NCBI RefSeq assembly: GCF_000382385.1
Contig: NZ_KB908321.1
Coordinates: 1-64,000, forward strand
Source: Segatella maculosa DSM 19339 = JCM 15638
GTDB lineage: Bacteria; Bacteroidota; Bacteroidia; Bacteroidales; Bacteroidaceae
DNA: 64,000 nucleotides
Direction: 5' to 3'
Under the pieces are notes generated by a model that had not been told where the DNA came from, searched no databases, and saw only the letters and a list, made by a program, of their open reading frames with translations. The number at the start of each line of letters is the position of its first letter. Within the stretch, counting starts at the first letter, position 1. Below are positions 1-64,000 of this stretch, piece after piece. Made by a program: the position numbers and the translations under genes.

Positions 1-341
1 GTGTCTTTCCATGTCAGCACCAGCTTGGCGGGCTTCAGGGCAGAGGTTGCCGTCACGTCGATTTCCTTCTCGATTTGTTTCGAGGGCACCACCACGCGCA
101 GCGAGAAGATGTCGCCGAGGTCGAGCCCCACGCCCAGCCGTGCACACTCCATGATCAGGTTGCGCAGCGTGATGAGCACGTTGCGGGCATCGCCCTCGCT
201 GAGCGACGTTTCGCGCACGATGCGTTCGAGCACCATCTCCGGCGTCAGCTTTTGTTGACCCTTGGGCACAGCGATATACACCGTCTTGCCCTTCAATTTT
301 CCCATTGTCGCCTTACGCGACTTCACTGTAAACTCTAACAT
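1..341 (-). CDS. HU-related DNA-binding protein, cassette 1 (3' end outside window)
   Basis: The start is the ATG at 341; the frame runs open off the left edge for 113 codons. The translation begins MLEFTVKSRKATMGKLKGKT and contains the segment IVRETSLSEGDARNVLITLR, which is closely matched in the two other HU-related genes here (53431-53880 and 44414-44854). These belong to the HU-related family of Bacteroidetes, a divergent branch of the HU/IHF fold; a DNA-architectural or regulatory role is inferred from the family only. It is the last gene of a minus-strand cassette (small peptide, fimbrillin-like lipoprotein, HU-related), separated from the lipoprotein by a palindrome array. The start is supported by alignment of the first residues (M-x-E-F/K-x-V/I-K) with the paralogues. 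The Lys-rich tail seen in the paralogues would lie outside the window. Confidence 0.85.
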   Translation of the reverse strand, partial: MLEFTVKSRKATMGKLKGKTVYIAVPKGQQKLTPEMVLERIVRETSLSEGDARNVLITLRNLIMECARLGVGLDLGDIFSLRVVVPSKQIEKEIDVTATSALKPAKLVLTWKD

Positions 342-403
342 AACAAATTAAATTTTAAGGTTTGTAATATAATTAAAAAAACACACGAATTTCATTCGTT
401 TTC

Positions 404-541
404 ACCCCATTCGCAGAGTGCCGTCCTACCCAGCTGTTGGGCAGCTCCCTACCCAGCGATTATGTCGCCCTGTACCCAGCAGCTGGGTAGCGGAGGATAT
501 ATTCGCTGGGTAGGACGATACCCAGCAGCTGGGTGTAGAAG
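404..541. repeat. Array A: 23-bp palindromic tandem units
   Basis: The motif TACCCAGC starts at 427, 450, 473 and 519, exactly multiples of 23 bp. The slot at 496 keeps only the right half (GCTGGGTA at 505). The best core is TACCCAGCAGCTGGGTA, a near-perfect palindrome around a central base. A degenerate unit may begin at 404. It fills the gap between the lipoprotein stop and the HU-related start of cassette 1. No gene fits here. Confidence 0.85.
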
Positions 542-561
542 TATGCTATGCTGCATATCCA

Positions 562-2277
562 TCATTCGAACGGTTGCGTATATATTCCGATACTGCGGTG
601 ACCGTGGTCCAGTAGAACTTTTGCTTTGCTAAATACCATGTAGAACCCTTCTTTGATGCTAAACGGAGTACTACTTGTAGACCAGTATAGTCCAGCGAAG
701 CCGACGCTAATCAGTGTACCATTATTATAGCTGCCTAATGTGGGCAGGAAAAAATAGTCTGCGAGATTACTGGGGGTGCCGAGAGTTGGAATACTACTGG
801 GATACGGAAAATAAATCTGTCGCAAGTCTCTGGGAGCTTCAATAGCCATGCGTCGGTAGCCCATTTTCAAGTCGTCCCATGTAAGCGTGCTTGGATAGCT
901 TTCATTAGCCTTGAGATAGGCCACAATGGCACTCTTCTTTCTTAACCAAATGCCATTGAAGCTAACGAGATGGCCGTTCTGTGCAAAAACGCTGCCCGTG
1001 ACCCAATGTGGGTCGCCTTTCGCAATATACCAGCACTGCTCGTTGACGTTGGGAATGCCTTGCATCCCACCGAAAGCGTCTGCCTTGGCATCATAAAGGA
1101 CAAGATTGGTAGATGTGCCGGTGCCCCCATGGTCGTAGCCGCGGTCGTTCATGTTTACGTATGAGGCGTCGGGGTCAGGCCAATGTGGGTCAAAAGCGCC
1201 GTTAACCAAAGGCCGATAGCTTTCGTAACCATACCAATAATGATTCTTTGCTCCCCACATGTAGTAGTTCCCATGGGCAACAGAAGCTGGTGTGAGATTG
1301 GCCGTCACGTCATAGATAACGCCCTTGTCGAGGGTGATTCCGGTTCTGACGTCCGTGACGACAGTCTCCAAGTTTGTCGTTGGGTCTTTGATGGTGTATT
1401 CTATCTTGAAGTCGTATTTGTCGGGGCGAACGATGACATAGGTGGAATTGGCCTCCGGATTGGCAGCAGTGGTGAGCGGAAAGTTTGAAATGTCTATATC
1501 AATCACGTTAGATCCTGCGCTCCCTTGGGCACCGGGGCCGACGGTTTCGCCATCAAAGTCGAACAGGTCGACCAAATTGCTTGAAGGGTTGTTATAGCAC
1601 CTTGTAGCAGTCATCTTGATGTGTGTCAGCCGAATATTGGGTGCAAGGGCTGCATTCTCACACCGGGGCAGGAAGCAAAGATAAGCCGGCTTATGCACAA
1701 GCGTAAAGTTGAACTTGTCGGGGTTGCCTGTATTATTTGCTTTACCTGAACCGCAGTCGCCGATGTGACCGGCCCAAGTATAGTCATTGGCTGTAGGGAA
1801 GTCGTAATGTTTGTACAACCCTACCGAAGTGGCACTTTCAGGGGTAGCATAGAAAGCGGAAGAACCGTGCCCTGTGTAGCGTACTTCGCAACCGTCGAGG
1901 TAGTCGGCCTTGCTGCCGGGCAGGGTGAACTCTGCGCTGGTTCCGCCGTCGTGCAGTTCGATGGCCGTACTCTTCTGCCATGTGCCGTTCTTGTCTTTCA
2001 CCCAGATGTAGTCATCGCTCTTCCAATAAGCATCGGCTCCTTGGCCGGGTGTGTGTTTGAGGATTGTGCGCGTCTTCGCGCCTGCCGTCTCTTCCTCACC
2101 GTCTATCGACAGTCGCTTTGCTGAAGCCTTCGGTCCGTTGGCTGCGAAGATGACGCCACCCTTTGGTGCTTCGGTTTCGTTCTCTTTCTTTTTGTCCTGT
2201 GCAACGTCTTCATTGGCACAAGCTGCAAGTAGTGCTGCCACCATGAGCAACATGCTTGCCTGTATTAATCTTTTCAT
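562..2277 (-). CDS. Fimbrillin-family lipoprotein, cassette 1
   Basis: 571 residues. A lipoprotein signal peptide ends in LLAAC with the acylated Cys at residue 20, followed by an acidic, Lys-rich linker (ANEDVAQDKKKEN), so export and outer-membrane lipid anchoring are expected. The N-terminal part has motifs shared with the other two lipoproteins here: a Trp-rich strand (YWKSDDYIWVKD), IGDCG, and FTLVHKPAYL, typical of fimbrillin/Mfa-like proteins that form or decorate fimbriae. The C-terminal part (CWYIAKGDPHW, then IWLRKK, then YFFLPTLG) matches the third cassette but not the second. It lies between a small-peptide gene and an HU-related gene on the same strand. Whether it is polymerised or is a surface adhesin cannot be told from sequence. 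Confidence 0.85.
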   Translation of the reverse strand: MKRLIQASMLLMVAALLAACANEDVAQDKKKENETEAPKGGVIFAANGPKASAKRLSIDGEEETAGAKTRTILKHTPGQGADAYWKSDDYIWVKDKNGTWQKSTAIELHDGGTSAEFTLPGSKADYLDGCEVRYTGHGSSAFYATPESATSVGLYKHYDFPTANDYTWAGHIGDCGSGKANNTGNPDKFNFTLVHKPAYLCFLPRCENAALAPNIRLTHIKMTATRCYNNPSSNLVDLFDFDGETVGPGAQGSAGSNVIDIDISNFPLTTAANPEANSTYVIVRPDKYDFKIEYTIKDPTTNLETVVTDVRTGITLDKGVIYDVTANLTPASVAHGNYYMWGAKNHYWYGYESYRPLVNGAFDPHWPDPDASYVNMNDRGYDHGGTGTSTNLVLYDAKADAFGGMQGIPNVNEQCWYIAKGDPHWVTGSVFAQNGHLVSFNGIWLRKKSAIVAYLKANESYPSTLTWDDLKMGYRRMAIEAPRDLRQIYFPYPSSIPTLGTPSNLADYFFLPTLGSYNNGTLISVGFAGLYWSTSSTPFSIKEGFYMVFSKAKVLLDHGHRSIGIYTQPFE

Positions 2278-2296
2278 TTGTTCTAATTCTTAATAT

Positions 2297-2403
2297 GAAC
2301 CTCCCCCAGCCCCTCCGAAGGAGGGGAGTCCGAGCTTGCGGGTCTCTTCTGAGTTTTTCTCAAGTTAGGTCTCCCTCCCATTGGGAGGGACGGGGTGGGT
2401 GTT
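2297..2403. repeat. G+C-rich REP-like inverted repeats
   Basis: Two dispersed hairpin repeats lie between the small-peptide gene and the lipoprotein of cassette 1. One is CCTCCCCCAGCCCCTCC facing GGAGGGG (2297-2326), the other is CTCCCTCCCATTGGGAGGGA (about 2371-2390). Related copies occur at 2464-2500, 44126-44168, 44310-44412, 53020-53066 and 53153-53425, often followed by a trailing segment close to CCGAGCTTGC. They resemble REP-like elements; no coding function. Confidence 0.7.
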
Positions 2404-2430
2404 GGTTGTTACTTGTTACTTGTTACTCTT

Positions 2431-2682
2431 TTACTCTCCCCACACATTATAGCTTGGGTAATCACTCCCCTCTCCCTTTGGAGAGGGGTTGGGGGTGAGG
2501 CTTTCGGGTGAGGCTTCCTCCCATTCCTCATCACTGCCTCGCTTTGCATTGCCAAAGCTACCACCTTGTCCGATGTGCTGGTGCTGACCACTGACGGCCT
2601 GCAAGAGATTGTCTTCCTGCATCGGATAAACCTTCATCTCGGGCGTTGTGTATGCCCTTTTCTTACTCTCCATTTTCTTCAT
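2431..2682 (-). CDS. Small acidic peptide, cassette 1 (83 aa)
   Basis: The frame opens at the ATG at 2682, preceded by A/T-rich sequence without a Shine-Dalgarno, and could also start at 2673. It reads upstream into the leader, but that part is palindromic repeat. The N-terminus (KKRAYTTPEMKVY) is basic with a Y-x-x-P-x-x-x-V/Y pattern shared by the other two cassette peptides (RVYVPPHIRVV and RYVSPSIEVI), followed by a hydrophobic LLQAV and a Gly/acid-rich tail. No signal peptide or known domain. The C-terminal segment SLTPNPSPKGEG is encoded by a REP-like repeat that has entered the reading frame, so the tail is probably lengthened. It is the first gene of the cassette. Function unknown; a secreted or modified peptide precursor is one possibility, unproven. 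Confidence 0.65.
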   Translation of the reverse strand: MKKMESKKRAYTTPEMKVYPMQEDNLLQAVSGQHQHIGQGGSFGNAKRGSDEEWEEASPESLTPNPSPKGEGSDYPSYNVWGE

Positions 2683-3123
<441 letters not shown>

Positions 3124-3155
3124 CAAAGGTAAGACTATTTTTCTTAACCTCCAAA
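3124..3155 (-). promoter_or_regulatory. Bacteroidetes-type promoter of cassette 1
   Basis: On the minus strand, TTTG (3152-3155) is followed after 20 bp by TACCTTTG (3124-3131), matching the -33/-7 consensus. Cassette 3 has the same arrangement at 56550-56581. It overlaps the space just before the stop of the convergent-side transporter gene at 3176. Confidence 0.7.
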
Positions 3156-3175
3156 CAATTAGGAAAGAAAATGCT

Positions 3176-4870
3176 TCATACCCCACAACAGAACAGCACG
3201 ATGAGCTGGGCCGTAAAGATGCGCAGGAACATGCTCAAAGGGTAGACGGTGGAGTAGCCTACGGACGGTGCTTCGCGCGAGCAGACACTGTTGGCGTAGG
3301 CCAGTGCCGGGGGGTCGGTATATGAACCGGCAATCATACCCATGATGGTGAAGTAGTTGAACTTGTAGCGTAGGCGGGCAATCGTTCCCACAATCAGAAT
3401 GGGAACGATGGTGATGAGGAAGCCGGTATAGACATATTTCAGTCCGTCTCCCTGCACAACGGTTTCCCAGAAGCCTGCACCGGCCTTGATGCCCACCGAT
3501 GCAAGGAAGAGCACGAGTCCTATTTCGCGTAGCATCATGTTGGCCGAGGTTGTGGTATAGGTAACAAGTTTGAAATGATAGCCAAAGCGGCCTATGAATA
3601 TGGCGATAATCAGTGGGCCGCCGGCGATACCGAGTTTCAAGGGAACCGGCATGCCCGGGATAGCGAGTGGAATGCTCCCGAAGAGAATACCGATGATGAT
3701 TCCGATGAAGATGGTACCGATGTTGGGTGCATCGAGACGCTTTATGCTGTTGCCCATGATGTCGGCCACGCGGTTCACATTGTCTTCGGGACCAACTACC
3801 ATGATGCGGTCGCCAATCTGGAAATGGTGATTACGGCCGGCAAAGAGGTCCATGCCTTGGCGGGTGATGCGGGTGACATTGACGCCATAGACACTTGAGA
3901 AGTGCATTTTTCCCAATGTCTTGCCGTTCATGGCAGGGTTGGTCACGACTATTCTGCGGCTGATCAGTGGCTGTATTTCGGCCTCTGTGTGCCATGGTGT
4001 GTCTATTTCCGGGCCGATGAATGCCTTGATGGCTTCGGCGTCGGCTTCGGTACACACAATGAGCACTTCATCGCCAAGGCTAAAGATGGTGTCACGATTG
4101 GGGATAGTCACTTCGCCATCGTGAAGCAGTCGCGAACAGATGACATCACGATTGAGGAATTGGGAAATCTCAAGCAGTGTGCGTCCGGCAATATAGGCAT
4201 TGCTCACTTTCAGATGCATCTGGTGAGGCTTTGCGTGTGGATTTTCATCCTCTTGTTCAGCAAGGTTCTGTTCTTCTTTCTCTAATTTCACACGCGTGAT
4301 ATAGCGGATAGCAATGGTTGCACCGATGATGCCCAGTACGCCAAGCGGATAGGCACAGGCATATCCCGATGCAATCTGAGGCATGCGACTGGGTGTAAAG
4401 ATGCTCGTAAGGGCCTCATTGGCGGCACCAAGTCCGGGTGTATTGGTCACGGCTCCATAGAGCGTGCCAACCATCATTGGGAGGTTGTTGACATTGCTTG
4501 TGTCGAAAAAGACCCAATAGCAAATGAACATCACGGCAATGTTGAGCAAGATAATTGCCGTGGTCAGCAGATTAAGGGTCACGCCACCCTTGCGGAAGCT
4601 CTCGAAGAAGCCCGGTCCTACCTGAAGACCGATGCAGAACACAAAGAGAATAAGTCCGAAGTCCTGTATGAATCCCAAGATATTGATAGGAGCAGTAAAG
4701 CCTATATGACCTGCGAGAATTCCGGCAAAGAGTACGAAGGTGACGCCCAATGAAATACCGCCTACTTTCACTTTGCCCAATAGGACTCCAACAGAGATTA
4801 CAATGGCATAGAGCAATGCAATGTGGGCTATTGAGTCAGTTGTGGTAAAAAGATTAATTAACCAGTCCAT
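3176..4870 (-). CDS. AspT/YidE-type transporter with two TrkA-C domains
   Basis: 564 residues. Hydrophobic helices fill residues 1-190, two soluble regulator domains of the TrkA-C (RCK-C) type follow at about 218-295 and 300-375, and another helical block ends the protein. This is the layout of the AspT / aspartate-alanine exchanger family, to which E. coli YidE and YbjL also belong. The repeated membrane halves with glycine-rich stretches ([16 protein letters not shown] in the first half, [14 protein letters not shown] in the second) are family hallmarks. Substrate unknown; an organic anion or amino acid is likely. Cytoplasmic membrane. Single gene with its own promoter at 4893-4923. Confidence 0.85.
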
Positions 4871-4892
4871 ATTTTTAGTATAAATATGGTTG

Positions 4893-4923
4893 CAAATGTA
4901 CTGAGTTTTTAGTGATTGGCAAA
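4893..4923 (-). promoter_or_regulatory. Promoter of the AspT/YidE-type transporter
   Basis: Minus-strand TTTG (4920-4923), 19 bp, TACATTTG (4893-4900), ending about 22 bp before the ATG at 4870. Between here and 5140 I see no gene or repeat. Confidence 0.7.
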
Positions 4924-5139
4924 ATAAATGCTATCTTATTTTGGTAGTACTGTTTCCATATTGTAAAAAAGAGTACCCTCTTTTGAATATGCTCATAGCG
5001 GTTTCTGCAAGACCATCTTATCCCGAACAGACGTGTGTTTTTTGTTCAACTGAGGCGTTGGAAGGCCGTTTCTCCTATGGCTTATCTCTGACTCCCGTTA
5101 AATTAAGGAGGCAGAAAAGCCAGATTTGTTTCTTTCGAT

Positions 5140-5170
5140 TTTGCCGTTCGCCGGTTTTGTCTTACCTTTG
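5140..5170 (+). promoter_or_regulatory. Promoter of the GH97 gene
   Basis: TTTG (5140-5143), 19 bp, TACCTTTG (5163-5170), ending 29 bp before the ATG at 5200. Confidence 0.7.
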
Positions 5171-5199
5171 CGAAAACTGAACAACGCTTACGTAATAAC

Positions 5200-7173
5200 A
5201 TGAAGAAAAACCTTTTATTTGCATTAGGCTTATGCCTCTCAATGGGAAGCTTTGCCGACAATCACACCGTCTGCTCACCCGACGGGAAACTAATGTTGAC
5301 CATCAGCAACGAGGGTGGGCGCCCGTCTTACACGGTTAGTTACGATGGGGCGGAAGTGCTCAGACCCTCGGCACTCGGACTGACGGCAGACTATGGCGAC
5401 TTCACGCAGGGTATGAAGTTCGTCAAGGTCACCGAGAAGCGCATTCAGGTGTCCTATGACATGACACGCACGAAGCGTGCACACGTCAGTTATGGGGCCA
5501 ATCAACTGATGCTTGACATGGTGAACGCGAAAGGCTTTCCGCTGCAAATCACGTTCAATGTTGCGAATAACGATGTGGCCTATCGCTACACCTTGCTTCG
5601 CCCGAAAAGCGGAACGCCACGCTGTGCCGTTATCCGCAGCGAGGTAAGTGGCTTCAATCTGCCTGACGACACGCGCACGTTCCTCACGCCGCAGATACAG
5701 CCCATGACGGGGTGGGAGCGCACCAAGCCCAGCTACGAAGAGGAATATCGCCCAGACGCACGACTGGCAGACAAGTCGGCCTTCGGCGTGGGCTACACCT
5801 TTCCCTGCCTTTACCGCATACCGAACGGCAAGGCCGACACATGGCTGCTCATCTCCGAAACGGGAACGGAAGACTATCCCGGGTGCCGCCTCTCCGAATA
5901 TGAACCCGGCAAGGGCTATCACGTGGCCTATCCGCAGCCCGGCGAGAACAACGGCGTCGGGAGCGAATACGCTGCCGTCCCGCTGCCGGGAAGCACGCCG
6001 TGGCGCACCATCACCGTGGGCCGCTCGCTGCAGCCCATTGTTGAGACCACCGTGCCCTACGACGTGGTGGAGCCACGCTACGAAGCAAAGGCCGAATACA
6101 AGCCGGGCAGGTACACATGGAGCTGGATACTTTGGATGGACGAGAGCTGCAACTACGACGATCAAGTGAGGTTCATCGACGTGGCTTCGAAGATGGGCTA
6201 CGAATACATTCTCGTTGATGCGCTGTGGGACAAGCGAATCGGTTACGACCGCATTGAACAACTCTCCCGTTATGCGCAGAGTAAGGGCGTCGGTCTAATG
6301 TTATGGTATAACAGCAACGGCGCGGCAAACGATGCACCGCAGGGCCCACGCAATGTAATGAACAATCCGATTAGTCGCAAGCGCGACATGGCATGGATGC
6401 AACGCATCGGTGTGAAAGCCATCAAGGTGGACTTCTTCGGCGGCGACAAGCAACAGACGCTGCAACTTTATCGGGATATCCTCAGCGATGCCAACGACTA
6501 TGGGCTTCAGGTCATCTTTCATGGTTGCACATTGCCGCGCGGTTGGGAACGTATGTATCCGAACTTCGTGGCGAGTGAGGCTGCTTTAGCAAGTGAGAAC
6601 GTGTACTTCACGGACTATCATGCCAAGCGTGAAGCCTTTGAACTCACGATGTATCCTTTCACACGCAATGCTGTTGCGGCTTTCGATTGGGGTGGTGTGC
6701 TGATGAACCGCTATATGAGTAAGGACAATAAAAGCCGTCATCAACGTTTTACAGGTGATATCTTTGAAATGGCGACAGCCATCACCAACCAAACAAGCGT
6801 GAATTGCGTGGCACTTACGCCCAATGCGCTCGCTACACTGCCTGCCTTCGAAATCGAATGGCTCAGGCAGTTGCCCACAGCATGGAGCGACCTACGCTTC
6901 CTTGGCGGTTATCCCGGAAAGTATTTCGCTGTAGCCCGACAGACTACTGCAGGCAAGTGGTATGCCGCCGCCATCAATGCCGACCCGAAGCCACTGACTT
7001 TGACGCTCGACCTGCCGATGTTTGTCGGGAAAGTGGTTAAAGTATATGCAGACGGCCTCAAGAATAAAGGTTCATTGTGGCTTACGCCGGGTATGAAGCA
7101 GCAGAAAGTGGGGCGGAACGGCCGACTGACGGTGACGGTTCAGCCCAATGGTGGAGTGATTGTCAATGAGTAG
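5200..7173 (+). CDS. Glycoside hydrolase family 97 enzyme (retaining-type site)
   Basis: 657 residues with a Sec signal peptide (about 1-19, cut near SFA-DN), so periplasmic. It has the GH97 layout: N-terminal beta-sandwich, central (beta/alpha)8 barrel, short C-terminal beta domain. GH97 enzymes hydrolyse alpha-glucosides (inverting, SusB type) or alpha-galactosides (retaining). Here the barrel motif IKVDFFGGD places Asp411 where retaining members carry their nucleophile, and Glu460 in VASEAAL fits the acid/base, so I favour a retaining enzyme such as an alpha-galactosidase. Substrate is inference. Single-gene unit; no SusC/SusD genes are nearby, so it is not in a visible polysaccharide-utilisation locus. 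It converges with cmk. Confidence 0.88.
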   Translation: MKKNLLFALGLCLSMGSFADNHTVCSPDGKLMLTISNEGGRPSYTVSYDGAEVLRPSALGLTADYGDFTQGMKFVKVTEKRIQVSYDMTRTKRAHVSYGANQLMLDMVNAKGFPLQITFNVANNDVAYRYTLLRPKSGTPRCAVIRSEVSGFNLPDDTRTFLTPQIQPMTGWERTKPSYEEEYRPDARLADKSAFGVGYTFPCLYRIPNGKADTWLLISETGTEDYPGCRLSEYEPGKGYHVAYPQPGENNGVGSEYAAVPLPGSTPWRTITVGRSLQPIVETTVPYDVVEPRYEAKAEYKPGRYTWSWILWMDESCNYDDQVRFIDVASKMGYEYILVDALWDKRIGYDRIEQLSRYAQSKGVGLMLWYNSNGAANDAPQGPRNVMNNPISRKRDMAWMQRIGVKAIKVDFFGGDKQQTLQLYRDILSDANDYGLQVIFHGCTLPRGWERMYPNFVASEAALASENVYFTDYHAKREAFELTMYPFTRNAVAAFDWGGVLMNRYMSKDNKSRHQRFTGDIFEMATAITNQTSVNCVALTPNALATLPAFEIEWLRQLPTAWSDLRFLGGYPGKYFAVARQTTAGKWYAAAINADPKPLTLTLDLPMFVGKVVKVYADGLKNKGSLWLTPGMKQQKVGRNGRLTVTVQPNGGVIVNE

Positions 7174-7193
7174 AGCAGTCTCGAAGTGGCCTT

Positions 7194-7886
7194 TTAACCC
7201 TCGATTCTCTGCTGCACTTGTCGCATCAGCCAATCATTTTGCTCGGCAATCGTCATGTGGCTGTTGTCGAGTTCGATAGCGTCTGCGGCCTTACGCAGCG
7301 GACTCACCTCGCGATGACTGTCGATATAGTCGCGCTCCTGCACGTTTTTCAGAATGTCGTCGAAGTCAGCCGGCATGCCTTTTTCCTTGAGTTCGTCGTA
7401 GCGGCGCTGTGCCCTTACCTCAGCAGATGCCGTGACAAACACCTTGAGTTCGGCTTCAGGGAACACCGTTGTGCCTATATCTCGCCCGTCCATCACGATA
7501 CCTTTGTCCCTTCCCATGCGTTGTTGGCGGGCCACCATGGCCGCTCTTACGAACGGAATGGCCGCAATCGGGCTGACATGGTTGCTCACTTCGAGCGTCC
7601 GAATGGCCTCTTCCACGCACTCACCGTTGAGATATGTGTCGGGTCGACCAGCCTTTTCGTTGAACTTAAACGTGATATCTATGTTGCTCATCTGCTGTTT
7701 CAGCGCATCTGTTTTCACGCTTCCATCGGCATTAAATAGGCCATGTCGCATGGCAAAAAGGGTCACCGAGCGATACATGGCGCCCGTATCTACGTAGATA
7801 TATCCTATCTTTTTGGCCAGTTCTTTGGCCATTGTGCTCTTGCCACATGACGAAAATCCGTCGATGGCGATGGTTATTTTCTTCAT
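7194..7886 (-). CDS. cmk: Cytidylate kinase
   Basis: 230 residues, the full length for the family. P-loop at residues 9-19 ([11 protein letters not shown]), YVDTGAMYR substrate motif, and the [11 protein letters not shown] signature. It phosphorylates CMP and dCMP with ATP in the cytoplasm, feeding nucleotide and CDP-lipid synthesis. Its start overlaps the stop of porQ by 4 bp (ATGA), so the two are translationally coupled. A second, unrelated-family CMP-kinase-like gene lies at 33444-34067. Confidence 0.95.
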
Positions 7887-8824
7887 AAAGAATATGCGAT
7901 ATTGATGATGATTGAATGGTTACTGACGTGGTAAGTGCCGTAGGCAAGGTTGAGTTTGAAGCGTTCAAGGTTCAGTCCCGCGCCCATACTGAAGCCCGCT
8001 CCGTGGCTACTTTCGTTGCCAGATGTGTCGGTGATGCTCATTTCATGGGCGCGACGGAAGTTGTATCCCAGCCCTATCCAAATGCTTTCCGACAGGTTTA
8101 CGTCGACACCGGCAGCCAAATGGTCAATGAATTTATAGTTCCAATGGTTCATATCCACAAGGGTTGCAGAGAAGCGAAACGGCGTGTTCGTGAGCCTTTT
8201 CGACGCACCCAGCTGCACGTCCAGGGGCATTTTCTCAAACGATTCGTCGTAGGCTTTGAGCTGACCGCCAAGGTTTTTGGCCACAAGAGAGACCGACCAA
8301 TCGTTGTCGTCATAGTAGTTCAGCCCCAAATCCACGCCCATTGCCGTTGAATGATAGCTGCCGATATAAGACATGATGAACTTGGTTGCGATGCCACCTG
8401 CAAGCTTTTCGGTCAGCATATAGGCGAAATAACCGGCCAAGGCGATGTCTTTTGCCGTGAAAGTGCCCGTCAGGTTGTTATTCTCGTCGGCCTCTTTCAT
8501 GGTGCCATAGTCCATGTATTGCGCCGAAACCGCCCACGACGCGTACTCGCCTACGTTGCGATTGAAGGCCGCACTCCCCATGTTTGTCCCGCCATAGCGC
8601 ATATAATTGAGGCCAACGGTCTTGTCCGAGACGTTCGAAAGCAGTGCGGGATTGCTGAAAATAAGGGCTTCGTCGTCCTCAACAAGGCTGATGTTGTCTC
8701 CCCCGACGGCTGCATTATGCGCACCGACAGGCAGCCGCAGGAAATTATATCCTGTCTGACTTTCCTGTGCCATGGCCGATATTGCACAGCAGGACAGCAG
8801 CAGTGCGCATGCAGTTTTTTTCAT
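7883..8824 (-). CDS. porQ: Type IX secretion protein PorQ
   Basis: 313 residues with a Sec signal peptide ending near AMAQ. The early motif [19 protein letters not shown] and the alternating beta-strand pattern ending in [10 protein letters not shown] fit PorQ, an outer-membrane beta-barrel of the PorV/LptO-like family needed for type IX secretion and attachment of cargo (with PorU, PorV and PorZ). The terminal aromatic/hydrophobic strand agrees with barrel insertion by BAM. The linkage to cmk agrees with my memory of other Bacteroidales. A TATCTTTG box lies at 8846-8853 on the minus strand, with no clear -33 element. Confidence 0.85.
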
Positions 8825-8965
8825 TTAATTTTCCTAATTATTCGGCAAAGATACGGCTTTTTTCAAATATAAGCATTAATTTTGCCTCACAAAGTAGCAG
8901 CATCGACCGAAAAGCGTCGGGCAAGGTGAAAGGGCCTGCCGGACAGCTTGCTGGAGCGGGGCTTG

Positions 8966-9070
8966 CAATATCAGCCATATCGGCTTGCAATATGGCCCAT
9001 ATTACACGGTAAAATGGCTGATATTAGCGACCAATATGGCTGATATTGCAGGGCAATATAGCCCATGTTG
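8966..9070. repeat. Array B: 22-bp palindromic tandem units
   Basis: Five units start at 8966, 8988, 9010, 9032 and 9054, exactly 22 bp apart. Core variants are AATATGGCTGATATT, AATATGGCCCATATT and related forms, near-palindromic; spacers are about 7 bp. It sits between the divergent porQ and tonB genes, so it lies upstream of both. The core resembles that of array D. Confidence 0.85.
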
Positions 9071-9164
9071 AAAACCGGTCTGGCCGCAGTTGTCGCGCAA
9101 TAGGTCGAATGATGCCGTTTCATGCCGTGCAAAGCGGGTCGGGAAAGAATTTATTTCAGACAAT

Positions 9165-9887
9165 TTGGAACTGAAGAAATCATATCGTGCAGACTTAGAA
9201 CACAAGCGGACAACGCACTTCTTGTTGGGCTTGACGTTGGTGTTGGCCTTGCTGTACACGGGGTTTGAATACGTTTCTCCACCCGCCGAAGACGGCCGTG
9301 GCAACGAGATGACCGACGAGATGAGCGAGGACCTCGAACTGATGCCGGCCATGGACACGCGCGACATGATTGCCGCTGCACCGAATGCCGCCCCACATTC
9401 GGTGACCGAAAAGCTGAAAGCCGTGGACAAGGAACCCGATATGGTCCGCCGACTCGACCCGAACAACGGCGATGCCCAGCTCGGGACAGGGGGGCAAAAC
9501 GGCCAAACGGTGCGCCAAGACGATGCAAATCCGACCGCAGCCTTGCCGCAAACGGCCCCCGACGACAGCAATCCGTTGCACTTCCGCATTGTGGAAAAAC
9601 TGCCGGAGTTCCCCGGTGGCATGGTCGAACTGATGAAATGGCTCACGCACAACTTGCATTATCCGGCCTTGGCACAGCGACAACGGTTGGAAGGAAAGGT
9701 GGTCGTGTCGTTCATTATCAACAAGGATGGCTCCGTGACCGGCGAGAAAATAGAGAAAGGCATAGACCCTTTGCTCGACCAAGAGGCCTTGCGCGTGGTG
9801 AAGATGATGCCGAAATGGAAACCGGGAGTAGAGAAAAACAAACCTTGCAGGACGTTGTTTGTAATCCCGATAAACTTTAAGTTATAA
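9165..9887 (+). CDS. tonB: Energy-transducing protein TonB
   Basis: About 240 residues from a TTG start at 9165. That gives MELKKSYRADLEHKR, the usual beginning of Bacteroidetes TonB proteins; an ATG at 9090 would add 25 residues with no family resemblance. One membrane helix (FLLGLTLVLALLYTGFEY) follows, then a charged periplasmic spacer and a C-terminal TonB domain (LPEFPGGMVELMKWL through PKWKPGVEKNKPC). It couples the proton-motive force, through ExbB/ExbD, to outer-membrane TonB-dependent receptors. exbB and two exbD genes lie downstream in the same transcriptional run, separated by two housekeeping genes. The stop codon abuts the next ATG. Confidence 0.88.
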   Translation: MELKKSYRADLEHKRTTHFLLGLTLVLALLYTGFEYVSPPAEDGRGNEMTDEMSEDLELMPAMDTRDMIAAAPNAAPHSVTEKLKAVDKEPDMVRRLDPNNGDAQLGTGGQNGQTVRQDDANPTAALPQTAPDDSNPLHFRIVEKLPEFPGGMVELMKWLTHNLHYPALAQRQRLEGKVVVSFIINKDGSVTGEKIEKGIDPLLDQEALRVVKMMPKWKPGVEKNKPCRTLFVIPINFKL

Positions 9888-10859
9888 ATGAAAGCAGACG
9901 AACTCTTAGTGAAAGTCAACGACTTTCTTGACCATTTGCAGTACAATCGCAAGCCGGAAGGGCTGTATGCACCCGTGAAATACGTTCTTTCGATGGGCGG
10001 AAAGCGTATCCGGCCGATACTGCTGCTGCTGGCTTACAATCTATATAAGGACAATCCGGAGTCGGTTCTCATGCAGGCTTGCGCCTTGGAGACCTATCAT
10101 AACTACACATTGTTGCACGATGACCTGATGGATAACGCCGAGATGCGCCGCGGACATGAGACGGTTCACAAGCGGTGGGACGCCAATACGGCCATTCTTA
10201 GCGGCGATTCTATGCTGGTACTTGCCTACGAACGCATGGCAAAATGCCGTGAGGTTTACTTGCAAGATGTGCTCCATACGTTCACGGAAACGGCCTTGGA
10301 GATAGGCGAAGGCCAGCAATATGATATGGATTTCGAGACACGTAACGACGTCACCGAGGCCGAATACATCGAGATGATACGCCTCAAGACGAGCGTACTC
10401 TTGGCTTGTGCGATGAAAATCGGGGCCATTTTGGCCGACGCGCCCAAGCAGGATCAAGAGAATCTTTATAAGTTTGGCGAGCAGATAGGGCTGGCTTTCC
10501 AACTTCAAGACGACTATCTTGATGTCTATGGCGACCCGAAAGTGTTCGGAAAAAAGATTGGCGGAGACATCATCAGCAACAAGAAAACCTACATGCTCAT
10601 CAATGCTTTCAACCGTGCCGACGCTGAATTGCGTCGCGAACTGGTGCATTGGATCGAGGCAAAGACGTTTGATTGCGATGAGAAAGTGGCCGCCGTGACG
10701 GCTATATATAATAAGGTGGGTGTGGACAAGCTGGCAAGTGAGAAGATAGCTTGCTATTTCCAAGCAAGCAAAAAGTATCTTGATGCCGTGCAAGTGGGCG
10801 AGGACCGCAAGGCCGAATTGCGGCTTTATGCCCGTAAGATGATGGAACGAGAGTATTGA
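9888..10859 (+). CDS. Polyprenyl diphosphate synthase
   Basis: 323 residues. The two Asp-rich motifs of trans-isoprenyl diphosphate synthases are intact: DDLMD at 78-82 and DDYLD at 208-212, with GGKRIRP near residue 38. It condenses isopentenyl diphosphate onto allylic diphosphates; by length and motifs it is farnesyl/geranylgeranyl-type, product length uncertain. Cytoplasmic; it supplies quinone and undecaprenyl precursors. Starts on the base after the tonB stop codon. Confidence 0.88.
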   Translation: MKADELLVKVNDFLDHLQYNRKPEGLYAPVKYVLSMGGKRIRPILLLLAYNLYKDNPESVLMQACALETYHNYTLLHDDLMDNAEMRRGHETVHKRWDANTAILSGDSMLVLAYERMAKCREVYLQDVLHTFTETALEIGEGQQYDMDFETRNDVTEAEYIEMIRLKTSVLLACAMKIGAILADAPKQDQENLYKFGEQIGLAFQLQDDYLDVYGDPKVFGKKIGGDIISNKKTYMLINAFNRADAELRRELVHWIEAKTFDCDEKVAAVTAIYNKVGVDKLASEKIACYFQASKKYLDAVQVGEDRKAELRLYARKMMEREY

Positions 10860-10882
10860 CGGCGGTAATCTGACAGGAAGAA

Positions 10883-11659
10883 ATGACATTCACTGATACG
10901 CATACCCATTTAGACGGCGAGGAGTTCAAGGCCGATTTGCCCGACGTTATCGGCAGAGCTAAGGCGCAAGGTGTGGGCCGTGTGCTCGTTCCGGCCATCG
11001 ATTTGAAGTCCGTAGACACGGTGCTTGCAGTTTGCAGACAGTTTCCCGGCTATGCGTTTCCGATGATCGGGCTACACCCAGAAGAGGTGAAAGCCGATTG
11101 GGAGACGCAACTTTGCCAGCTGAAAGCACGCTTCACGGAAGCTTCTTTCATTGCCATTGGCGAGGTGGGGCTCGACTTTTATTGGGACAGAACGTTCGAA
11201 CGGGAACAGCTTTTGGCCTTTGAAGCACAGGTAGAGTGGGCGGTCGAGACGCAATTGCCGCTGATGATTCATTGTCGAAAGGCACAGAACGAGTTGCTGC
11301 ATATCCTGAAACGCTATGAGAAAGAGCTATCAGGGGGTGTCTTCCACTGCTTTACGGGCAACCAAAAAGAGGCCGAACAGCTGTTGAAATTCGAGCGGTT
11401 CGCATTGGGAATAGGCGGTGTGTTAACCTTCAAGAGCAGCCATCTGCGCGAAGACTTGCCCGCTGTGGTCCCCTTGGAACGTATTGTTTTGGAGACCGAC
11501 AGCCCATATATGGCCCCCGTTCCACATCGGGGCGAGCGCAATGAGAGTGCTTTTGTGCGGTTGGTATTGGAGAAACTGGCCGAAGTCTACGGCGTTTCGG
11601 CTGAAAAAGTGGCCCAAACGACCGAAGAAAACGTCAGACGTATATTCACGAAAATCTAA
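10883..11659 (+). CDS. TatD-family metal-dependent deoxyribonuclease
   Basis: 258 residues, the usual TatD length. Metal-binding motifs in order: THTHLD near the N-terminus, GLHPEE, GEVGLDFYWD, MIHCRKA, FHCFTG and ETDSPYMAP. The family has Mg-dependent 3'-5' exonuclease activity on DNA and is linked to DNA repair or quality control; the exact substrate is unknown. Within the tonB-exb run, 23 bp after the prenyl synthase. Confidence 0.88.
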   Translation: MTFTDTHTHLDGEEFKADLPDVIGRAKAQGVGRVLVPAIDLKSVDTVLAVCRQFPGYAFPMIGLHPEEVKADWETQLCQLKARFTEASFIAIGEVGLDFYWDRTFEREQLLAFEAQVEWAVETQLPLMIHCRKAQNELLHILKRYEKELSGGVFHCFTGNQKEAEQLLKFERFALGIGGVLTFKSSHLREDLPAVVPLERIVLETDSPYMAPVPHRGERNESAFVRLVLEKLAEVYGVSAEKVAQTTEENVRRIFTKI

Positions 11660-11673
11660 AAACGAAAATAGAA

Positions 11674-12522
11674 ATGAAACATTTGATGGTGCGTTTTGCG
11701 GTGCTTTCGCTGCTGATAGGGGTGCTTAGTGCTCCGATAATGGCGCAGAACAAGACCGTAGGTTCGGCAAAACCAAACACGACAAAAGTTGATACGGCGG
11801 CGAACGACGATGCCCTTGCGGCACAAATCGATGCGGCTTCGGCCGACAGCACGGCGTTGTTGGGCGACGAAGTGGCAGGCGAAGGCTTTCATCAGGCTCT
11901 GAAAACCAAGTTCATCGAGGGCAATGCGGGCTTCATGTCACTGGTGGCTTTGGCCTTGGTCATCGGACTTTCCTTCTGTATTGAGCGTATCATCTATCTC
12001 AGTCTCTCTGAAATTGATGCCAAAAAGTTCATGGTCGACCTCGATGAAAAGCTCATGCAAGGTGACATAACGGGCGCAAAAAGCTTGTGCAGAGACACGC
12101 GCGGGCCTGTTGCTTCCATCTGTTATCAAGGCTTAGAACGTATTAATGAGCGCATAGATAACATAGAACGGTCGGTCGTTTCCTATGGATCTGTGCAGTC
12201 ATCTAACCTTGAAAAGGGCTGTTCATGGATAACTTTGTTCATCGCAATGGCCCCTTCTCTGGGCTTTCTTGGCACGGTTATCGGCATGGTTATGGCCTTT
12301 GACCAAATCCAAACGGCCGGGGATATCAGTCCAACCATCGTGGCTTCGGGTATGAAAGTGGCCTTGCTGACGACCATATTCGGCATCATCGTGGCCCTAA
12401 TATTGCAGGTTTTCTATAACTATATCCTGTCAAAGATCGAGCATATCACGTCACAAATGGAAGAAAGTGCCATCACTTTGCTGGACTCGGTGATGAAATA
12501 TAAGTTGAAGAACGAATGTTGA
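11674..12522 (+). CDS. exbB: ExbB-type proton channel subunit
   Basis: 282 residues. A signal-peptide-like start (LMVRFAVLSLLIGVLSAPIM) and an acidic extension precede three membrane segments of the MotA/TolQ/ExbB family, including the conserved LGFLGTVIGMVMAFDQI followed by GMKVALLTTIFGIIVALI. With ExbD it forms the inner-membrane proton channel that energises TonB. The extra N-terminal segment is common in Bacteroidetes ExbB. The stop overlaps the start of the next gene by 7 bp. Confidence 0.88.
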   Translation: MKHLMVRFAVLSLLIGVLSAPIMAQNKTVGSAKPNTTKVDTAANDDALAAQIDAASADSTALLGDEVAGEGFHQALKTKFIEGNAGFMSLVALALVIGLSFCIERIIYLSLSEIDAKKFMVDLDEKLMQGDITGAKSLCRDTRGPVASICYQGLERINERIDNIERSVVSYGSVQSSNLEKGCSWITLFIAMAPSLGFLGTVIGMVMAFDQIQTAGDISPTIVASGMKVALLTTIFGIIVALILQVFYNYILSKIEHITSQMEESAITLLDSVMKYKLKNEC

Positions 12523-13046
12523 AGTTGCACAATATAGCCCATTGGCCCACGGAACGCATCTCGCAACGCGTGCTTTACCTGCTGATAGCATTGACTGTGA
12601 TGGTGTTTGCTTTGTTCTATTTTGTGGCTTATGATCGTCCGTTTGCCGACGATCCGAGTTTCAATGCGCCCTTGTTCACCGACTTGTTGCTGGTTTTCAT
12701 GCTGCTGCTCGTGGTGCTTTCGTGTGGCTTGTCGGTGTGGGCTGTGGTGCGAAGTGTGCGTCGTTTGCGCGGAAAGGGAAGCGGAATGGAGAACAATGTG
12801 CCTGCTTTGCGCATCTCACGTTGCGTGATGTTCGGAACTATTGGCATCTTTATTGTTGCTTTCCTTGTGGCATCCGGGACTGCAATGTCGGTCAATGGGA
12901 AGGCCTATCACGACTGGTTTTGGCTCAAGGTGTCGGATATGTTCATTTATACTTCGGTCCTATTGCTGGCGATAGCCATAGGAACAGTGATCTATGGTGC
13001 CACGAAATATTACAGAGGTTCAAGGAAAAAGCATGTTCAAGCATAG
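12516..13046 (+). CDS. Four-helix membrane protein between exbB and exbD
   Basis: 176 residues. Four hydrophobic segments are visible (RVLYLLIALTVMVFALFYFV; DLLLVFMLLLVVLSCGLSVW; CVMFGTIGIFIVAFLVA; MFIYTSVLLLAIAIGTVIY). No known domain. It overlaps exbB and the following exbD at its ends, so it is translated with them and is probably part of, or an assembly factor for, the Exb complex in this phylum; that role is inference from position alone. Confidence 0.8.
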   Translation: MLKLHNIAHWPTERISQRVLYLLIALTVMVFALFYFVAYDRPFADDPSFNAPLFTDLLLVFMLLLVVLSCGLSVWAVVRSVRRLRGKGSGMENNVPALRISRCVMFGTIGIFIVAFLVASGTAMSVNGKAYHDWFWLKVSDMFIYTSVLLLAIAIGTVIYGATKYYRGSRKKHVQA

Positions 13047-13563
13047 GAAACACGGTGTCCCGGTACTCAATACGACGTCGACAGCCGACATATCTTTCAT
13101 GCTGTTGATATTCTTTTTGGTGGCCTCTTCCATGGATATTGATAAGGGACTTTCACGACAATTGCCGCCCGTGGAGCGTAGACCGCAGCAGGAAGAGACA
13201 GAAATCAACCGTCAAAAACTGCTTGAAATCAAGATAACCGACCGGAATTTGTTGCTTGTAGACGGCAAACCGATGCCGCTGAACCGGCTCTCCGGCCATG
13301 TAACGCGCTTCATCATGGCCCGTGGAAAAGACCATCTGATTTCCATAGATGCCAGTCCTGAGTCGGCCTACGATGTCTATTTCCATGTTCAGAATGCCCT
13401 TGTCGAGGCCTATCGTGCCTGGCGTGACCGCGCTTCCAAACAGAAATTCGGCTATGATTACCATCATCTTTCGCCCCGACAGCGCGAGGAAATCCGCGAT
13501 ATTTGTCCGCAACGGGTGGCCGAGACCTACGACATGGTAGGGAAAGGAGGTCGAGATGAGTAG
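13033..13563 (+). CDS. exbD: ExbD/TolR-type protein 1
   Basis: About 176 residues from the ATG at 13033 (MFKHRKHGVPVLNTTSTADI). An in-frame ATG at 12994 lies deep in the previous gene and gives no family-like sequence. One membrane helix follows the charged start (ISFMLLIFFLVASSMDID), with the Asp that carries protons in ExbD at TADISFML, then a periplasmic domain. Overlaps the upstream membrane protein by 14 bp and the second exbD by 8 bp. Confidence 0.85.
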   Translation: MFKHRKHGVPVLNTTSTADISFMLLIFFLVASSMDIDKGLSRQLPPVERRPQQEETEINRQKLLEIKITDRNLLLVDGKPMPLNRLSGHVTRFIMARGKDHLISIDASPESAYDVYFHVQNALVEAYRAWRDRASKQKFGYDYHHLSPRQREEIRDICPQRVAETYDMVGKGGRDE

Positions 13564-14047
13564 GTTTCGCAGGCGTTCGCACGAGATGCCGGGGCTGAAT
13601 ACGGCCTCGCTTCCCGACTTGATTTTCTCCGTTCTTTTCTTCTTTATGATCGTAACCCACATGCGAAAGGAGACCTTAAAAGTGGAGTGTCGGGTGCCAC
13701 AAGGCCGGGAATTGACGCGATTGACCAAGAAATCGGCCGTCAGTTATATTCATATCGGCCGGCCTTTCGATGAGAAATATCCTGCTGCGGGCATGATATT
13801 CGACGGTTCGTGCATTCAGTTGAACGACAAATATGTGACGCCTGCGGAAATCATCGACTATATTTCGGCCGAAAGGAACCGCCTTTCTCCCGAGGACAAG
13901 CAGGCGATGACGGTCTCGATAAAGGCGGACAAAGATACCAAGATGCGTGTAATCAATGCCGTAAAGCAAGCCTTGCGTCAGGCAAAAGCCTTGAAAATCA
14001 ACTATTCGGCAGTGGAAAATGGGCGCATTAAAAGTGAAAAAGAATAA
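13556..14047 (+). CDS. exbD: ExbD/TolR-type protein 2
   Basis: 163 residues with the same plan as its neighbour: a basic N-terminus with PGLNTASLPDLIFSVLFFFM, where the Asp before the helix is the conserved proton-binding residue, then a periplasmic domain ending in a Lys/Glu-rich tail. Two tandem exbD genes after exbB are usual in Bacteroidetes, and the products may form a heteromer. Confidence 0.85.
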   Translation: MSRFRRRSHEMPGLNTASLPDLIFSVLFFFMIVTHMRKETLKVECRVPQGRELTRLTKKSAVSYIHIGRPFDEKYPAAGMIFDGSCIQLNDKYVTPAEIIDYISAERNRLSPEDKQAMTVSIKADKDTKMRVINAVKQALRQAKALKINYSAVENGRIKSEKE

Positions 14048-14073
14048 CGATTTGTCATAAAGTTGGCCGTTGA

Positions 14074-14105
14074 GTTGCAATATTCAAACAAATATACTAC
14101 CTTTG
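14074..14105 (+). promoter_or_regulatory. Promoter of the Lrp-type regulator
   Basis: GTTG (14074-14077), 20 bp, TACCTTTG (14098-14105), ending 20 bp before the ATG at 14126. Confidence 0.65.
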
Positions 14106-14125
14106 TAGACAAATTAATATAAACC

Positions 14126-14629
14126 ATGTTACATCATCATTTAGACGCATTGGATAAGAAAATCCTTAGACTTATTGCTGAGGATGCACGTATCCCGTTC
14201 CTCGAAGTAGCCCGCGCATGCAACGTAAGTGGCGCAGCCATTCACCAACGGGTGCAGAAATTAACGTCTTTAGGCGTGTTGAAAGGCTCGCAATTCATTA
14301 TCGATCCCGAGAAGATAGGCTATGAAACGTGTGCTTATGTGGCCCTTTATCTGAAGGAACCTGAGAAGCATGATGCCGTAATTGAGGCCTTAAAGCGAGT
14401 TCCGGAAGTGGTGGAATGTCATACGACTACGGGCGGAATGGATCTCTTTATCAAGCTTTATGCGCGCAATAATCACCACATGATGCAGATTATTCACGAC
14501 AAATTGCAGCCCTTGGGCCTGTCGAGAAGCGAGACGATTATCTCTTTCAGCATGCTCATCGACCGTCAGTTGCCTGTCAGCGAGATGGAAGTTGATGACG
14601 AAGAAGGTGAAGATGAGGAGGATTTATAG
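14126..14629 (+). CDS. Lrp/AsnC-family transcriptional regulator
   Basis: 167 residues. N-terminal winged helix-turn-helix (LDALDKKILRLIAEDARIPF, then VSGAAIHQRVQKL) and a C-terminal RAM ligand-sensing domain. An acidic tail (EDDEEGEDEEDL-like) extends the usual length. It is a feast/famine regulator, probably amino-acid responsive; targets unknown. The last 6 bp overlap the end of the convergent folA gene, and its probable terminator lies inside folA. Confidence 0.9.
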   Translation: MLHHHLDALDKKILRLIAEDARIPFLEVARACNVSGAAIHQRVQKLTSLGVLKGSQFIIDPEKIGYETCAYVALYLKEPEKHDAVIEALKRVPEVVECHTTTGGMDLFIKLYARNNHHMMQIIHDKLQPLGLSRSETIISFSMLIDRQLPVSEMEVDDEEGEDEEDL

Positions 14630-15118
14630 GCAGAGTATGGGCTTTTGATAGACAGTAAAGGCGAATGTAAACGGATTATATTCGCCTTTTTTATGTGTTT
14701 CGTAGTATGTTCTGTGCCAATCTTGATAGTCAGGAAAGAAGGCATCGGCATGCTCGGGCATGGCATCTATCTCTGTTAGATAGAGCTTTTCGGCCCGATT
14801 GATGGCTTCTTTGTACACTTGTTCTCCCCCGATAATGAATACTTCTTCTTCATTTTGGCACTGTTCCAAGGCCTCTGCGAATGATGAAACCCGCACGCAA
14901 CCGGGGAAAGATGCAAAGGAACGGCTGATGACAATGTTCCTTCGGTGGGGCAAAGCACCGTTGGGGAGCGACTCAAACGTGCGTCGGCCCATGATAACCG
15001 TGTGGTCCGTGGTCAATTGTTTGAAGCGTTCGAGGTCGGCTTTGAAGGGATAAAGCAACTTGTTCTGATAGCCGATGGCCCGGTTCTTGGCTACGGAAGC
15101 AATGAGAGAGAGTATCAT
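14624..15118 (-). CDS. folA: Dihydrofolate reductase
   Basis: 164 residues from the ATG at 15118 (MILSLIASVAKNRAIG). This start overlaps the rsmF stop by 4 bp; a longer frame begins at 15169 but adds non-family sequence inside rsmF. The active-site Asp is in KADLERF, followed by VIMGRRTFESLP and VFIIGGEQVY for NADPH binding. It reduces dihydrofolate to tetrahydrofolate. The usual Trp of the family (LPW-like) is Tyr here (LLYPFKADL). Confidence 0.93.
   Translation of the reverse strand: MILSLIASVAKNRAIGYQNKLLYPFKADLERFKQLTTDHTVIMGRRTFESLPNGALPHRRNIVISRSFASFPGCVRVSSFAEALEQCQNEEEVFIIGGEQVYKEAINRAEKLYLTEIDAMPEHADAFFPDYQDWHRTYYETHKKGEYNPFTFAFTVYQKPILCL
14658..14693 (+). terminator. Terminator of the Lrp gene, inside folA
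   Basis: AAAGGCGAAT pairs with ATTCGCCTTT around a short loop, followed by a run of T on the plus strand. It ends the lrp transcript while coding for the folA C-terminus (TFAF region) on the other strand. On the minus strand no T-run follows, so it should be one-directional. Confidence 0.7.
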
Positions 15119-16401
15119 TCGAGTACGATGGTTGGTTCTTTCGGAAGGTGAGAACTCTTGATTTTCCACGCCTGCGGATAGAGGTTGTTGGCCCGACTGC
15201 CCAAGTTTTTGGCGAAACCGAGCGGATATCCGCGATAAGTAATCAGTACAATGCCACGCGGACTGCCTTCGGGAAGCGTGATGGCTTCAGTGTGCAGGTA
15301 GGCGATGGCCTGCGAATAATCAATCGATATGCGCGGATAAGCCGAACAATCTGCTGCAACAGACAAGGCTTTCGAGTGGTCGGGAACGGTTTGTTTACCC
15401 TTTATTGTGTCGGGGAGTGGGCCATGTGACAGCACATGCAACCCTTTTAAAGCCTTTTCGTCAATGGTTCTCACCATCTTCAGCCGCTTCTCTTCGTTCG
15501 CATTTTCAGTTTCTCCGTACTTCCGAAGCACAGCCAAGAAGAAACCTTCACCGCGCGTTTTTCCCGGAATGAAGCGATAGACGGGATTCGAATCAATGAG
15601 GCTCCCCGTGATGTTCCATGCCTTTTCCGTCGGAATCTCCACGAAGTCGGCCCCTAATTCCCGTGCAATCCATGCCGCATTTTCCTCATCTTCGTGCGCA
15701 TTGAACGTACAGGTAGAATATAGCAACAGTCCGCCTGGCTTCAGACAAGGCCAGATGTCGCTGACAATCTCACGCTGCAGGCGGGCACATTCCTCTACTT
15801 TCTTCATGTTCCAATCGTCAATCGCCCCCGTATCTTTGCGGAACATGCCCTCGCCGGAGCAAGGAACATCGGCCAAAACGATGTCGAACTGCAACCTGCT
15901 TCGGCTGTAATCGCAGGCGTAATTATTGGTAACAACGATATCGGGGACGCCAAATTTCAATATATTCTCATTGAGAATGCTCGCCCGTCTGCGGACAGGT
16001 TCGTTGCTGAAAAGCATGCTTCCGTGGGGCAAGGCAGCAAAGGCACAGCCGGTTTTTCCGCCGGGAGCCGCGCAAAGGTCAAGCATTCTGACCGGCGTTT
16101 TGACTACTTCACGCAGCACATGGTCCACAAACATCGATGCAGCCTCCTGCACATAGTAAAGTCCGGCATGCAACAATGGGTCGAAAGTGAAGTCGGGACG
16201 CGTCTTCAGATACACGCCATCGCGACACCAAGCCACGCCTCCTGCGCTGTCTTTTACGCCAAGACGCGCCGCAGCTCCTTTGAAAGGGTTGAGTCGGATA
16301 CTCACGGGCGGCTCCTCGCGTAGGCCTTTTTCGAGCGTGGCATACAGTGCATCGCCCATCAATCTACGGGTGTATTCTGTGAAATCTGTCGGCAGTTGCA
16401 T
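15115..16401 (-). CDS. rsmF: 16S rRNA m5C methyltransferase, RsmF/NOL1 type
   Basis: 428 residues from the ATG at 16401 (MQLPTDFTEYTRRLMG). A longer frame from 16518 would cross the promoter. SAM-binding motif MLDLCAAPGGKTGCAFAAL, catalytic Cys motifs VPCSGEGMF and YSTCTFNAHEDE, and a C-terminal RNA-binding region with YRGYPLGFAKNLG. It makes 5-methylcytosine in 16S rRNA. Followed directly by folA with a 4-bp overlap. Promoter at 16426-16457. Confidence 0.9.
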   Translation of the reverse strand: MQLPTDFTEYTRRLMGDALYATLEKGLREEPPVSIRLNPFKGAAARLGVKDSAGGVAWCRDGVYLKTRPDFTFDPLLHAGLYYVQEAASMFVDHVLREVVKTPVRMLDLCAAPGGKTGCAFAALPHGSMLFSNEPVRRRASILNENILKFGVPDIVVTNNYACDYSRSRLQFDIVLADVPCSGEGMFRKDTGAIDDWNMKKVEECARLQREIVSDIWPCLKPGGLLLYSTCTFNAHEDEENAAWIARELGADFVEIPTEKAWNITGSLIDSNPVYRFIPGKTRGEGFFLAVLRKYGETENANEEKRLKMVRTIDEKALKGLHVLSHGPLPDTIKGKQTVPDHSKALSVAADCSAYPRISIDYSQAIAYLHTEAITLPEGSPRGIVLITYRGYPLGFAKNLGSRANNLYPQAWKIKSSHLPKEPTIVLE

Positions 16402-16425
16402 CGTATATTGTCTTGAATGATGGTG

Positions 16426-16457
16426 CAAATGTAGGAAAAAAATCGTTCCTTTGCAAC
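16426..16457 (-). promoter_or_regulatory. Promoter of rsmF-folA
   Basis: On the minus strand GTTG (16454-16457), 20 bp, TACATTTG (16426-16433), 24 bp upstream of the rsmF ATG. It sits in the 100-bp gap to the divergent gene at 16504. Confidence 0.65.
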
Positions 16458-16503
16458 TAAATAAGCCGGGGTTTCGTCTAAACCACAGATAATAATCAAT
16501 ATA

Positions 16504-17283
16504 ATGAATATGAAACAAACTCTAATCGCACTTCTGTTAGTGCTGACATTGGGAACAACCGACGTGGTCGTGGCACAACGACACAGGCATACACCGCGCA
16601 CGGAAGCCTTATCGGGGAAGGCAAACCCCGATGACAAAGCACATCAAACGGCCGCGGGAAAGGCGAAAGATGAGGGCATTGATGCTTTCTCAGACACGAC
16701 ATCGGCGGCCGATGCCACCGTTATGGACACCACCGACACCACGTACACGTCGAGTTACGACGAAGATGCAGATGATTTCAATGATGCATCGTGGTTCGTT
16801 AAGGCCATCACGGGCACCCTGGGCGCCAGTGCTGTGCTATTTGCCCTGCTGATAATCGTGCTTATCTTCCTACTTCTTATTTCTCCTTTCATTGTTGTCG
16901 TACTCGTTTTGCGCTATCTTTTCAAGCGACACAACGACAAAGTGCTGCTCGCCGAGAAGGCTATGGAGAGCGGACAGGCCATACCTTCGGAAGCAAAGCC
17001 CCGTACCTCGCGTTCCTATACAAGAGAAGGACAATGGCAACGCGGCATCAGGAACGTCTCAATAGGCCTTGGACTCATGGGGCTTTTCTGGTTCATCGAC
17101 GCCGAAGGACTGATAGGTGTAGGCGTATTAGTGCTTTGTATGGGAGCCGGACAGATGTTTATCGCACGCACTTCGCGTGGTATGACGCCTCCAAATGCTG
17201 ACGACATGACAGACGAGGACCAAACCTATGACGAAAAACCTGCAGCGAATGAGCAGCAGGAAACCGAAGGCGACACGCAATAA
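16504..17283 (+). CDS. DUF6249-like membrane protein
   Basis: 259 residues. Signal peptide (ALLLVLTLGTTDVVVA), a low-complexity Asp/Thr-rich stretch, one strong helix (ALLIIVLIFLLLISPFIVVV) and a second hydrophobic pair near 190-225, then an acidic tail. It resembles DUF6249 proteins of Bacteroidetes. It stands 10 bp upstream of an ECF sigma gene, so a role in the same signalling unit is likely; function unknown. Confidence 0.8.
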   Translation: MNMKQTLIALLLVLTLGTTDVVVAQRHRHTPRTEALSGKANPDDKAHQTAAGKAKDEGIDAFSDTTSAADATVMDTTDTTYTSSYDEDADDFNDASWFVKAITGTLGASAVLFALLIIVLIFLLLISPFIVVVLVLRYLFKRHNDKVLLAEKAMESGQAIPSEAKPRTSRSYTREGQWQRGIRNVSIGLGLMGLFWFIDAEGLIGVGVLVLCMGAGQMFIARTSRGMTPPNADDMTDEDQTYDEKPAANEQQETEGDTQ

Positions 17284-17293
17284 GCTCTCATAA

Positions 17294-17830
17294 GTGAAGC
17301 AACCAACCGATATCTCTCTCGTCACACAGGTGGCTGTGTTTCGCAACCGGAAGGCTTTCGACCGACTGGTTGTGAAATATCAATCGCCTATTCGGCGTTT
17401 CTTCCTTGCCCAAACGGGGGGAGATGCGCAGCTCAGTGACGACCTTGCGCAAGATACCTTCGTCAAAGCCTATACCAACATCACGCATTTTCGGGGCTTA
17501 TCGAGCTTTTCCACGTGGCTTTACCGCATTGCCTACAACACCTTTTACGACTATGTGCGCCATCATAAGCCAACAGGTAACATCGATACTCCGGGCATCT
17601 TGGCTGCCAAGGCGGCCCATGTTGACAGCGGATTAAAATTGGATTTGCAGCATGCCCTGCGTATTTTGTCGCCCAAAGAACGTCTTTGTGTCACGCTTCA
17701 ACTTATCGAAGGGCAACGCATTGACAAGATTGTTGCCATCACAGGCATGGCAGAAGGGACGGTGAAAAGCCATCTTTCGCGTGGCAAACAGAAGCTTACC
17801 GTTTATCTAAAACAGAATGGATATGACTGA
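17294..17830 (+). CDS. ECF-type RNA polymerase sigma factor
   Basis: 178 residues from a GTG start at 17294, 10 bp after the previous gene. Sigma-2 region with LSDDLAQDTFVKAYTNITHF and STWLYRIAYNTFYDYVRHH, then a sigma-4 region with LIEGQRIDKIVAITGMAEGT and VKSHLSRGKQKL. It directs core polymerase to a small regulon, unidentified. The downstream gene overlaps by 14 bp and is a likely membrane anti-sigma partner. Confidence 0.9.
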   Translation: MKQPTDISLVTQVAVFRNRKAFDRLVVKYQSPIRRFFLAQTGGDAQLSDDLAQDTFVKAYTNITHFRGLSSFSTWLYRIAYNTFYDYVRHHKPTGNIDTPGILAAKAAHVDSGLKLDLQHALRILSPKERLCVTLQLIEGQRIDKIVAITGMAEGTVKSHLSRGKQKLTVYLKQNGYD

Positions 17831-18185
17831 ATATAATATTGATGAAAAACTGATTACACGCTTCTTTGAAGCTAATCGGATAGGAGAAATCGAGGACCGA
17901 GGCTTCTCCCGTAGGGTGATGCGGCAGCTTCCGGTATCCCGTATGCATCGGTTGAATACGCTGTGGACATTGCTTTGCACGCTCATCGCAGTGGTTTATT
18001 TCTTCATGCACCAAGGAACAAGAGTGCTCTTTGTGGCGTTTAGCCATCTCTGGAATAATTTTTTTGCCTCTCTTGTCATGCCGGAATGGAACATGACTAC
18101 GGCGTTGTTGACCTACATAGGGGTTGTTTTGGTGATGGTATTTGCTGTATATCATGTCTTAACAAATGCCCGGAGGTTCATTTAG
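17817..18185 (+). CDS. DUF5056-like membrane protein, possible anti-sigma factor
   Basis: 122 residues. A soluble N-terminus of about 45 residues (YNIDEKLITRFFEANRIGE) is followed by two membrane helices. It matches my memory of the DUF5056 family, which follows ECF sigma genes in Bacteroidales. The overlap with the sigma gene and the membrane plan suggest an anti-sigma factor that holds the sigma factor at the inner membrane; this is inference. Confidence 0.8.
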   Translation: MDMTEYNIDEKLITRFFEANRIGEIEDRGFSRRVMRQLPVSRMHRLNTLWTLLCTLIAVVYFFMHQGTRVLFVAFSHLWNNFFASLVMPEWNMTTALLTYIGVVLVMVFAVYHVLTNARRFI

Positions 18186-18236
18186 CGGCTGTGTTTAGAC
18201 GGATAAACCCTATTTGATTTATTTAACAAAACACTC

Positions 18237-18275
18237 AAAAAAGCGAACAAAAACATTTTGCTCGCTTTTTTATTT
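18237..18275 (+). terminator. Terminator of the sigma-factor operon
   Basis: AAAAAAGCGA pairs with TCGCTTTTTT around a loop, ending in a T-rich tail. It lies about 50 bp after the stop of the DUF5056-like gene. Confidence 0.8.
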
Positions 18276-18447
18276 ATTGCTTTTTGCGTTCTGTTTTCAT
18301 TCACTTTATAAACTAATCAAAGTCATATTGCGTTACGAACTACGTCATTTTGCCGTGTAATCTGATGCATTTTAGAAACTTGTTTGATATGAAAACATCG
18401 GCCGTTTCATGCATTTTGTTCTGTTTGTATGCTTATATACGAAATAA

Positions 18448-18471
18448 GGGAAAGCCTAAATGGACTTTCCC
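18448..18471 (-). terminator. Possible terminator of porE
   Basis: GGGAAAG and CTTTCCC arms around a short loop; on the minus strand a T-rich stretch (TTATTT) follows. It lies about 105 bp after the porE stop. The remaining 18276-18575 stretch holds no supported gene; a 112-codon frame there lacks family features. Confidence 0.5.
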
Positions 18472-18575
18472 TACAGCAAAGATAATACATTTTCAAGGCG
18501 AATGCAAATCTGATATGAATTTATTTGACAATAAAGGTGAAAGGATCAATCAGTCAGATGAAACGTCTTTGAAGC

Positions 18576-20624
18576 TCAAAAATAGATTTCAGTCTCTTCT
18601 TTTCCTTTCTTCTTCTGTTTGTTTTCAGGCTCTTTCTTCAGCTTTCCGTCCTTATCGAACATGCCGTATGTTGTTCGAAGCACGCTGAATTCAGTGCGTC
18701 GGTTCAGTTGATTGCATATTTCCTGCTGTTCTTTATCAAGCTTTTCGATGAAAGCGGGCGTGAGTTGGTCGCCTTCTTTCAGCCAAGTATATTGCTCGGT
18801 CAGCTTCTTTTTGATAGTTTTCGGACGTTGTTTACCATAGCCAACTGCCGTCAAACGGTCGGCAGCAATACCGCTTTTGATGAGGTAACGCACCACGTTC
18901 TCGGCCCTTTGTTGCGACAATCGCTGGTTGTATTCAGCCGAACCGCGGTAGTCACAGTGGGCCGCAAGTTCGATAGTCACATGAGGGTTCTCGTTCAAAA
19001 GAGCGACAAGCTGGTCCAAAGCCTGTGCCGATTCGGGGCGAAGTGTGGCTTTATCGAGGTCGTAGAAGATGTTGTCGATGAGCACGGGGGCCGTTATTGA
19101 GGCCAAAGGAAACTGTAAAACGTGTTCTTCGGAAGCCTTTGTGGGGCGAATGTTGAGGGTTTCGTGGTGATTGAGAAAGCCATCACAGGTGGCAAGGAAA
19201 ATGTAATCGACTCCCGGTTTCAGCGTCTGTGTGAACGAGCCATCGCCTCTTACGCTTAGTTTTAGGTTGGTTCCGTCGTTTCCCACCATGTAAACTTGCG
19301 CATGAGGAAGCTCATATCCGTCTTTTTCATATACCCAACCTTTGACCGTTTGCACGATTTCTGGGTATTCAAAGCTGTAGATATGGTCGTATCCCCGGCT
19401 GTCATTGCGGTTCGAAGCGAAGTATCCGCGGTTGTGAGGGCCTTCGAACGTCATGCCGAAATCATCACCGTTACTGTTCAAGGGATAGCCGGGGTGGGTG
19501 AGGGTTACATGACTTTGCCCATCAAAATGGGCGATAAAGATATCTAAACCACCCAATCCCGGATGTCCGTCACTTGAGAAATAAAGGTCTCCATTAGGCC
19601 GGAATGTGGGAAATTCTTCATTACCCGGTGTGTTGATTGGGCTTCCGAGGTTCTCCGTTCCGCCCAATCCTGCGGGCGTGATACGCACACGCCAGAGGTC
19701 AAGACCGCCCATTCCGCCCGGCATATCCGAAGTGAAATAGAGCCAATTCCCATCAGGAGAGACGGCCGGATGGGCGAAAAGCGAGAGTGTGTCGCGGCTG
19801 ATAGGCAGTTCAGTTGGCTTGCTCCATGTGGCATCACTACGTTCGGAAGTCATGATTTTAGCGTAACGTGGGAACGTTGGGTCAGTGGAACATTGTGTCA
19901 AATACATTGTTCTTCCATCGGGAGAAAAGCTACATGCCCCCTCATCAAAGGCCGAATTGATGGCTCCATCAACGGGTTCGGGCTTGCTCCACAGGCCTTT
20001 ATCGTTCTTTTCGGAGACGAAGATGTCACCGTTCTTCGTGCCCGTGATACCGCTTAATTCGTCACCTTGTGCATCGTTTCGTGTGGACGTGAAGTACAAT
20101 TGGCTGAAATCGTTGCCGTAAAGCATGGGGGAGTAGTCGGCTTTATAGGAGTTGAAGGCCGTCTTCTTCACGGTATAGCTGCTCCCAAGCTTCTTCCATG
20201 CGGGTGCTTTACGGGCAGATTGCAGGCCGTTCACGACCAATGTGTCGTGCGGAAGCGAGTCTTTCAGGGCCAGGAACTCCTTTTCTGCTGCCTTATATTG
20301 CCCGTCTTTCAGCAGCAATCGCGCGTAGGTCAGACGGTCATTGAGCGTGGCCTGTCGGTAACGAATGGCGTTTCTGAAAGCCGGAATGGCCCGCTGTGTT
20401 TGGTTTATTTTGGCATAACAGCGTGCCATTTTCACGGCCCTTTGACCGCGAACTTCCCCATCTTTAGCCGGTGTTTGCTGGTAGGCTTTGCGGTATTGCA
20501 GTGCAGCTTCGTAGTATTCTCCTATGGCTTGATGCTGTTCGGCTTTCTTCATGGCGCGTTCAACGCCGCAGGAAGTGAGGGCAAAGAGGGCTGTAATATA
20601 TATAATAAGGTGATGTTTCTGCAT
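18576..20624 (-). CDS. porE: Type IX secretion lipoprotein PorE
   Basis: 682 residues. Lipoprotein signal with lipobox LTSC (Cys19). Domains in order: TPR repeats (about 20-130), a beta-propeller with WD40/PD40-type repeats (FSPDGRTMYLT, VSPDGNWLYFTSD, FRPNGDLYFSSD; about 150-420), a carboxypeptidase-regulatory-like fold (about 430-500), and an OmpA C-terminal peptidoglycan-binding domain with the NPHVTIELAAHCDYRGSAEYN and LSQQRAENVVRYL motifs. This four-part layout is that of PorE (PG1058 in Porphyromonas gingivalis), which anchors the type IX machinery to peptidoglycan. Monocistronic. Confidence 0.9.
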   Translation of the reverse strand: MQKHHLIIYITALFALTSCGVERAMKKAEQHQAIGEYYEAALQYRKAYQQTPAKDGEVRGQRAVKMARCYAKINQTQRAIPAFRNAIRYRQATLNDRLTYARLLLKDGQYKAAEKEFLALKDSLPHDTLVVNGLQSARKAPAWKKLGSSYTVKKTAFNSYKADYSPMLYGNDFSQLYFTSTRNDAQGDELSGITGTKNGDIFVSEKNDKGLWSKPEPVDGAINSAFDEGACSFSPDGRTMYLTQCSTDPTFPRYAKIMTSERSDATWSKPTELPISRDTLSLFAHPAVSPDGNWLYFTSDMPGGMGGLDLWRVRITPAGLGGTENLGSPINTPGNEEFPTFRPNGDLYFSSDGHPGLGGLDIFIAHFDGQSHVTLTHPGYPLNSNGDDFGMTFEGPHNRGYFASNRNDSRGYDHIYSFEYPEIVQTVKGWVYEKDGYELPHAQVYMVGNDGTNLKLSVRGDGSFTQTLKPGVDYIFLATCDGFLNHHETLNIRPTKASEEHVLQFPLASITAPVLIDNIFYDLDKATLRPESAQALDQLVALLNENPHVTIELAAHCDYRGSAEYNQRLSQQRAENVVRYLIKSGIAADRLTAVGYGKQRPKTIKKKLTEQYTWLKEGDQLTPAFIEKLDKEQQEICNQLNRRTEFSVLRTTYGMFDKDGKLKKEPENKQKKKGKEETEIYF

Positions 20625-20699
20625 ATGAAAATAACGGAAAGCATGGGGTTATATTATAGTTTTCAGTGGGTTTTGCCCTGTATTTCTGATAGATTTTTA

Positions 20700-20707
20700 T
20701 ATCTTTG
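20700..20707 (+). promoter_or_regulatory. -7 box of the small membrane-protein gene
   Basis: TATCTTTG, 19 bp before the ATG at 20727. A TTTG at 20672-20675 gives a 24-bp spacing, longer than usual, so the -33 element is uncertain. Confidence 0.5.
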
Positions 20708-20726
20708 CCCCGCAGATAAGGTCAAT

Positions 20727-21215
20727 ATGAAGATAAAAAAGTATTTTGTTAGACTTCTGATAGGCGTGTTTTGGACGTGCCTTGCATTGGAAATCCCACA
20801 GCTTTTCTTGAATATTGCGTGGCCAGATGTGATGAATGATGCTCTTTGGCTACTTGGTCCAACGTCGTGTTGTGCCTTGATAATCCGATGGTTTTATGTG
20901 CAAAGTCGGCGTAATTCGAATGCCGTGACAAAAGCATTATACGCTATGTCATGGCTCAGTTTGCCTGTTTTGGTGTTGCATTTGCTATTTTATAGTTATG
21001 TAATGACAGGCAGAACGTATGAGATTCTCTATCAAGATAAGGAGTATGAAGTTGTAGTTGACTATGCGTCCTTTGCCACAAATAGTGATTATGTATCAGT
21101 ATATAAGAGGTGGTTAGGTTTTCGAAAGACACTTTACAGAGGTTATTATGGAAGTGGAACCGATTCATTGAGGAGCCGGAAAGCCATAGAAAGTTTCTTG
21201 AAAAAGCAGAATTAA
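20727..21215 (+). CDS. Small membrane protein of unknown function
   Basis: About 162 residues from the ATG at 20727 (MKIKKYFVRLLIGVFWTCLA). A longer open frame begins at 20067 but its first part is the antisense of porE. Three hydrophobic segments in the first 100 residues are followed by a soluble, Tyr-rich tail. No recognised domain. Its coding sequence is visibly more A/T-rich than the genes around it, which may mean a recent arrival. It stands alone between porE (divergent) and topB (convergent). Confidence 0.65.
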   Translation: MKIKKYFVRLLIGVFWTCLALEIPQLFLNIAWPDVMNDALWLLGPTSCCALIIRWFYVQSRRNSNAVTKALYAMSWLSLPVLVLHLLFYSYVMTGRTYEILYQDKEYEVVVDYASFATNSDYVSVYKRWLGFRKTLYRGYYGSGTDSLRSRKAIESFLKKQN

Positions 21216-21265
21216 GCGTGAAATCAGGCATTCACCTAATGGTCATTAACCTTGATGAATGTCGT

Positions 21266-23380
21266 CTATGCTTTGTCATTGAAAGGCAAAACGAATTTAC
21301 AACCTTCCTTCCAGCTGCTGCATCCGTAAGCAGTTTTCCCTTTGATGATGTGTCCTTTGCCACATAATGGGCAGGGTTTCCCAATGAGTTCGTCGCTCGG
21401 TTTCAGAGAAGTATTCTTTGTAGAGACCTTTTTCTCGGTAGATTTTGGCGTCGCTTTCTTTTTTGTTTTCTTCTTTAAGTCCTCATCGGAGAGTATAGTC
21501 ACGCGGCGATTGCTGTTGTCACGCAGCACATCATTCACGATATTCGAGATCTGTGCCTTTAATTCTTCGATGAATTGTGAGGCATCATACTTCCGATGTT
21601 CTATGTCGCGGAGCTTCTTTTCCCATATACCCGTGAGTTCACAGCTCGTGAGTAGCTTTTCATGTATCATGTCAATGAGTTCTATTCCCGTAGGAGTTGC
21701 CACGAGATTCTTGCGTTCACGGCGAATATATTTACGTTTGAAAAGCGTCTCAATAATGCCAGCTCGGCTCGAAGGACGACCGATACCGTTCTCCTTCAAG
21801 GCTGCACGCAGCTCGTCATCTTCTACGAATTTGCCCGCAGTTTCCATGGCACGGAGCAACGAAGCCTCTGTATAGAACTTCGGAGGCGTGGTTTGTTTCT
21901 CCGTAAGTGTAGGCGTGTGAGGTCCGCTTTCGCCTTTAGTGAAAGTGGGAAGAGCGGCTGTTTCTCCTCCAATTTCACCTCGAAGAGCAGGGGAAGTGGG
22001 TTGTTCTTCTTCTTGAGAAGCCATGTTATTTGAAAGCGTATCACTCTTTTCGTTCTTTGAGGAGGTGCTTTCCGTGAGACTTCTCCACCCGGGTTCCAAT
22101 ATTTCTTTGCCTGTAACTTTGAACTCTATGCCGTCAACTTCACCGAGAACCGTGGTTGTAGAGAACTTACAATCAGGGTAGAAAGCACTGATAAAGCGTG
22201 TTGCAACGAGGTCAAACACGTTTTGTTCCATGATAGTAAGGCTTTTCACGGGAACTCCGGTCGGTATGATGGCGTGGTGATCTGTGACCTTACTCGTGTC
22301 GAAAACCTTCTTACTTTTGGGCAACTTCTTGCTCATGGCAGCCAAGTCCTTTATCCATGGCATGTATTTTGGTTGACTGTCAATCTTGCATTGACTCAAA
22401 CCATTGAGTATCTGCGGGCATTTCGGATAGATATCATCGCTCAGATACTGCGTGTCGACACGTGGATATGTCGTGAATTTCTTCTCGTATAGGCTTTGGA
22501 TAAGGTTCAAAGTCGTCTCTGCCGAATAGCCGAATTTGCGGTTACAGTCCACTTGTAGCGATGTAAGGTCATAGAGATGAGGGGGCACTTCGGTGCCTTT
22601 CTTCTTCTGAACGCTCTTGATGGTGAAAGGTTTCCCATCGATAGTGGCGAACGCTTTCTCGCCTTCTTCCTTGCTGGTGAACTTACCCGAGGTGGCCGTG
22701 AACTGCGTGTCGCGATAGATAGTGGCTAAAACCCAATAAGGTTCTGGCTTGAAATTGTCGATTTCCTTTTGCCGATTGACAATCAAAGCCAGTGTCGGTG
22801 TCTGCACACGGCCGATACTTAGCACCTGCCTGTTCTGTCCGTATTTCAGCGTGTAGAGTCGGGTTGCGTTCATACCCAACAGCCAATCGCCGATAGCCCG
22901 ACTCAAACCAGCCATATAAAGCGGTTGATATTGCTGCTGATCCTTAAGATTTTGGAAGCCTTGTTGTATGGCTTCGTCGGTCATTGACGATATCCAAAGC
23001 CGCTTCACGGGGCATTTCACGTTGGCCTTCTGCATCACCCAACGTTGAATCAGCTCTCCTTCCTGCCCGGCATCACCGCAGTTGATAATCTCATCTGCAC
23101 CTGCATAGAGTTTTTCAATGGTCGAAAACTGTTTCTTAATGCCGTCATCGGGAATGAGTTTAATGCCGAATCGCAGCGGAATCATCGGCAAGGCAGCGAG
23201 GCTCCAATGCTTCCAATTCTCGCTATAGTCGTTAGGTTCTTTCAGCTCGCACAGGTGTCCGAAAGTCCATGTGACCTGATATCCGTTTCCTTCCATGTAT
23301 CCATCCTTGGCAGTCGTAGCTCCCAAGATGCGTGCTATATCCTTTGCTACACTCGGTTTCTCGGCAATACAGACAATCAT
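21266..23380 (-). CDS. topB: DNA topoisomerase III
   Basis: 704 residues. The Toprim domain starts at MIVCIAEKPSVAKDIARILG, with GDAGQEGELI near 102-111; type IA active-site Tyr305 in TYPRVDTQYLSDD; LSIGRVQTPTLALI at 187-200; DHHAIIPTG near 368. The C-terminus carries a zinc-ribbon-like CPLCGKGH...CSSWKEGC. It removes negative supercoils and decatenates DNA. An unusual low-complexity insert at about residues 436-492 (including PTSPALRGEIGGE) precedes the conserved PPKFYTEASLLRAMETAG; it is probably translated dispersed-repeat DNA. Box TATCTTTG at 23402-23409. Confidence 0.93.
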   Translation of the reverse strand: MIVCIAEKPSVAKDIARILGATTAKDGYMEGNGYQVTWTFGHLCELKEPNDYSENWKHWSLAALPMIPLRFGIKLIPDDGIKKQFSTIEKLYAGADEIINCGDAGQEGELIQRWVMQKANVKCPVKRLWISSMTDEAIQQGFQNLKDQQQYQPLYMAGLSRAIGDWLLGMNATRLYTLKYGQNRQVLSIGRVQTPTLALIVNRQKEIDNFKPEPYWVLATIYRDTQFTATSGKFTSKEEGEKAFATIDGKPFTIKSVQKKKGTEVPPHLYDLTSLQVDCNRKFGYSAETTLNLIQSLYEKKFTTYPRVDTQYLSDDIYPKCPQILNGLSQCKIDSQPKYMPWIKDLAAMSKKLPKSKKVFDTSKVTDHHAIIPTGVPVKSLTIMEQNVFDLVATRFISAFYPDCKFSTTTVLGEVDGIEFKVTGKEILEPGWRSLTESTSSKNEKSDTLSNNMASQEEEQPTSPALRGEIGGETAALPTFTKGESGPHTPTLTEKQTTPPKFYTEASLLRAMETAGKFVEDDELRAALKENGIGRPSSRAGIIETLFKRKYIRRERKNLVATPTGIELIDMIHEKLLTSCELTGIWEKKLRDIEHRKYDASQFIEELKAQISNIVNDVLRDNSNRRVTILSDEDLKKKTKKKATPKSTEKKVSTKNTSLKPSDELIGKPCPLCGKGHIIKGKTAYGCSSWKEGCKFVLPFNDKA

Positions 23381-23591
23381 TCTTTATCGGTTTAGGCTTG
23401 CAAAGATACGAATTATTGTTGAAAATAGTAAGGAAAAGCCGTTTGAACGTTCATTCTTGACGACATATTATAAGGAAAAGGGAGATTAAACGGCATTCAC
23501 GTGTTTTTAGATAAGCACGCAAATGTTTTCAGATAGGCATGTAAACGTTTTTATGATAGGGAGGAAAGCCATTTTCTTCCGTATGTTTTAT

Positions 23592-23745
23592 GATTTCCAT
23601 CCGTATCTAATTGAATTATCTCCATGGAGATAAATTCTTATCACCGTGGAGATAAATATTTATCACCATGGAGATAAGGTCTTATCACCATGGAGATAAT
23701 CCGACGAGATACGGATGGAAATCGCAGGAGATGCGGATGGAAATA
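23592..23745. repeat. Array C: 22-bp palindromic tandem units inside inverted arms
   Basis: Four units start at 23616, 23638, 23660 and 23682 with core TTATCTCCATGGAGATAA and variants. On the left lies TTTCCATCCGTATCT (23594 onward); on the right AGATACGGATGGAAA (23707) and AGATGCGGATGGAAA (23729), its inverse, again 22 bp apart. It lies between divergent topB and cdd. The rest of 23381-23883 holds only the cdd promoter box. Confidence 0.88.
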
Positions 23746-23845
23746 TGCTTCCCTCCCGTTCTGAGTCATAAGACATGCTTATTCGGCGTATCGGCTTAAG
23801 CTAAAAAAAATGTCCAGAAGGGAGTGGTTACTTCGATTTAATTTG

Positions 23846-23853
23846 TATCTTTG
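23846..23853 (+). promoter_or_regulatory. -7 box of cdd
   Basis: TATCTTTG, 30 bp before the cdd start. No good -33 element at the expected distance. Confidence 0.5.
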
Positions 23854-23883
23854 TGAATAGTATTAAACAACATAAAAAGCAGC

Positions 23884-24366
23884 ATGAAGAAATTGAAGAT
23901 TGAAATAGAATATGATTTCTGCCGACTTGATGAACTGAACGAACAAGACCGAAAGCTCATCGAATGTGCCAAGGCTGCGGTGAAGAACAGCTATGCCAAC
24001 TACAGCCATTTCCATGTGGGGGCGGCCTTGCGGCTGCATGACGGGCGGGTTGTCATCGGTGCCAATCAAGAGAATGCGGCTTTTCCTTCGGGACTGTGTG
24101 CCGAGCGTTCGGCCATATTCGCTGCGCAGTCGCATTATCCGGAGCAGGCGATTGATGCCTTGGCTATTGTCGCTCACAACGAAAAAGGCTTCCTGTCGGA
24201 CCCGATTACGCCTTGCGGTGCCTGCCGACAAGTGATGCTCGAGATGGAAGACCGGTACAAACAAGATGTTCGTATCTTGCTCTATGGCACGTCGGGGGTG
24301 TATGTTCTGCAGCGCGTGAAGGATCTTTTGCCGTTCGCCTTCGTCGATGAAAACATGAGGAAATAG
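23884..24366 (+). CDS. cdd: Cytidine deaminase
   Basis: 160 residues. Zinc and catalytic motifs are complete: CAERSA (Cys and the proton-shuttling Glu) and PCGACRQ (two Cys ligands), with NYSHFHVGAAL upstream for substrate binding. It converts cytidine and deoxycytidine to uridine and deoxyuridine for pyrimidine salvage. The lutABC run begins 26 bp downstream on the same strand with no terminator seen, so read-through is possible. Confidence 0.93.
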   Translation: MKKLKIEIEYDFCRLDELNEQDRKLIECAKAAVKNSYANYSHFHVGAALRLHDGRVVIGANQENAAFPSGLCAERSAIFAAQSHYPEQAIDALAIVAHNEKGFLSDPITPCGACRQVMLEMEDRYKQDVRILLYGTSGVYVLQRVKDLLPFAFVDENMRK

Positions 24367-24392
24367 CGCAAAAATTATTTATACAAAGCATT

Positions 24393-25130
24393 ATGAAAGT
24401 TGGATTGTTTGTTCCTTGTTATGTCGATGCACTGTATCCGGAGGCCGGGATTGCTACATACAAGTTGTTAAAACACTTCGGAGTCGACGTTGACTACCCC
24501 GAAAAGCAAACTTGTTGCGGTCAGCCTATGGGCAATGCCGGCTTTGAAAACATGGCAAAACCATTGGCTCGGAAGTTCGATGATATGTTCCGTGGCTTCG
24601 ATTATGTGGTGGCTCCGTCGGCCTCTTGCGCCGCTTATGTGAAGGTGTATTACCCCCGTTTGCTGAAAGGAGAGCACGAATGCCTGTCTTCAAAGAAGAT
24701 AATGGATATCGTGGAGTTCCTGCATGACGTGCTTAAAATCACCTCTTTGCCGGGCAACTTTCCCCATGTGGTGAGTGTACATAACAGTTGTCACGGTGTG
24801 CGGGAGCTTGGTTTGTCCGCCCCTTCTGAGCGGAATATTCCTCCTTTCAACAAGATTATCGACTTGTTGAAGCTTCTCAAGGATATCACGATCAAGGAAC
24901 CGGAGCGTAAAGATGAGTGTTGTGGCTTCGGAGGTATGTTCTCGGTGGAGGAAACGGCAGTTTCTATTCGCATGGGAGAGGATAAGATTGACCGCCATAT
25001 TGCCACAGGCGCCGAGTTTGTCACGGGACCCGACAGCAGTTGTCTGATGCATATGGCGGGCATTGCCAAGCGCGAAAAGAAACCTATCAAGTTCGTTCAC
25101 GTGACCCAGATACTGGCTGTCGGACTTTAA
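24393..25130 (+). CDS. lutA: Lactate utilisation protein A (Fe-S subunit)
   Basis: 245 residues with two cysteine-rich CCG-type domains: QTCCGQPMGN and SASC in the first half, HNSCHG, DECCGFGGMFS and DSSC in the second. This is LutA/YkgE, one of three proteins that oxidise L-lactate to pyruvate in a flavin-independent complex; the Cys motifs bind Fe-S clusters. First of the lutABC operon. Confidence 0.9.
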   Translation: MKVGLFVPCYVDALYPEAGIATYKLLKHFGVDVDYPEKQTCCGQPMGNAGFENMAKPLARKFDDMFRGFDYVVAPSASCAAYVKVYYPRLLKGEHECLSSKKIMDIVEFLHDVLKITSLPGNFPHVVSVHNSCHGVRELGLSAPSERNIPPFNKIIDLLKLLKDITIKEPERKDECCGFGGMFSVEETAVSIRMGEDKIDRHIATGAEFVTGPDSSCLMHMAGIAKREKKPIKFVHVTQILAVGL

Positions 25131-25154
25131 TGTAGTTGAACAGGAGATGAAATT

Positions 25155-26528
25155 ATGAGCACAGAACATTCAAAGAAGGCCGCCCTATTCAATAAGGACC
25201 GTGAGAAAACGACTTGGCATGACCAGACTTTCTGGTCGGTTCGCATGAAACACGACGACGTAGCTCACCAATTGCCCGAGTGGGAAGCCCTGCGCGAGCA
25301 TGCAAGCAACATCAAAAAGCACACCATAACCCACCTTGCCGACTATCTCGAGACGTTCACTTCGAATCTTGAAAGTCGTGGAGTTATCGTGCATTGGGCC
25401 AAGGATGCCGATGAATTCAACGCCATTGTGTATGGCATACTCAAGTCGCATGGTGTGCGGAAAATGGTGAAATCGAAGTCTATGCTGACGGAAGAATGTG
25501 AGATGAATCCCTATCTTGAGGCCCGTGGAATAGACGTTGTGGAAACCGATTTGGGCGAACGTATCATTCAACTTCTGGGCCAAAGGCCGAGCCATATCGT
25601 CATGCCTGCCATTCATTTGAAGCGCGAAGAAGTGGGAAGAATGTTCGAAGAAAAGGGCATTTCGCATGAGAAAGGCAACTACGATCCTACGTATCTCACG
25701 CGTTGTGCACGTCATCATCTGCGCGAAGAGTTTATGAATGCCGAGGCAGGAATGACAGGTTGCAACTTTGGTGTGGCCAAAACGGGCGACATTGTGGTGT
25801 GTACCAACGAGGGAAATGCCGATATGACGACCTCCATGCCCAAGCTACACATCGTCTCAATGGGCATAGAAAAGCTCATACCCGACTATGCCTCGCTGGC
25901 TGTTTTCCAGCGTTTGCTCTGCCGTTGTGGTACGGGTCAGCCCACAACTACCTACACTTCGCACTTCCGACAGGCGCGTCCGGGGGCCGAAATGCACGTT
26001 GTTCTGGTTGATAATGGGCGCAGTGACACTCTCGCCAACCCCGAACATTGGGAGAGTTTGAAGTGCATTCGCTGCGGCGCCTGCATGAACACGTGCCCCG
26101 TTTACCGTCGAAGTGGCGGCTACAGCTACAGTTATTTCATTCCGGGGCCTATCGGTGTGAACCTCGGTATGCTGCATGATGCTCGGAAATATGCGGGCAA
26201 CGTGAGTGCTTGTTCGCTGTGTTTGAGCTGCGATAACGTGTGTCCCGCCGAGGTAGTACCGGGCAGTCAGATTTATGTTTGGCGTCAGATGCTCAACAGT
26301 ATAGGCAAGGCCGACCCGATGAAAGAGGTGATGTCGATGGGAATGAAAGTGCTTTTCGACTCGCCGATGCTCTATCAGACGGCCTTAAAGTTCGCTCCTT
26401 TCATCAATAGGGTGCCCGAACAGCTGACCAAAATTGGTAGTCTCAACCCTTGGGGTATTGGTCATGCGATGCCCGAATTTGCCAAAAAGTCGTTTCATCA
26501 GCTATGGAAGCAGGGTAAGGTGAAGTGA
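25155..26528 (+). CDS. lutB: Lactate utilisation protein B
   Basis: 457 residues. An N-terminal LUD domain is followed by two 4Fe-4S ferredoxin-type motifs, CIRCGACMNTCPVYR and CSLCLSCDNVCPAEV, and a C-terminal helical region. It is the central electron-transfer subunit of the LutABC lactate dehydrogenase complex, presumably cytoplasmic at the membrane face. 24 bp after lutA. Confidence 0.92.
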   Translation: MSTEHSKKAALFNKDREKTTWHDQTFWSVRMKHDDVAHQLPEWEALREHASNIKKHTITHLADYLETFTSNLESRGVIVHWAKDADEFNAIVYGILKSHGVRKMVKSKSMLTEECEMNPYLEARGIDVVETDLGERIIQLLGQRPSHIVMPAIHLKREEVGRMFEEKGISHEKGNYDPTYLTRCARHHLREEFMNAEAGMTGCNFGVAKTGDIVVCTNEGNADMTTSMPKLHIVSMGIEKLIPDYASLAVFQRLLCRCGTGQPTTTYTSHFRQARPGAEMHVVLVDNGRSDTLANPEHWESLKCIRCGACMNTCPVYRRSGGYSYSYFIPGPIGVNLGMLHDARKYAGNVSACSLCLSCDNVCPAEVVPGSQIYVWRQMLNSIGKADPMKEVMSMGMKVLFDSPMLYQTALKFAPFINRVPEQLTKIGSLNPWGIGHAMPEFAKKSFHQLWKQGKVK

Positions 26529-26547
26529 AACCATGTAATTTGCAAGT

Positions 26548-27123
26548 ATGGAAAAGAAAGAATTTCTCGATAGATTGCGCGCCAATACGCGTGAGCAATA
26601 CGACATGCCCGACATGAATATCAATGGCATTACCTATCCCGACACTGTCAAACAGTTTGTTGAAATGACGCAAACCGTGGGAGGCAACGTGATAGAAGCC
26701 CAAGAAACGGACGACTTGAATGCGCTTATCCGCCGCGCATATCCTGAAGCTAAGGTCATCGCAAGCCATCTTCCGGGCATCAAGGCCGACCGAAATCCCG
26801 ACACAGTTGACGAGGCTTGCGCGCTGAACGGAACCGATGTAGGCATCGTTCGCGGCGAAATCGGCGTGGCAGAGAACGCATGTGTGTGGGTACCTCAAAC
26901 GATGAAGGAGAAAGCCGTGTGCTTTATCTCGGAGAATTTGGTCATCATTCTCAACCGAAACCAGCTGGTTGACAACATGCATCAAGCCTATGAGCGGATA
27001 AAGATGACCGACTATGGCTTCGGAACATTCATCAGCGGGCCCAGCAAGACGGCCGACATCGAGCAATCGCTTGTCATGGGCGCACAGGCTGCCCGTTCCG
27101 TCACGGTCATCTTGGTGGGTTGA
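26548..27123 (+). CDS. lutC: Lactate utilisation protein C (LUD domain)
   Basis: 191 residues, single LUD domain (GIVRGEIGVAENACVWVPQT, then FISENLVIILNRNQLVDNMH and FGTFISGPSKTADIEQSLV). Third subunit of the lactate oxidation complex; no Fe-S motif, as is usual. 19 bp after lutB; followed by array D rather than a clear terminator. Confidence 0.92.
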   Translation: MEKKEFLDRLRANTREQYDMPDMNINGITYPDTVKQFVEMTQTVGGNVIEAQETDDLNALIRRAYPEAKVIASHLPGIKADRNPDTVDEACALNGTDVGIVRGEIGVAENACVWVPQTMKEKAVCFISENLVIILNRNQLVDNMHQAYERIKMTDYGFGTFISGPSKTADIEQSLVMGAQAARSVTVILVG

Positions 27124-27151
27124 CAAATCGCCTTTGCTACCCCGGCTCGTA

Positions 27152-27285
27152 ATAATCATTCATATTGCAGGCTAATCTCAACCATTTTACCTTGCAATCT
27201 CAGCCATTTCGCGCGCTAATATGGCTGAGATTGCGTCGCAATATGGCTGAGATTGTATGCCGAAATAAACCATTTTGTGCGCCAA
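27152..27285. repeat. Array D: 22-bp palindromic tandem units
   Basis: Units start at 27174, 27196, 27218, 27240 and 27262, 22 bp apart, with a weaker one at 27152. Cores are AATCTCAGCCATTT and AATATGGCTGAGATT, partly palindromic; the halves appear in both orientations. It lies between the converging lutC and the thioredoxin-type gene. The core is a near relative of that in array B. Confidence 0.85.
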
Positions 27286-27339
27286 CCTTTCATATCCTAT
27301 GTTTTGCATAGGCTTTCTTGCACTTTCAGAAAGGCGTTT

Positions 27340-28134
27340 TCACTTTTCTGGAACGAGTTTTTCAAGTTGCAGGATAAGCGCTTTGCGAATCGTTTCGTTT
27401 GTTCCGTGAACCATATACTGCAGGGTTCCGTCGGCCGAAAGTATGAGGGTCAGCGGATAACCCTCGCTGCCCACCCACTTCGTAAAATAGTTGTCGCGAG
27501 CCAAGTGTGTCCAAGTAAAGTCTTGTTTCTCTGTAATCTGTCTGATTTTTTCGGGTGTTTCGAAGTCTACCGAAAGAAATCTTACCTGCGGAAAACGCTC
27601 TTTCCATGTGGAGAGTTCTGACATTTCCTTGCGGCACGGACCGCATCCTGAATACCAAACGTTGACAACGGTCACGCGTCCTCGCAGCGAATCTTGCGTC
27701 CATGTGCCGCCGTCGATGTCGTGAAGCATGAATGTTCCCGGCAGCTCCTGCCCGATTTCGGGTGCTTTCAGCTGTTTGTCTCCGCTGTGAGTCGCGGCTT
27801 CCATCTCGTCGAAAAGATGGGCTGCCGCTTCGAACTTGTCGGCATTAACAACGTTTTCCCGTGCGATTTCATATTTCTTCCATGCTTCGGGAATAACGAA
27901 ATCAGCCGAAACGAGCACGCGCAATGCCGAATGTTTCTCGCCGTCAGATAGGTGTTGCATTCCTTTCTGAATGGAAAAAATCTCCTGTATTGGCAGTCCT
28001 TGCTTGAAGAAACGGCCGTTGATGATGATAGCCGGCACTTGTTTTTGTGCCTCTTGCGCCCATGTTCTCGGTGTAAAAAGCATAAGGAGCAGCAGTAGCG
28101 AGGCAAAAACAGTTTTGAAAAATGAGTACTTCAT
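27340..28134 (-). CDS. TlpA-like thioredoxin-fold protein, exported
   Basis: 264 residues with signal peptide (SLLLLLMLFTPRTWAQ). After a helical segment of about 110 residues comes a thioredoxin domain with the active-site motif WYSGCGPCRKEM and the cis-Pro loop (GYPLTLIL). Likely a periplasmic disulfide reductase or peroxide-type thiol protein of the TlpA/ResA group. It is the last gene of the nine-gene minus-strand run, 18 bp after fdtB; no functional link to sugar synthesis is evident. Confidence 0.82.
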   Translation of the reverse strand: MKYSFFKTVFASLLLLLMLFTPRTWAQEAQKQVPAIIINGRFFKQGLPIQEIFSIQKGMQHLSDGEKHSALRVLVSADFVIPEAWKKYEIARENVVNADKFEAAAHLFDEMEAATHSGDKQLKAPEIGQELPGTFMLHDIDGGTWTQDSLRGRVTVVNVWYSGCGPCRKEMSELSTWKERFPQVRFLSVDFETPEKIRQITEKQDFTWTHLARDNYFTKWVGSEGYPLTLILSADGTLQYMVHGTNETIRKALILQLEKLVPEK

Positions 28135-28152
28135 GATTTGTTATTTATGTTT

Positions 28153-29253
28153 TTAGTATGTTTCTGTCCATTGATTGATGGCTCGAATGACCATTTCCAC
28201 CTCCTCGTCGGTCATGGCTTGGTTGCATGGCAGGCTGAGTTCGGTTTGCGCAATGCGCTCGGTTATCGGCAGTTTCAGCGTATTCCATGCCTTGAAACAA
28301 GCCTGCCGGTGGGGTGGGATAGGGTAGTGGACCATTGTTTCGATGCCTTTTTGATGGAGAAAAGCCTGCAGATTGTCGCGCTGTTCACAAAGGATTGGAA
28401 AGATATGGAACACGGAATTGGTCGGTCGAATGAGCGTTATTCGCTCGTTTTCGATGCCTTCAAGATAGCGAAGAGCTATCGTTTTGCGTCGTTGGTTATC
28501 GGCATCAAGGTATTTAAGTTTAACCATTATGACCGCCGCTTGCACCTCATCAATGCGACTATTGAGGCCTTGATAGGGGAAAACATACTTGTGATTGCTA
28601 CCGTAATTTCCAAGAGATTGCACTGCATTTGCAAGCATTTCGTCATTCGTTGTCACGCAACCTGCATCGCCGAAAGCACCCATATTCTTACCCGGATAGA
28701 AGCTATGTGCGGCGGCATTTCCTATGCTTCCGGTGCGCAATCCGTTCCATTTCAGCCCGTGACCTTGGGCATTATCCTCGACAAGTAGCAGCTTGTGGCG
28801 ACGGCAGATAGCTTGGATGGCATCGTTCATAGCACAGATTCCATAGAGATGCACAAGCAAAATGGCACGCGTCTTGGGCGTTATAGCCTGTTCAATCTGC
28901 GTGGAATCGATTTGCAATTCGGCATTCGGTTCAATCAAGATCGGGGTCAATCTGTTCTCTGTCAGGGCGAGAATAGAGGCGATATACGTGTTGGCTGGCA
29001 CGATAACTTCGTCACCTTCGTTCAGAACACCCAATTCCTTGTAGGCCCGGAAGATGAGAATCAGCGCATCAAGTCCGTTGCCACAACCGATACAATGCCG
29101 TGTTCCGATGTATTGGGCGTAGGCCGTTTCAAAGTCATGCGTGGCTTTTCCTTGCAGATACCAACCGCTATCGACGACTTGGTTCACGGCTTTGCGAAGC
29201 TCATCAGCATGTTGCCGGGTGATACGTTTCAGGGAAAGATAATTGATTTTCAT
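28153..29253 (-). CDS. fdtB: Sugar aminotransferase, FdtB/DegT type
   Basis: 366 residues from the ATG at 29253, which overlaps the upstream stop by 4 bp; an ATG at 29262 would lie inside that gene. DegT/DnrJ/EryC1 fold with the PLP Lys in SFYPGKNMGAFGDAG. Next to fdtA it most likely aminates dTDP-3-keto-6-deoxyhexose to dTDP-3-amino-3,6-dideoxyhexose (Fuc3N or Qui3N) for surface polysaccharide. The exact sugar isomer cannot be told. Confidence 0.85.
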   Translation of the reverse strand: MKINYLSLKRITRQHADELRKAVNQVVDSGWYLQGKATHDFETAYAQYIGTRHCIGCGNGLDALILIFRAYKELGVLNEGDEVIVPANTYIASILALTENRLTPILIEPNAELQIDSTQIEQAITPKTRAILLVHLYGICAMNDAIQAICRRHKLLLVEDNAQGHGLKWNGLRTGSIGNAAAHSFYPGKNMGAFGDAGCVTTNDEMLANAVQSLGNYGSNHKYVFPYQGLNSRIDEVQAAVIMVKLKYLDADNQRRKTIALRYLEGIENERITLIRPTNSVFHIFPILCEQRDNLQAFLHQKGIETMVHYPIPPHRQACFKAWNTLKLPITERIAQTELSLPCNQAMTDEEVEMVIRAINQWTETY

Positions 29254-30182
29254 AGGTTCCATTCATACCAATCATAGCAAACGGCACGCCCACCGAAGCT
29301 TTCTTTTTGGTAAATCAGACTTTCGTTGAGCGTCAATCCCTGCCGTTCGGTGGATTTACCGAAGTCGAAATAAGTCTTGTTTCGATAGACATTGTGAATC
29401 AATTCATCAAAAAGCAGGTCAAGTGCATGCAGTTGTTTACCTTTCGGCGAGGCCGATATGTATTGTGTGTGTACCACGTCGCCGTATTCATAAACAACGG
29501 TTCCGGCGAGAAGTCCGTCAAGTCGGGCCGTGAAAAGACGGATGTTGTCGGGAAATCTCGCCTTGAGCAGTTTGATTTCCGACAAGGAATGGACGGGAAC
29601 GGCATGATATTTCGTTTGCAGGTTCTGTGTCAATAGCTGCCAAAAGTCGGCCCAACGGTCGCTCTCTTCGATGATGATACCAAGTTGTTTTGCCTTTTTC
29701 ATGCCGCTATTCCGTATGCGGTAGCAAGGCAAGGGCACATGAAGTTTGATGACAGAAGCTATGTCTCTGGCCACTAATTTGGCGTTGGTTGTACGGTAAA
29801 TCGCGTAAAGGTCTTCCTCGGAAGGCTGTTGCTGATAAAGCCAAGGCACGGCTTTGTAGACCACTTTTCGCAAGCCTTCGTCGCGTAGATAGGTATTGAT
29901 GAGGCGCAGAATGGTGATGGCTTCGGTGGCAGTGAAATGAGAATTGACAATCAAACCGCCGAAAGTGAGTCCCTGATGCGAGCAGAGCGTGTCGCCTTCT
30001 CGGTTGGCCGGCAAGATCGCATAGAGTTTGTTACGCCGGTAGATGAGGAGTGAATGGTCGGTAAAACGCTGATGATAGTCCATATAATCCCTATAAAAGA
30101 GAAACAACCCGTTTTTTGATGCGGCGACAAAAGCGTCCCATTGGGGTTTCAACTTGGGCGTATAGGGTTTTATTTCGAACAT
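29250..30182 (-). CDS. FemAB/GNAT-type acyltransferase
   Basis: 310 residues. The C-terminal half carries a GNAT-like pattern (FTARLDGLLAGTVVYEYGD, then KQLHALDLLFDELI, FDFGKSTERQG), like the acetyltransferase-6/FemAB group. It lies between fdtA and fdtB and overlaps both, so N-acylation of the amino sugar is a plausible role (the place FdtC or QdtC fills elsewhere, though those are left-handed beta-helix enzymes). It has no left-handed beta-helix repeats. Confidence 0.75.
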   Translation of the reverse strand: MFEIKPYTPKLKPQWDAFVAASKNGLFLFYRDYMDYHQRFTDHSLLIYRRNKLYAILPANREGDTLCSHQGLTFGGLIVNSHFTATEAITILRLINTYLRDEGLRKVVYKAVPWLYQQQPSEEDLYAIYRTTNAKLVARDIASVIKLHVPLPCYRIRNSGMKKAKQLGIIIEESDRWADFWQLLTQNLQTKYHAVPVHSLSEIKLLKARFPDNIRLFTARLDGLLAGTVVYEYGDVVHTQYISASPKGKQLHALDLLFDELIHNVYRNKTYFDFGKSTERQGLTLNESLIYQKESFGGRAVCYDWYEWNL

Positions 30183-30580
30183 TTCAAGTAGGCGAGAAAC
30201 TGTTGATAGTCGTAGATATAGTCTGCTTCATCGAATTCATCTTCGGCCAATACGAGGCAAACGGCACCCGAAGAAAAGTCTTCAAGCGTCCGCCAAATGC
30301 CCGTATCTACCAGCAGTCCCTGATAAGGATGGTTGAGATGATGGGTTATTTTGCTTTGTCCGTCGTCGAGAACCACATCGAAACTTCCGCTCACGGCAAC
30401 GATAAACTCGCGACAATGACGGTGAGCATGCCCGCCACGGCATTCACCTGAAGGCACATCATAGGTCCAATAGACGCGCCGAATGCCGAAAGGTACCTGC
30501 GTATATTGCTGTGCAACCGTCAGATTTCCACGGGGGTCGATGATCTTCGGCAGGTCTATGATTTGGCCTAATGACTTCAT
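30170..30580 (-). CDS. fdtA: dTDP-4-keto-6-deoxyhexose ketoisomerase, FdtA type
   Basis: 136 residues; cupin fold of the FdtA/QdtA/WxcM C-terminal family. Motifs: IIDPRGNLTVAQ near the start, RVYWTYDVPSGECRGGHAHR (active-site His residues in GGHAH), and IWRTLEDFS. It moves the keto group from C4 to C3 of dTDP-4-keto-6-deoxyglucose. The enzyme that makes this substrate, RfbB, is two genes upstream. It overlaps the acyltransferase by 13 bp. Confidence 0.88.
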   Translation of the reverse strand: MKSLGQIIDLPKIIDPRGNLTVAQQYTQVPFGIRRVYWTYDVPSGECRGGHAHRHCREFIVAVSGSFDVVLDDGQSKITHHLNHPYQGLLVDTGIWRTLEDFSSGAVCLVLAEDEFDEADYIYDYQQFLAYLKCSK

Positions 30581-30595
30581 GTGTTGGCTGTTTCC

Positions 30596-31756
30596 TTATT
30601 TGATGATGGTCGCTGCCACGCGTTTTGCCTTCTCACGCAGGGCATCCATGTCGGCATCGAGGTCGCCATAGCATAGCACGACCCCCATTCTGCGGCCTGT
30701 ATGTTGGTCGGGTTTGCCGAAGATACGCACGCGTGTGCGGTCTTCTTTCAGTGCTTCTACGAGATTGTATGCAGGTTCATGGTCGGCATTCTCCTTGGCC
30801 AGAACAACGGCCGAGCAGCCCTTGTGCTCCAAATGAATAGCAGGAATGGGCCAACCCATGATGGCTCGCAAGTGAAGTTCAAATTCATTGAGGTTCGTTG
30901 TGTGCCCCAAGGTGACCATGCCTGTGTCATGTGGGCGCGGACTCAGTTCAGAAAAGATAACTTCCCCCTGTTTTGTGAAAAATTCAACACCCCAGATACC
31001 CTGTCCCGTCAGTGCTTTTGTGACCTTTTCTGCCATCATTTCAGCTTGCTTCAAGGCTTCTTTCGAAAGTTGAAATGGCTGCCAACTCTCTCGATAGTCA
31101 CCGCCTTTCTGTACGTGTCCGATGGGTGGACAGAAGATAGTTGGGGCGTTTTCCTGCGTCACAGTGAGCAAAGTGAACTCCGAATCGAAGTCGATGAACT
31201 CTTCAATAATCACCTCTTTCACATCGCCTCTGCCTTCTTCCATGGCCTCATGAAAGGCGGTTTGCAGTTCATTCTCATTGTGAACGTAGCTCTGTCCGTG
31301 CCCACTTGAACTCATCAATGGCTTTACCACGCATGGAAAACCTATTTCGTCAGCAGCCCGTTTGAACTCTTCAAAGGTTTTGGCATAGAAGTATTTGGCC
31401 GTTCTTAAGCCCAATTCGCGTGATGCAAGGTCACGAATGGCGCGACGATTCATTGTGAAGTTGACTGCCCGAGCTGATGGAACAACTTGGATTCCTTGTT
31501 TTTCAAAGTCGAAAAGTCGCTCTGTTCGGATAGCCTCTATCTCTGGAACTATGATGTCAGGATGGTGCTTTCCGACCGCAGCAGTAAGGGCGTCACCGTC
31601 CAACATGCTGAAGACTTCGCGCTCATCTGCCACTTGCATGGCTGGTGCATCATTGTAACGATCGCACGCAACGACATGAAGTCCTGCTCTTTTTGCAGCA
31701 ATTACAAACTCTTTTCCAAGCTCTCCGGAGCCCAAAAGCATGATTTTCTTTGTCAT
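30596..31756 (-). CDS. purT: Formate-dependent GAR transformylase
   Basis: 386 residues, full family length. N-terminal preATP-grasp domain ([20 protein letters not shown]), ATP-grasp domain with the formate/ATP site ([21 protein letters not shown] segment; [28 protein letters not shown]). It formylates GAR with formate and ATP in purine synthesis. It sits between rfbB and fdtA, splitting the dTDP-sugar genes, with gaps of 27 and 15 bp. Confidence 0.93.
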
Positions 31757-31783
31757 GGTTGGGGGATATTATCGATTAAATGG

Positions 31784-32932
31784 TTATCTGTTACCGTACA
31801 TTTCGGCGTAGTATTTCTGATAATCTCCGCTGGTCACCTCTTTAATCCATTGCTGGTTGTCGAGGTTCCACTTGATCGTTTTCACGATTCCGTCAGCAAA
31901 TTTAGTCTCAGGATACCAGCCCAGCTCTTCCTTTATCTTTGTAGGATCGATGGCATAGCGCTTATCATGGCCCAGACGGTCGGTCACATGGGTAATCAAG
32001 TCGTTGTTGATCCAGCTGATATCAATGTCGCCTTGCGCATCTTTCTCTTGTTTTTTGAGTACTTTGCGCAGGCTCTTGTCGGCTTCCATCATATCATGTA
32101 TGGTCTTGATGGTCAGCTTTACGATATCGATATTCGTCATTTCGTTGTGTCCGCCGACGTTGTAAACCTCACCTTCGCGGCCTTCGCGCACCACCATGTC
32201 GATGGCTTTGCAATGGTCTTCCACGTAGAGCCAGTCGCGAACGTTGAGCCCTTCTCCATAAACAGGCAGCTTCTTACCTTCCAAAATATTATTGATGATG
32301 AGTGGTATCAGCTTCTCCGGGAAGTGATAGGGGCCATAGTTATTGGAGCAACGCGTGATTGTTACAGGCATCTTATAGGTGTCATGGTAAGCCATGACAA
32401 ACATATCTGCACTCGTTTTGCTGGCACTATAGGGACTGTGAGGGCACAATGGTGTCTTTTCCGTGAAGTAACCTTCGGCGCCAAGACTGCCATATACCTC
32501 GTCAGTTGACACCTGATGGTAACGCTTTCCGGCTTTCCATGTGGGATAGCCTTGGGCATCTTTGCCCGTAACCCATGCTCTGCGGGCTGCGTCGAGCAGG
32601 TTCTGTGTGCCCAATATGTTGACGCTCAGGAAGAGTTGTGGGTCTTCGATGCTGCGGTCTACATGGCTTTCGGCCGCGAAATTGACCAAATAATCGATGT
32701 CATTTTCAGTAAACAAACGATCAACAAGCTCTCGGTCGCGAATGTCTCCCTTTACAAATATGCAGCGTTTGTCGTCAATATCATCCTTGATAGTGCCGAG
32801 ATTACCGGCATAAGTGAGTGCATCGAGAATGATAACCTTAATATCCTGTCCCTTATATTTACGGTTCAAAAGATACTTGATGTAGTTTGCGCCGATGAAA
32901 CCGGCCGCACCTGTTACGAGATATGTCTTCAT
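31784..32932 (-). CDS. rfbB: dTDP-glucose 4,6-dehydratase
   Basis: 382 residues from the ATG at 32932 (MKTYLVTGAAGFIGANY). A frame from 32980 adds 16 unlike residues. NAD-binding TGAAGFIG, catalytic YSASKTSADMFV (Tyr-x-x-x-Lys) and STDEVYGSLG are intact. It converts dTDP-glucose to dTDP-4-keto-6-deoxyglucose, the substrate of FdtA downstream. rfbA, rfbC and rfbD are not seen here. A 27-bp gap separates it from purT. Confidence 0.92.
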   Translation of the reverse strand: MKTYLVTGAAGFIGANYIKYLLNRKYKGQDIKVIILDALTYAGNLGTIKDDIDDKRCIFVKGDIRDRELVDRLFTENDIDYLVNFAAESHVDRSIEDPQLFLSVNILGTQNLLDAARRAWVTGKDAQGYPTWKAGKRYHQVSTDEVYGSLGAEGYFTEKTPLCPHSPYSASKTSADMFVMAYHDTYKMPVTITRCSNNYGPYHFPEKLIPLIINNILEGKKLPVYGEGLNVRDWLYVEDHCKAIDMVVREGREGEVYNVGGHNEMTNIDIVKLTIKTIHDMMEADKSLRKVLKKQEKDAQGDIDISWINNDLITHVTDRLGHDKRYAIDPTKIKEELGWYPETKFADGIVKTIKWNLDNQQWIKEVTSGDYQKYYAEMYGNR

Positions 32933-32937
32933 ATTGT

Positions 32938-33447
32938 TTATAATTTTGTTTGTTTCTGTCCTATTGTTATAACTTCGCAATCTGTGAATTTATTGCCTTC
33001 AATGGTCAAACGCACTAAGGTTCGTTCCTTATGCCAACCCTGAATGCCGGCTGCACCGGGATTGATATGCAGCAAATCGAGCCTCTTGTCGGGCATGACC
33101 TTCAGGATATGAGAGTGCCCAGAGATGAATAAATCGGGCGGAGATGCATAGATTTTCGCTGCAATCGAACGGTCGTAGCGTCCTGGATAACCACCGATAT
33201 GTTTCATCATCACGTCGATATCCTCGCATTTGAAACGCAGGATTTCGGGGTAACGTGCCCTTAGATCATACCCATCGCAGTTGCCATAGACGGCCCGAAA
33301 GATAGGTTTCATGGCTTCAAAGCGGTCAGCCAGCTCTACAGACCCAATGTCGCCGGCATGCCATATCTCGTCGCATTCGCCGAGATAGGTTTCATATTTG
33401 TCGTCCCAATAAGCATGTGTGTCGCTGATGATGCCTATCTTTTTCAT
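32938..33447 (-). CDS. YfcE-type metallophosphoesterase
   Basis: 169 residues. Metal motifs: GIISDTHAYWDD, WHAGDIGS, VYGNCDGYD, SGHSHI and NPGAA. A two-metal phosphodiesterase of the YfcE/MJ0936 group, substrate unknown. It overlaps the upstream gene by 4 bp and lies 5 bp before rfbB. Confidence 0.88.
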   Translation of the reverse strand: MKKIGIISDTHAYWDDKYETYLGECDEIWHAGDIGSVELADRFEAMKPIFRAVYGNCDGYDLRARYPEILRFKCEDIDVMMKHIGGYPGRYDRSIAAKIYASPPDLFISGHSHILKVMPDKRLDLLHINPGAAGIQGWHKERTLVRLTIEGNKFTDCEVITIGQKQTKL

Positions 33448-34067
33448 CTTTCAAAGCGTTTACGAACGAAAGAGATGATGAAGGCCGTGGTATCTTCCAA
33501 GCCTAACAAGCTACTGTTCACGCAGAGATCGTAGCTTTCGGCAGCTCCCCATTTCTTCCCGGTATAGTAATTATAATAGGTGGAACGGGCCTCTTCACGG
33601 GTATTGATAAACTTCCTTGCCTCTTCGTTTGTCAGTTGTTGGCGTTCGCACACACGCTTAATGCGGTCTTCGATGGCTGCCGTAATAAAGATGTTTATCG
33701 TGTCCTTGCGATTACGAAGCACATAGTCTGCGGTTCTACCCACGAAGACACAGCTCCCCATATCGGCAGCTTTGGCGATAGCATCGCTTTGGAATTGATA
33801 CAGACTCTCCTGTGAAAAGTTGTTCTTATAGAAGTTATTCTCGCCCATCAGCGGCACATGGGTATGAAACAACGAGCGAAGAAACCCCTTCTGTTCGTCG
33901 TTCTGCTCGAAGAACTTCTCGCAGAAACCACTCTCTTTGGCTGCCAGATTGAGCAATTCGCGGTCATAAAACGTGCAATTCAGGTCATCGGCGAGTTGCT
34001 TGGCAATGATTCTCCCACCGCTTCCTACCTGTCTTCCGATGTTAATGATCATCTTCTTGTTCTCCAT
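33444..34067 (-). CDS. Cytidylate-kinase-like protein (AAA_33/Cytidylate_kin2)
   Basis: 207 residues. P-loop-like start (INIGRQVGSGGRIIAKQLAD), then an aromatic-rich helical lid and VNSSLLGLEDT near the end. It matches the second cytidylate-kinase-like family, common in Bacteroidetes and separate from Cmk; activity on CMP is unproven. It overlaps the MATE gene by 26 bp and the phosphoesterase by 4 bp. Confidence 0.82.
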   Translation of the reverse strand: MENKKMIINIGRQVGSGGRIIAKQLADDLNCTFYDRELLNLAAKESGFCEKFFEQNDEQKGFLRSLFHTHVPLMGENNFYKNNFSQESLYQFQSDAIAKAADMGSCVFVGRTADYVLRNRKDTINIFITAAIEDRIKRVCERQQLTNEEARKFINTREEARSTYYNYYTGKKWGAAESYDLCVNSSLLGLEDTTAFIISFVRKRFER

Positions 34068-35427
34068 ATTGCAATTCCTTATGTTGTTTCTTGAACTTCT
34101 TTACGTTGAAAAGCATGATGACTGCGGCGATAAAAGCAGCGAAACCATCAGCGAAGGGCATGGCATACCACACACCGTCTACGCCTCTGAACAATGGAAA
34201 GACGGCTAAGGCCGGCAGCAGAAAGATGAGTTGACGGGAGAGAGACAGGAAGATGCTCACTCTTACCTTGCCGATGCTCTGAAAGAAAAACGTGATGACC
34301 ATCTGGCTTCCGATGAGGGGAAACAGTACCATACTGATGCGAATGGCCTTCATACCTAACTGAATCAGCGTCGGATCTTTGGTGAACAGACGCGCACAAT
34401 AGTAGGGCATGAACATCGCGATGAGCCATCCTGTGGTCATGATCAGCGTGGCAGCAATAATCGAAAGCTTCACCACATGTATCATTCTGTCTATCTTTTG
34501 TGCACCATAGTTGTAACCTACGATGGGTTGCATGCCTTGATTGACGCCCAGAACGAACATCAGAAAGACGAAAGAAACCTTGTTTGCGATGCCGTAAGCA
34601 CCCACATCAAGGTCGCTGCCATACCTGACCAGTTGCTGATTGATGAAGATAACGACGACACAGGCACACACATTCATGGCGAAAGGTGAGATGCCTACGC
34701 CGATGATGTTCCTCACCAAATCGCTGCGAAGCCTGTAGATACCACGTTCAAAGTGCAGGAGTTCCTGCTTGTTGCTGAATATCCGAAGCTGCCATATCAG
34801 TGCCATCACCTGTGCAAGCACCGTGGCGTAGGCAGCACCTTGAATGCCCCAACCGAAGAGCATGATGAAGACATAGTCGAGCATCGTGTTCATCACGACC
34901 GTGACAATGGTGGCATACATGGCCTGACGAGGCTTTCCGGCTGCCCTGAGCACCGCATTCATGCCGAAATACATGTGAGAAAAGACGTTGCCGACCAAGA
35001 TAATCACCATGTAATCGCGGGCGTATGGCAGCGTGGCCTCACTGGCTCCGAAGAACTTCAAGATAGGGTCGAGAAACAAAAGACACACGACCGAGAATGC
35101 AATCCCAATGATAAGGTTCAGCGTTACCGTGTTTCCCAAGATGCTTTCTGCCGTCTTATAGTCCTTCTGTCCCAGCTTCATGGAGATGAAGGTTGAGGCC
35201 CCTACGCCCACAGCGGCACCGAAGGCAGTCGAAAGGTTCATGAAGGGAAAGGTGATGGCAAGCCCGGATATGGCCAAAGGACCAACGCCCTGACCGATGA
35301 ATATGCTGTCGACGATGTTGTAGAGCGACGCCGCCGTCATCGCCACAATCGCCGGCATGGCATATTGCAGCAGCAGTTTGCCCACAGGTCTTGTGCCCAA
35401 TTGTAATGTCGCGTCCTTGTTGTCCAT
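34042..35427 (-). CDS. MATE-family efflux transporter
   Basis: 461 residues from the ATG at 35427 (MDNKDATLQLG). A frame from 35454 would add 9 residues across the promoter box. Twelve hydrophobic segments in two similar halves; conserved starts such as LYNIVDSIFIGQGVG and PVGKLLLQYAMPAIVAMTAAS mark the MatE fold. Na+ or H+ driven export of drugs or metabolites. First gene of the nine-gene run. Confidence 0.9.
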   Translation of the reverse strand: MDNKDATLQLGTRPVGKLLLQYAMPAIVAMTAASLYNIVDSIFIGQGVGPLAISGLAITFPFMNLSTAFGAAVGVGASTFISMKLGQKDYKTAESILGNTVTLNLIIGIAFSVVCLLFLDPILKFFGASEATLPYARDYMVIILVGNVFSHMYFGMNAVLRAAGKPRQAMYATIVTVVMNTMLDYVFIMLFGWGIQGAAYATVLAQVMALIWQLRIFSNKQELLHFERGIYRLRSDLVRNIIGVGISPFAMNVCACVVVIFINQQLVRYGSDLDVGAYGIANKVSFVFLMFVLGVNQGMQPIVGYNYGAQKIDRMIHVVKLSIIAATLIMTTGWLIAMFMPYYCARLFTKDPTLIQLGMKAIRISMVLFPLIGSQMVITFFFQSIGKVRVSIFLSLSRQLIFLLPALAVFPLFRGVDGVWYAMPFADGFAAFIAAVIMLFNVKKFKKQHKELQYGEQEDDH

Positions 35428-35431
35428 GATG

Positions 35432-35439
35432 CAAAGGTA
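35432..35439 (-). promoter_or_regulatory. -7 box immediately before the MATE start
   Basis: Minus-strand TACCTTTG, only 4 bp before the ATG at 35427. Transcription would begin at or inside the start codon, giving a leaderless message. No TTTG stands at the usual distance (one lies only 12 bp away), so this box may be fortuitous. Confidence 0.4.
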
Positions 35440-35565
35440 TAAAAATATTTTCAAACCCTACCTATATAATAAGGAGAAAATAAGGCTCCGAGGGGAAGCA
35501 CAGTCTAAGGGGAAAGCCCCGCTACGAGGAACTCTTGACCATTCCTTATAAAGAAGGGCGGAGGA

Positions 35566-35770
35566 CCTCCATTGGGAGTCCTCTCGTACTTCCATTGGAA
35601 GTCCTCTTGCACTTCCAATAGAAGTCCTCTCGTATAGATACTATCTATCCTCTTGTATAGATACTATCTATCCTCTCATATAGATAGTATCTATCCCGTT
35701 CTATACATAGTATCTATCCTCTTGTATAGATAGCATCTATCCTCTTGTATAGATAGTATCTATCCTACTG
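35566..35770. repeat. Array E: nine 23-bp units with a core switch
   Basis: A spacer like CCTCTTG recurs at 35580, 35603, 35626, 35649, 35672, 35695, 35718, 35741 and 35764, exactly 23 bp apart. The first three units have core CTTCCATTGGAAG, the next six TATAGATACTATCTAT and variants; both are palindromes. No gene is seen in 35455-35985; the region also holds the terminator at 35898. Confidence 0.92.
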
Positions 35771-35888
35771 GACCCTAAATATAAGTCTTTGACGACTCCG
35801 AAAATCCATTCTGGCCCTTCCAAAGAGGGGGAAGACGGTTCTTTCAACTGCTTTCGAGTAGGGGAGTGCGAGCTTACGGGCCAATGAC

Positions 35889-35935
35889 AAATAAAAACAG
35901 ACCTTGTGAACTAAGGTGTCCACAAGGTCTGCTTG
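35889..35935 (-). terminator. Terminator of the DUF3127 gene
   Basis: A 34-bp hairpin (35898-35931; arms CAGACCTTGTG and CACAAGGTCTG) is followed on the minus strand by a T-rich tail, 54 bp after the stop. It is homologous to the hairpin at 53077-53110. Confidence 0.8.
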
Positions 35936-35985
35936 CTTTCTTATAAAGGCTGTATCCTTTCTGCGCGGAATGCCGTGCGTGCAAT

Positions 35986-36402
35986 TTAGAAAGGTAGGTC
36001 GTCTGCACTTTCACCTTCGGCGGCCTGCTGTGGAGGGAACGGAGCCTGCGCCCCGTCCGGAGCCGGTGACGATGCTGCATTGGGGGCAGCTCCGAATGGT
36101 TCGGGAGCGGCCACTCCGGCACCTAATGTGGCAGGGTCTACAAGGCGGACATCGTAGGCCCGGATACTGTTGAACCAGCGACCATTGTATTCATGAGCGT
36201 CGATATCGAACGAAACCGTCACTTCCTGACCGACTTGAATATTGAAACGCTGCAACCGTTCTTCGCCAAACACGCTGAAAACCATCTTGTGAGGATAGTT
36301 CTCATGGGTTTCTATCACGAAATCCTGTGCTTTCCATTCGCCACGTGCAGATGTACCCGAACGTGCGGGAAGTGCTGCAATAACCTTTCCTTGTAAATCC
36401 AT
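35986..36402 (-). CDS. DUF3127 protein with SSB-like acidic tail
   Basis: 138 residues. The N-terminal 85 residues (LQGKVIAALPARSGTSARGEW, then VTVSFDIDAHEY) form the OB-like DUF3127 domain, followed by a Pro/Ala-rich linker and ending DDLPF. That acidic/aromatic tip resembles the tail of single-stranded DNA-binding proteins used to recruit partners. A DNA-binding role is inferred. It stands alone; terminator downstream. Confidence 0.85.
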   Translation of the reverse strand: MDLQGKVIAALPARSGTSARGEWKAQDFVIETHENYPHKMVFSVFGEERLQRFNIQVGQEVTVSFDIDAHEYNGRWFNSIRAYDVRLVDPATLGAGVAAPEPFGAAPNAASSPAPDGAQAPFPPQQAAEGESADDLPF

Positions 36403-36521
36403 AATCTGTTTTATATTGTTTTTTAAGTTTCAAAAAAGCCGAATAAGGGTTTTTGTTTTTACACTTCTGCTCGCGAAATTACTAAAATAGTTCTAATAAA
36501 TGAAACATTTTATGCCTTTTT

Positions 36522-36553
36522 TTTGTTTTGCACAATGGTTTTTAGTATTTTTG
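36522..36553 (+). promoter_or_regulatory. Promoter of dnaN
   Basis: TTTG (36522-36525), 20 bp, TATTTTTG (36546-36553). This places the message start near 36560, so the dnaN ATG at 36603, not the upstream ATG at 36555, is correct. Confidence 0.7.
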
Positions 36554-36602
36554 TATGTGTAAAAAAATAAACGGAACATTAACTATTAAACGAAATATAC
36601 TG

Positions 36603-37724
36603 ATGAGATTTACATTATCAAGCAGTGCACTGAATGCACGTCTGCAGTCTCTTGCCAAAGTGATTAACGGCAAAAATTCTTTACCTATTCTCGACAGCTT
36701 CCTTTTCGAAGTCGGTAACAAGGAGCTCAAAATCACGGCTTCTGACAGCGAAAACGTTATGACCTCCCTCGTTTCACTTGACGAATGCGACGGCGAAGGA
36801 AGTTTCGCCGTGCCCAACCGTACGATACTTGATGCGGTCAAAGAACTGCCGGAGCAGCCTCTTTCGTTCGATATCGACACCGATGCACTCACCATTAAAA
36901 TCCTCTATCAGAACGGTATATACAACTTCACAGCACAGAATGCCGACGAATATCCTCACACGCAGGCTGTTCCTGACGGCGCACACGTCATCACGATGAG
37001 CTCGGCCTCACTGGTGAACAATATCACTCGATCGCTCTTCGCAACAGCAGCCGATGAACTTCGGCCCGTGATGAATGGTATTTATTTCGATTTGTCTACC
37101 GACTTCCTGTCCATCGTCGCCACAGACGGACATAAGTTGGTGCGCAACCAAGACTACACCGTGAAGAGCGATACCCCGGCTTCGTTCATTCTTCCGAAGA
37201 AACCGGCCATGTTGCTGAAGAATGTGTTGACAAAGGACGATAATGAGGTGGTCATCAAGTTCGACGACCGCAGTGGCGAGGTCCGTTTTGCCGAAGGCCA
37301 GCTTACTTGTCGACTCATCGAGGGTAACTATCCCAACTATAATAGTGTCATTCCCCAAAATCCCAACAATATGAGTATCGACCGCAGGAGCCTTATCGGT
37401 GCACTGCGTCGCGTGCTTCCATTCGCCAGTGAGAGTAGCCAGCTCATTCGCTTCCACATTGAGACCGGAAAACTGGAGGTGTCTTCCGAAGATATCGATT
37501 TTGCCACCAGTGCCAAGGAACATATCGTATGCGATTACAACGGGCCACAGATAAGCATTGGTTTCAAAGGTAGCTCTTTGCAGGAAATACTCAACAACCT
37601 CGACAGCGACGAAGTCGTCTTCCAATTGGCCGACCCGAGTCGCGCAGGCGTGATAGTTCCGGCCCAACAGCCCGAGAATACCAATATTCTGATGTTGATT
37701 ATGCCGATGCTGCTTAACGATTAA
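36603..37724 (+). CDS. dnaN: DNA polymerase III beta subunit (sliding clamp)
   Basis: 373 residues from the ATG at 36603 (MRFTLSSSALNARLQSLAKV). Three clamp domains in tandem; conserved GQLTCRLIEGNYPNY-like segment (AEGQLTCRLIEGNYPNYNSV), FATAADELRPVMNGIYF, and the C-terminal VVPAQQPENTNILMLIMPM. It rings DNA and holds the polymerase. It begins an operon of DNA-metabolism genes. A 33-bp segment of its 3' end is duplicated just downstream. Confidence 0.95.
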   Translation: MRFTLSSSALNARLQSLAKVINGKNSLPILDSFLFEVGNKELKITASDSENVMTSLVSLDECDGEGSFAVPNRTILDAVKELPEQPLSFDIDTDALTIKILYQNGIYNFTAQNADEYPHTQAVPDGAHVITMSSASLVNNITRSLFATAADELRPVMNGIYFDLSTDFLSIVATDGHKLVRNQDYTVKSDTPASFILPKKPAMLLKNVLTKDDNEVVIKFDDRSGEVRFAEGQLTCRLIEGNYPNYNSVIPQNPNNMSIDRRSLIGALRRVLPFASESSQLIRFHIETGKLEVSSEDIDFATSAKEHIVCDYNGPQISIGFKGSSLQEILNNLDSDEVVFQLADPSRAGVIVPAQQPENTNILMLIMPMLLND

Positions 37725-37807
37725 TGCCTTTCCCACCGTAGAAGAAGCCGAAAGCTACGGCGAGGCTCGTGATAGATGCTGCTTAACGATTAATGCCTTT
37801 CCCACCC
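37706..37807 (+). repeat. Duplicated 3' end of dnaN (69-bp period)
   Basis: About 33 bp spanning the dnaN stop (starting GATGCTGCTTAACGATTAA at 37706) recurs at 37775. The two copies are separated by 36 bp of unrelated sequence. Looks like a slipped or recombinational partial duplication. Confidence 0.85.
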
Positions 37808-37816
37808 TTTTAGAAA

Positions 37817-38677
37817 ATGAAATTAAATCTTACTAAGCCCCTCGTAGTCTTCGATCTTGAGACTACGGGGCTTGATATTGTAAACGACCGCATCATCCAA
37901 TTGTCCTATATTAAGATTTATCCTGATGGAACAGAGGAGCGCAATAACTTTCTTATCAATCCGGGCAGACACATACCGGAGTTTGTCAGTGATCTTACCG
38001 GCATTGATGACGAGCGCATAAAAGATGCTCCCTCGTTCAAACAACTATCCACGACCTTGGCCGAAACGTTCAAGGGGTGTGATTTCGCAGGCTTCAATTC
38101 GAACCGCTTCGATGTGCCCTTGCTGGCCGAAGAGTTTTTGCGTGCAGGTGTTGATTTCGACTTTTCCAAATGCCGGCTTATCGATGCACAGACCATCTTC
38201 CATAAAATGGAAAGAAGGAATTTGGCAGCAGCCTACGAATTCTATTGTGGACGGAAGATGGAAGAAGACTTTGAGGCCCATCGTGCTGATCAAGACACCG
38301 AGGCGACCTACCGCGTGCTGATGGGTGAACTTGATATGTACACGACAGAAAGGCAGGAAGATGCTGACCGTATCTTGCCCAACGACATGGACTACCTGGC
38401 AGAATTCTCCAAACAGAACGACAATGTAGACTTTGCAGGGCGTATCGTGTGGGCACCCGTGAACGGAAAAGACGGCAAACCTTTGACTGATAAAGATGGG
38501 AAACCGCAAATGCAAGAGATATTCAATTTCGGAAAATACAAGGATATGCCCGTGGCCGAGGTGTTGAAGAAGGATCCGGGATATTATTCTTGGATGTTGG
38601 CAGCTGAATTTCCTAATAACACCAAACAAGTATTGACACGTATCCGACTGAGAGAATTCAACAACCGCTCATGCTGA
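37817..38677 (+). CDS. DEDD-family 3'-5' exonuclease
   Basis: 286 residues. Exonuclease motifs of the DnaQ/epsilon family: FDLETTGLD (Exo I), GFNSNRFD (Exo II) and HRADQDTEA (Exo III, with the His of DEDDh). A C-terminal extension of about 100 residues ends in a helical part (NFGKYKDMPVAEVLKKDPGY). Proofreading or repair exonuclease; following dnaN it may act with the clamp. Its end overlaps coaBC by 7 bp. Confidence 0.9.
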   Translation: MKLNLTKPLVVFDLETTGLDIVNDRIIQLSYIKIYPDGTEERNNFLINPGRHIPEFVSDLTGIDDERIKDAPSFKQLSTTLAETFKGCDFAGFNSNRFDVPLLAEEFLRAGVDFDFSKCRLIDAQTIFHKMERRNLAAAYEFYCGRKMEEDFEAHRADQDTEATYRVLMGELDMYTTERQEDADRILPNDMDYLAEFSKQNDNVDFAGRIVWAPVNGKDGKPLTDKDGKPQMQEIFNFGKYKDMPVAEVLKKDPGYYSWMLAAEFPNNTKQVLTRIRLREFNNRSC

Positions 38678-39861
38678 AAGGGAAAAAGATCGTATTGGGA
38701 ATCACAGGCTCCATAGCTACTTATAAGTCATGTCTCGTTATTCGGGAACTCATCAAGCGTGGTGCTGAGGTGCAAGTCGTCATCACGCCGTCTGGGAAAG
38801 AGTTCATCACGCCGATTACACTCTCTGCACTGACTCGAAGGCCTGTCGTCAGTGAGTTTTTTGCTCAACGTGACGGTACATGGAACTCGCATGTGGACCT
38901 TGGATTATGGGCCGATGCCATGCTCATAGCTCCCTGCACGGCAAGCACATTGGGTAAAATGGCGCATGGAATAGCCGATAACATACTTATCACGACCTAT
39001 CTCAGCATGAAAGCCCCTGTATTCATTGCTCCGGCAATGGACCTTGACATGTATCAACATCATTCAACACAGGCTAACCTCTTACAACTGAAAGCCTATG
39101 GCAATCACATCATCGAGCCCGCAAGTGGTTTTCTTGCCAGCGGTCTTGAAGGAAAAGGGCGTATGGAAGAACCAGAAAAGATAGTTGAGACACTCGAAAT
39201 GTTTTTCAGTTCGGCAGATGATTTGAAAGGAAAACGTATCATGATTACGGCCGGTCCAACGTATGAGAAAATTGATCCGGTTCGTTTCATCGGTAATTAT
39301 TCAAGTGGGAAGATGGGCTTTGCTTTGGCTGAAGAGTGCTATCAGCGTGGTGCAGAAGTAACGTTGATAAGTGGCCCGGTGGTTTTATCCTGCTCCAAAG
39401 GTATCAAAAGAATAGATATCGAAAGTTGTGAGGAAATGTATGAACAGGCTATCACAACCTTTCCACATCAAGATGCAGCCATTTTGTGCGCAGCTGTGGC
39501 TGATTTTCAACCGGAAAATGTGGCTAATTATAAAATCAAACGAGAAAAAGATGACTTGGTTATCCGCCTGAAACCCACGCGCGATATTGCAGCCACGCTT
39601 GGGAAGATGAAGACCAATGAACAGCATCTTATTGCTTTTGCCCTTGAAACCAATGACGAAGAGAGTAATGCCCGACGAAAATTGGAAAGAAAACATGCCG
39701 ACTTTATCGTACTAAATTCTACACGCAATCTCGGTACGACATTCCAAAGCAACGAGAACAAAATAACGATTATCAATAGGGAAGGAAAGAAAGAATATGC
39801 CAAAAAGCCGAAAACCGATGTTGCTAAAGATATTGTTGACGAGCTGGCTACTCTTCTATAG
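38671..39861 (+). CDS. coaBC: Bifunctional PPC decarboxylase / PPC synthase
   Basis: 396 residues. CoaC flavoprotein half with the active-site His in NSHVDLGLWADAMLIAPCTA and the PASG segment; CoaB half with ITAGPTYEKIDPVRFIGNYS. It makes 4'-phosphopantetheine from phosphopantothenate and cysteine for CoA. The stop lies inside the next gene (porD) by 65 bp. Confidence 0.95.
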   Translation: MLKGKKIVLGITGSIATYKSCLVIRELIKRGAEVQVVITPSGKEFITPITLSALTRRPVVSEFFAQRDGTWNSHVDLGLWADAMLIAPCTASTLGKMAHGIADNILITTYLSMKAPVFIAPAMDLDMYQHHSTQANLLQLKAYGNHIIEPASGFLASGLEGKGRMEEPEKIVETLEMFFSSADDLKGKRIMITAGPTYEKIDPVRFIGNYSSGKMGFALAEECYQRGAEVTLISGPVVLSCSKGIKRIDIESCEEMYEQAITTFPHQDAAILCAAVADFQPENVANYKIKREKDDLVIRLKPTRDIAATLGKMKTNEQHLIAFALETNDEESNARRKLERKHADFIVLNSTRNLGTTFQSNENKITIINREGKKEYAKKPKTDVAKDIVDELATLL

Positions 39862-40723
39862 TGGTTTGCTCATGGCACAAGAGCTACAGGCCACCGTCAA
39901 TGTCAACTATTCCCAAATACAAGGAACCGACAAGACCGTGTTCGATAACCTGCAAACAACTCTTGAGCGATTTCTCAACGACAGGAAATGGACCGCTCTC
40001 CAATTTCAGAAGAAAGAACGAATACCGTGCAGTTTCAATATAACTGTTACAAAATATGACCCTTCGAGTAATCTTTTCACCTGCAAGGCCATCATACAGG
40101 CCAACCGTCCGGTGTACAATTCGTCTTACACGACTACCTTATATAATAATGTCGACAATGACTTCGATTTCGAGTTTGCCGCGTTCAGCCAGCTTGACTT
40201 CAACGAAGAGCATATCGACAACCAACTCATGGCACTCTGTGCCTATTATGCTTACCTCATTATCGGTATCGATCTTGATAGTTTCTCGCCTTTAGGGGGG
40301 ACCGATATTCTACAACGATGCCTCAATGTAGCAAACAATGCTCAGAATCTGAACTTCACTGGCTGGAAGAGTTTTGATGACAATCGTAACCGGTATGCCA
40401 TCATCAATGACTACATGGACGAAGCGCTTTCTCCTTTCCGCCGACTGCAATATGATTACTATCGTACAGGACTCGACCAGATGGCCAACAACACAGAGAA
40501 GGCGCGTGTCAATATTTCCTCTGCACTCGAGGCTAATCTCCGCAAGGCCCACGAGAATCGGCCACTGAGTATGCTACCGCAGATATGGACCGACTACAAG
40601 AAAGAAGAGCTTGCTGCCATCTATCAAGGTAAAGGTACCCAGAAGGAAAAGGAAAGCGTCTATGGGCTACTCTTCAGTATCAATGCCAGCCAAAATAATT
40701 CATGGGAGAAGATAAAACAATAA
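39797..40723 (+). CDS. porD: Type IX secretion protein PorD (DUF4835)
   Basis: 308 residues with signal peptide (ILLTSWLLFYSGLLMAQ); a start at 39818 is equally good. Body motifs such as NVNYSQIQGTDKTVF, FDFEFAAFSQLDFNEEHIDN and LDSFSPLGGTD match the DUF4835 family, which I recall being named PorD. Periplasmic/outer-membrane associated. coaBC upstream (overlapping) and recN downstream match the gene order I remember from this phylum. Role in type IX secretion is by family, not seen here. Confidence 0.8.
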   Translation: MPKSRKPMLLKILLTSWLLFYSGLLMAQELQATVNVNYSQIQGTDKTVFDNLQTTLERFLNDRKWTALQFQKKERIPCSFNITVTKYDPSSNLFTCKAIIQANRPVYNSSYTTTLYNNVDNDFDFEFAAFSQLDFNEEHIDNQLMALCAYYAYLIIGIDLDSFSPLGGTDILQRCLNVANNAQNLNFTGWKSFDDNRNRYAIINDYMDEALSPFRRLQYDYYRTGLDQMANNTEKARVNISSALEANLRKAHENRPLSMLPQIWTDYKKEELAAIYQGKGTQKEKESVYGLLFSINASQNNSWEKIKQ

Positions 40724-40729
40724 CAGTAT

Positions 40730-42391
40730 ATGCTGAAACAACTATACATTAAGAACTTCACGCTGATAGATGAACTGAACATCACTTTTAACAGTGGTTT
40801 CTCGGTTATCACGGGTGAGACCGGTGCCGGAAAGAGTATTATCCTCGGTGCGATTAATCTGCTCCTTGGTCAGCGAGCCGACACGAAAGTCATCAAAGCT
40901 CACGAAGACAAATGTGTGATTGAGGCACATTTTGACTTGTCCAACTACAACATGGAGCAGTTCTTTGCAGATAACGATGTCGATTATGAGTCAGAAGATA
41001 CTATCATCCGACGCGAAATCAACAAGAACGGAAAGAGCCGGGCTTTCATCAACGACCTCCCCGTGCAACTCGGTCTTATGAGAGAGTTGGGTGAAATGCT
41101 GGTAGACATTCACAGCCAGCATCAAAACCTTTTGCTCCAAAAGGAGAACTTTCAACTCAACGTAGTGGACATCATTGCCCATGACAGCAAAGAATGCGAT
41201 GCCTATCGGGAAAGTTTCGCCGCTTATAAAAAGGCGCAGGCCGACCTGAAACAGTTGGAAGAGAACATCGCACAAGGCAGGGAGAACGAAGAGTTCATGC
41301 GTTTTCAGTTCAACGATATCAACAAGGCCGGCCTGAAGGTTGACGAACAAGAGAGCATCGAACAAGAGTCCGAACAGCTCTCCCATGCCGAGGAAATCAA
41401 GGAAGCCCTTTCCGACAGCGACAACCTTTTAAGCGGTGAAGTGCAAGGGGCAGTGGAACAGGTGAAACGAGCCGCAGCCCGTCTGCATGCCATCGAACAC
41501 GTATTCCCCGATGCCCGGGAACTGGCCGAACGACTCGACAACTGTCATATAGAACTTAAAGACATCGCATCGGAAATCGGTCGCGACGCAGACCACTTGG
41601 AGTTCGACCCAGCACGTCTTGACCAACTCAACGAGCGACTTGACACCATCTATTCGCTCCAGCAGAAGTTCCACGTATCAACCATAGCAGAACTCCTACA
41701 AATAAGAGACGACCTCGAACGGAAACTCGGCAACATCGATAACTCAGACGAACTGCTCGAAGAAACCCGGACACGTGTGGAGCAGCTCCGAAAAGACTGT
41801 TTAGACAAGGCTGCCTGCCTGACCGAGAAACGTGAGAAAGCCGCCCTACTGGTAGAGAAAGAAATGGCGAGTCGCCTTGTGCCGTTGGGCATACCCAATG
41901 TGAGGTTCCAAATACAGTTTACCGCCAAAGAACTCTCCGAAGACGGCCGTGACAAGATTGCTTTCCTCTTCAGTGCCAACCGCAGCACGCCTCTTCAGCC
42001 CATTAGCGAAGTGGCCTCGGGAGGCGAGATTGCCCGTGTCATGCTCTCCTTGAAAGCTATGATTAGCGGAGCGGTCAAGCTGCCCACAATCATCTTTGAC
42101 GAGATAGACACCGGTGTCAGCGGACGCGTGGCCGAGATGATGGCACAAATCATGCAGGAGATGGGCCGCAACGACCGGCAGGTCATCAGTATTACCCACC
42201 TGCCACAGATTGCCGCCCTCGGTGCAGCCCACTACAAGGTGTCGAAGGAAGAAACAGCTGAGGGCACCGTCAGTCGAATGCAACGGCTCACCCCTGAAGA
42301 GCGCATACAAGAGATAGCCCAGATGCTAAGCGGAAGCAACGTCACGGCCGAGGCCGTCAGCAATGCCAAAGCGCTCTTGAAGAACGCCTGA
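40730..42391 (+). CDS. recN: DNA repair protein RecN
   Basis: 553 residues. SMC-like ATPase: N-terminal Walker A (GETGAGKSIILGAINLLLG), long coiled-coil arms, and C-terminal signature and Walker B region (VASGGEIARVMLSLKA, TIIFDEIDTGVSG). It holds broken DNA ends together during recombinational repair. 6 bp after porD. Confidence 0.95.
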   Translation: MLKQLYIKNFTLIDELNITFNSGFSVITGETGAGKSIILGAINLLLGQRADTKVIKAHEDKCVIEAHFDLSNYNMEQFFADNDVDYESEDTIIRREINKNGKSRAFINDLPVQLGLMRELGEMLVDIHSQHQNLLLQKENFQLNVVDIIAHDSKECDAYRESFAAYKKAQADLKQLEENIAQGRENEEFMRFQFNDINKAGLKVDEQESIEQESEQLSHAEEIKEALSDSDNLLSGEVQGAVEQVKRAAARLHAIEHVFPDARELAERLDNCHIELKDIASEIGRDADHLEFDPARLDQLNERLDTIYSLQQKFHVSTIAELLQIRDDLERKLGNIDNSDELLEETRTRVEQLRKDCLDKAACLTEKREKAALLVEKEMASRLVPLGIPNVRFQIQFTAKELSEDGRDKIAFLFSANRSTPLQPISEVASGGEIARVMLSLKAMISGAVKLPTIIFDEIDTGVSGRVAEMMAQIMQEMGRNDRQVISITHLPQIAALGAAHYKVSKEETAEGTVSRMQRLTPEERIQEIAQMLSGSNVTAEAVSNAKALLKNA

Positions 42392-42428
42392 AACACCTAT
42401 CACGAAACAAGAAACAACTACCCACACA

Positions 42429-44084
42429 ATGAAAAAGATACTCCTTTTCTTCACGGTCTTTCTCCTTACGCTCTCGGTGAAGAGCCAACCGGCTGCCGTG
42501 CGTAAAACAGTCAAATCTGTTTTCACCCTGACTACTTTTAATAAGGATGGAAGTCTACACGCTTCCGGCCACGGCATCTTTGTCTCGGTCGACGGACAGG
42601 CCGTCAGCACATGGACGCCCTTTGTGGGTGCCGACCACGCCGTCGTCATTGATGCTGATGGCAAGCAGTACACTGTGGAGACCATCATCGGTGCCAACGA
42701 ACTCTACGATGTTTGTAAGTTCACCATCAATGCCCGTACGCTTCCCGCCACGCTCGCCTCAAGTCCGGCAAGCGGAACAACCTATCTGATGCACGGTTCC
42801 TATGCGAAGGTCGATGCACGACCATATAACATCGGCCGTGTGGAGAAGTTCATGAACCGCTACAACTACTATGTCTTCTCACAAAACGCCCCCGAGAACC
42901 TCACCGGCAGTCCCTTCGTCAATGCCCAAGGACAAGTCATCGGATTGCTCCAACGGAACAAGAAGAGCGGCGAAGCGTATGCCACCGATGCCCGATTGGC
43001 AGCCGACCTTAAGGCGAATGCCTTCTCACTCAACGACCCCGTGCTGCGTACTTGCGCCATTCGCACGGCCTTGCCCGAACAACAAGATCAGGCACTCCTC
43101 ACCATCATGATGACTGGGGAGACGGTCGACTCGCTCAAGCGACAAGCCTATATCGACGACTTCATCAGCCGTTTCCCCAAGGCTGTTGAGGGCTACTCGG
43201 CCAAGGCCATGAGCTACGTAGACGCGGGTCGCTATGCCGAGGCAGACAAGGTCATGCAAACGGCCCTCGAACGAGTCGACAAGAAAGACGAGGCCCACGC
43301 CGAATATGCCAAGGTCATCTTGCAAAAGCAACGCTATCATGCCGACAAGCCTTTCGCGCCGTGGTCGCTCGACAAGGCACTCGACGAGGCACGAAAGGCC
43401 GAAGCCATCAATCCTCTCGATATCTACCGTCACCAACAAGCACAAATCATCTACGCACAGGGCCGTTATCAAGAGGCGCTCAATAGCTTCCTTGCCCTCA
43501 CCAAGAGTTCTATCCGCGGCGGTGAGCTTTTCTATGAAGCCGCGCAATGCAAGACCATGCTCAAGGCACCCGATACAGAGGTCATGGCACTGCTCGACAG
43601 TGCGGTGGCCGCCTGTCCTAAGCCACTCTCCGCGATAGCCGCACCCTACGTGCTGGCACGAGGCATGGCCCTCGACACACAGGGGCAATATCGCCTTGCA
43701 CTGAAAGACTACAACCTCTATGACTCGCTCATGCAGGGACGGCCCCTCTCGGCCGACTTCTACTATCTGCGCTACAAGTGCGAAACACGCTCCCGGCAGT
43801 ATCTGCAGGCCCTCAACGACATTGCCCGCGCCATCATCATGAGTCCTGCCGAACCAACCTATTATGCAGAGATGGCTTCGTTGAGCCTGCGCGTCCGTCG
43901 CAACGACGATGCCGAGAAGGCCGCACGTCGCTGCACCGAGTTGGCACCCGACTATGCCGACGGCCACCTGCTGCTCGGCATGGCCCTGCTCGAGCTCGGA
44001 CGTAAGGACGAGGCACGCACAGCCCTGCTCAAGGCTAAGGAATTGGGCGATAAGCGCGCCGATGAATATCTCGCGAAGCTGTAA
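42429..44084 (+). CDS. Trypsin-like pseudoprotease fused to TPR repeats
   Basis: 551 residues with signal peptide (LFFTVFLLTLSVKSQ). Residues about 25-180 resemble a trypsin/DegP-type fold, but by alignment to DegP motifs the catalytic His is Thr63 (STWTPF) and the nucleophilic Ser is Thr159 (NLTGSPFVN); Asp94 remains. The rest is TPR repeats to the end (NDIARAIIMSPAEPTYYAEM and others). Likely a non-catalytic peptide-binding scaffold in the periplasm. It lies 37 bp after recN. Confidence 0.8.
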   Translation: MKKILLFFTVFLLTLSVKSQPAAVRKTVKSVFTLTTFNKDGSLHASGHGIFVSVDGQAVSTWTPFVGADHAVVIDADGKQYTVETIIGANELYDVCKFTINARTLPATLASSPASGTTYLMHGSYAKVDARPYNIGRVEKFMNRYNYYVFSQNAPENLTGSPFVNAQGQVIGLLQRNKKSGEAYATDARLAADLKANAFSLNDPVLRTCAIRTALPEQQDQALLTIMMTGETVDSLKRQAYIDDFISRFPKAVEGYSAKAMSYVDAGRYAEADKVMQTALERVDKKDEAHAEYAKVILQKQRYHADKPFAPWSLDKALDEARKAEAINPLDIYRHQQAQIIYAQGRYQEALNSFLALTKSSIRGGELFYEAAQCKTMLKAPDTEVMALLDSAVAACPKPLSAIAAPYVLARGMALDTQGQYRLALKDYNLYDSLMQGRPLSADFYYLRYKCETRSRQYLQALNDIARAIIMSPAEPTYYAEMASLSLRVRRNDDAEKAARRCTELAPDYADGHLLLGMALLELGRKDEARTALLKAKELGDKRADEYLAKL

Positions 44085-44125
44085 GATATCACTCAAACAC
44101 CCAAAAGCCACTCTCGGCCCCCGAA

Positions 44126-44412
44126 AACCTCCCCCAACCCCTCCCTTCGGGAGGGGGCGGGGGTGGGTGTCTGGTGGGCTTTCGGGGTGAGGCTTTCGGG
44201 GTGGATATCTAAAAACGGGGAGGGCAACACTGACAAGCGAGTTAATCATAAGGTGAATTTTGATTTTGACTAAATACAGGTAAGTCGTGCGCCCTCCCCA
44301 AAGGGGGAGCCTCCCCCGGCCCCTCCGAAGGAGGGGAGACCGAGCTTGCACTGAATTAGTTTGCACGCTGTTCGGTCTCCCCCTCCTTCGGAGGGGGCTG
44401 GGGGGAGGCTTC
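44126..44412. repeat. REP-like G/C hairpins and an 83-bp element
   Basis: REP-like hairpins occupy 44126-44168 and 44310-44412. Between them is an 83-bp element (44217-44299) with ends GGGGAGGGC and GCCCTCCCC; an almost identical copy lies at 53213-53295. No gene is supported. The region ends at the stop of the HU-related gene of cassette 2. Confidence 0.8.
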
Positions 44413-44413
44413 C

Positions 44414-44854
44414 TTAATTCCCGTGCTGCCCAATTCCCCCTTCCTCCTTCTTCTTTTCTTTCTTCCGCTTCGGGTTATTCACGCTCACCTCGGCCGTCTT
44501 GGCGGCTTCGCGCATCTTTGCTTTCGGCGTGAATACAATCTTCGGAGTCTTGAGCGAGGCGGCTGTCACGTCGATTTCCTTGTCCACCATCTTCGAGGGG
44601 TAGTAGACGCGCAGGGCACCGAGGTCGCCCAAGTCTACGCTGAAGCCCATCTTCAGCCCGCGGCACACGAGGCGGGCCAGCGTGGTGAGCGCATTCATCA
44701 CGTCGCCATAAGAGAGCGATGTCTCGTCTACGATTTGTTGGCACACGGCGTCGAGCGTCATACGGTTACTGTTCTTGGCCACGGCGTAGTACACCGTCTG
44801 GCCCTTCTTTGCGCCGATTGTCTGTTTCTTCGACTTGATTTCAAATTCGATCAT
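44414..44854 (-). CDS. HU-related DNA-binding protein, cassette 2
   Basis: 146 residues. HU-related domain at about 1-110 (FEIKSKKQTIGAKKGQTVYY, then IVDETSLSYGDVMNALTTL, FSVDLGDLGALRVYYPS), then a Lys-rich tail (NPKRKKEKKKEEG) ending GIGQHGN. The tail and the last seven residues are the same in the third cassette. A DNA-binding role in chromatin structure or regulation of the cassette is inferred. Array F lies just upstream. Confidence 0.85.
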   Translation of the reverse strand: MIEFEIKSKKQTIGAKKGQTVYYAVAKNSNRMTLDAVCQQIVDETSLSYGDVMNALTTLARLVCRGLKMGFSVDLGDLGALRVYYPSKMVDKEIDVTAASLKTPKIVFTPKAKMREAAKTAEVSVNNPKRKKEKKKEEGGIGQHGN

Positions 44855-44902
44855 GTCTATAAATAATTAAGTTAAACATATATGAAATACCCTTTTTCAA
44901 GG

Positions 44903-45040
44903 GTGTTAAACACTCATCACTGCAGGTGTTAAACACTCACCATTGTGAGTACGGAACACTCACCGTCATAGGTGTTAAACACTTGCAGTCGTGGGTACGG
45001 AACACTCACCGTCGTAGGTGTTAAACACTTGCAGTCAGTT
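44903..45040. repeat. Array F: 23-bp palindromic tandem units
   Basis: Units start at 44903, 44926, 44949, 44972, 44995 and 45018, exactly 23 bp apart. Core GTGTTAAACAC (palindrome with central A) alternates with GTACGGAACAC. It fills the gap between the lipoprotein and HU-related genes of cassette 2. Confidence 0.88.
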
Positions 45041-45044
45041 CCGT

Positions 45045-46700
45045 TTAGAAGTGCACGAAAGGAATTACCGTGAAGTAGGAGAGCCCTGATCCTTTTCCGG
45101 CAAAGTTGTCGGCACCGAGATGCTTGGGATAGTAATTCACGGCATTCAGTGCGTCCGTCTCCGTACTCGTCCATGAGCAGTCGGGGTTATCATGGCTGGA
45201 TAATGCTGGTGCACCAACAGCCGTGAACGTTGCATCGATGACAGACATAGTCGCAGGATCGATAGCTGCAGAGCCGCTCCATTGGGTGTACATGGGCAGG
45301 GTGCTGCCGAAAACGTTCCGCAGTTTCATCACTTCGCCAAAGGCGGGCAGATACCATTTGCGGCCGACCATCGAGCCGGATACGGTGATACCACTTGCGG
45401 CCAAGTGGTCGCCATAGCGTGCGGCTGCATAGAAAGCGGGAAAGTCGAGGCTGTTGGCTTTGATGGTCGTTCCGTCTGCGCTTCCTGCGGCCTCCCAAGT
45501 ATATTTGTAGCCGTCCACGTCGTTGAGGGCATCGGTAGGAGTGGCAAATAGGGCACTGTTGGCTTGCGGGGTGGTAGCTCTCCTGTCCCACATAAATCCA
45601 TTATATCCGGTGACGATGGGATACAGAGAGGTTGGTGCGCAATCCAAGGCCATAGCTGTTCCGTCTTTGGTGGCTGTCTTCTCCTCCACGACAAGACCAA
45701 TGGGGGTACGCCCTGCTCGTTCGGCCAATGTGCCGGTGGTGCCGTCGCTGAAAAGGTAGCGCGCAGGGAACACACCATCTTTGATGTCGGGGGCGAACTT
45801 CTTGTTTGCGCCTGCATGGAAGTCTTTGGAGGTATAGTTGGCCGTCACCGTTCCGGGGAAGTGGGTCACGGTGTTGGTCACGGTATATTCGATAGAGAAC
45901 GTGGTGTAAGTACCCGGGGGCAGCACGAAGGTTGCGGAGTTGTCGGCAGGGGTGGCAGTTGCAGGCAGGGTGAAGCCCGTGCCGTCTGTGCCTTGCAGGT
46001 TCAGCGTAATGCTCTGCGAGGGCCCTGCGGGCGCGGTGGCAATGTCGAGACCGGCATCGCCGAAGTTGAAAGTTCCGGCCAAGGGCTTATCGGCGGTTAT
46101 CTTGATTTTAGAGAGTTTGCCGCCGGCTAACTTGCTGTCCGAAGAGAACGGTGTGAGGGTGAAGTAGGCAGCCTTATGGCGCAGGGTGAAGTCGTAGTGG
46201 TCGCCGTTCTTGGTGGCGGTGGCCGTTCCGCAGTCACCACACTCGCCTATCTGTGTTGCCTCGAGAGGCAGCTTCTGGGTCTGCACAGCGGCGATGGTCA
46301 CCTTATCTTTCGTGCCGTTCTTGCCCGTGTAGCGCAGAATGTAGCTCGGGTCGGTGTAGGTGCCGTGGAAGTAGAACGTGGCCGTGGGCACTTTGGTGAG
46401 GGTTCCACCACCGGCCGCGAGTTGGTCGCCGATGTCTGAATGGTGGCTCTCTATCACGTCAGAGCCGGTGTTGAGCCACAGGTGGTCGTTCTCCGTCCAG
46501 TAGAACTTGACCTTTGAACCGGTATATTCGCCGGCGGTGCGGCTCTTGGCAGACTGCGGTGCGGGTGCCTCATCTATCATGGTAAAGGCCGTGGTGCCTG
46601 CCGTCGGGTTGTCTTTGTCCTGCGCAGCGTCGTCGCTTGCACAACCTGCCGTCGAAAGGAGTGCGGCGAGCAGGAACAGGAATGTCATTGCTTTTTTCAT
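45045..46700 (-). CDS. Fimbrillin-family lipoprotein, cassette 2
   Basis: 551 residues. Lipoprotein signal ending STAGC (Cys20), then an acidic linker (ASDDAAQDKDN). The N-terminal region shares FYWTENDHLWLN, IGECGDCG and FTLRHKAAYFTL with the other two. The C-terminal module differs: RKWYLPAFGEVMKLRNVFG and DCSWTSTETDALN resemble a lectin-like/FISUMP-type domain rather than the module of the other two. So the cassette keeps its N-terminal half but has a swapped end. Outer-membrane surface protein expected. Confidence 0.85.
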   Translation of the reverse strand: MKKAMTFLFLLAALLSTAGCASDDAAQDKDNPTAGTTAFTMIDEAPAPQSAKSRTAGEYTGSKVKFYWTENDHLWLNTGSDVIESHHSDIGDQLAAGGGTLTKVPTATFYFHGTYTDPSYILRYTGKNGTKDKVTIAAVQTQKLPLEATQIGECGDCGTATATKNGDHYDFTLRHKAAYFTLTPFSSDSKLAGGKLSKIKITADKPLAGTFNFGDAGLDIATAPAGPSQSITLNLQGTDGTGFTLPATATPADNSATFVLPPGTYTTFSIEYTVTNTVTHFPGTVTANYTSKDFHAGANKKFAPDIKDGVFPARYLFSDGTTGTLAERAGRTPIGLVVEEKTATKDGTAMALDCAPTSLYPIVTGYNGFMWDRRATTPQANSALFATPTDALNDVDGYKYTWEAAGSADGTTIKANSLDFPAFYAAARYGDHLAASGITVSGSMVGRKWYLPAFGEVMKLRNVFGSTLPMYTQWSGSAAIDPATMSVIDATFTAVGAPALSSHDNPDCSWTSTETDALNAVNYYPKHLGADNFAGKGSGLSYFTVIPFVHF

Positions 46701-46763
46701 TGTTTCCTTGTTTTTAATTGTTCTTTACTTGTTTTTACGTTTCACTTGGTTTGTGCTTGGGGC

Positions 46764-47009
46764 CTACCAGCCCTCGTCGAGTGCGTCGTGGTGGCCTCCG
46801 AAGCTGGGCGTGTAGTGCTCGAAGTCTTCGTCCAAGGCGTCTTCGTGGCCGCCTGTTCCCGGCGAATACGGCTCGAACTCCTCGTCAAGGGCATCTTCGT
46901 GCCCTCCGGTTGCGTGCGAGCCGAGCAACAGCCGGCAATAGTCTTCCGTCTCGACCACCCGGATATGGGGAGGCACATAGACCCGCTTTTCTGTTTGTTT
47001 TCTGTTCAT
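46764..47009 (-). CDS. Small peptide with 18-residue repeats, cassette 2 (81 aa)
   Basis: 81 residues. Basic N-terminus (MNRKQTEKRVYVPPHIRVV) with the family Y-x-x-P-x-x-x-V pattern, then CRLLLG and a tail of two and a half repeats of 18 residues (GGHEDALDEEFEPYSPGT, GGHEDALDEDFEHYTPSF, GGHHDALDEGW). The repeats are His/acid/aromatic-rich. First gene of the cassette, 63 bp before the lipoprotein. No signal peptide. Function unknown. Confidence 0.75.
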   Translation of the reverse strand: MNRKQTEKRVYVPPHIRVVETEDYCRLLLGSHATGGHEDALDEEFEPYSPGTGGHEDALDEDFEHYTPSFGGHHDALDEGW

Positions 47010-47452
<443 letters not shown>

Positions 47453-47460
47453 CAAAGGTA
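47453..47460 (-). promoter_or_regulatory. -7 box of cassette 2
   Basis: TACCTTTG on the minus strand, at the same place in the leader as in cassettes 1 and 3. The -33 position is T-rich but lacks a clear TTTG. Confidence 0.5.
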
Positions 47461-47544
47461 AATAAAATTCGGGAAACAGAAAAGGAAAAGGGAGATAATC
47501 TTTCACAGACGGCAAAGAAATCGTGAAATAATGTGTCCCGTTAT

Positions 47545-47575
47545 TTTGCTATCTCGTGCTTTTGGCGTAACTTTG
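47545..47575 (+). promoter_or_regulatory. Promoter of thrS
   Basis: TTTG (47545-47548), 19 bp, TAACTTTG (47568-47575), 34 bp before the thrS ATG at 47610. Confidence 0.7.
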
Positions 47576-47609
47576 CGCTCATAATTGATTGATAAAACTA
47601 ATTTGTAAC

Positions 47610-49559
47610 ATGGTTAAAATCACTTTCCCGGACGGGTCTGTTCGCACGTATGAACAGGGCGTCACCGGTTTGCAAATCGCAGAGAGCATCTCGCCGGCTC
47701 TCGCCCGCAACGTTGTATCTTGCGGGGTTAACGGCGAGACCGTAGAACTGAACCGCCCCATCAACGAAGACGCGACGATTGCACTCTACAAGTTTGAGGA
47801 CGAAGAGGGCAAGCACACCTTCTGGCACACGTCGGCGCATCTGCTTGCCGAAGCCTTGCAGGAGCTTTATCCCGGCATTCAGTTCGGCTTCGGACCGGCC
47901 ATCGAGAACGGCTTCTTCTATGACGTCATGCCGGCCGAAGGGCAGGTGATTTCGGAGAACGACTTCGCCAAGATTGAGGCCAAGATGCTCGAACTGGCCA
48001 AGAAAGACGAGCCCGTCGTGCGGAGAGATGTTTCGAAGGCCGACGCGCTGAAGGAGTTCGAGGCCGACGGTCAGGCCTACAAATGCGAGCACATTGCACA
48101 GGACTTGGAAGACGGTACCATCTCCACCTACACGCAGGGCCGCTTCACCGACCTTTGCCGCGGTCCGCACCTGATGTCCACCGGGCTCATCAAGGCCGTC
48201 AAGATAACGAGCGTGGCCGGCGCATTCTGGCGCGGAGACGCCAAGCGCGAGCAGATGACGCGCATCTACGGCATCACGTTCCCGAAGAAGAAGATGCTCG
48301 ACGAATACCTCGTCATGCTCGAAGAGGCCAAGAAGCGCGACCACCGCAAGATAGGCAAGGAGATGGAGCTCTTCATGTTCTCCGACCGCGTGGGCAAGGG
48401 GCTACCCATCTGGCTGCCGAAAGGCACGCAACTGCGTCTGCGCCTGCAGGAACTCCTGCGTAGCCTCCTGCGTCCCTATCACTATCAGGAGGTCATCACG
48501 CCCGGCATCGGCGGCAAGAGCCTCTACGTTACCTCGGGCCACTATGCCCACTACGGGAAAGATGCGTTCCAGCCTATCCACACGCCCGAAGAGGACGAGG
48601 AATACATGCTCAAGCCCATGAACTGCCCCCACCACTGCGAAGTCTACGCCCGCAAGCCGCGCTCCTACAAAGACCTGCCGCTGCGCATCGCAGAGTTCGG
48701 TACCGTGTTCCGCTACGAGAAGAGCGGTGAGCTGCACGGACTCACCCGCGTGCGCAGCTTCACGCAGGACGACGCCCATATCTTCGTGCGCTCCGACCAA
48801 GTGAGGGCCGAGTTCGAGGCCAATATCGATATCATTCTCAAGGTGTTCAAGATGTTCAACTTCGACAACTACGAGGCGCAGATATCCCTCCGTGACCCGA
48901 AAGACAAAGAGAAGTACATCGGCTCCGACGAGGTGTGGGAGGAGAGCCAGAGCGCCATTCGCGAGGCTTGCAAGGAAAAGGGCCTCACGGCACGCGAGGA
49001 GATAGGCGAGGCCGCCTTCTACGGACCGAAGCTCGACTTCATGGTCAAAGATGCCATCGGCCGCAAGTGGCAGTTGGGCACCATTCAGGTGGACTACAAC
49101 CTGCCGGCCCGTTTCAAGCTGGAATATACGACCGAGGACAACGCCAAGCAGACGCCCGTGATGATACACCGCGCACCGTTCGGCTCGCTCGAGCGCTTCA
49201 CAGCCGTGCTCATCGAGCACACCGCAGGCCACTTCCCCCTGTGGCTGACGCCCGACCAAGTGGCCGTGCTCCCCATCTCTGAGAAATATAATGACTATGC
49301 AAGGCGAGTAGTCGACCATCTCGACGCTGCAGGCGTGCGTTGCGTCATCGACGACCGCAACGAGAAAATCGGCCGCAAGATACGCGACAACGAGCTCAAG
49401 CGCGTGCCTTACATGGTAATCGTGGGCGAGAAGGAAGCCGCCGAGGGCCTCGTCTCCATGCGCAAGCAAGGCGGCGGCGAGCAGGCCACGATGACGATGG
49501 AGGCGTTTGCAAAGCGCATCAACGACGAGGTGGCCGAGCAGCTGAAGACGTTAGACTGA
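47610..49559 (+). CDS. thrS: Threonyl-tRNA synthetase
   Basis: 649 residues from the ATG at 47610 ([16 protein letters not shown]); an ATG at 47589 adds 7 unlike residues. TGS and editing domains precede the class II catalytic core ([40 protein letters not shown], zinc Cys/His ligands in KPMNCPHHC and [13 protein letters not shown] [10 protein letters not shown]), ending in the anticodon-binding domain. Followed by its own terminator; infC, rpmI and rplT do not follow here. Confidence 0.96.
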
Positions 49560-49600
49560 CCCTTCACGCCGGCCCTGCAGGACAGGCGCGTCACACGGTA

Positions 49601-49647
49601 AGGCAGACAACATGACACCCGCAGCGGTGTCTGTTGTCTGCCTTTCT
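49601..49647 (+). terminator. Terminator of thrS
   Basis: AGGCAGACAACA pairs with TGTTGTCTGCCT around a GC-rich loop that itself pairs, followed by TTTC. About 40 bp after the stop. Confidence 0.82.
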
Positions 49648-49707
49648 TATGCGCTGTCGCCACGCCTCCGGTCACGGGCTTTCTGTCGACGAGGAGTTCC
49701 ACGGCTG

Positions 49708-49838
49708 TTTCATCTATGTGGAACTGTGCATTCCACGTACGTGGAACTGTGTGTTTCATCTACGTGGAATTGTGTGTTCCACGTACGTGGAACCATGTGT
49801 TTCATCTATGTGGGACTGTGTGTTTCACGTATGTAGGG
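49708..49838. repeat. Array G: 23-bp palindromic tandem units
   Basis: Units start at 49708, 49731, 49754, 49777, 49800 and 49823, exactly 23 bp apart. Core TTCCACGTACGTGGAA is a perfect 16-bp palindrome; the alternate units read TTTCATCTACGTGGAA and are imperfect. It lies between the converging thrS and rlmH. Confidence 0.9.
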
Positions 49839-49912
49839 CAGGTTGTTCTATATGCCTGTCCGTTCGGCAAGCAACTTGTCAACCCATTGACTTGTCGGCT
49901 TGTGGGCTAAGG

Positions 49913-50383
49913 CTATTCGTGATGGTAGGGCTCGCCTTTGATGATGGTGCAGGCGCGATAGAGTTGTTCGGTGAAGATGAGGCGCACCATCTGGTGGCTG
50001 AACGTCATGGGCGAGAGGGAGAGGCGTTCGTTGGCGCGGGCGTAGATGTCGGGGGAGAATCCGTAGGGACCGCCGATGAGGAAGACGAGACGTCGGGCGG
50101 TCTGCTGCTTTTGCTGCAACCAGCGGGCGAATGCGGTCGAGGTGTGCTGCGGTCCATGCTCGTCTAAGAGGACGAGGGTGTCGGTGGGGTGGAGGAGGCG
50201 CAGGACGAGGTGGCCCTCGCTCACCTTCTGCTGTTCTTCGCTGAGGCTCTTGGTGTTTTTCAGTTCGGGGACGACGGTGATGTCGAACGGCATGTAGTGT
50301 GTGATGCGACGGTGATAGTCGTCGATGCCGGCGAGGAGGTGCTTGTCGGTGGTTTTGCCTATGAGTATGAGGCGCGTCTTCAT
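49913..50383 (-). CDS. rlmH: 23S rRNA pseudouridine-1915 methyltransferase
   Basis: 156 residues, the family length. SPOUT knot with LIGGPYGFSPDIY and LSLSPMTFSHQMVRLIFTEQ-type signature at the C-terminus. It methylates pseudouridine 1915 of 23S rRNA in the assembled ribosome. 1 bp separates it from the upstream gene's stop. Confidence 0.95.
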   Translation of the reverse strand: MKTRLILIGKTTDKHLLAGIDDYHRRITHYMPFDITVVPELKNTKSLSEEQQKVSEGHLVLRLLHPTDTLVLLDEHGPQHTSTAFARWLQQKQQTARRLVFLIGGPYGFSPDIYARANERLSLSPMTFSHQMVRLIFTEQLYRACTIIKGEPYHHE

Positions 50384-50384
50384 G

Positions 50385-50666
50385 TCATTGTTTCTTTCTG
50401 CGTGGGAACCATCCTTTTTCTACCCGCTTCTTTTGCTCGAACAGTTCACCGATGCTCCAAAGGAGCGATGCGCCGAGGACGCCGAGCACGGACGACCATA
50501 CGACGTGGGCGACGCAGAGGGAAGCGGCAATGGAGGCGATGCCGAGAGCGAGGAAGAGGGGCCATGGGCGAGTGCCGAAGTAGTACTCGGTCTTGACGAC
50601 GATGGGGTGGAAGATGCCGATGATGAGGAAGGTGGAGAGGGCGATGATGATGCCTGTGAGATACAT
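50385..50666 (-). CDS. DUF4491 membrane protein
   Basis: 93 residues from the ATG at 50666 (MYLTGIIIALSTFLIIGIFH). The in-frame ATG at 50696 would lie over the -7 box. Three hydrophobic segments, the motif HPIVVKTEYYFGTRPWP and a C-terminal basic end (KKRVEKGWFPRRKKQ) match DUF4491 of Bacteroidetes. Function unknown; inner membrane. Box TACCTTTG at 50686-50693. Confidence 0.85.
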   Translation of the reverse strand: MYLTGIIIALSTFLIIGIFHPIVVKTEYYFGTRPWPLFLALGIASIAASLCVAHVVWSSVLGVLGASLLWSIGELFEQKKRVEKGWFPRRKKQ

Positions 50667-50737
50667 ATATAGTGATTTTAGGCGGCAAAGGTACAAAAAA
50701 TAGTTGTGAAACGACGTGGTTTTTCGTCGAAAATGCT

Positions 50738-50745
50738 TATCTTTG
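50738..50745 (+). promoter_or_regulatory. -7 box of the phosphohexomutase gene
   Basis: TATCTTTG, 21 bp before the ATG at 50767; only a weak T-rich -33 element. Confidence 0.5.
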
Positions 50746-50766
50746 CCCTAAACCAACTAAATACTT

Positions 50767-52521
50767 ATGATTATGACAAACAGTGCAGAACTTATTTCAC
50801 AGTGCGAGGCGAAAGCTAAGCAATGGCTTGCTCCGGCCTTTGACGAGGAGACGCGGAGGGCGGTCGAGGCACAGCTGGCTGCGACGGACAAGACGGAGTT
50901 GATCGAAAGTTTCTATAAGGATCTCGAGTTCGGGACAGGTGGGCTGCGCGGCATCATGGGCGCGGGCTCGAACCGTATGAATGTCTATACGGTGGGCATG
51001 GCTACACAGGGCTTTGCCAACTATCTGAAGAAAAACTTCGAGGGCAAGAAAGATATCGCGGTGGTCGTGTGTCACGATTGCCGAAACAACAGTCGTAAGT
51101 TCGCCGAGACCGTGGCGAACATCTTCTCGGCCAACGGCATCAAGGTCTATCTGTTCGACGATATGCGGCCCACGCCCGAGTGCTCGTATGCCATTCGTCA
51201 CTTGGGGTGTCAGGCCGGCGTGAACATAACGGCGAGCCACAACCCGAAGGAGTATAACGGCTACAAGGCTTATTGGGAAGACGGAGCGCAGGTGTTGGCT
51301 CCGCACGACAAAGGTATCATCGACGAGGTGGGCAAGGTGAAGGTGGAGGACGTGAAGTTCAAGGGCAATCCGGCGCTCATTCAACTCATCGGCAAGGATA
51401 TCGACGAGCCTTACCTGAACGAAATACATACGTTGAGCATCGACCCCGAGGTAATCAAACGTCAGCACGACCTGAAGATAGTCTACACACCGCTCCACGG
51501 CACGGGTATGATGTCTATTCCGCAGAGCCTGAAGTTGTGGGGCTTCGACAATGTGCATTGTGTGAAAGAGCAGATGGTGCGCAGCGGCGACTTCCCCACG
51601 GTGGTAAGCCCGAACCCCGAGAACGGCGAGGCATTGGCGCTGGCCATTCGCGACGCCAAAGCCTTGGACGCTGACATCGTGATGGCTTCAGACCCCGATG
51701 CCGACCGCGTGGGTATGGCTTGCAAGAACGACAAGGGTGAGTGGGTGCTCATCAACGGCAATCAAACGTGCCTGCTCTTCCTTTATTATATCATTACCAA
51801 CCGCAAGGCAAAGGGCCTGTTGAAGCCGACCGACTTCATCGTGAAGACCATCGTGACGACTGAGGTCATTAAGAAGGTGGCCGACAAGGCGGGCATTGAG
51901 ATGCGCGACTGCTACACGGGGTTCAAGTGGATTGCCCGCGAGATTCGCCTCTCCGAGGGTAAACAGAAATACATCGGTGGCGGCGAGGAGAGCTATGGCT
52001 TCCTTGCACAAGACTTCGTGCGCGACAAGGACGCCGTGTCGGCCATGAGCCTGCTGGCAGAGATTTGCGCGTGGGCCAAGGACCAAGGCAAGACGCTCTA
52101 CGACGTGCTGATGGATATCTACTTGGAGTATGGCTTCTCGAAGGAGTTCACGGTGAACGTAGTCCGTCCGGGCAAGACAGGTGCAGATGAAATCAGGCAG
52201 ATGATGACCAACTTCCGCAACAACCCGCCGAAGGAACTCGGGGGCAGTAAGGTTGTGCTGTGGAAAGACTACCAGTCGCTCGAGGCCCTGCACGCAGACG
52301 GCAGCAAGACCAAGCTCGATATGCCCGACACGAGCAACGTGCTGCAGTGGTTCTGCGACGACGGTACGAAGGTGAGCGTGCGCCCCTCGGGCACCGAACC
52401 GAAAATCAAGTTCTACCTTGAAGTGAAGGGCGAGATGAAGCACGCCTCGGAGTATGCCGCACTCGACGCCCGGGGCATGGAGAAGGTGAACGCCATCAAA
52501 AAGAGTCTTGGATTAGAATAA
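50767..52521 (+). CDS. Phosphoglucomutase/phosphomannomutase-type enzyme
   Basis: 584 residues. Active-site serine motif TASHNPKEYNGYK, metal-binding DPDADRVG, substrate loop GGGEESYGF and phosphate-binding RPSGTEPKIKFY, in the order of the alpha-D-phosphohexomutase superfamily. It interconverts hexose 1- and 6-phosphates; a phosphoglucomutase function is likely from length and family. An ATG at 50773 would be 2 codons shorter. First of a two-gene unit with the MaoC-type gene. Confidence 0.92.
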   Translation: MIMTNSAELISQCEAKAKQWLAPAFDEETRRAVEAQLAATDKTELIESFYKDLEFGTGGLRGIMGAGSNRMNVYTVGMATQGFANYLKKNFEGKKDIAVVVCHDCRNNSRKFAETVANIFSANGIKVYLFDDMRPTPECSYAIRHLGCQAGVNITASHNPKEYNGYKAYWEDGAQVLAPHDKGIIDEVGKVKVEDVKFKGNPALIQLIGKDIDEPYLNEIHTLSIDPEVIKRQHDLKIVYTPLHGTGMMSIPQSLKLWGFDNVHCVKEQMVRSGDFPTVVSPNPENGEALALAIRDAKALDADIVMASDPDADRVGMACKNDKGEWVLINGNQTCLLFLYYIITNRKAKGLLKPTDFIVKTIVTTEVIKKVADKAGIEMRDCYTGFKWIAREIRLSEGKQKYIGGGEESYGFLAQDFVRDKDAVSAMSLLAEICAWAKDQGKTLYDVLMDIYLEYGFSKEFTVNVVRPGKTGADEIRQMMTNFRNNPPKELGGSKVVLWKDYQSLEALHADGSKTKLDMPDTSNVLQWFCDDGTKVSVRPSGTEPKIKFYLEVKGEMKHASEYAALDARGMEKVNAIKKSLGLE

Positions 52522-52533
52522 AAAGAATAAAGC

Positions 52534-53004
52534 ATGAGCAAGTTAATTGTCAATTCATACGAAGAGTTCGCATCGCATCTCGGCCGTCAGCTTGGCGTGT
52601 CGGAGTGGTTGCAGGTAGACCAAGAGCGCATTAACAACTTCGCCGACGCTACGCTCGACCACCAGTGGATACACGTAGACGAGGCGCGCGCCAAGGCCGA
52701 GAGTCCTTACAAGAGCACCATTGCCCACGGCTACCTGACGCTCTCCCTGCTGCCTTACATGTGGAACCAAATCATCGAGGTGAACAACCTCAAGATGATG
52801 GTCAACTACGGCATGGACCGAATGCGCTTCGGCAAGCCCGTCCTCACGGGCAGTCGTGTGCGCCTTGTGACGGCGCTCGATGCCATCGAGAACCTGCGTG
52901 GCATCTGCAAGGCACAGATTGGTTTCAAGATTGAGATAGAAGGCGAGAAGAAGCCCGCCCTCGAGGGTGAGGCCACGTTCCTTTATTATTTTACTAACTC
53001 TTAA
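52534..53004 (+). CDS. MaoC-like hot-dog dehydratase
   Basis: 156 residues. Hot-dog fold with the hydratase motif: FADATLDHQWIHVDEARA and YKSTIAHGYLTLSLLP. (R)-specific enoyl-CoA hydratase-type activity is expected; the real substrate is unknown. 12 bp after the phosphohexomutase gene. Confidence 0.87.
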   Translation: MSKLIVNSYEEFASHLGRQLGVSEWLQVDQERINNFADATLDHQWIHVDEARAKAESPYKSTIAHGYLTLSLLPYMWNQIIEVNNLKMMVNYGMDRMRFGKPVLTGSRVRLVTALDAIENLRGICKAQIGFKIEIEGEKKPALEGEATFLYYFTNS

Positions 53005-53076
53005 TCTCTCCCAGAAGCCTCCCCCAAAAGCCTCTCCCCCGACCCCTCTCCCAAGGAGAGGGGAGTAAAATGCAAA

Positions 53077-53115
53077 TAGACCTTGCGAACACTTTAGTTC
53101 ACAAGGTCTATTTTG
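53077..53115 (+). terminator. Terminator of the phosphohexomutase-maoC unit
   Basis: 34-bp hairpin (53077-53110; arms TAGACCTTG and CAAGGTCTA), followed by TTTTG. The loop half TTAGTTCACAAGGTCT is the same as in the hairpin after the DUF3127 gene. Confidence 0.78.
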
Positions 53116-53152
53116 TTTATCATGCATTTTTCATCATTGCCTGCAAGCTTGG

Positions 53153-53425
53153 ACTCCCCCTCCTTCGGAGGGGGTTGGGGGGAGGCTTTCTGTGGGTGGG
53201 CTTTTTTTTAACGGGGAGGGCAACACAGACAAGCGAGTTAATCATAAGGTGAATTTTGATTTTGACTAAATACAGGTAAGTCGTGCGCCCTCCCCAAGAA
53301 ACCTCCCCCGCCCCCCGAAAACCTCCCCCGCCCCCTCCGAAGGAGGGGAGACCGAGCTTGCACCAAATTAGTTTGCACGCTGTTCGCGCTCCCCTCCCTT
53401 CGGGAGGGGTCGGGGGTGGGTTTGA
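53153..53425. repeat. REP-like hairpins around an 83-bp element
   Basis: CCTCCCCC/GGAGGGG-type hairpins occur at 53153-53200 and 53303-53425. The 83-bp element at 53213-53295 differs from that at 44217-44299 at one visible position (CAACACAGAC for CAACACTGAC). No gene is supported in 53005-53430. Confidence 0.8.
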
Positions 53426-53430
53426 GGGCT

Positions 53431-53880
53431 TTAATTCCCGTGCTGCCCAATTCCCCCTTCTTCTTTTTTCTTTTTCTTCTTTTCTTCCTTCCGCTTCGGG
53501 TTATCCACTTCCACTTCTATTTTCTTCAGCGTGTCGGCGATAGACTGCTTCCAGCGCACCAATATACGGGGACGCTTCAACGAAGTGGCACACACGTCGA
53601 CTTCCTTAGCCTCCATCTTCGAGGGAATCGTAGTACGAATGGAAAAGATGTCGCCGAGGTCGAGCGAACCGCCGAGGGTGACCACCTCCTTGATGATGTT
53701 TTTCAGCGTGATGAGCACGTTGCGCACGTCGCCCTCACTCAATGAGGTTTCACGCACGATGCGCTCCACGAGCCACGTCGACGAGAACTTGTTCGGAGCC
53801 TTGGGTTCTGCACAATAAGCCTTCTGCCCTTTTTTCGGGCCTACGCCGAGCACGCGCTCGACAACTTTAAAGATAATCAT
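53431..53880 (-). CDS. HU-related DNA-binding protein, cassette 3
   Basis: 149 residues. HU-related core (KVVERVLGVGPKKGQKAYC, then IVRETSLSEGDVRNVLITLK, GSLDLGDIFSIRTTIPS), long Lys run in the tail and the end GIGQHGN. Closer to the cassette 1 protein than to that of cassette 2 in the central helix. Last gene of the cassette. Confidence 0.85.
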   Translation of the reverse strand: MIIFKVVERVLGVGPKKGQKAYCAEPKAPNKFSSTWLVERIVRETSLSEGDVRNVLITLKNIIKEVVTLGGSLDLGDIFSIRTTIPSKMEAKEVDVCATSLKRPRILVRWKQSIADTLKKIEVEVDNPKRKEEKKKKKKEEGGIGQHGN

Positions 53881-53959
53881 GTTTTTAATGTATTAAATGA
53901 ATAAATGTGGGGCTCGGTCGTGAGGCCTTGCCCCGTTAACGAAATTTGTTTTCATTTTG

Positions 53960-54115
53960 CCTCTCCGTTGAGAGGTCTCTGCCTTCTTACCGAGAAGTCT
54001 TTTGTCTTCCTATTGAGAAGCCTTTTGTGTTCCCATTGGGAAAGGTCTTGTCTTCCTATTGGGAACACCTTGGTCTTCCTATTGGGAAAGATCGAGGCTT
54101 CTCACTGGGGAATAC
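53960..54115. repeat. Array H: 23-bp palindromic tandem units
   Basis: Units start at 53983, 54006, 54029, 54052, 54075 and 54098, exactly 23 bp apart, with a weaker one at 53960. Cores CTTCCTATTGGGAA, GTTCCCATTGGGAA, CTTCTTACCGAGAAG: palindromes whose arms change together. It fills the gap between the lipoprotein and HU-related genes of cassette 3. Confidence 0.88.
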
Positions 54116-54133
54116 GATTTTAAAATCATTTTC

Positions 54134-55552
54134 TCACTCGGCAGTCCACAGATGCATACCATGCCCGTAATATTCGTATTGCACGGACACGCCATCTTTG
54201 GCAAAGTACATGTAATAGTAGATGTCTGAATACCCCGGAACAACAGGTGGACTTGCCCAGTAGTAGCCACGATCAAAATCGAGCAACGTCCACCCGTAGT
54301 TGTAGTAATAACCACAAGCTGGGAGAAAAAAGTAATCGTCGGGGTTGCTTGGCCTGCCCTGGGTGCTGTTGTTAATGATGTTGGTGGGGTTGCTCATAGC
54401 TGTGGTTCGGTAATCGGTGCCGCCATAATTAGAATTGGTAAAGCCTGAGATTTTAGCCTTTTTCTTAAACCACATGCCGCGGACGTACAAATGATCATTC
54501 ATTGTCCAAAGGGTCGTAGCGTCCCAATGGGGGTCGCCTTTCATAGCATACCAACAAGCTTCGTTTACGTTGGGGCAACCGGCAGCAACAGTTTCATCCC
54601 AGAGCCGGGGGTAACCGCCGGAGTATTCTTTAACCTGTAAGTCGGTATGTACCTTTTTGTTCTTACCGGCGGTAAAAGTCATGCTGGGATAGGTCTTGGT
54701 GATGGTGCCGGTGAGACGAGTTTGTTGATCATAGAGCGTATACTCGATACTGACATTGCTGTAAGTACCGGGGTTGACGACCATCGTAGCAGTTTTGGTG
54801 GTAACAGTAGATGTGTTGGGGACAGGGAAGTAGTTGAGGCTTAACTCAATACTGTTGGAAGTGGAGGCGGGGTTGCTGAGCGTACCATCGTCGGCGAAGT
54901 TGAAGGTGCCGGCGAGTGCATCGGAAGCGTGGCCGGTGAACACGCGGATCTTTAGGACGCAAGCATTTTGATTTTGTGCCCATGTTTGTGTTGAATAAGG
55001 TATAAAGGTGACGTAGGAGGCCTTGTGGTCGAGGGTGAAGTTATAACCTGTTCCCGAATAGATAGCTGTTCCTGTTCCGCAGTCGCCGCTCTCACCGATG
55101 TGCGAGGCATCGTTAGGTATGGTCTGTGATTGTTGAGCCTTGATGGTCACCTTGTCGCCCACTGTGCTGCCCTTGCCCGTGTAGCGGACGGGATAGGAGG
55201 GAGCAGTATAGGTACCCGCGAAATAGAACCGTGCCGTTGCTGCCCGTTTTACAGCCCCCGGCACCGTGGGGCTATAGGTGAGCATTGCAGAGATGTTGTT
55301 GCTGTTGTCTTGTATCAACGTTCCGTTGTTCACCCACAGGTGGTCGCCCTCCGTCCAATAGAAGTTCAGGCCCGAGCCGTCGTATTCTGCTGTCGTTCGG
55401 GTTGCGCCACCATCTACCGTAAATGCGGTGAGGCCTTTGGTGTCGGGCTTCTGTGCTTGCTCTTGCTGGCTGTTTGTTTCTTCGCTTGCACAGGCTGCCA
55501 TCAGGAACAATGCGCCTGTAAGTGCGAGCAGGGATAATGCGTTTGTTTTCAT
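54134..55552 (-). CDS. Fimbrillin-family lipoprotein, cassette 3
   Basis: 472 residues from the ATG at 55552 (MKTNALSLLALTGALFLMAAC); an ATG at 55573 would add 7 residues. Lipobox Cys21, Glu/Gln-rich linker, then the shared motifs LNFYWTEGDHLWVN, IGESGDCG and FTLDHKASYVTF. The C-terminal module (CWYAMKGDPHWD, then MWFKKKAKI, YFFLPACGYY) is that of cassette 1. 12 bp follow the small-peptide stop in the longer form. Surface lipoprotein, fimbriae-associated by family. Confidence 0.85.
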   Translation of the reverse strand: MKTNALSLLALTGALFLMAACASEETNSQQEQAQKPDTKGLTAFTVDGGATRTTAEYDGSGLNFYWTEGDHLWVNNGTLIQDNSNNISAMLTYSPTVPGAVKRAATARFYFAGTYTAPSYPVRYTGKGSTVGDKVTIKAQQSQTIPNDASHIGESGDCGTGTAIYSGTGYNFTLDHKASYVTFIPYSTQTWAQNQNACVLKIRVFTGHASDALAGTFNFADDGTLSNPASTSNSIELSLNYFPVPNTSTVTTKTATMVVNPGTYSNVSIEYTLYDQQTRLTGTITKTYPSMTFTAGKNKKVHTDLQVKEYSGGYPRLWDETVAAGCPNVNEACWYAMKGDPHWDATTLWTMNDHLYVRGMWFKKKAKISGFTNSNYGGTDYRTTAMSNPTNIINNSTQGRPSNPDDYFFLPACGYYYNYGWTLLDFDRGYYWASPPVVPGYSDIYYYMYFAKDGVSVQYEYYGHGMHLWTAE

Positions 55553-55585
55553 CTTCTGTTCTTTTTTAGTCATTGAAACGTTTTG

Positions 55586-55807
55586 TTACTGCAGGCCCCA
55601 CGGTTGCGGAGTTTCTTCCTCTTCGTCTTCGAAATCATCGTAGTAGCCTCGCTTTGCATCATTGATGTCGTTTCCGTCGTCGCCGGCTTTAGTGTGCCCG
55701 CCGCTGTTGGAGAACGCGTTCAATAGGGGTTGACCTTCGAATGGGTTATGAATAACCTCGATGGAAGGACTCACATACCGTTTCTTTTTGAATTGTTTTC
55801 TGTTCAT
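55586..55807 (-). CDS. Small acidic peptide, cassette 3 (73 aa)
   Basis: 73 residues from the ATG at 55807. Frames extending upstream run through palindromic repeats. N-terminus MNRKQFKKKRYVSPSIEVI, middle PLLNAFSNSGGHTKAGDDG, acidic end (YYDDFEDEEEETPQPWG). It shares the basic start, Y-x-x-P pattern and LL with the other two peptides. Function unknown. Confidence 0.7.
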   Translation of the reverse strand: MNRKQFKKKRYVSPSIEVIHNPFEGQPLLNAFSNSGGHTKAGDDGNDINDAKRGYYDDFEDEEEETPQPWGLQ

Positions 55808-56549
55808 AATCTCTAATTTATAGGGTGAATATTGTTTTGCTTTCCTTGTCTCGTTGCGTGCATGGTGCATGTAGGGACGCACGGCTCGTGCGTCCGCTCC
55901 AATGGCCTGTTAACTGCCAACTCGTCAACCGCGGTGAGCGGACGCACGAACCGTGCGTCCCTACACGCTCTTGCGTCTTTTCGTTTGCTTCCTTTTGCGT
56001 CTTTTTGTTTGCGAATGCATGTAGGGACGCACGGTTCGTGCGTCCGTTCCAATACCCCGTTAACTTCCAACTCGTCAACCGTGGTGAGCGGACGCACGAG
56101 CCGTGCGTCCCTACATGCTCTTGCGTCTTTTCGTTTGCTTCCTTTTGCGTCTTTTTGTTTGCGAATGCATGTAGGGACGCACGGCTCGTGCGTCCGCTCC
56201 AATGACCTGTTAACTGCCAACTCGTCAACCGTGGTGAGTGGACGCACGAGCCGTGCGTCCCTACATTTTGCTTCCTTATTTCGTTCATTTTTTGCTCGTA
56301 AAGGGACACAAATATGCGAACAAAGGGAACTCCGAGAAGCCCTTTATTTATTGGGGTTACGCGCGCTTCGCGCGCGCGTACGTGAAGACGTTTAAACGCC
56401 AGGTGCGCTAAGTGTGTGTGTGTGTGTGTGTGTTAGCAAATTATTTGGATTAACCAAATAATAAGCGTTAAAAGATGCAGAGAAATCAAAGTTTCTTTGC
56501 ATCACCGTACACATCTTATTATCGTTGATTGAAAATATCATCTTGGCGG
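55808..56549 (-). promoter_or_regulatory. Conserved 5' leader of cassette 3 with (CA)11 mini-ORF
   Basis: Same order as leaders 1 and 2 but longer, because three palindromic units replace one. Mini-ORF at 56392-56502 (36 codons, MQRNFDFSASFNAYYL, then Thr-His pairs, ending LSAPGV); 11 CA units at 56412-56433; hairpin around its start codon; an AACAAAGGG hairpin at about 56317-56346. Confidence 0.6.
55871..56264. repeat. Three palindromic units at a 150-bp period
   Basis: Units at 55871-55964, 56021-56114 and 56171-56264. Starts are exactly 150 bp apart; the linkers share a T-rich segment with CTTTTTGTTTGCGAATGCAT. Tandem amplification of unit plus linker is the simplest explanation. Confidence 0.9.
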
Positions 56550-56581
56550 CAAAGGTAAGGCTTTCTTTTCAAACTGCCAAA
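56550..56581 (-). promoter_or_regulatory. Promoter of cassette 3
   Basis: Minus-strand TTTG (56578-56581), 20 bp, TACCTTTG (56550-56557); the same layout as in cassette 1. Confidence 0.7.
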
Positions 56582-56651
56582 CTTTCAGCGGATAAAATCT
56601 CTTTGTTCTCTTATTCGAAACCACGAAATGAAAAAGAAACCAGAGGAAATC

Positions 56652-56683
56652 ATTGTAGGGTTTCGGGTTATTTGCTACCTTTG
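56652..56683 (+). promoter_or_regulatory. Promoter of the ECF sigma gene
   Basis: ATTG (56652-56655), 20 bp, TACCTTTG (56676-56683). It argues that translation starts downstream of about 56690. Confidence 0.6.
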
Positions 56684-56711
56684 TCAACGAGAAACAAACC
56701 CACCGATACCG

Positions 56712-57326
56712 TTGAACGATACGATAACGAGAAACAAGAAAGACGCGGAATTCGACTTGCTGTTCACCCGTATGAAAGCACACGACGACCGGAATGCTTT
56801 TCGCAGCCTGTTCGAAGCGTTCTTTGCACCCTTGTGTGTGTTTTCCGGCCGCTTTATCCCCGACACTGATGCGGTAAAAGACATTGTGGAAGACGTGTTT
56901 GTCGCATTGTGGGAGCACCGTGATGAGATAGAGCCGGCAACCTCGGTCAGGGCATACCTTCAGACCGCTACAAGGAACCGATGCTTGAACGTTCTCAAAC
57001 ACGACGCTGTTCAGCAACGCTACGTGGAATATGTCAATTTGCAGTCGGCTGTGACGAAAGATACCGATGAACTTCTTGTGTACGAGGAATTGCAAGAGCA
57101 ATTGAACAAGATAGTAGACTCCCTCCCCGATGCTTACAGAATTGCTTTCGTGATGGGCCAGCTGCAGGAAGAGAAGACCTCGGCCATCGCGAAAAGGCTT
57201 CAGGTTTCAGAACGAACGGTAGAACGCTTGAAACTTAAAGCCCGACAGATTATCTGTCATGAGATAGGTAAGCGCTATTCGCTTCTCCTATTGTATGTTT
57301 TGTATGTTGCCTTAGAATTGCTTTAA
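56712..57326 (+). CDS. ECF-type RNA polymerase sigma factor
   Basis: About 204 residues if the TTG at 56712 is used. The frame is open from an ATG at 56628, but that lies upstream of the promoter box; ATG 56772 (MKAHDDRNAFRSLFEAFF) is another option. Sigma-2 (DAVKDIVEDVFVALWEHRDE) and sigma-4 (ERTVERLKLKARQI) regions fit the Bacteroidetes ECF group often paired with FecR-type anti-sigma genes; none is adjacent here. It is divergent from cassette 3, with promoters about 70 bp apart. C-terminus hydrophobic (LLLLYVLYVALELL). Confidence 0.8.
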   Translation: MNDTITRNKKDAEFDLLFTRMKAHDDRNAFRSLFEAFFAPLCVFSGRFIPDTDAVKDIVEDVFVALWEHRDEIEPATSVRAYLQTATRNRCLNVLKHDAVQQRYVEYVNLQSAVTKDTDELLVYEELQEQLNKIVDSLPDAYRIAFVMGQLQEEKTSAIAKRLQVSERTVERLKLKARQIICHEIGKRYSLLLLYVLYVALELL

Positions 57327-57439
57327 AATACTTATTTTAGGGTATTGCCGCTTTTCCAATCTCTTGCTATTTTTGGGTCGTAAACTTCTACTTGCTTCTC
57401 TCAACTTGTGGAGAAACAGCGAGTCTTAATGAAATGTAT

Positions 57440-59194
57440 ATGATAAAGACGCTCAAACGCATGAGAGCTTACATGGGAGGGCGCAGACTTCTGCTGCCTT
57501 GCTCCATCGGGTTGTCGGCGGTCAACGGACTGCTGTCGCTCGTTCCCTTTGTCTTCTTGTGGCTTGTAGTGCGCACGTTGCTCATGGCAGACGGCAATCT
57601 TTCCGATACACCTTTGTGGAATTATGCCATTGCTGCGTTGGTAGTGTCCGTAGTCAACGTGTTGCTATACTTTGCAGCACTCATGTGCTCGCACCTTGCC
57701 GCCTTCCGTGTTGAAACCAATATGCGACGCAGTGCCATGGAACGCCTGATGCGTATGCCGCTGGGCTACTTTGACACCCGTAACACAGGCCAAATGAGGA
57801 AGGTCATTGATGAAGACTCCGGACAAACGCACACCTTTGTGGCGCACATTCTGCCCGATGTAGCAGGAAGTATCGTCGCTCCTCTCGGTGTCCTTATCCT
57901 CTTGTTTACGGTTGACTGGCAGCTTGGTCTTGCTTCGATGTTGCCGATTGTTAGTGCCTTCGGTATCATGGGGTATATGATGAACCCGAAGAATAACGAT
58001 TTCCAACGAATGTATCTCGACGCACAGGAGAAGATGAGTGCAGAGGCAGTGGAATACGTACGTGGCATTCCCGTGGTGAAAGTCTTTCAACAAACGGTCT
58101 TCTCATTCAAAAGGTTCTACGACAGTATCATCAGCTATCGCGACCTCGTCAGCCGCTATACCCTCCTGTGGCGCATACCCATGTCGGCCTACACCGTTGC
58201 TATCAATGCCTTTGCTTTCTTCCTCGTGCCCACAGGAATTATTCTGATAAGCCACGGCGAGCACCCGGCAATGGTCATAGCCGACCTTTTCCTCTATGTC
58301 GTGATAGCACCTGTTATAGCTGCCAATATAATGAAGGCTATGTATCTCAGTCAGAATCTCTTCTTGGCGAATGAGGCCGTAGACCGTTTGGAGAAACTTA
58401 CCGCTACGCCTCCGCTGCCCGAACCTGCAGTGCCGGCCAAACCTCAAGGGTTTGACATTAGGCTGAACGATGTCTCTTTCCGCTATGAGGGAGCTGCGAA
58501 GGATGCCGTGAGCCATATCAACCTAACTATTCCCGAAGGTAAGACGGTGGCCCTCGTCGGTGCCTCTGGAAGTGGAAAGACCACGATTGCACGACTTATC
58601 CCACGCTTCCGCGACGTGACGGAAGGCAGTGTGACCATCGGCGGAACCGATGTACGCTGTATGGACAAGACCGATTTGATGCGCAGCGTGTCGTTCGTCT
58701 TTCAGAATACGCGCCTCTTCAAGACTTCCCTCTTGGAGAATGTGCGCTATGGAAGTCCGGAAGCGACGCTTGAGGAAGTGAACCGCGCCATAGATCTCTC
58801 GCAAAGTCGTGACATCATCGATCGCTTACCACAAGGACTGGATACCGTCATCGGGGCCGAAGGAACCTATCTGTCGGGTGGCGAACAGCAGCGCATCGCC
58901 CTTGCCCGTGCCATATTGAAAGATGCTCCCGTTGTGGTGCTCGACGAGGCAACCGCCTTTGCCGACCCCGAGAACGAACATCTCATACGCATGGCTCTCG
59001 CTAACCTTACCCAAGGTAAGACTGTCCTCATGATAGCCCACCGACTGACCACCGTAGTAGACGCCGATAACATCGTCGTCGTTGATGGTGGAAGTATTGT
59101 CGAACAGGGCACGCACGAAGAACTGCTGGCTCGAAAAGCCACCTATTATAATATGTGGAACGAATACCAAAGAGCGATAGCGTGGAAACTATAA
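57440..59194 (+). CDS. ABC transporter, permease-ATPase, IrtA/YbtP-like
   Basis: About 584 residues from the ATG at 57440 (MIKTLKRMRAYMGG); ATGs at 57434 and 57392 are alternatives. Six-helix type IV exporter-fold domain, then ATPase: Walker A GASGSGKTT, signature LSGGEQQRIAL, Walker B VVVLDEATAFADPENE. The unusual FADPENE D-loop and GQMRKVIDEDSGQ match the IrtA/YbtP group that imports siderophores with an exporter fold. Pairs with the next gene. Iron-siderophore uptake is plausible but unproven. Confidence 0.85.
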   Translation: MIKTLKRMRAYMGGRRLLLPCSIGLSAVNGLLSLVPFVFLWLVVRTLLMADGNLSDTPLWNYAIAALVVSVVNVLLYFAALMCSHLAAFRVETNMRRSAMERLMRMPLGYFDTRNTGQMRKVIDEDSGQTHTFVAHILPDVAGSIVAPLGVLILLFTVDWQLGLASMLPIVSAFGIMGYMMNPKNNDFQRMYLDAQEKMSAEAVEYVRGIPVVKVFQQTVFSFKRFYDSIISYRDLVSRYTLLWRIPMSAYTVAINAFAFFLVPTGIILISHGEHPAMVIADLFLYVVIAPVIAANIMKAMYLSQNLFLANEAVDRLEKLTATPPLPEPAVPAKPQGFDIRLNDVSFRYEGAAKDAVSHINLTIPEGKTVALVGASGSGKTTIARLIPRFRDVTEGSVTIGGTDVRCMDKTDLMRSVSFVFQNTRLFKTSLLENVRYGSPEATLEEVNRAIDLSQSRDIIDRLPQGLDTVIGAEGTYLSGGEQQRIALARAILKDAPVVVLDEATAFADPENEHLIRMALANLTQGKTVLMIAHRLTTVVDADNIVVVDGGSIVEQGTHEELLARKATYYNMWNEYQRAIAWKL

Positions 59195-59215
59195 CCAACC
59201 ATCAAAGATACAACT

Positions 59216-60940
59216 ATGATCAGATACTTTCAAAACCGTTTCGCTCTTTCTGAGAAAGGAGCGAAGGACCTGCGGAGGGGCATCATCTTCTCCACGTTAC
59301 TCAACCTTGCGTTGATGTTGCCACCCACTTACCTCTTCTTCTTTCTCATGGAATACCTTGACGCCCAGCCCGGCCTGCAACCCCATGCACTGTGGGTTTA
59401 TCTGCTATTAGCCGGCGGTTTGGCCGTCGTGATGTTTGTCGTGGCCCGATGGCAGTATGATAGTACCTATACCACCGTTTATACCGAGAGCGCACGACGC
59501 CGCATCAACATGGCTGAGAAGTTGCGCCGGCTACCGTTGGCCTTCTTCGATGAGCGTAATCTCTCCGACCTCACATCGACTGTAATGGAGGATTGCACAC
59601 AACTTGAACAAACTTTTTCACATGCTGTTCCACAGCTCTTTGCCTCTGTGTTAAGCATGATTGTCATTGCCGTCAGCCTGTTTTGTTACGATTGGAGATT
59701 GGCGACCGCGCTCTTTTGGGTAGTACCGATGGCGCTTGCTATGCTGTTGCTGTCGAAACGCCGACTCAATAAGGTCTTCAATAGCCATTATCTTAAGAAG
59801 CGCGGTGTCACCGAACAGATACAAGAAGGATTGGAATGCGTACAGGAAATCCGTGCTTACGGTGGGGAGCAGGCCTACTGTCAAAGCTTCGACCACAGAC
59901 TGAAAGGCTACGAGTGCGAACTCATTCATGGAGAATTGGTGGCGGGCGTCTGCCTAAATCTCTCGGCCATGCTGTTGAAGTTGGGCCTGCCCACCGTTAT
60001 TCTCTTGGGAGCTTTCCTGTTTCAGCGCGGCGACGTTTCCCTTTTCGTTTACATGGTGTTCCTCCTTGTCTCGGCCATGGTTTACAATCCGGTGCAAGAG
60101 GTGTTCGCTCATTTGGCCATTCTCTCGTTCCTCGACGTGCGCATCAACCGCATGAAGGAAATCGAGGCAATGCCCACACAAGAAGGTAACGAGGAAGCTT
60201 CGATGAAACGATACGACATTGAGTTTCGCAACGTTAGCTTTGCCTATGAAAGCGACAAGCAGGTGTTGCACAACGTCTCTTTTACGGCCCGGCAAGGCGA
60301 GGTGACTGCCCTTGTGGGACCATCGGGCGGTGGAAAGAGCACTGCTGCCAAGCTTGCCGCACGCTTCCGTGATATTGATGCAGGGGAGATACTGCTCGGT
60401 GGTTGCAACATCGCGACCGTCGATCCTGAGGAATTGCTAAAGAACTTCTCTATCGTTTTCCAAGACGTGCTACTTTTCAATGCTTCCATTGCCGATAACA
60501 TTCGCATTGGCCGGCGCGAAGCAACCGACGACGAGGTACGACGCGCAGCACGGTTGGCACAGTGTGACGATTTCATCAGTCGCATGCCGCAAGGCTACGA
60601 CACAGTCATCGGGGAAAACGGAGAGACACTCTCTGGCGGTGAGCGTCAGCGTATCTCCATCGCGCGTGCACTCTTGAAGAATGCACCCATCATCCTTCTT
60701 GACGAGGCCACCGCCGGCCTTGACGCAGAGAACGAAACGAAGATACAGGCCGGTATTTCCGAGCTTGTGCGCGACAAGACCGTCATCGTTATTGCCCACC
60801 GCATGCGTACCGTTCGCAATGCCGACCACATCGTGGTGCTCAAAAATGGTACTGTTGCCGAGCAGGGCACGCCCGATGAACTGATGGCGCAGAAAGGCGA
60901 GTTCGCCCACATGGTGGGGTTGCAACAAGGAAAAGCCTAA
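59216..60940 (+). CDS. ABC transporter, permease-ATPase, IrtB/YbtQ-like
   Basis: 574 residues. Six-helix domain, Walker A GPSGGGKST, signature LSGGERQRISI, Walker B IILLDEATAGLDAENE. Half-transporter partner of the upstream gene (21 bp apart), forming a heterodimer in the inner membrane. No outer-membrane receptor or siderophore synthesis gene lies nearby. Confidence 0.87.
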   Translation: MIRYFQNRFALSEKGAKDLRRGIIFSTLLNLALMLPPTYLFFFLMEYLDAQPGLQPHALWVYLLLAGGLAVVMFVVARWQYDSTYTTVYTESARRRINMAEKLRRLPLAFFDERNLSDLTSTVMEDCTQLEQTFSHAVPQLFASVLSMIVIAVSLFCYDWRLATALFWVVPMALAMLLLSKRRLNKVFNSHYLKKRGVTEQIQEGLECVQEIRAYGGEQAYCQSFDHRLKGYECELIHGELVAGVCLNLSAMLLKLGLPTVILLGAFLFQRGDVSLFVYMVFLLVSAMVYNPVQEVFAHLAILSFLDVRINRMKEIEAMPTQEGNEEASMKRYDIEFRNVSFAYESDKQVLHNVSFTARQGEVTALVGPSGGGKSTAAKLAARFRDIDAGEILLGGCNIATVDPEELLKNFSIVFQDVLLFNASIADNIRIGRREATDDEVRRAARLAQCDDFISRMPQGYDTVIGENGETLSGGERQRISIARALLKNAPIILLDEATAGLDAENETKIQAGISELVRDKTVIVIAHRMRTVRNADHIVVLKNGTVAEQGTPDELMAQKGEFAHMVGLQQGKA

Positions 60941-60990
60941 CACCCATCCCAGCCCCCCGTTGTCGTGACGGGAGCGGCAGGAACCTTGAA

Positions 60991-61044
60991 GAGGTGACGG
61001 AACGAAGCAAAAGTTGTTTCCGCAGGTCCGTCACCTCTTTTTTT
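60991..61044 (+). terminator. Terminator of the ABC transporter operon
   Basis: GAGGTGACGGA and TCCGTCACCTC arms, followed by seven T. 50 bp after the stop. Confidence 0.9.
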
Positions 61045-61066
61045 CGGGGGGGGTATCGATACATTT

Positions 61067-61312
61067 CTTAACGTTTAACTGTCAGAGTGCGGCACTCCTA
61101 TACTTTTCTTAACGTTTAGCGGTTAGAGTACGGTACTCCTATACTTTTCTTAACGTTTGACTGTCAGAGTACGGTACTCCTATACTTTTCTTAACGTTTT
61201 ACTGTCAGAGTGCGGCACTCCTATACTTTTCTTAACGTTTTACTGTCAGAGTGTGACACTCCTATACTTTTCTTACCGTTTAATTGTCAGCGTGCGGCAC
61301 TCCTATGCATCT
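61067..61312. repeat. Array I: six 41-bp units with covarying palindromes
   Basis: The segment CTTAACGTTT starts at 61067, 61108, 61149, 61190, 61231 and 61272 (last as CTTACCGTTT), exactly 41 bp apart. Each unit carries a palindrome: GAGTGCGGCACTC, GAGTACGGTACTC (twice), GAGTGCGGCACTC, GAGTGTGACACTC and a form starting GCGTGC. Between the ABC terminator and pheS; no gene. Confidence 0.95.
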
Positions 61313-61479
61313 TTTGCCTTTTTAAACCCTGTCGGTGCTCCCGCTGATATGTATTTTACCCCCTTGGCTTCCGGCGGAGGTCCCGCTACGTATTTTTTTG
61401 TTTCTCGAAGTCTCGGCGGAGGCACCGAGGCTCTTTTTTGATTTTCCCCCATTGGGATTTATCCCGAACTCGCGTAAAT

Positions 61480-62520
61480 TTAGTGTGCCGAAACGAATTC
61501 GTTCAAGAAGCGGGTGTCGTTTTCGGAAAACATGCGGAGGTCGCTGACACGGTATTTCAGGTTGGTTATTCGCTCTACGCCCATACCGAAGGCATAACCT
61601 GTGTATTCGTTACTGTCGATGCCGCAGGCTTCGAGCACGTTCGGGTCTACCATACCGCAACCGAGGATTTCGACCCAGCCGGTGTGTTTGCAGAAGCCAC
61701 AACCTTCGCCACCGCAGATGTGGCAAGAAATGTCCATTTCGGCACTGGGTTCGGTGAAAGGGAAGTAGCTTGGGCGTAGGCGTATCTTAGTTTCGGGGCC
61801 GAACATCTCGCGGGCGAACGTGAGCAGTACTTGTTTCAGATCGGTAAAGCTGACGTTCTTGTCGACATACAGGCCTTCTACCTGATGAAAGAAGCAGTGG
61901 GCACGGGCGCTGATAGCCTCGTTACGATAGACGCGCCCCGGACAAAGAATGCGAAACGGCGGCTTGTGGGTTTCCATGAAGTGCGACTGGTCGCCGGAAG
62001 TGTGGGAACGCAGTAGAATGTTCTTTGTTACGTCGTCAGGATTGCTTTGTTCGATGAAGAATGTGTCTTGCATGTCGCGTGCAGGGTGATCGGCAGCAAA
62101 GTTGAGCATGGTGAACACGTGCTTGTCGTCATCGATTTCCGGACCGTCGGCCAACACAAACCCCATGCGTTGGAAGATGTCGATGATTTCGTTCTTGACG
62201 ATGGTCAGAGGGTGACGTGCGCCTAACGGGATGGGGTAGGCTGTGCGAGTGAGGTCAAGGTCGTCGGTTTGGGTCTCGACTTGCGTGAGGCATTCTCTGA
62301 GGCTGTTGATTTTATCGGTGGCAGCCTGCTTCAGTTCGTTGATTTTAATGCCGATATTCTTCTTTTGATCTGCAGCCACGTTGCGGAAGTCGGCCATTAG
62401 TGCGTTTATCTCGCCTTTTTTACTGAGATATTTGAGGCGTAATTGCTCTACTTCATCTGCATTCTTGGCCGTCAGACTGCCTACTTCCTGCAGGAGAGTT
62501 TCTATTTTTTCTAAAAGCAT
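61480..62520 (-). CDS. pheS: Phenylalanyl-tRNA synthetase alpha subunit
   Basis: 346 residues. N-terminal coiled-coil for tRNA binding, then the class II core: GARHPLTIVKNEIIDIFQRM, SHTSGDQSHFM, FHQVEGLYVD, PFTEPSAEMDI and GMGVERITNLKYRVSDLR. A Cys cluster (CHICGGEGCGFC) sits in the core. It charges tRNA-Phe with PheT, whose gene is not here. Box TATCTTTG at 62547-62554 with a TTTG 17 bp away. Confidence 0.95.
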   Translation of the reverse strand: MLLEKIETLLQEVGSLTAKNADEVEQLRLKYLSKKGEINALMADFRNVAADQKKNIGIKINELKQAATDKINSLRECLTQVETQTDDLDLTRTAYPIPLGARHPLTIVKNEIIDIFQRMGFVLADGPEIDDDKHVFTMLNFAADHPARDMQDTFFIEQSNPDDVTKNILLRSHTSGDQSHFMETHKPPFRILCPGRVYRNEAISARAHCFFHQVEGLYVDKNVSFTDLKQVLLTFAREMFGPETKIRLRPSYFPFTEPSAEMDISCHICGGEGCGFCKHTGWVEILGCGMVDPNVLEACGIDSNEYTGYAFGMGVERITNLKYRVSDLRMFSENDTRFLNEFVSAH

Positions 62521-62624
62521 ATTTTTATCTTTTCGTTAGATGGTTGCAAAGATAAGGATTTTAATCGAGAACAAATAAGTGAAAATAATAATTTTGCTGT
62601 AGGTTCGTATTTTTCCGAAGGTTT

Positions 62625-62656
62625 ATTGGGTCAATCAAAATTTAATTGTAATTTTG
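62625..62656 (+). promoter_or_regulatory. Promoter of the DUF4348-murB unit
   Basis: ATTG (62625-62628), 20 bp, TAATTTTG (62649-62656), 40 bp before the ATG at 62697. Confidence 0.6.
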
Positions 62657-62696
62657 CAATGTGCTTGAGCGTGTATTATCACCTCGGCAAAAGAAT

Positions 62697-63551
62697 ATGA
62701 AAAAGTTTGCTATAATTCTTGTTTTCTCTATCATCTTTGTGACTGCATTCATTTCGACAACAGGTTGTACGGACAAGAGACCAACGCCTTCAGACAGTGC
62801 GGCCGTGGACTCGATACAGTCGGATTCGACTGCGGCCGACACGTTGGAAACACTGATAACGGAGCAGCCGATGCCAAAGTCAGCCGATGAACTATTTGAT
62901 GATTTCTTCTTCAACTTCGCAGCAAACAGGAAACTGCAACGTAAACGCATTCATTTTCCGTTGCCAATCTATCGGGATGGAAAGGTTGAGAAGACGATTC
63001 GGAAAGGCGAATGGAAGACAGACAACTTCTTCATGCGACAGGATTTTTATACGTTGATATTTGATAATGCCAAGCAGATGCAGGTTGTCAAGGACACAAC
63101 CATCGGACATGTCGTTGTGGAGAAAATCTACTTCAAGACAAAGACCGTCAAACAGTATCTTTTTAACAGGGTCAATGGTGAGTGGTTGCTGACTTCTATC
63201 AATTTCAAGCACATGTATCAGAATAGTAATGCCTCGTTTCTTGCGTTTTATCAAAGGTTTGCGGCAGACTCGGCCTTCCAGATTCAGAGTGTGAACGACC
63301 CGCTGAAGTTTGTCGGCCCCGATCCGGATAATGATTTCGCTACGACATCGGGAACGCTATTGCCTGAACAATGGTCTTCTTTTGCACCGGAATTGCCTCG
63401 CGACTTGATCTATAATATCATTTATGGGCAAAAATATGTGACCAGCGATCAAAAGATATTCGTCATTCGCGGTATTGCCAATGGCTTGGAAACGGAGTTG
63501 ACGTTCAAACGTCGCGGTGGAAAGTGGAAATTGACAAAACTATCTATGTAG
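62697..63551 (+). CDS. DUF4348 lipoprotein
   Basis: 284 residues from the ATG at 62697 (MKKFAIILVFSIIFV), lipobox STTGC, then a Ser/Asp-rich linker. The body (SADELFDDFFFNFAANRKLQ, then FTDQKIFVIRGIANG-like segment) matches DUF4348 of Bacteroidetes. Unknown function, cell envelope. murB follows after 18 bp. Confidence 0.82.
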   Translation: MKKFAIILVFSIIFVTAFISTTGCTDKRPTPSDSAAVDSIQSDSTAADTLETLITEQPMPKSADELFDDFFFNFAANRKLQRKRIHFPLPIYRDGKVEKTIRKGEWKTDNFFMRQDFYTLIFDNAKQMQVVKDTTIGHVVVEKIYFKTKTVKQYLFNRVNGEWLLTSINFKHMYQNSNASFLAFYQRFAADSAFQIQSVNDPLKFVGPDPDNDFATTSGTLLPEQWSSFAPELPRDLIYNIIYGQKYVTSDQKIFVIRGIANGLETELTFKRRGGKWKLTKLSM

Positions 63552-63569
63552 CGGGAAAGGCTTCGTGCG

Positions 63570-64000
63570 ATGAAAGATTTGAAAGATTATAGGCTTCTGA
63601 AGCATAATACATTCGGTATTGATGTGTCGTGTAAACGTTTCTTGGAATATGCCTCTGTCGATGAAGCCATGGAATTGACTGCGTCTTTGACGGAGGAAGA
63701 TGACCCTCTGCTGATCATCGGTGAAGGAAGTAATCTGCTGTTAAAGGGGGATTATCCGGGAACCGTGATTCATTCGGCCGTTCATGGTATTGAAGTGCAG
63801 CCAACCACCGATGGATATTGGTTGTTGCGTTGCGGCTCGGGTGAGCTTTTCGACGATGTCGTGGCTTATGCCGTAGCGCACGGATATTATGGAATGGAAA
63901 ATCTTTCGCTGATTCCGGGCGAAGTGGGAGCAAGTGCGGTTCAGAATATCGGTGCATACGGTGTTGAGGCTAAAGACTTTATCGTCGAAGTGGAGGCTGT
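63570..64000 (+). CDS. murB: UDP-N-acetylmuramate dehydrogenase (5' part)
   Basis: The frame opens at ATG 63570 and runs off the window after 143 codons. FAD-binding motifs [14 protein letters not shown] and [20 protein letters not shown] are those of MurB. It reduces the enolpyruvyl group to make UDP-MurNAc for peptidoglycan. Confidence 0.93.

Follow-up and report, generated by a model that had tools for sequence, protein, structure and literature searches.

Palindromic 22/23-bp arrays of Segatella maculosa adjoin HU-HIG genes and are candidate binding platforms for their products

Intergenic DNA of Segatella maculosa carries tandem palindromic arrays of 22- or 23-bp period, and we find that 21 of the 24 HU-HIG genes in this genome (G000) whose upstream DNA was in view have such an array in the 300 bp preceding them. 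These arrays are probably binding platforms of the HU-HIG paralogs, each protein reading the core just upstream of its own gene, with one dimer per unit and autoregulation as the outcome; this reading is built on sequence comparison. Because an array stands in front of nearly every HU-HIG gene and the palindromes recur elsewhere, each protein probably has a private set of recognition sites.

Nine arrays in a 64-kb window

The window, the whole stretch of DNA from which the analysis started, comprises positions 1 to 64,000 of contig NZ_KB908321.1 and contains nine arrays, none assigned to a strand. Their periods are those given in the initial annotation: 23 bp in A, E, F, G and H, 22 bp in B, C and D, and 41 bp in I. 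Array A (404-541; core TACCCAGC-N-GCTGGGTA) lies between a lipoprotein gene (562-2277, minus strand) and an HU-HIG gene downstream of it (6-341, minus strand) that is truncated by the contig end. Array F (44903-45040; core GTGTT-A-AACAC) is upstream of an HU-HIG gene at 44414-44854 (minus strand; 146 aa; PF18291, E=1.3e-20), and array H (53960-54115; core CTTCCYATTGGGAAG) is upstream of another at 53431-53880 (minus strand; 149 aa). Other arrays recall HU-linked arrays at a distance: the core of array C (23592-23745; TTATCACCATGGTGATAA) is that of the array upstream of the HU-HIG gene G000:C9:19901, and array E (35566-35770) is an in-register mosaic of a CTTCCATTGGAAG block followed by a TAGATAGTATCTA block, the second core of which matches the array of the HU-HIG gene G000:C23:25020. 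Array B (8966-9070) has the core CAATATGGCTGATATTG, and array D (27152-27285) is degenerate. Array G (49708-49838; core TTCCACGTACGTGGAA) occupies the convergent gap between thrS and rlmH, and comparison of its core with those of HU-linked arrays found no HU partner. By eye, it lies beyond a separate terminator-like hairpin that follows thrS, which argues against arrays serving as terminators. Array I (61067-61312) joins the GC palindrome AGTGC-G-GCACT to an AT-rich linker.

HU-HIG genes and the arrays upstream of them

The array-linked proteins are members of the HU-HIG family (PF18291) above its curated cut-off, with 74.2 and 45.0 bits against a Pfam gathering score of 26.2. An HU/IHF fold is predicted: the structure model has a pLDDT of 85 and its leading Foldseek matches are HU/IHF-type proteins, all of them weak (best E 3.2e-3, none at or below 0.001), and a search of PDB sequences gave E=0.16 at best.

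Among the 21 linked loci, which include A, F and H, 20 were found by the array detector and A by an offset scan. Three loci have more than one upstream array, the best-scoring of which alone gave the label, and a period of 44 or 46 was entered as 22 or 23. With the same detector on four contigs, where genes were called with our own codon model, an array lies within 300 bp upstream of 10 of 12 HU-HIG genes and of 27 of 427 other genes (Fisher p=3e-10). Three HU-HIG genes of the genome lack an upstream array, and two of these have a downstream one. Outside this genome, 22/23 arrays accompany 15 of 34 same-genus HU-HIG loci (34 examined of 73 matches, six genomes) and 13 of 40 loci in seven further HU-HIG-rich genomes; no 22/23 array was found within 300 bp of the other 19 and 27, respectively, and some loci of this kind have periods of 21, 39, 40, 43 or 45. 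Across nine genomes, the number of HU-family matches correlates with array density (Spearman 0.86).

Period follows protein clade in most cases

In a tree of 60 proteins, for which the label of array A was set by hand, the 15 linked 23-bp arrays all belong to a single clade of 17 members, whose two remaining rows are contig ends. When other families were included (51 proteins with arrays), that clade took in 16 of the 18 HU-linked 23-bp arrays (five genomes), and the period label changes 3 times on the enlarged tree, against a shuffled mean of 16.8. Protein similarity also tracks core similarity within a period class (36 arrays, r=0.397, 0 of 2000 permutations). The two covary between species as well: cross-genome protein pairs with at least 50% identity have the same period in 39 of 39 cases, and at 60-90% identity only 8 of 20 pairs share at least 14 of 15 core letters. 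Common descent of gene and array may account for part of this cross-genome core sharing. Close relatives in one genome (G205) show a mixture of 22 and 23, and two S. maculosa genes labelled 22 also have a weaker 23-period stretch, so the clade does not fix the period absolutely.

The initial annotation had proposed a fixed period with exchangeable palindromic cores, the period being set by something outside the core sequence. For 22 and 23 bp this is supported, in that the HU-HIG clade beside an array predicts its period in most cases, and the HU-HIG proteins are a strong candidate for what sets it.

Cores form families that disperse beyond HU-HIG genes

Cores come in families, not one per locus, and the earlier idea that each array has a private core gives way to this. 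B and D share a core type (by eye), as do the first block of E and array H (CTTCC..GGAAG), and the core of A is seen again at C6:404, C9:113354, C27:7882 and C3:234354. The commonest core, that of B, defines a large dispersed family that recurs in at least 40 places in the genome (40 of 183 candidates scored), and no HU-HIG gene lies within 5 kb of any of the 40. Core type can also switch within one array while the register is kept, as in E and at C3:70097-70522. The motif ATTCGC, considered as a common array edge, is present in A and a few 22-bp arrays and is not general.

Among 31 dispersed 22/23 arrays (a set that leaves out A and D), 20 resemble the core of an HU-linked array more closely than column-shuffled controls do, 19 of them beating all 40, and the period is equal in all 20 matched pairs; the other 11 have no match among the cores of HU-linked arrays. 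Seven of the 31 lie in divergent gaps, which is no excess and speaks against a promoter role, and 10 lie in convergent gaps, an excess that is not significant (p=0.15). That arrays are not simply terminators or operators therefore holds for the dispersed arrays and for G, but 21 of 24 HU-HIG genes do have an array in operator position.

The dispersal and block structure of the arrays also bear on whether they could be non-autonomous mobile DNA, MITE- or minisatellite-like, that spreads or expands by itself and is carried rather than read by HU-HIG genes, a reading that we consider unlikely. A-type arrays have been copied as sharp-edged blocks with unrelated flanks, the identity between copies on contigs C3 and C6 runs as far as the array and gives way to unrelated sequence past it, some 41-bp arrays share flanks, and the 23- and 41-nt repeats of Porphyromonas gingivalis reside in MITE-like elements (PMC4596501). 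Nevertheless, k-mer and flank comparisons gave no end common to all arrays, and mobility alone leaves unaccounted for the upstream positions at HU-HIG genes, the period by HU clade and the tracking of protein similarity by core similarity. Some loci do share flanks, and several of the strongest shared flanks contain the HU genes. In REP/RAYT systems, too, a protein gene adjoins a palindromic repeat of which further copies are scattered through the genome, but the proteins considered here are of HU type and are not known to have catalytic activity. Searches for the Y1 transposase (PF01797) gave 0 matches in this genome, which is 99.88% complete; this argues against a REP/RAYT system and against the mobile-DNA reading.

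A genome-wide period rule

Offsets of 12-70 were scanned for self-match over the 362-kb contig, and at a cut of 0.60 this gave 52 periodic regions, against 1 in one Markov-1 shuffle. At 0.65, a cut under which the degenerate arrays A and D fall (best self-match 0.62), 628 kb contained 71 regions, with arrays nearly all intergenic; 63 of the 71 have a period of 22 (25 regions), 23 (17), 41 (16) or 42 (5). No region was detected in any of ten Markov-2 randomisations of the intergenic DNA. The initial annotation had called for a genome-wide scan with a shuffled control, and both bear out the dominance of these periods. Its assertion that the period does not drift is upheld for 22 and 23 bp and fails for the 41 class, which ranges over 40, 41 and 42. 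The units are contiguous and tandem, without the unique spacers that separate the repeats of a CRISPR.

A rule of this kind might arise neutrally, if slippage during replication and fold-back synthesis lengthened tandem palindromes and the replication machinery dictated their period. Some arrays (C3:135671) do have near-identical units, which suggest whole-unit expansion, but we judge this origin quite improbable: two periods coexist and are sorted by HU protein clade, the arrays keep almost entirely to intergenic DNA, and 100 kb sampled of a relative (G016) contained 0 arrays.

Stem symmetry and mismatches

Tested against 100 column shuffles, 43 of the 63 arrays are palindromic at p<=0.05 and the other 20 fall short of this level. 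Pairing runs up to a 1-nt centre in twelve odd-axis 23-bp arrays (80% at the innermost pair), and centres are unpaired in 5 of 17 23-bp arrays (even axis) and 8 of 25 22-bp arrays (odd axis). On the contig plus strand, stem mismatches in all 43 palindromic arrays number 94 GT and 56 AC, an excess at odds with a pure DNA dyad, which does not predict it; in 19 tandem-gap arrays of known transcription direction, the sense-strand counts are GT 32 and AC 28. A TAnnTTTG box stands at the array start in 6 of 6 members of the 200-aa HU clade and would place those arrays in the 5' leader; it is confined to that clade and is therefore no general array start. The plus-strand excess, the loop-like centres of some palindromic units and the box would all suit units that act as transcript hairpins (attenuators, terminators or stability elements), but this is the least probable reading of all, given the near-even sense-strand counts, the pairing to a 1-nt centre, the dispersed arrays in convergent gaps and the lack of any Rfam match at gathering score within the window.

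Lipoprotein modules with (AC)n tracts

All 11 lipoprotein genes that adjoin 22/23 arrays in 628 kb have a perfect upstream (AC)n tract, from (AC)8 to (AC)31, and all 11 dinucleotide tracts in this DNA are (AC)n, each upstream of one of these genes. Three modules are in the window, with their genes and tracts on the minus strand. In module A, the fimbrillin-like lipoprotein beside array A, which belongs to a family of 11 in 628 kb, is accompanied by a small ORF (2431-2682) whose family is found in 6 of 11 modules, and an (AC)20 tract lies upstream (2959-2998). Module F has a fimbrillin-like lipoprotein of 551 aa (45045-46700), a small ORF (46764-47009) and an upstream (AC)16 tract (47304-47335), and module H has one of 479 aa (54134-55573) and an upstream (AC)11 tract (56412-56433). 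The order tract, lipoprotein, array, HU-HIG gene is kept in 9 of the 11 modules; of the two exceptions, one is without an HU gene and the other has its array after the HU gene. Contigs C1 and C2 carry four HU-HIG genes and five tracts, and each of these genes has one tract 2.6-2.8 kb upstream of it, which accounts for 4 of the 5.

A perfect (AC)n tract is a hallmark of phase variation, and in phase-variable surface cassettes and phasevarions a perfect tract of dinucleotides precedes the gene for a surface protein. A perfect short tandem tract near a gene, as expected of a phase-variable locus, is present in 11 of 11 modules. The trans factor of phasevarions is a DNA methyltransferase, whereas an HU-type protein, encoded in the same module, would fill that role here.

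The 41/42 class

Neighbour comparison found no HU gene linked to the 41/42 class and no neighbour family common to the loci of the array I family. One family comprises seven genes for ATPases of ABC type or similar, five of which are within two genes of a 39-41-bp array. As a possible partner of the 41 class, PF14848 was set aside: three genes matched, two of them over the cut-off, and none has a 41-bp array.

Discussion

If the 22/23 arrays are platforms for HU-HIG proteins, one symmetric dimer would sit on each palindromic unit, and packing between neighbouring dimers, slightly dependent on clade, would set the pitch at 22 or 23 bp. The core would drift together with its HU-HIG reader, and the array upstream of the gene would confer autoregulation. 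Dispersed arrays of the same core, those in promoterless gaps included, may be further sites of the same protein, serving chromosome architecture or a regulon, and mosaic arrays may serve several paralogs of one pitch. Slippage in the (AC)n tract would switch the lipoprotein and, through read-through, its HU protein.

Parts of this arrangement have parallels. Iteron and operator arrays, such as 22-bp iterons and those of autoregulated repressors, likewise consist of tandem sites, spaced by about two turns of DNA, upstream of the gene for the binder. What sets the present case apart is the number of paralogs, about two dozen, whose cores differ, along with the two pitches and the dispersed copies in non-promoter gaps. 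In unit size the arrays here are of BrickBuilt type, being tandem repeats of 22, 23 or 41 nt. PF00216 is an HU family. One of the 19 published 23-nt BrickBuilt arrays of P. gingivalis, BrickBuilt_14, is listed beside a PF00216 DNA-binding gene (PMC4596501), so the Porphyromonas precedent of the initial annotation is closer than first thought. Like the arrays here, the BrickBuilt, 464/PgRS and 22-nt repeats of P. gingivalis, a member of the same bacterial order, are intergenic and tandem, with units of 23, 41 and 22 nt. There, the 23-nt and the 41-nt repeats each form one sequence family, in MITE-like elements with leader and tail (PMC4596501), whereas here each period has many palindromic cores, a good number of which are linked to an HU-HIG paralog.

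Among the literature matches listed, none gives cognate DNA sites of HU-HIG, and the titles and abstracts hold no description of HU-HIG-linked arrays or of Prevotella palindromic arrays. An HU-HIG expansion in Bacteroidetes was reportedly described by Burroughs et al. in 2017.

A larger scheme is possible, though we would not bet on it: about two dozen nucleoid proteins would form a private lock-and-key code, in which each HU-HIG paralog would polymerise on its own palindrome at the pitch of its clade, be switched by an (AC)n tract together with a surface antigen and, when on, coat all dispersed arrays of the same core. Each antigen state would then have its own chromosome architecture, an HU-based counterpart of the phasevarion across Bacteroidales.

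The platform reading matters in several ways. First, it gives a testable account of the period, which intergenic repeats of Prevotella, and perhaps also the long-known 22/23-nt repeats of Porphyromonas, hold constant although their sequences are unrelated. Second, it supplies the HU-HIG expansion with candidate DNA sites, one per protein. Third, HU proteins are usually regarded as weakly specific, and a set of some two dozen paralogs, differing in their palindromes, would amount to a natural code by which the HU fold reads DNA sequence. Finally, through the link to (AC)n-tract cassettes of surface lipoproteins, antigen switching would be coupled to a DNA-binding protein that has many sites on the chromosome.

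Results

All nine arrays of the window were recovered with the periods reported in the initial annotation: 23 bp for A, E, F, G and H, 22 bp for B, C and D, and 41 bp for I. Scanning offsets along the 362-kb contig that holds the window returned 52 periodic regions at 0.60 self-match versus one in a single shuffle. In a 628-kb sample (contigs C3, C9 and C6 and a 20-kb portion of C27; roughly 19% of the genome), periods of 22 (25 regions), 23 (17), 41 (16) and 42 bp (5) account for 63 of 71 regions at 0.65 self-match; the other eight include one of 40 bp, one of 39 bp and two coinciding with dinucleotide tracts. The shuffle check suggested earlier gave no periodic regions in ten sets of intergenic DNA randomised by a Markov-2 model, versus the 71 real ones, and arrays occupy 13,406 of 151,258 intergenic bases (8.9%). 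Period 22 also leads in 80 Prevotellaceae thrS loci (23 of 54 regions).

At p ≤ 0.05, 43 of the 63 arrays are more palindromic than a column-shuffle null. Each 22/23-class unit consists of a palindrome, its arms about 6-8 bp long, and a short spacer; the 41/42-class unit is a GC-rich palindrome typically followed by an AT-rich linker. Core sequences group into families, and two or three successive cores can share one array with the register kept (for example, C3:70097-70522). On average, 75-80% of units pair at the innermost position in 12 of 17 23-bp and 17 of 25 22-bp arrays; the remaining five and eight have a mostly unpaired, loop-like centre. Stem mismatches read on the sense strand of 19 tandem-gap arrays show no G-T bias (GT 32 versus 28), and all 43 palindromic arrays, read on the contig plus strand, hold 94 GT versus 56 AC.

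Flank comparison revealed genes of about 150 aa common to arrays F, H and others. Pfam assigns these genes to the HU-HIG family (PF18291, HU/IHF superfamily), and array A likewise has one; an AlphaFold model of the window's HU-HIG protein (pLDDT 85) has weak matches to HU/IHF structures (best E = 3.2e-3). The genome holds 29 family matches: 24 genes of HU-HIG length whose upstream DNA is available, two cut by contig ends and three shorter matches, one of which (91 aa) is without an array and two of which could not be framed. A single detector places a 22/23-bp array within 300 bp upstream of 20 of the 24, and array A, from the offset scan, brings this to 21. By the same detector on the same four contigs, such arrays precede 10 of 12 HU-HIG genes versus 27 of 427 other genes (Fisher p = 3e-10). 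Outside the 21, two genes encoding identical proteins (C3:203866 and C1:92256) have a 22-bp array downstream instead, and C17:15376 has none.

Period and core both track the protein. A tree built from 60 HU-HIG proteins of seven genomes groups every one of the 15 proteins with 23-bp arrays, which come from three species, into a single 17-member clade; the remaining two members lie at contig ends. With other families included, 51 proteins with 21-, 22- or 23-bp arrays require three label changes versus a shuffled mean of 16.8. The main clade holds 16 of the 18 with 23-bp arrays, and two proteins of genome G205 with 23 bp adjoin a close relative with 22; pitch thus follows clade yet can move by one base. 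Both partners have the same period in each of the 39 cross-genome pairs with at least 50% protein identity, and in 8 of 20 such pairs at 60-90% identity no fewer than 14 of the 15 core letters agree (for example, H and a G138 relative, F and a G134 gene, and C6:118226 and two G138 genes). Within period classes, core similarity tracks protein similarity (r = 0.397, 0 of 2000 permutations), and part of this covariation may reflect common descent of gene and array. Among 31 dispersed 22/23 arrays, 20 resemble an HU-linked array more closely than column shuffles do, with equal period in all 20; for example, array C matches that of the HU gene at C9:19901, array E that of C23:25020, and four arrays match array H, which is linked to its own HU gene.

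As a separate observation, the same KKEEGGIGQHGN tail ends seven of nine aligned 23-bp-clade paralogs (for example, at 44414-44470 and 53431-53490), whose bodies differ by up to half, as if recombination had homogenised these 3' ends.

Across the array from the HU-HIG gene is the gene for a protein of 480-560 aa whose start looks lipoprotein-like by eye. It forms one family of 11 members in 628 kb, six of them preceded by a small ORF of one family. Three members tested gave no Pfam match over cut-off; because PF13149 occurs in 12 distant ones among the 92 homologs found with one member, and one of the 12 is named a fimbrillin family protein, fimbrillin-like is a weak label. Perfect dinucleotide tracts, the usual substrate of phase variation, number 11 of at least eight units in 628 kb; all are (AC)n, 471-953 bp upstream of the 11 lipoprotein genes. 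The window's only three (2959-2998, 47304-47335 and 56412-56433) lie in the sense of modules A, F and H, respectively, a module being tract, lipoprotein gene, array and HU-HIG gene. Module C3:79869 has array and tract without the HU gene, and in C3:202093 the array follows it. Among the matches listed in a genome-wide pattern search are five tracts on C1 and C2; four of these precede the four HU-HIG genes of the two contigs by 2.6-2.8 kb and share their direction. A 200-aa HU-HIG clade has three genes in this genome, each with an array adjoining a promoter-like box; the two on sampled contigs have no lipoprotein cassette beside them.

Contigs C3 and C6 (C3:1-541 and C6:1-534) are identical before the array, 91% alike within it and unrelated past it, and their lipoproteins are 52% alike; this array is a possible site of recombination, although each contig ends at this point. 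A palindromic repeat built around GCATGTAGGGACGCACGG..CCGTGCGTCCCTACATGC is dispersed over several places (55866-56266, about 47040-47160 and C6 near 10600) and stands in tandem with 150-bp spacing at 55866; it seems to form a MITE-like family of its own.

Beyond this genome, a 22/23 array lies within 300 bp upstream in 15 of 34 same-genus loci, a subset of 73 matches in six genomes. In seven further genomes picked for HU-HIG matches the count is 13 of 40; six of these genomes, five of them from other families, have arrays. A few upstream arrays have periods of 21, 39, 40, 43 or 45; the 39-bp array upstream of the HU-HIG gene G133:C1:1214021 (units CCTTCCCGCC..GGCGG) is a possible further pitch class. 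Most of 119 genomes drawn from the order have only one to three HU-HIG matches, and array density correlates with the number of HU-family matches (Spearman 0.86) across nine genomes whose mutual relatedness makes the p-value generous.

Discussion

The initial annotation proposed a fixed period with interchangeable cores. This rule is explained only in part, because no partner gene was found for the B/D core family, which occurs in at least 40 places, array G in the convergent thrS/rlmH gap, several other 22-bp arrays or the whole 41/42 class. Three 41-bp arrays (C3:266040, C3:287171 and C6:95570) have a 41-48-bp flank in common (CCGACGCCGTAGAACCATCGGG..); the 41 class may thus be part of some larger dispersed element. 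Of the seven members of one protein family, five also lie within two genes of a 39-41-bp array (57434-59194 and 59216-60940, ABC transporters of the window, and C3:138696, C3:253149 and C27:15790), which may be chance.

We take PF00216 to be the HU family. In Porphyromonas gingivalis, the table of PMC4596501 places BrickBuilt_14 between a membrane protein and a PF00216 DNA-binding protein; that paper describes BrickBuilt as 19 elements with 23-nt repeats and cites 41-, 23- and 22-nt repeats in strain W83.

The best explanation of the 22/23 arrays, and a probable one, is HU-HIG dimers seated on their palindromic units. Dimers of the HU fold, such as HU and IHF, have two-fold symmetry and span about 20 bp of DNA. 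One HU-HIG dimer would occupy each palindromic unit, with dimers packed side by side; this packing would set the pitch, and cores would drift along with the protein. We infer that HU-HIG proteins bind these arrays and regulate their own genes, that the modules switch, and that the dispersed arrays have a role in this system.
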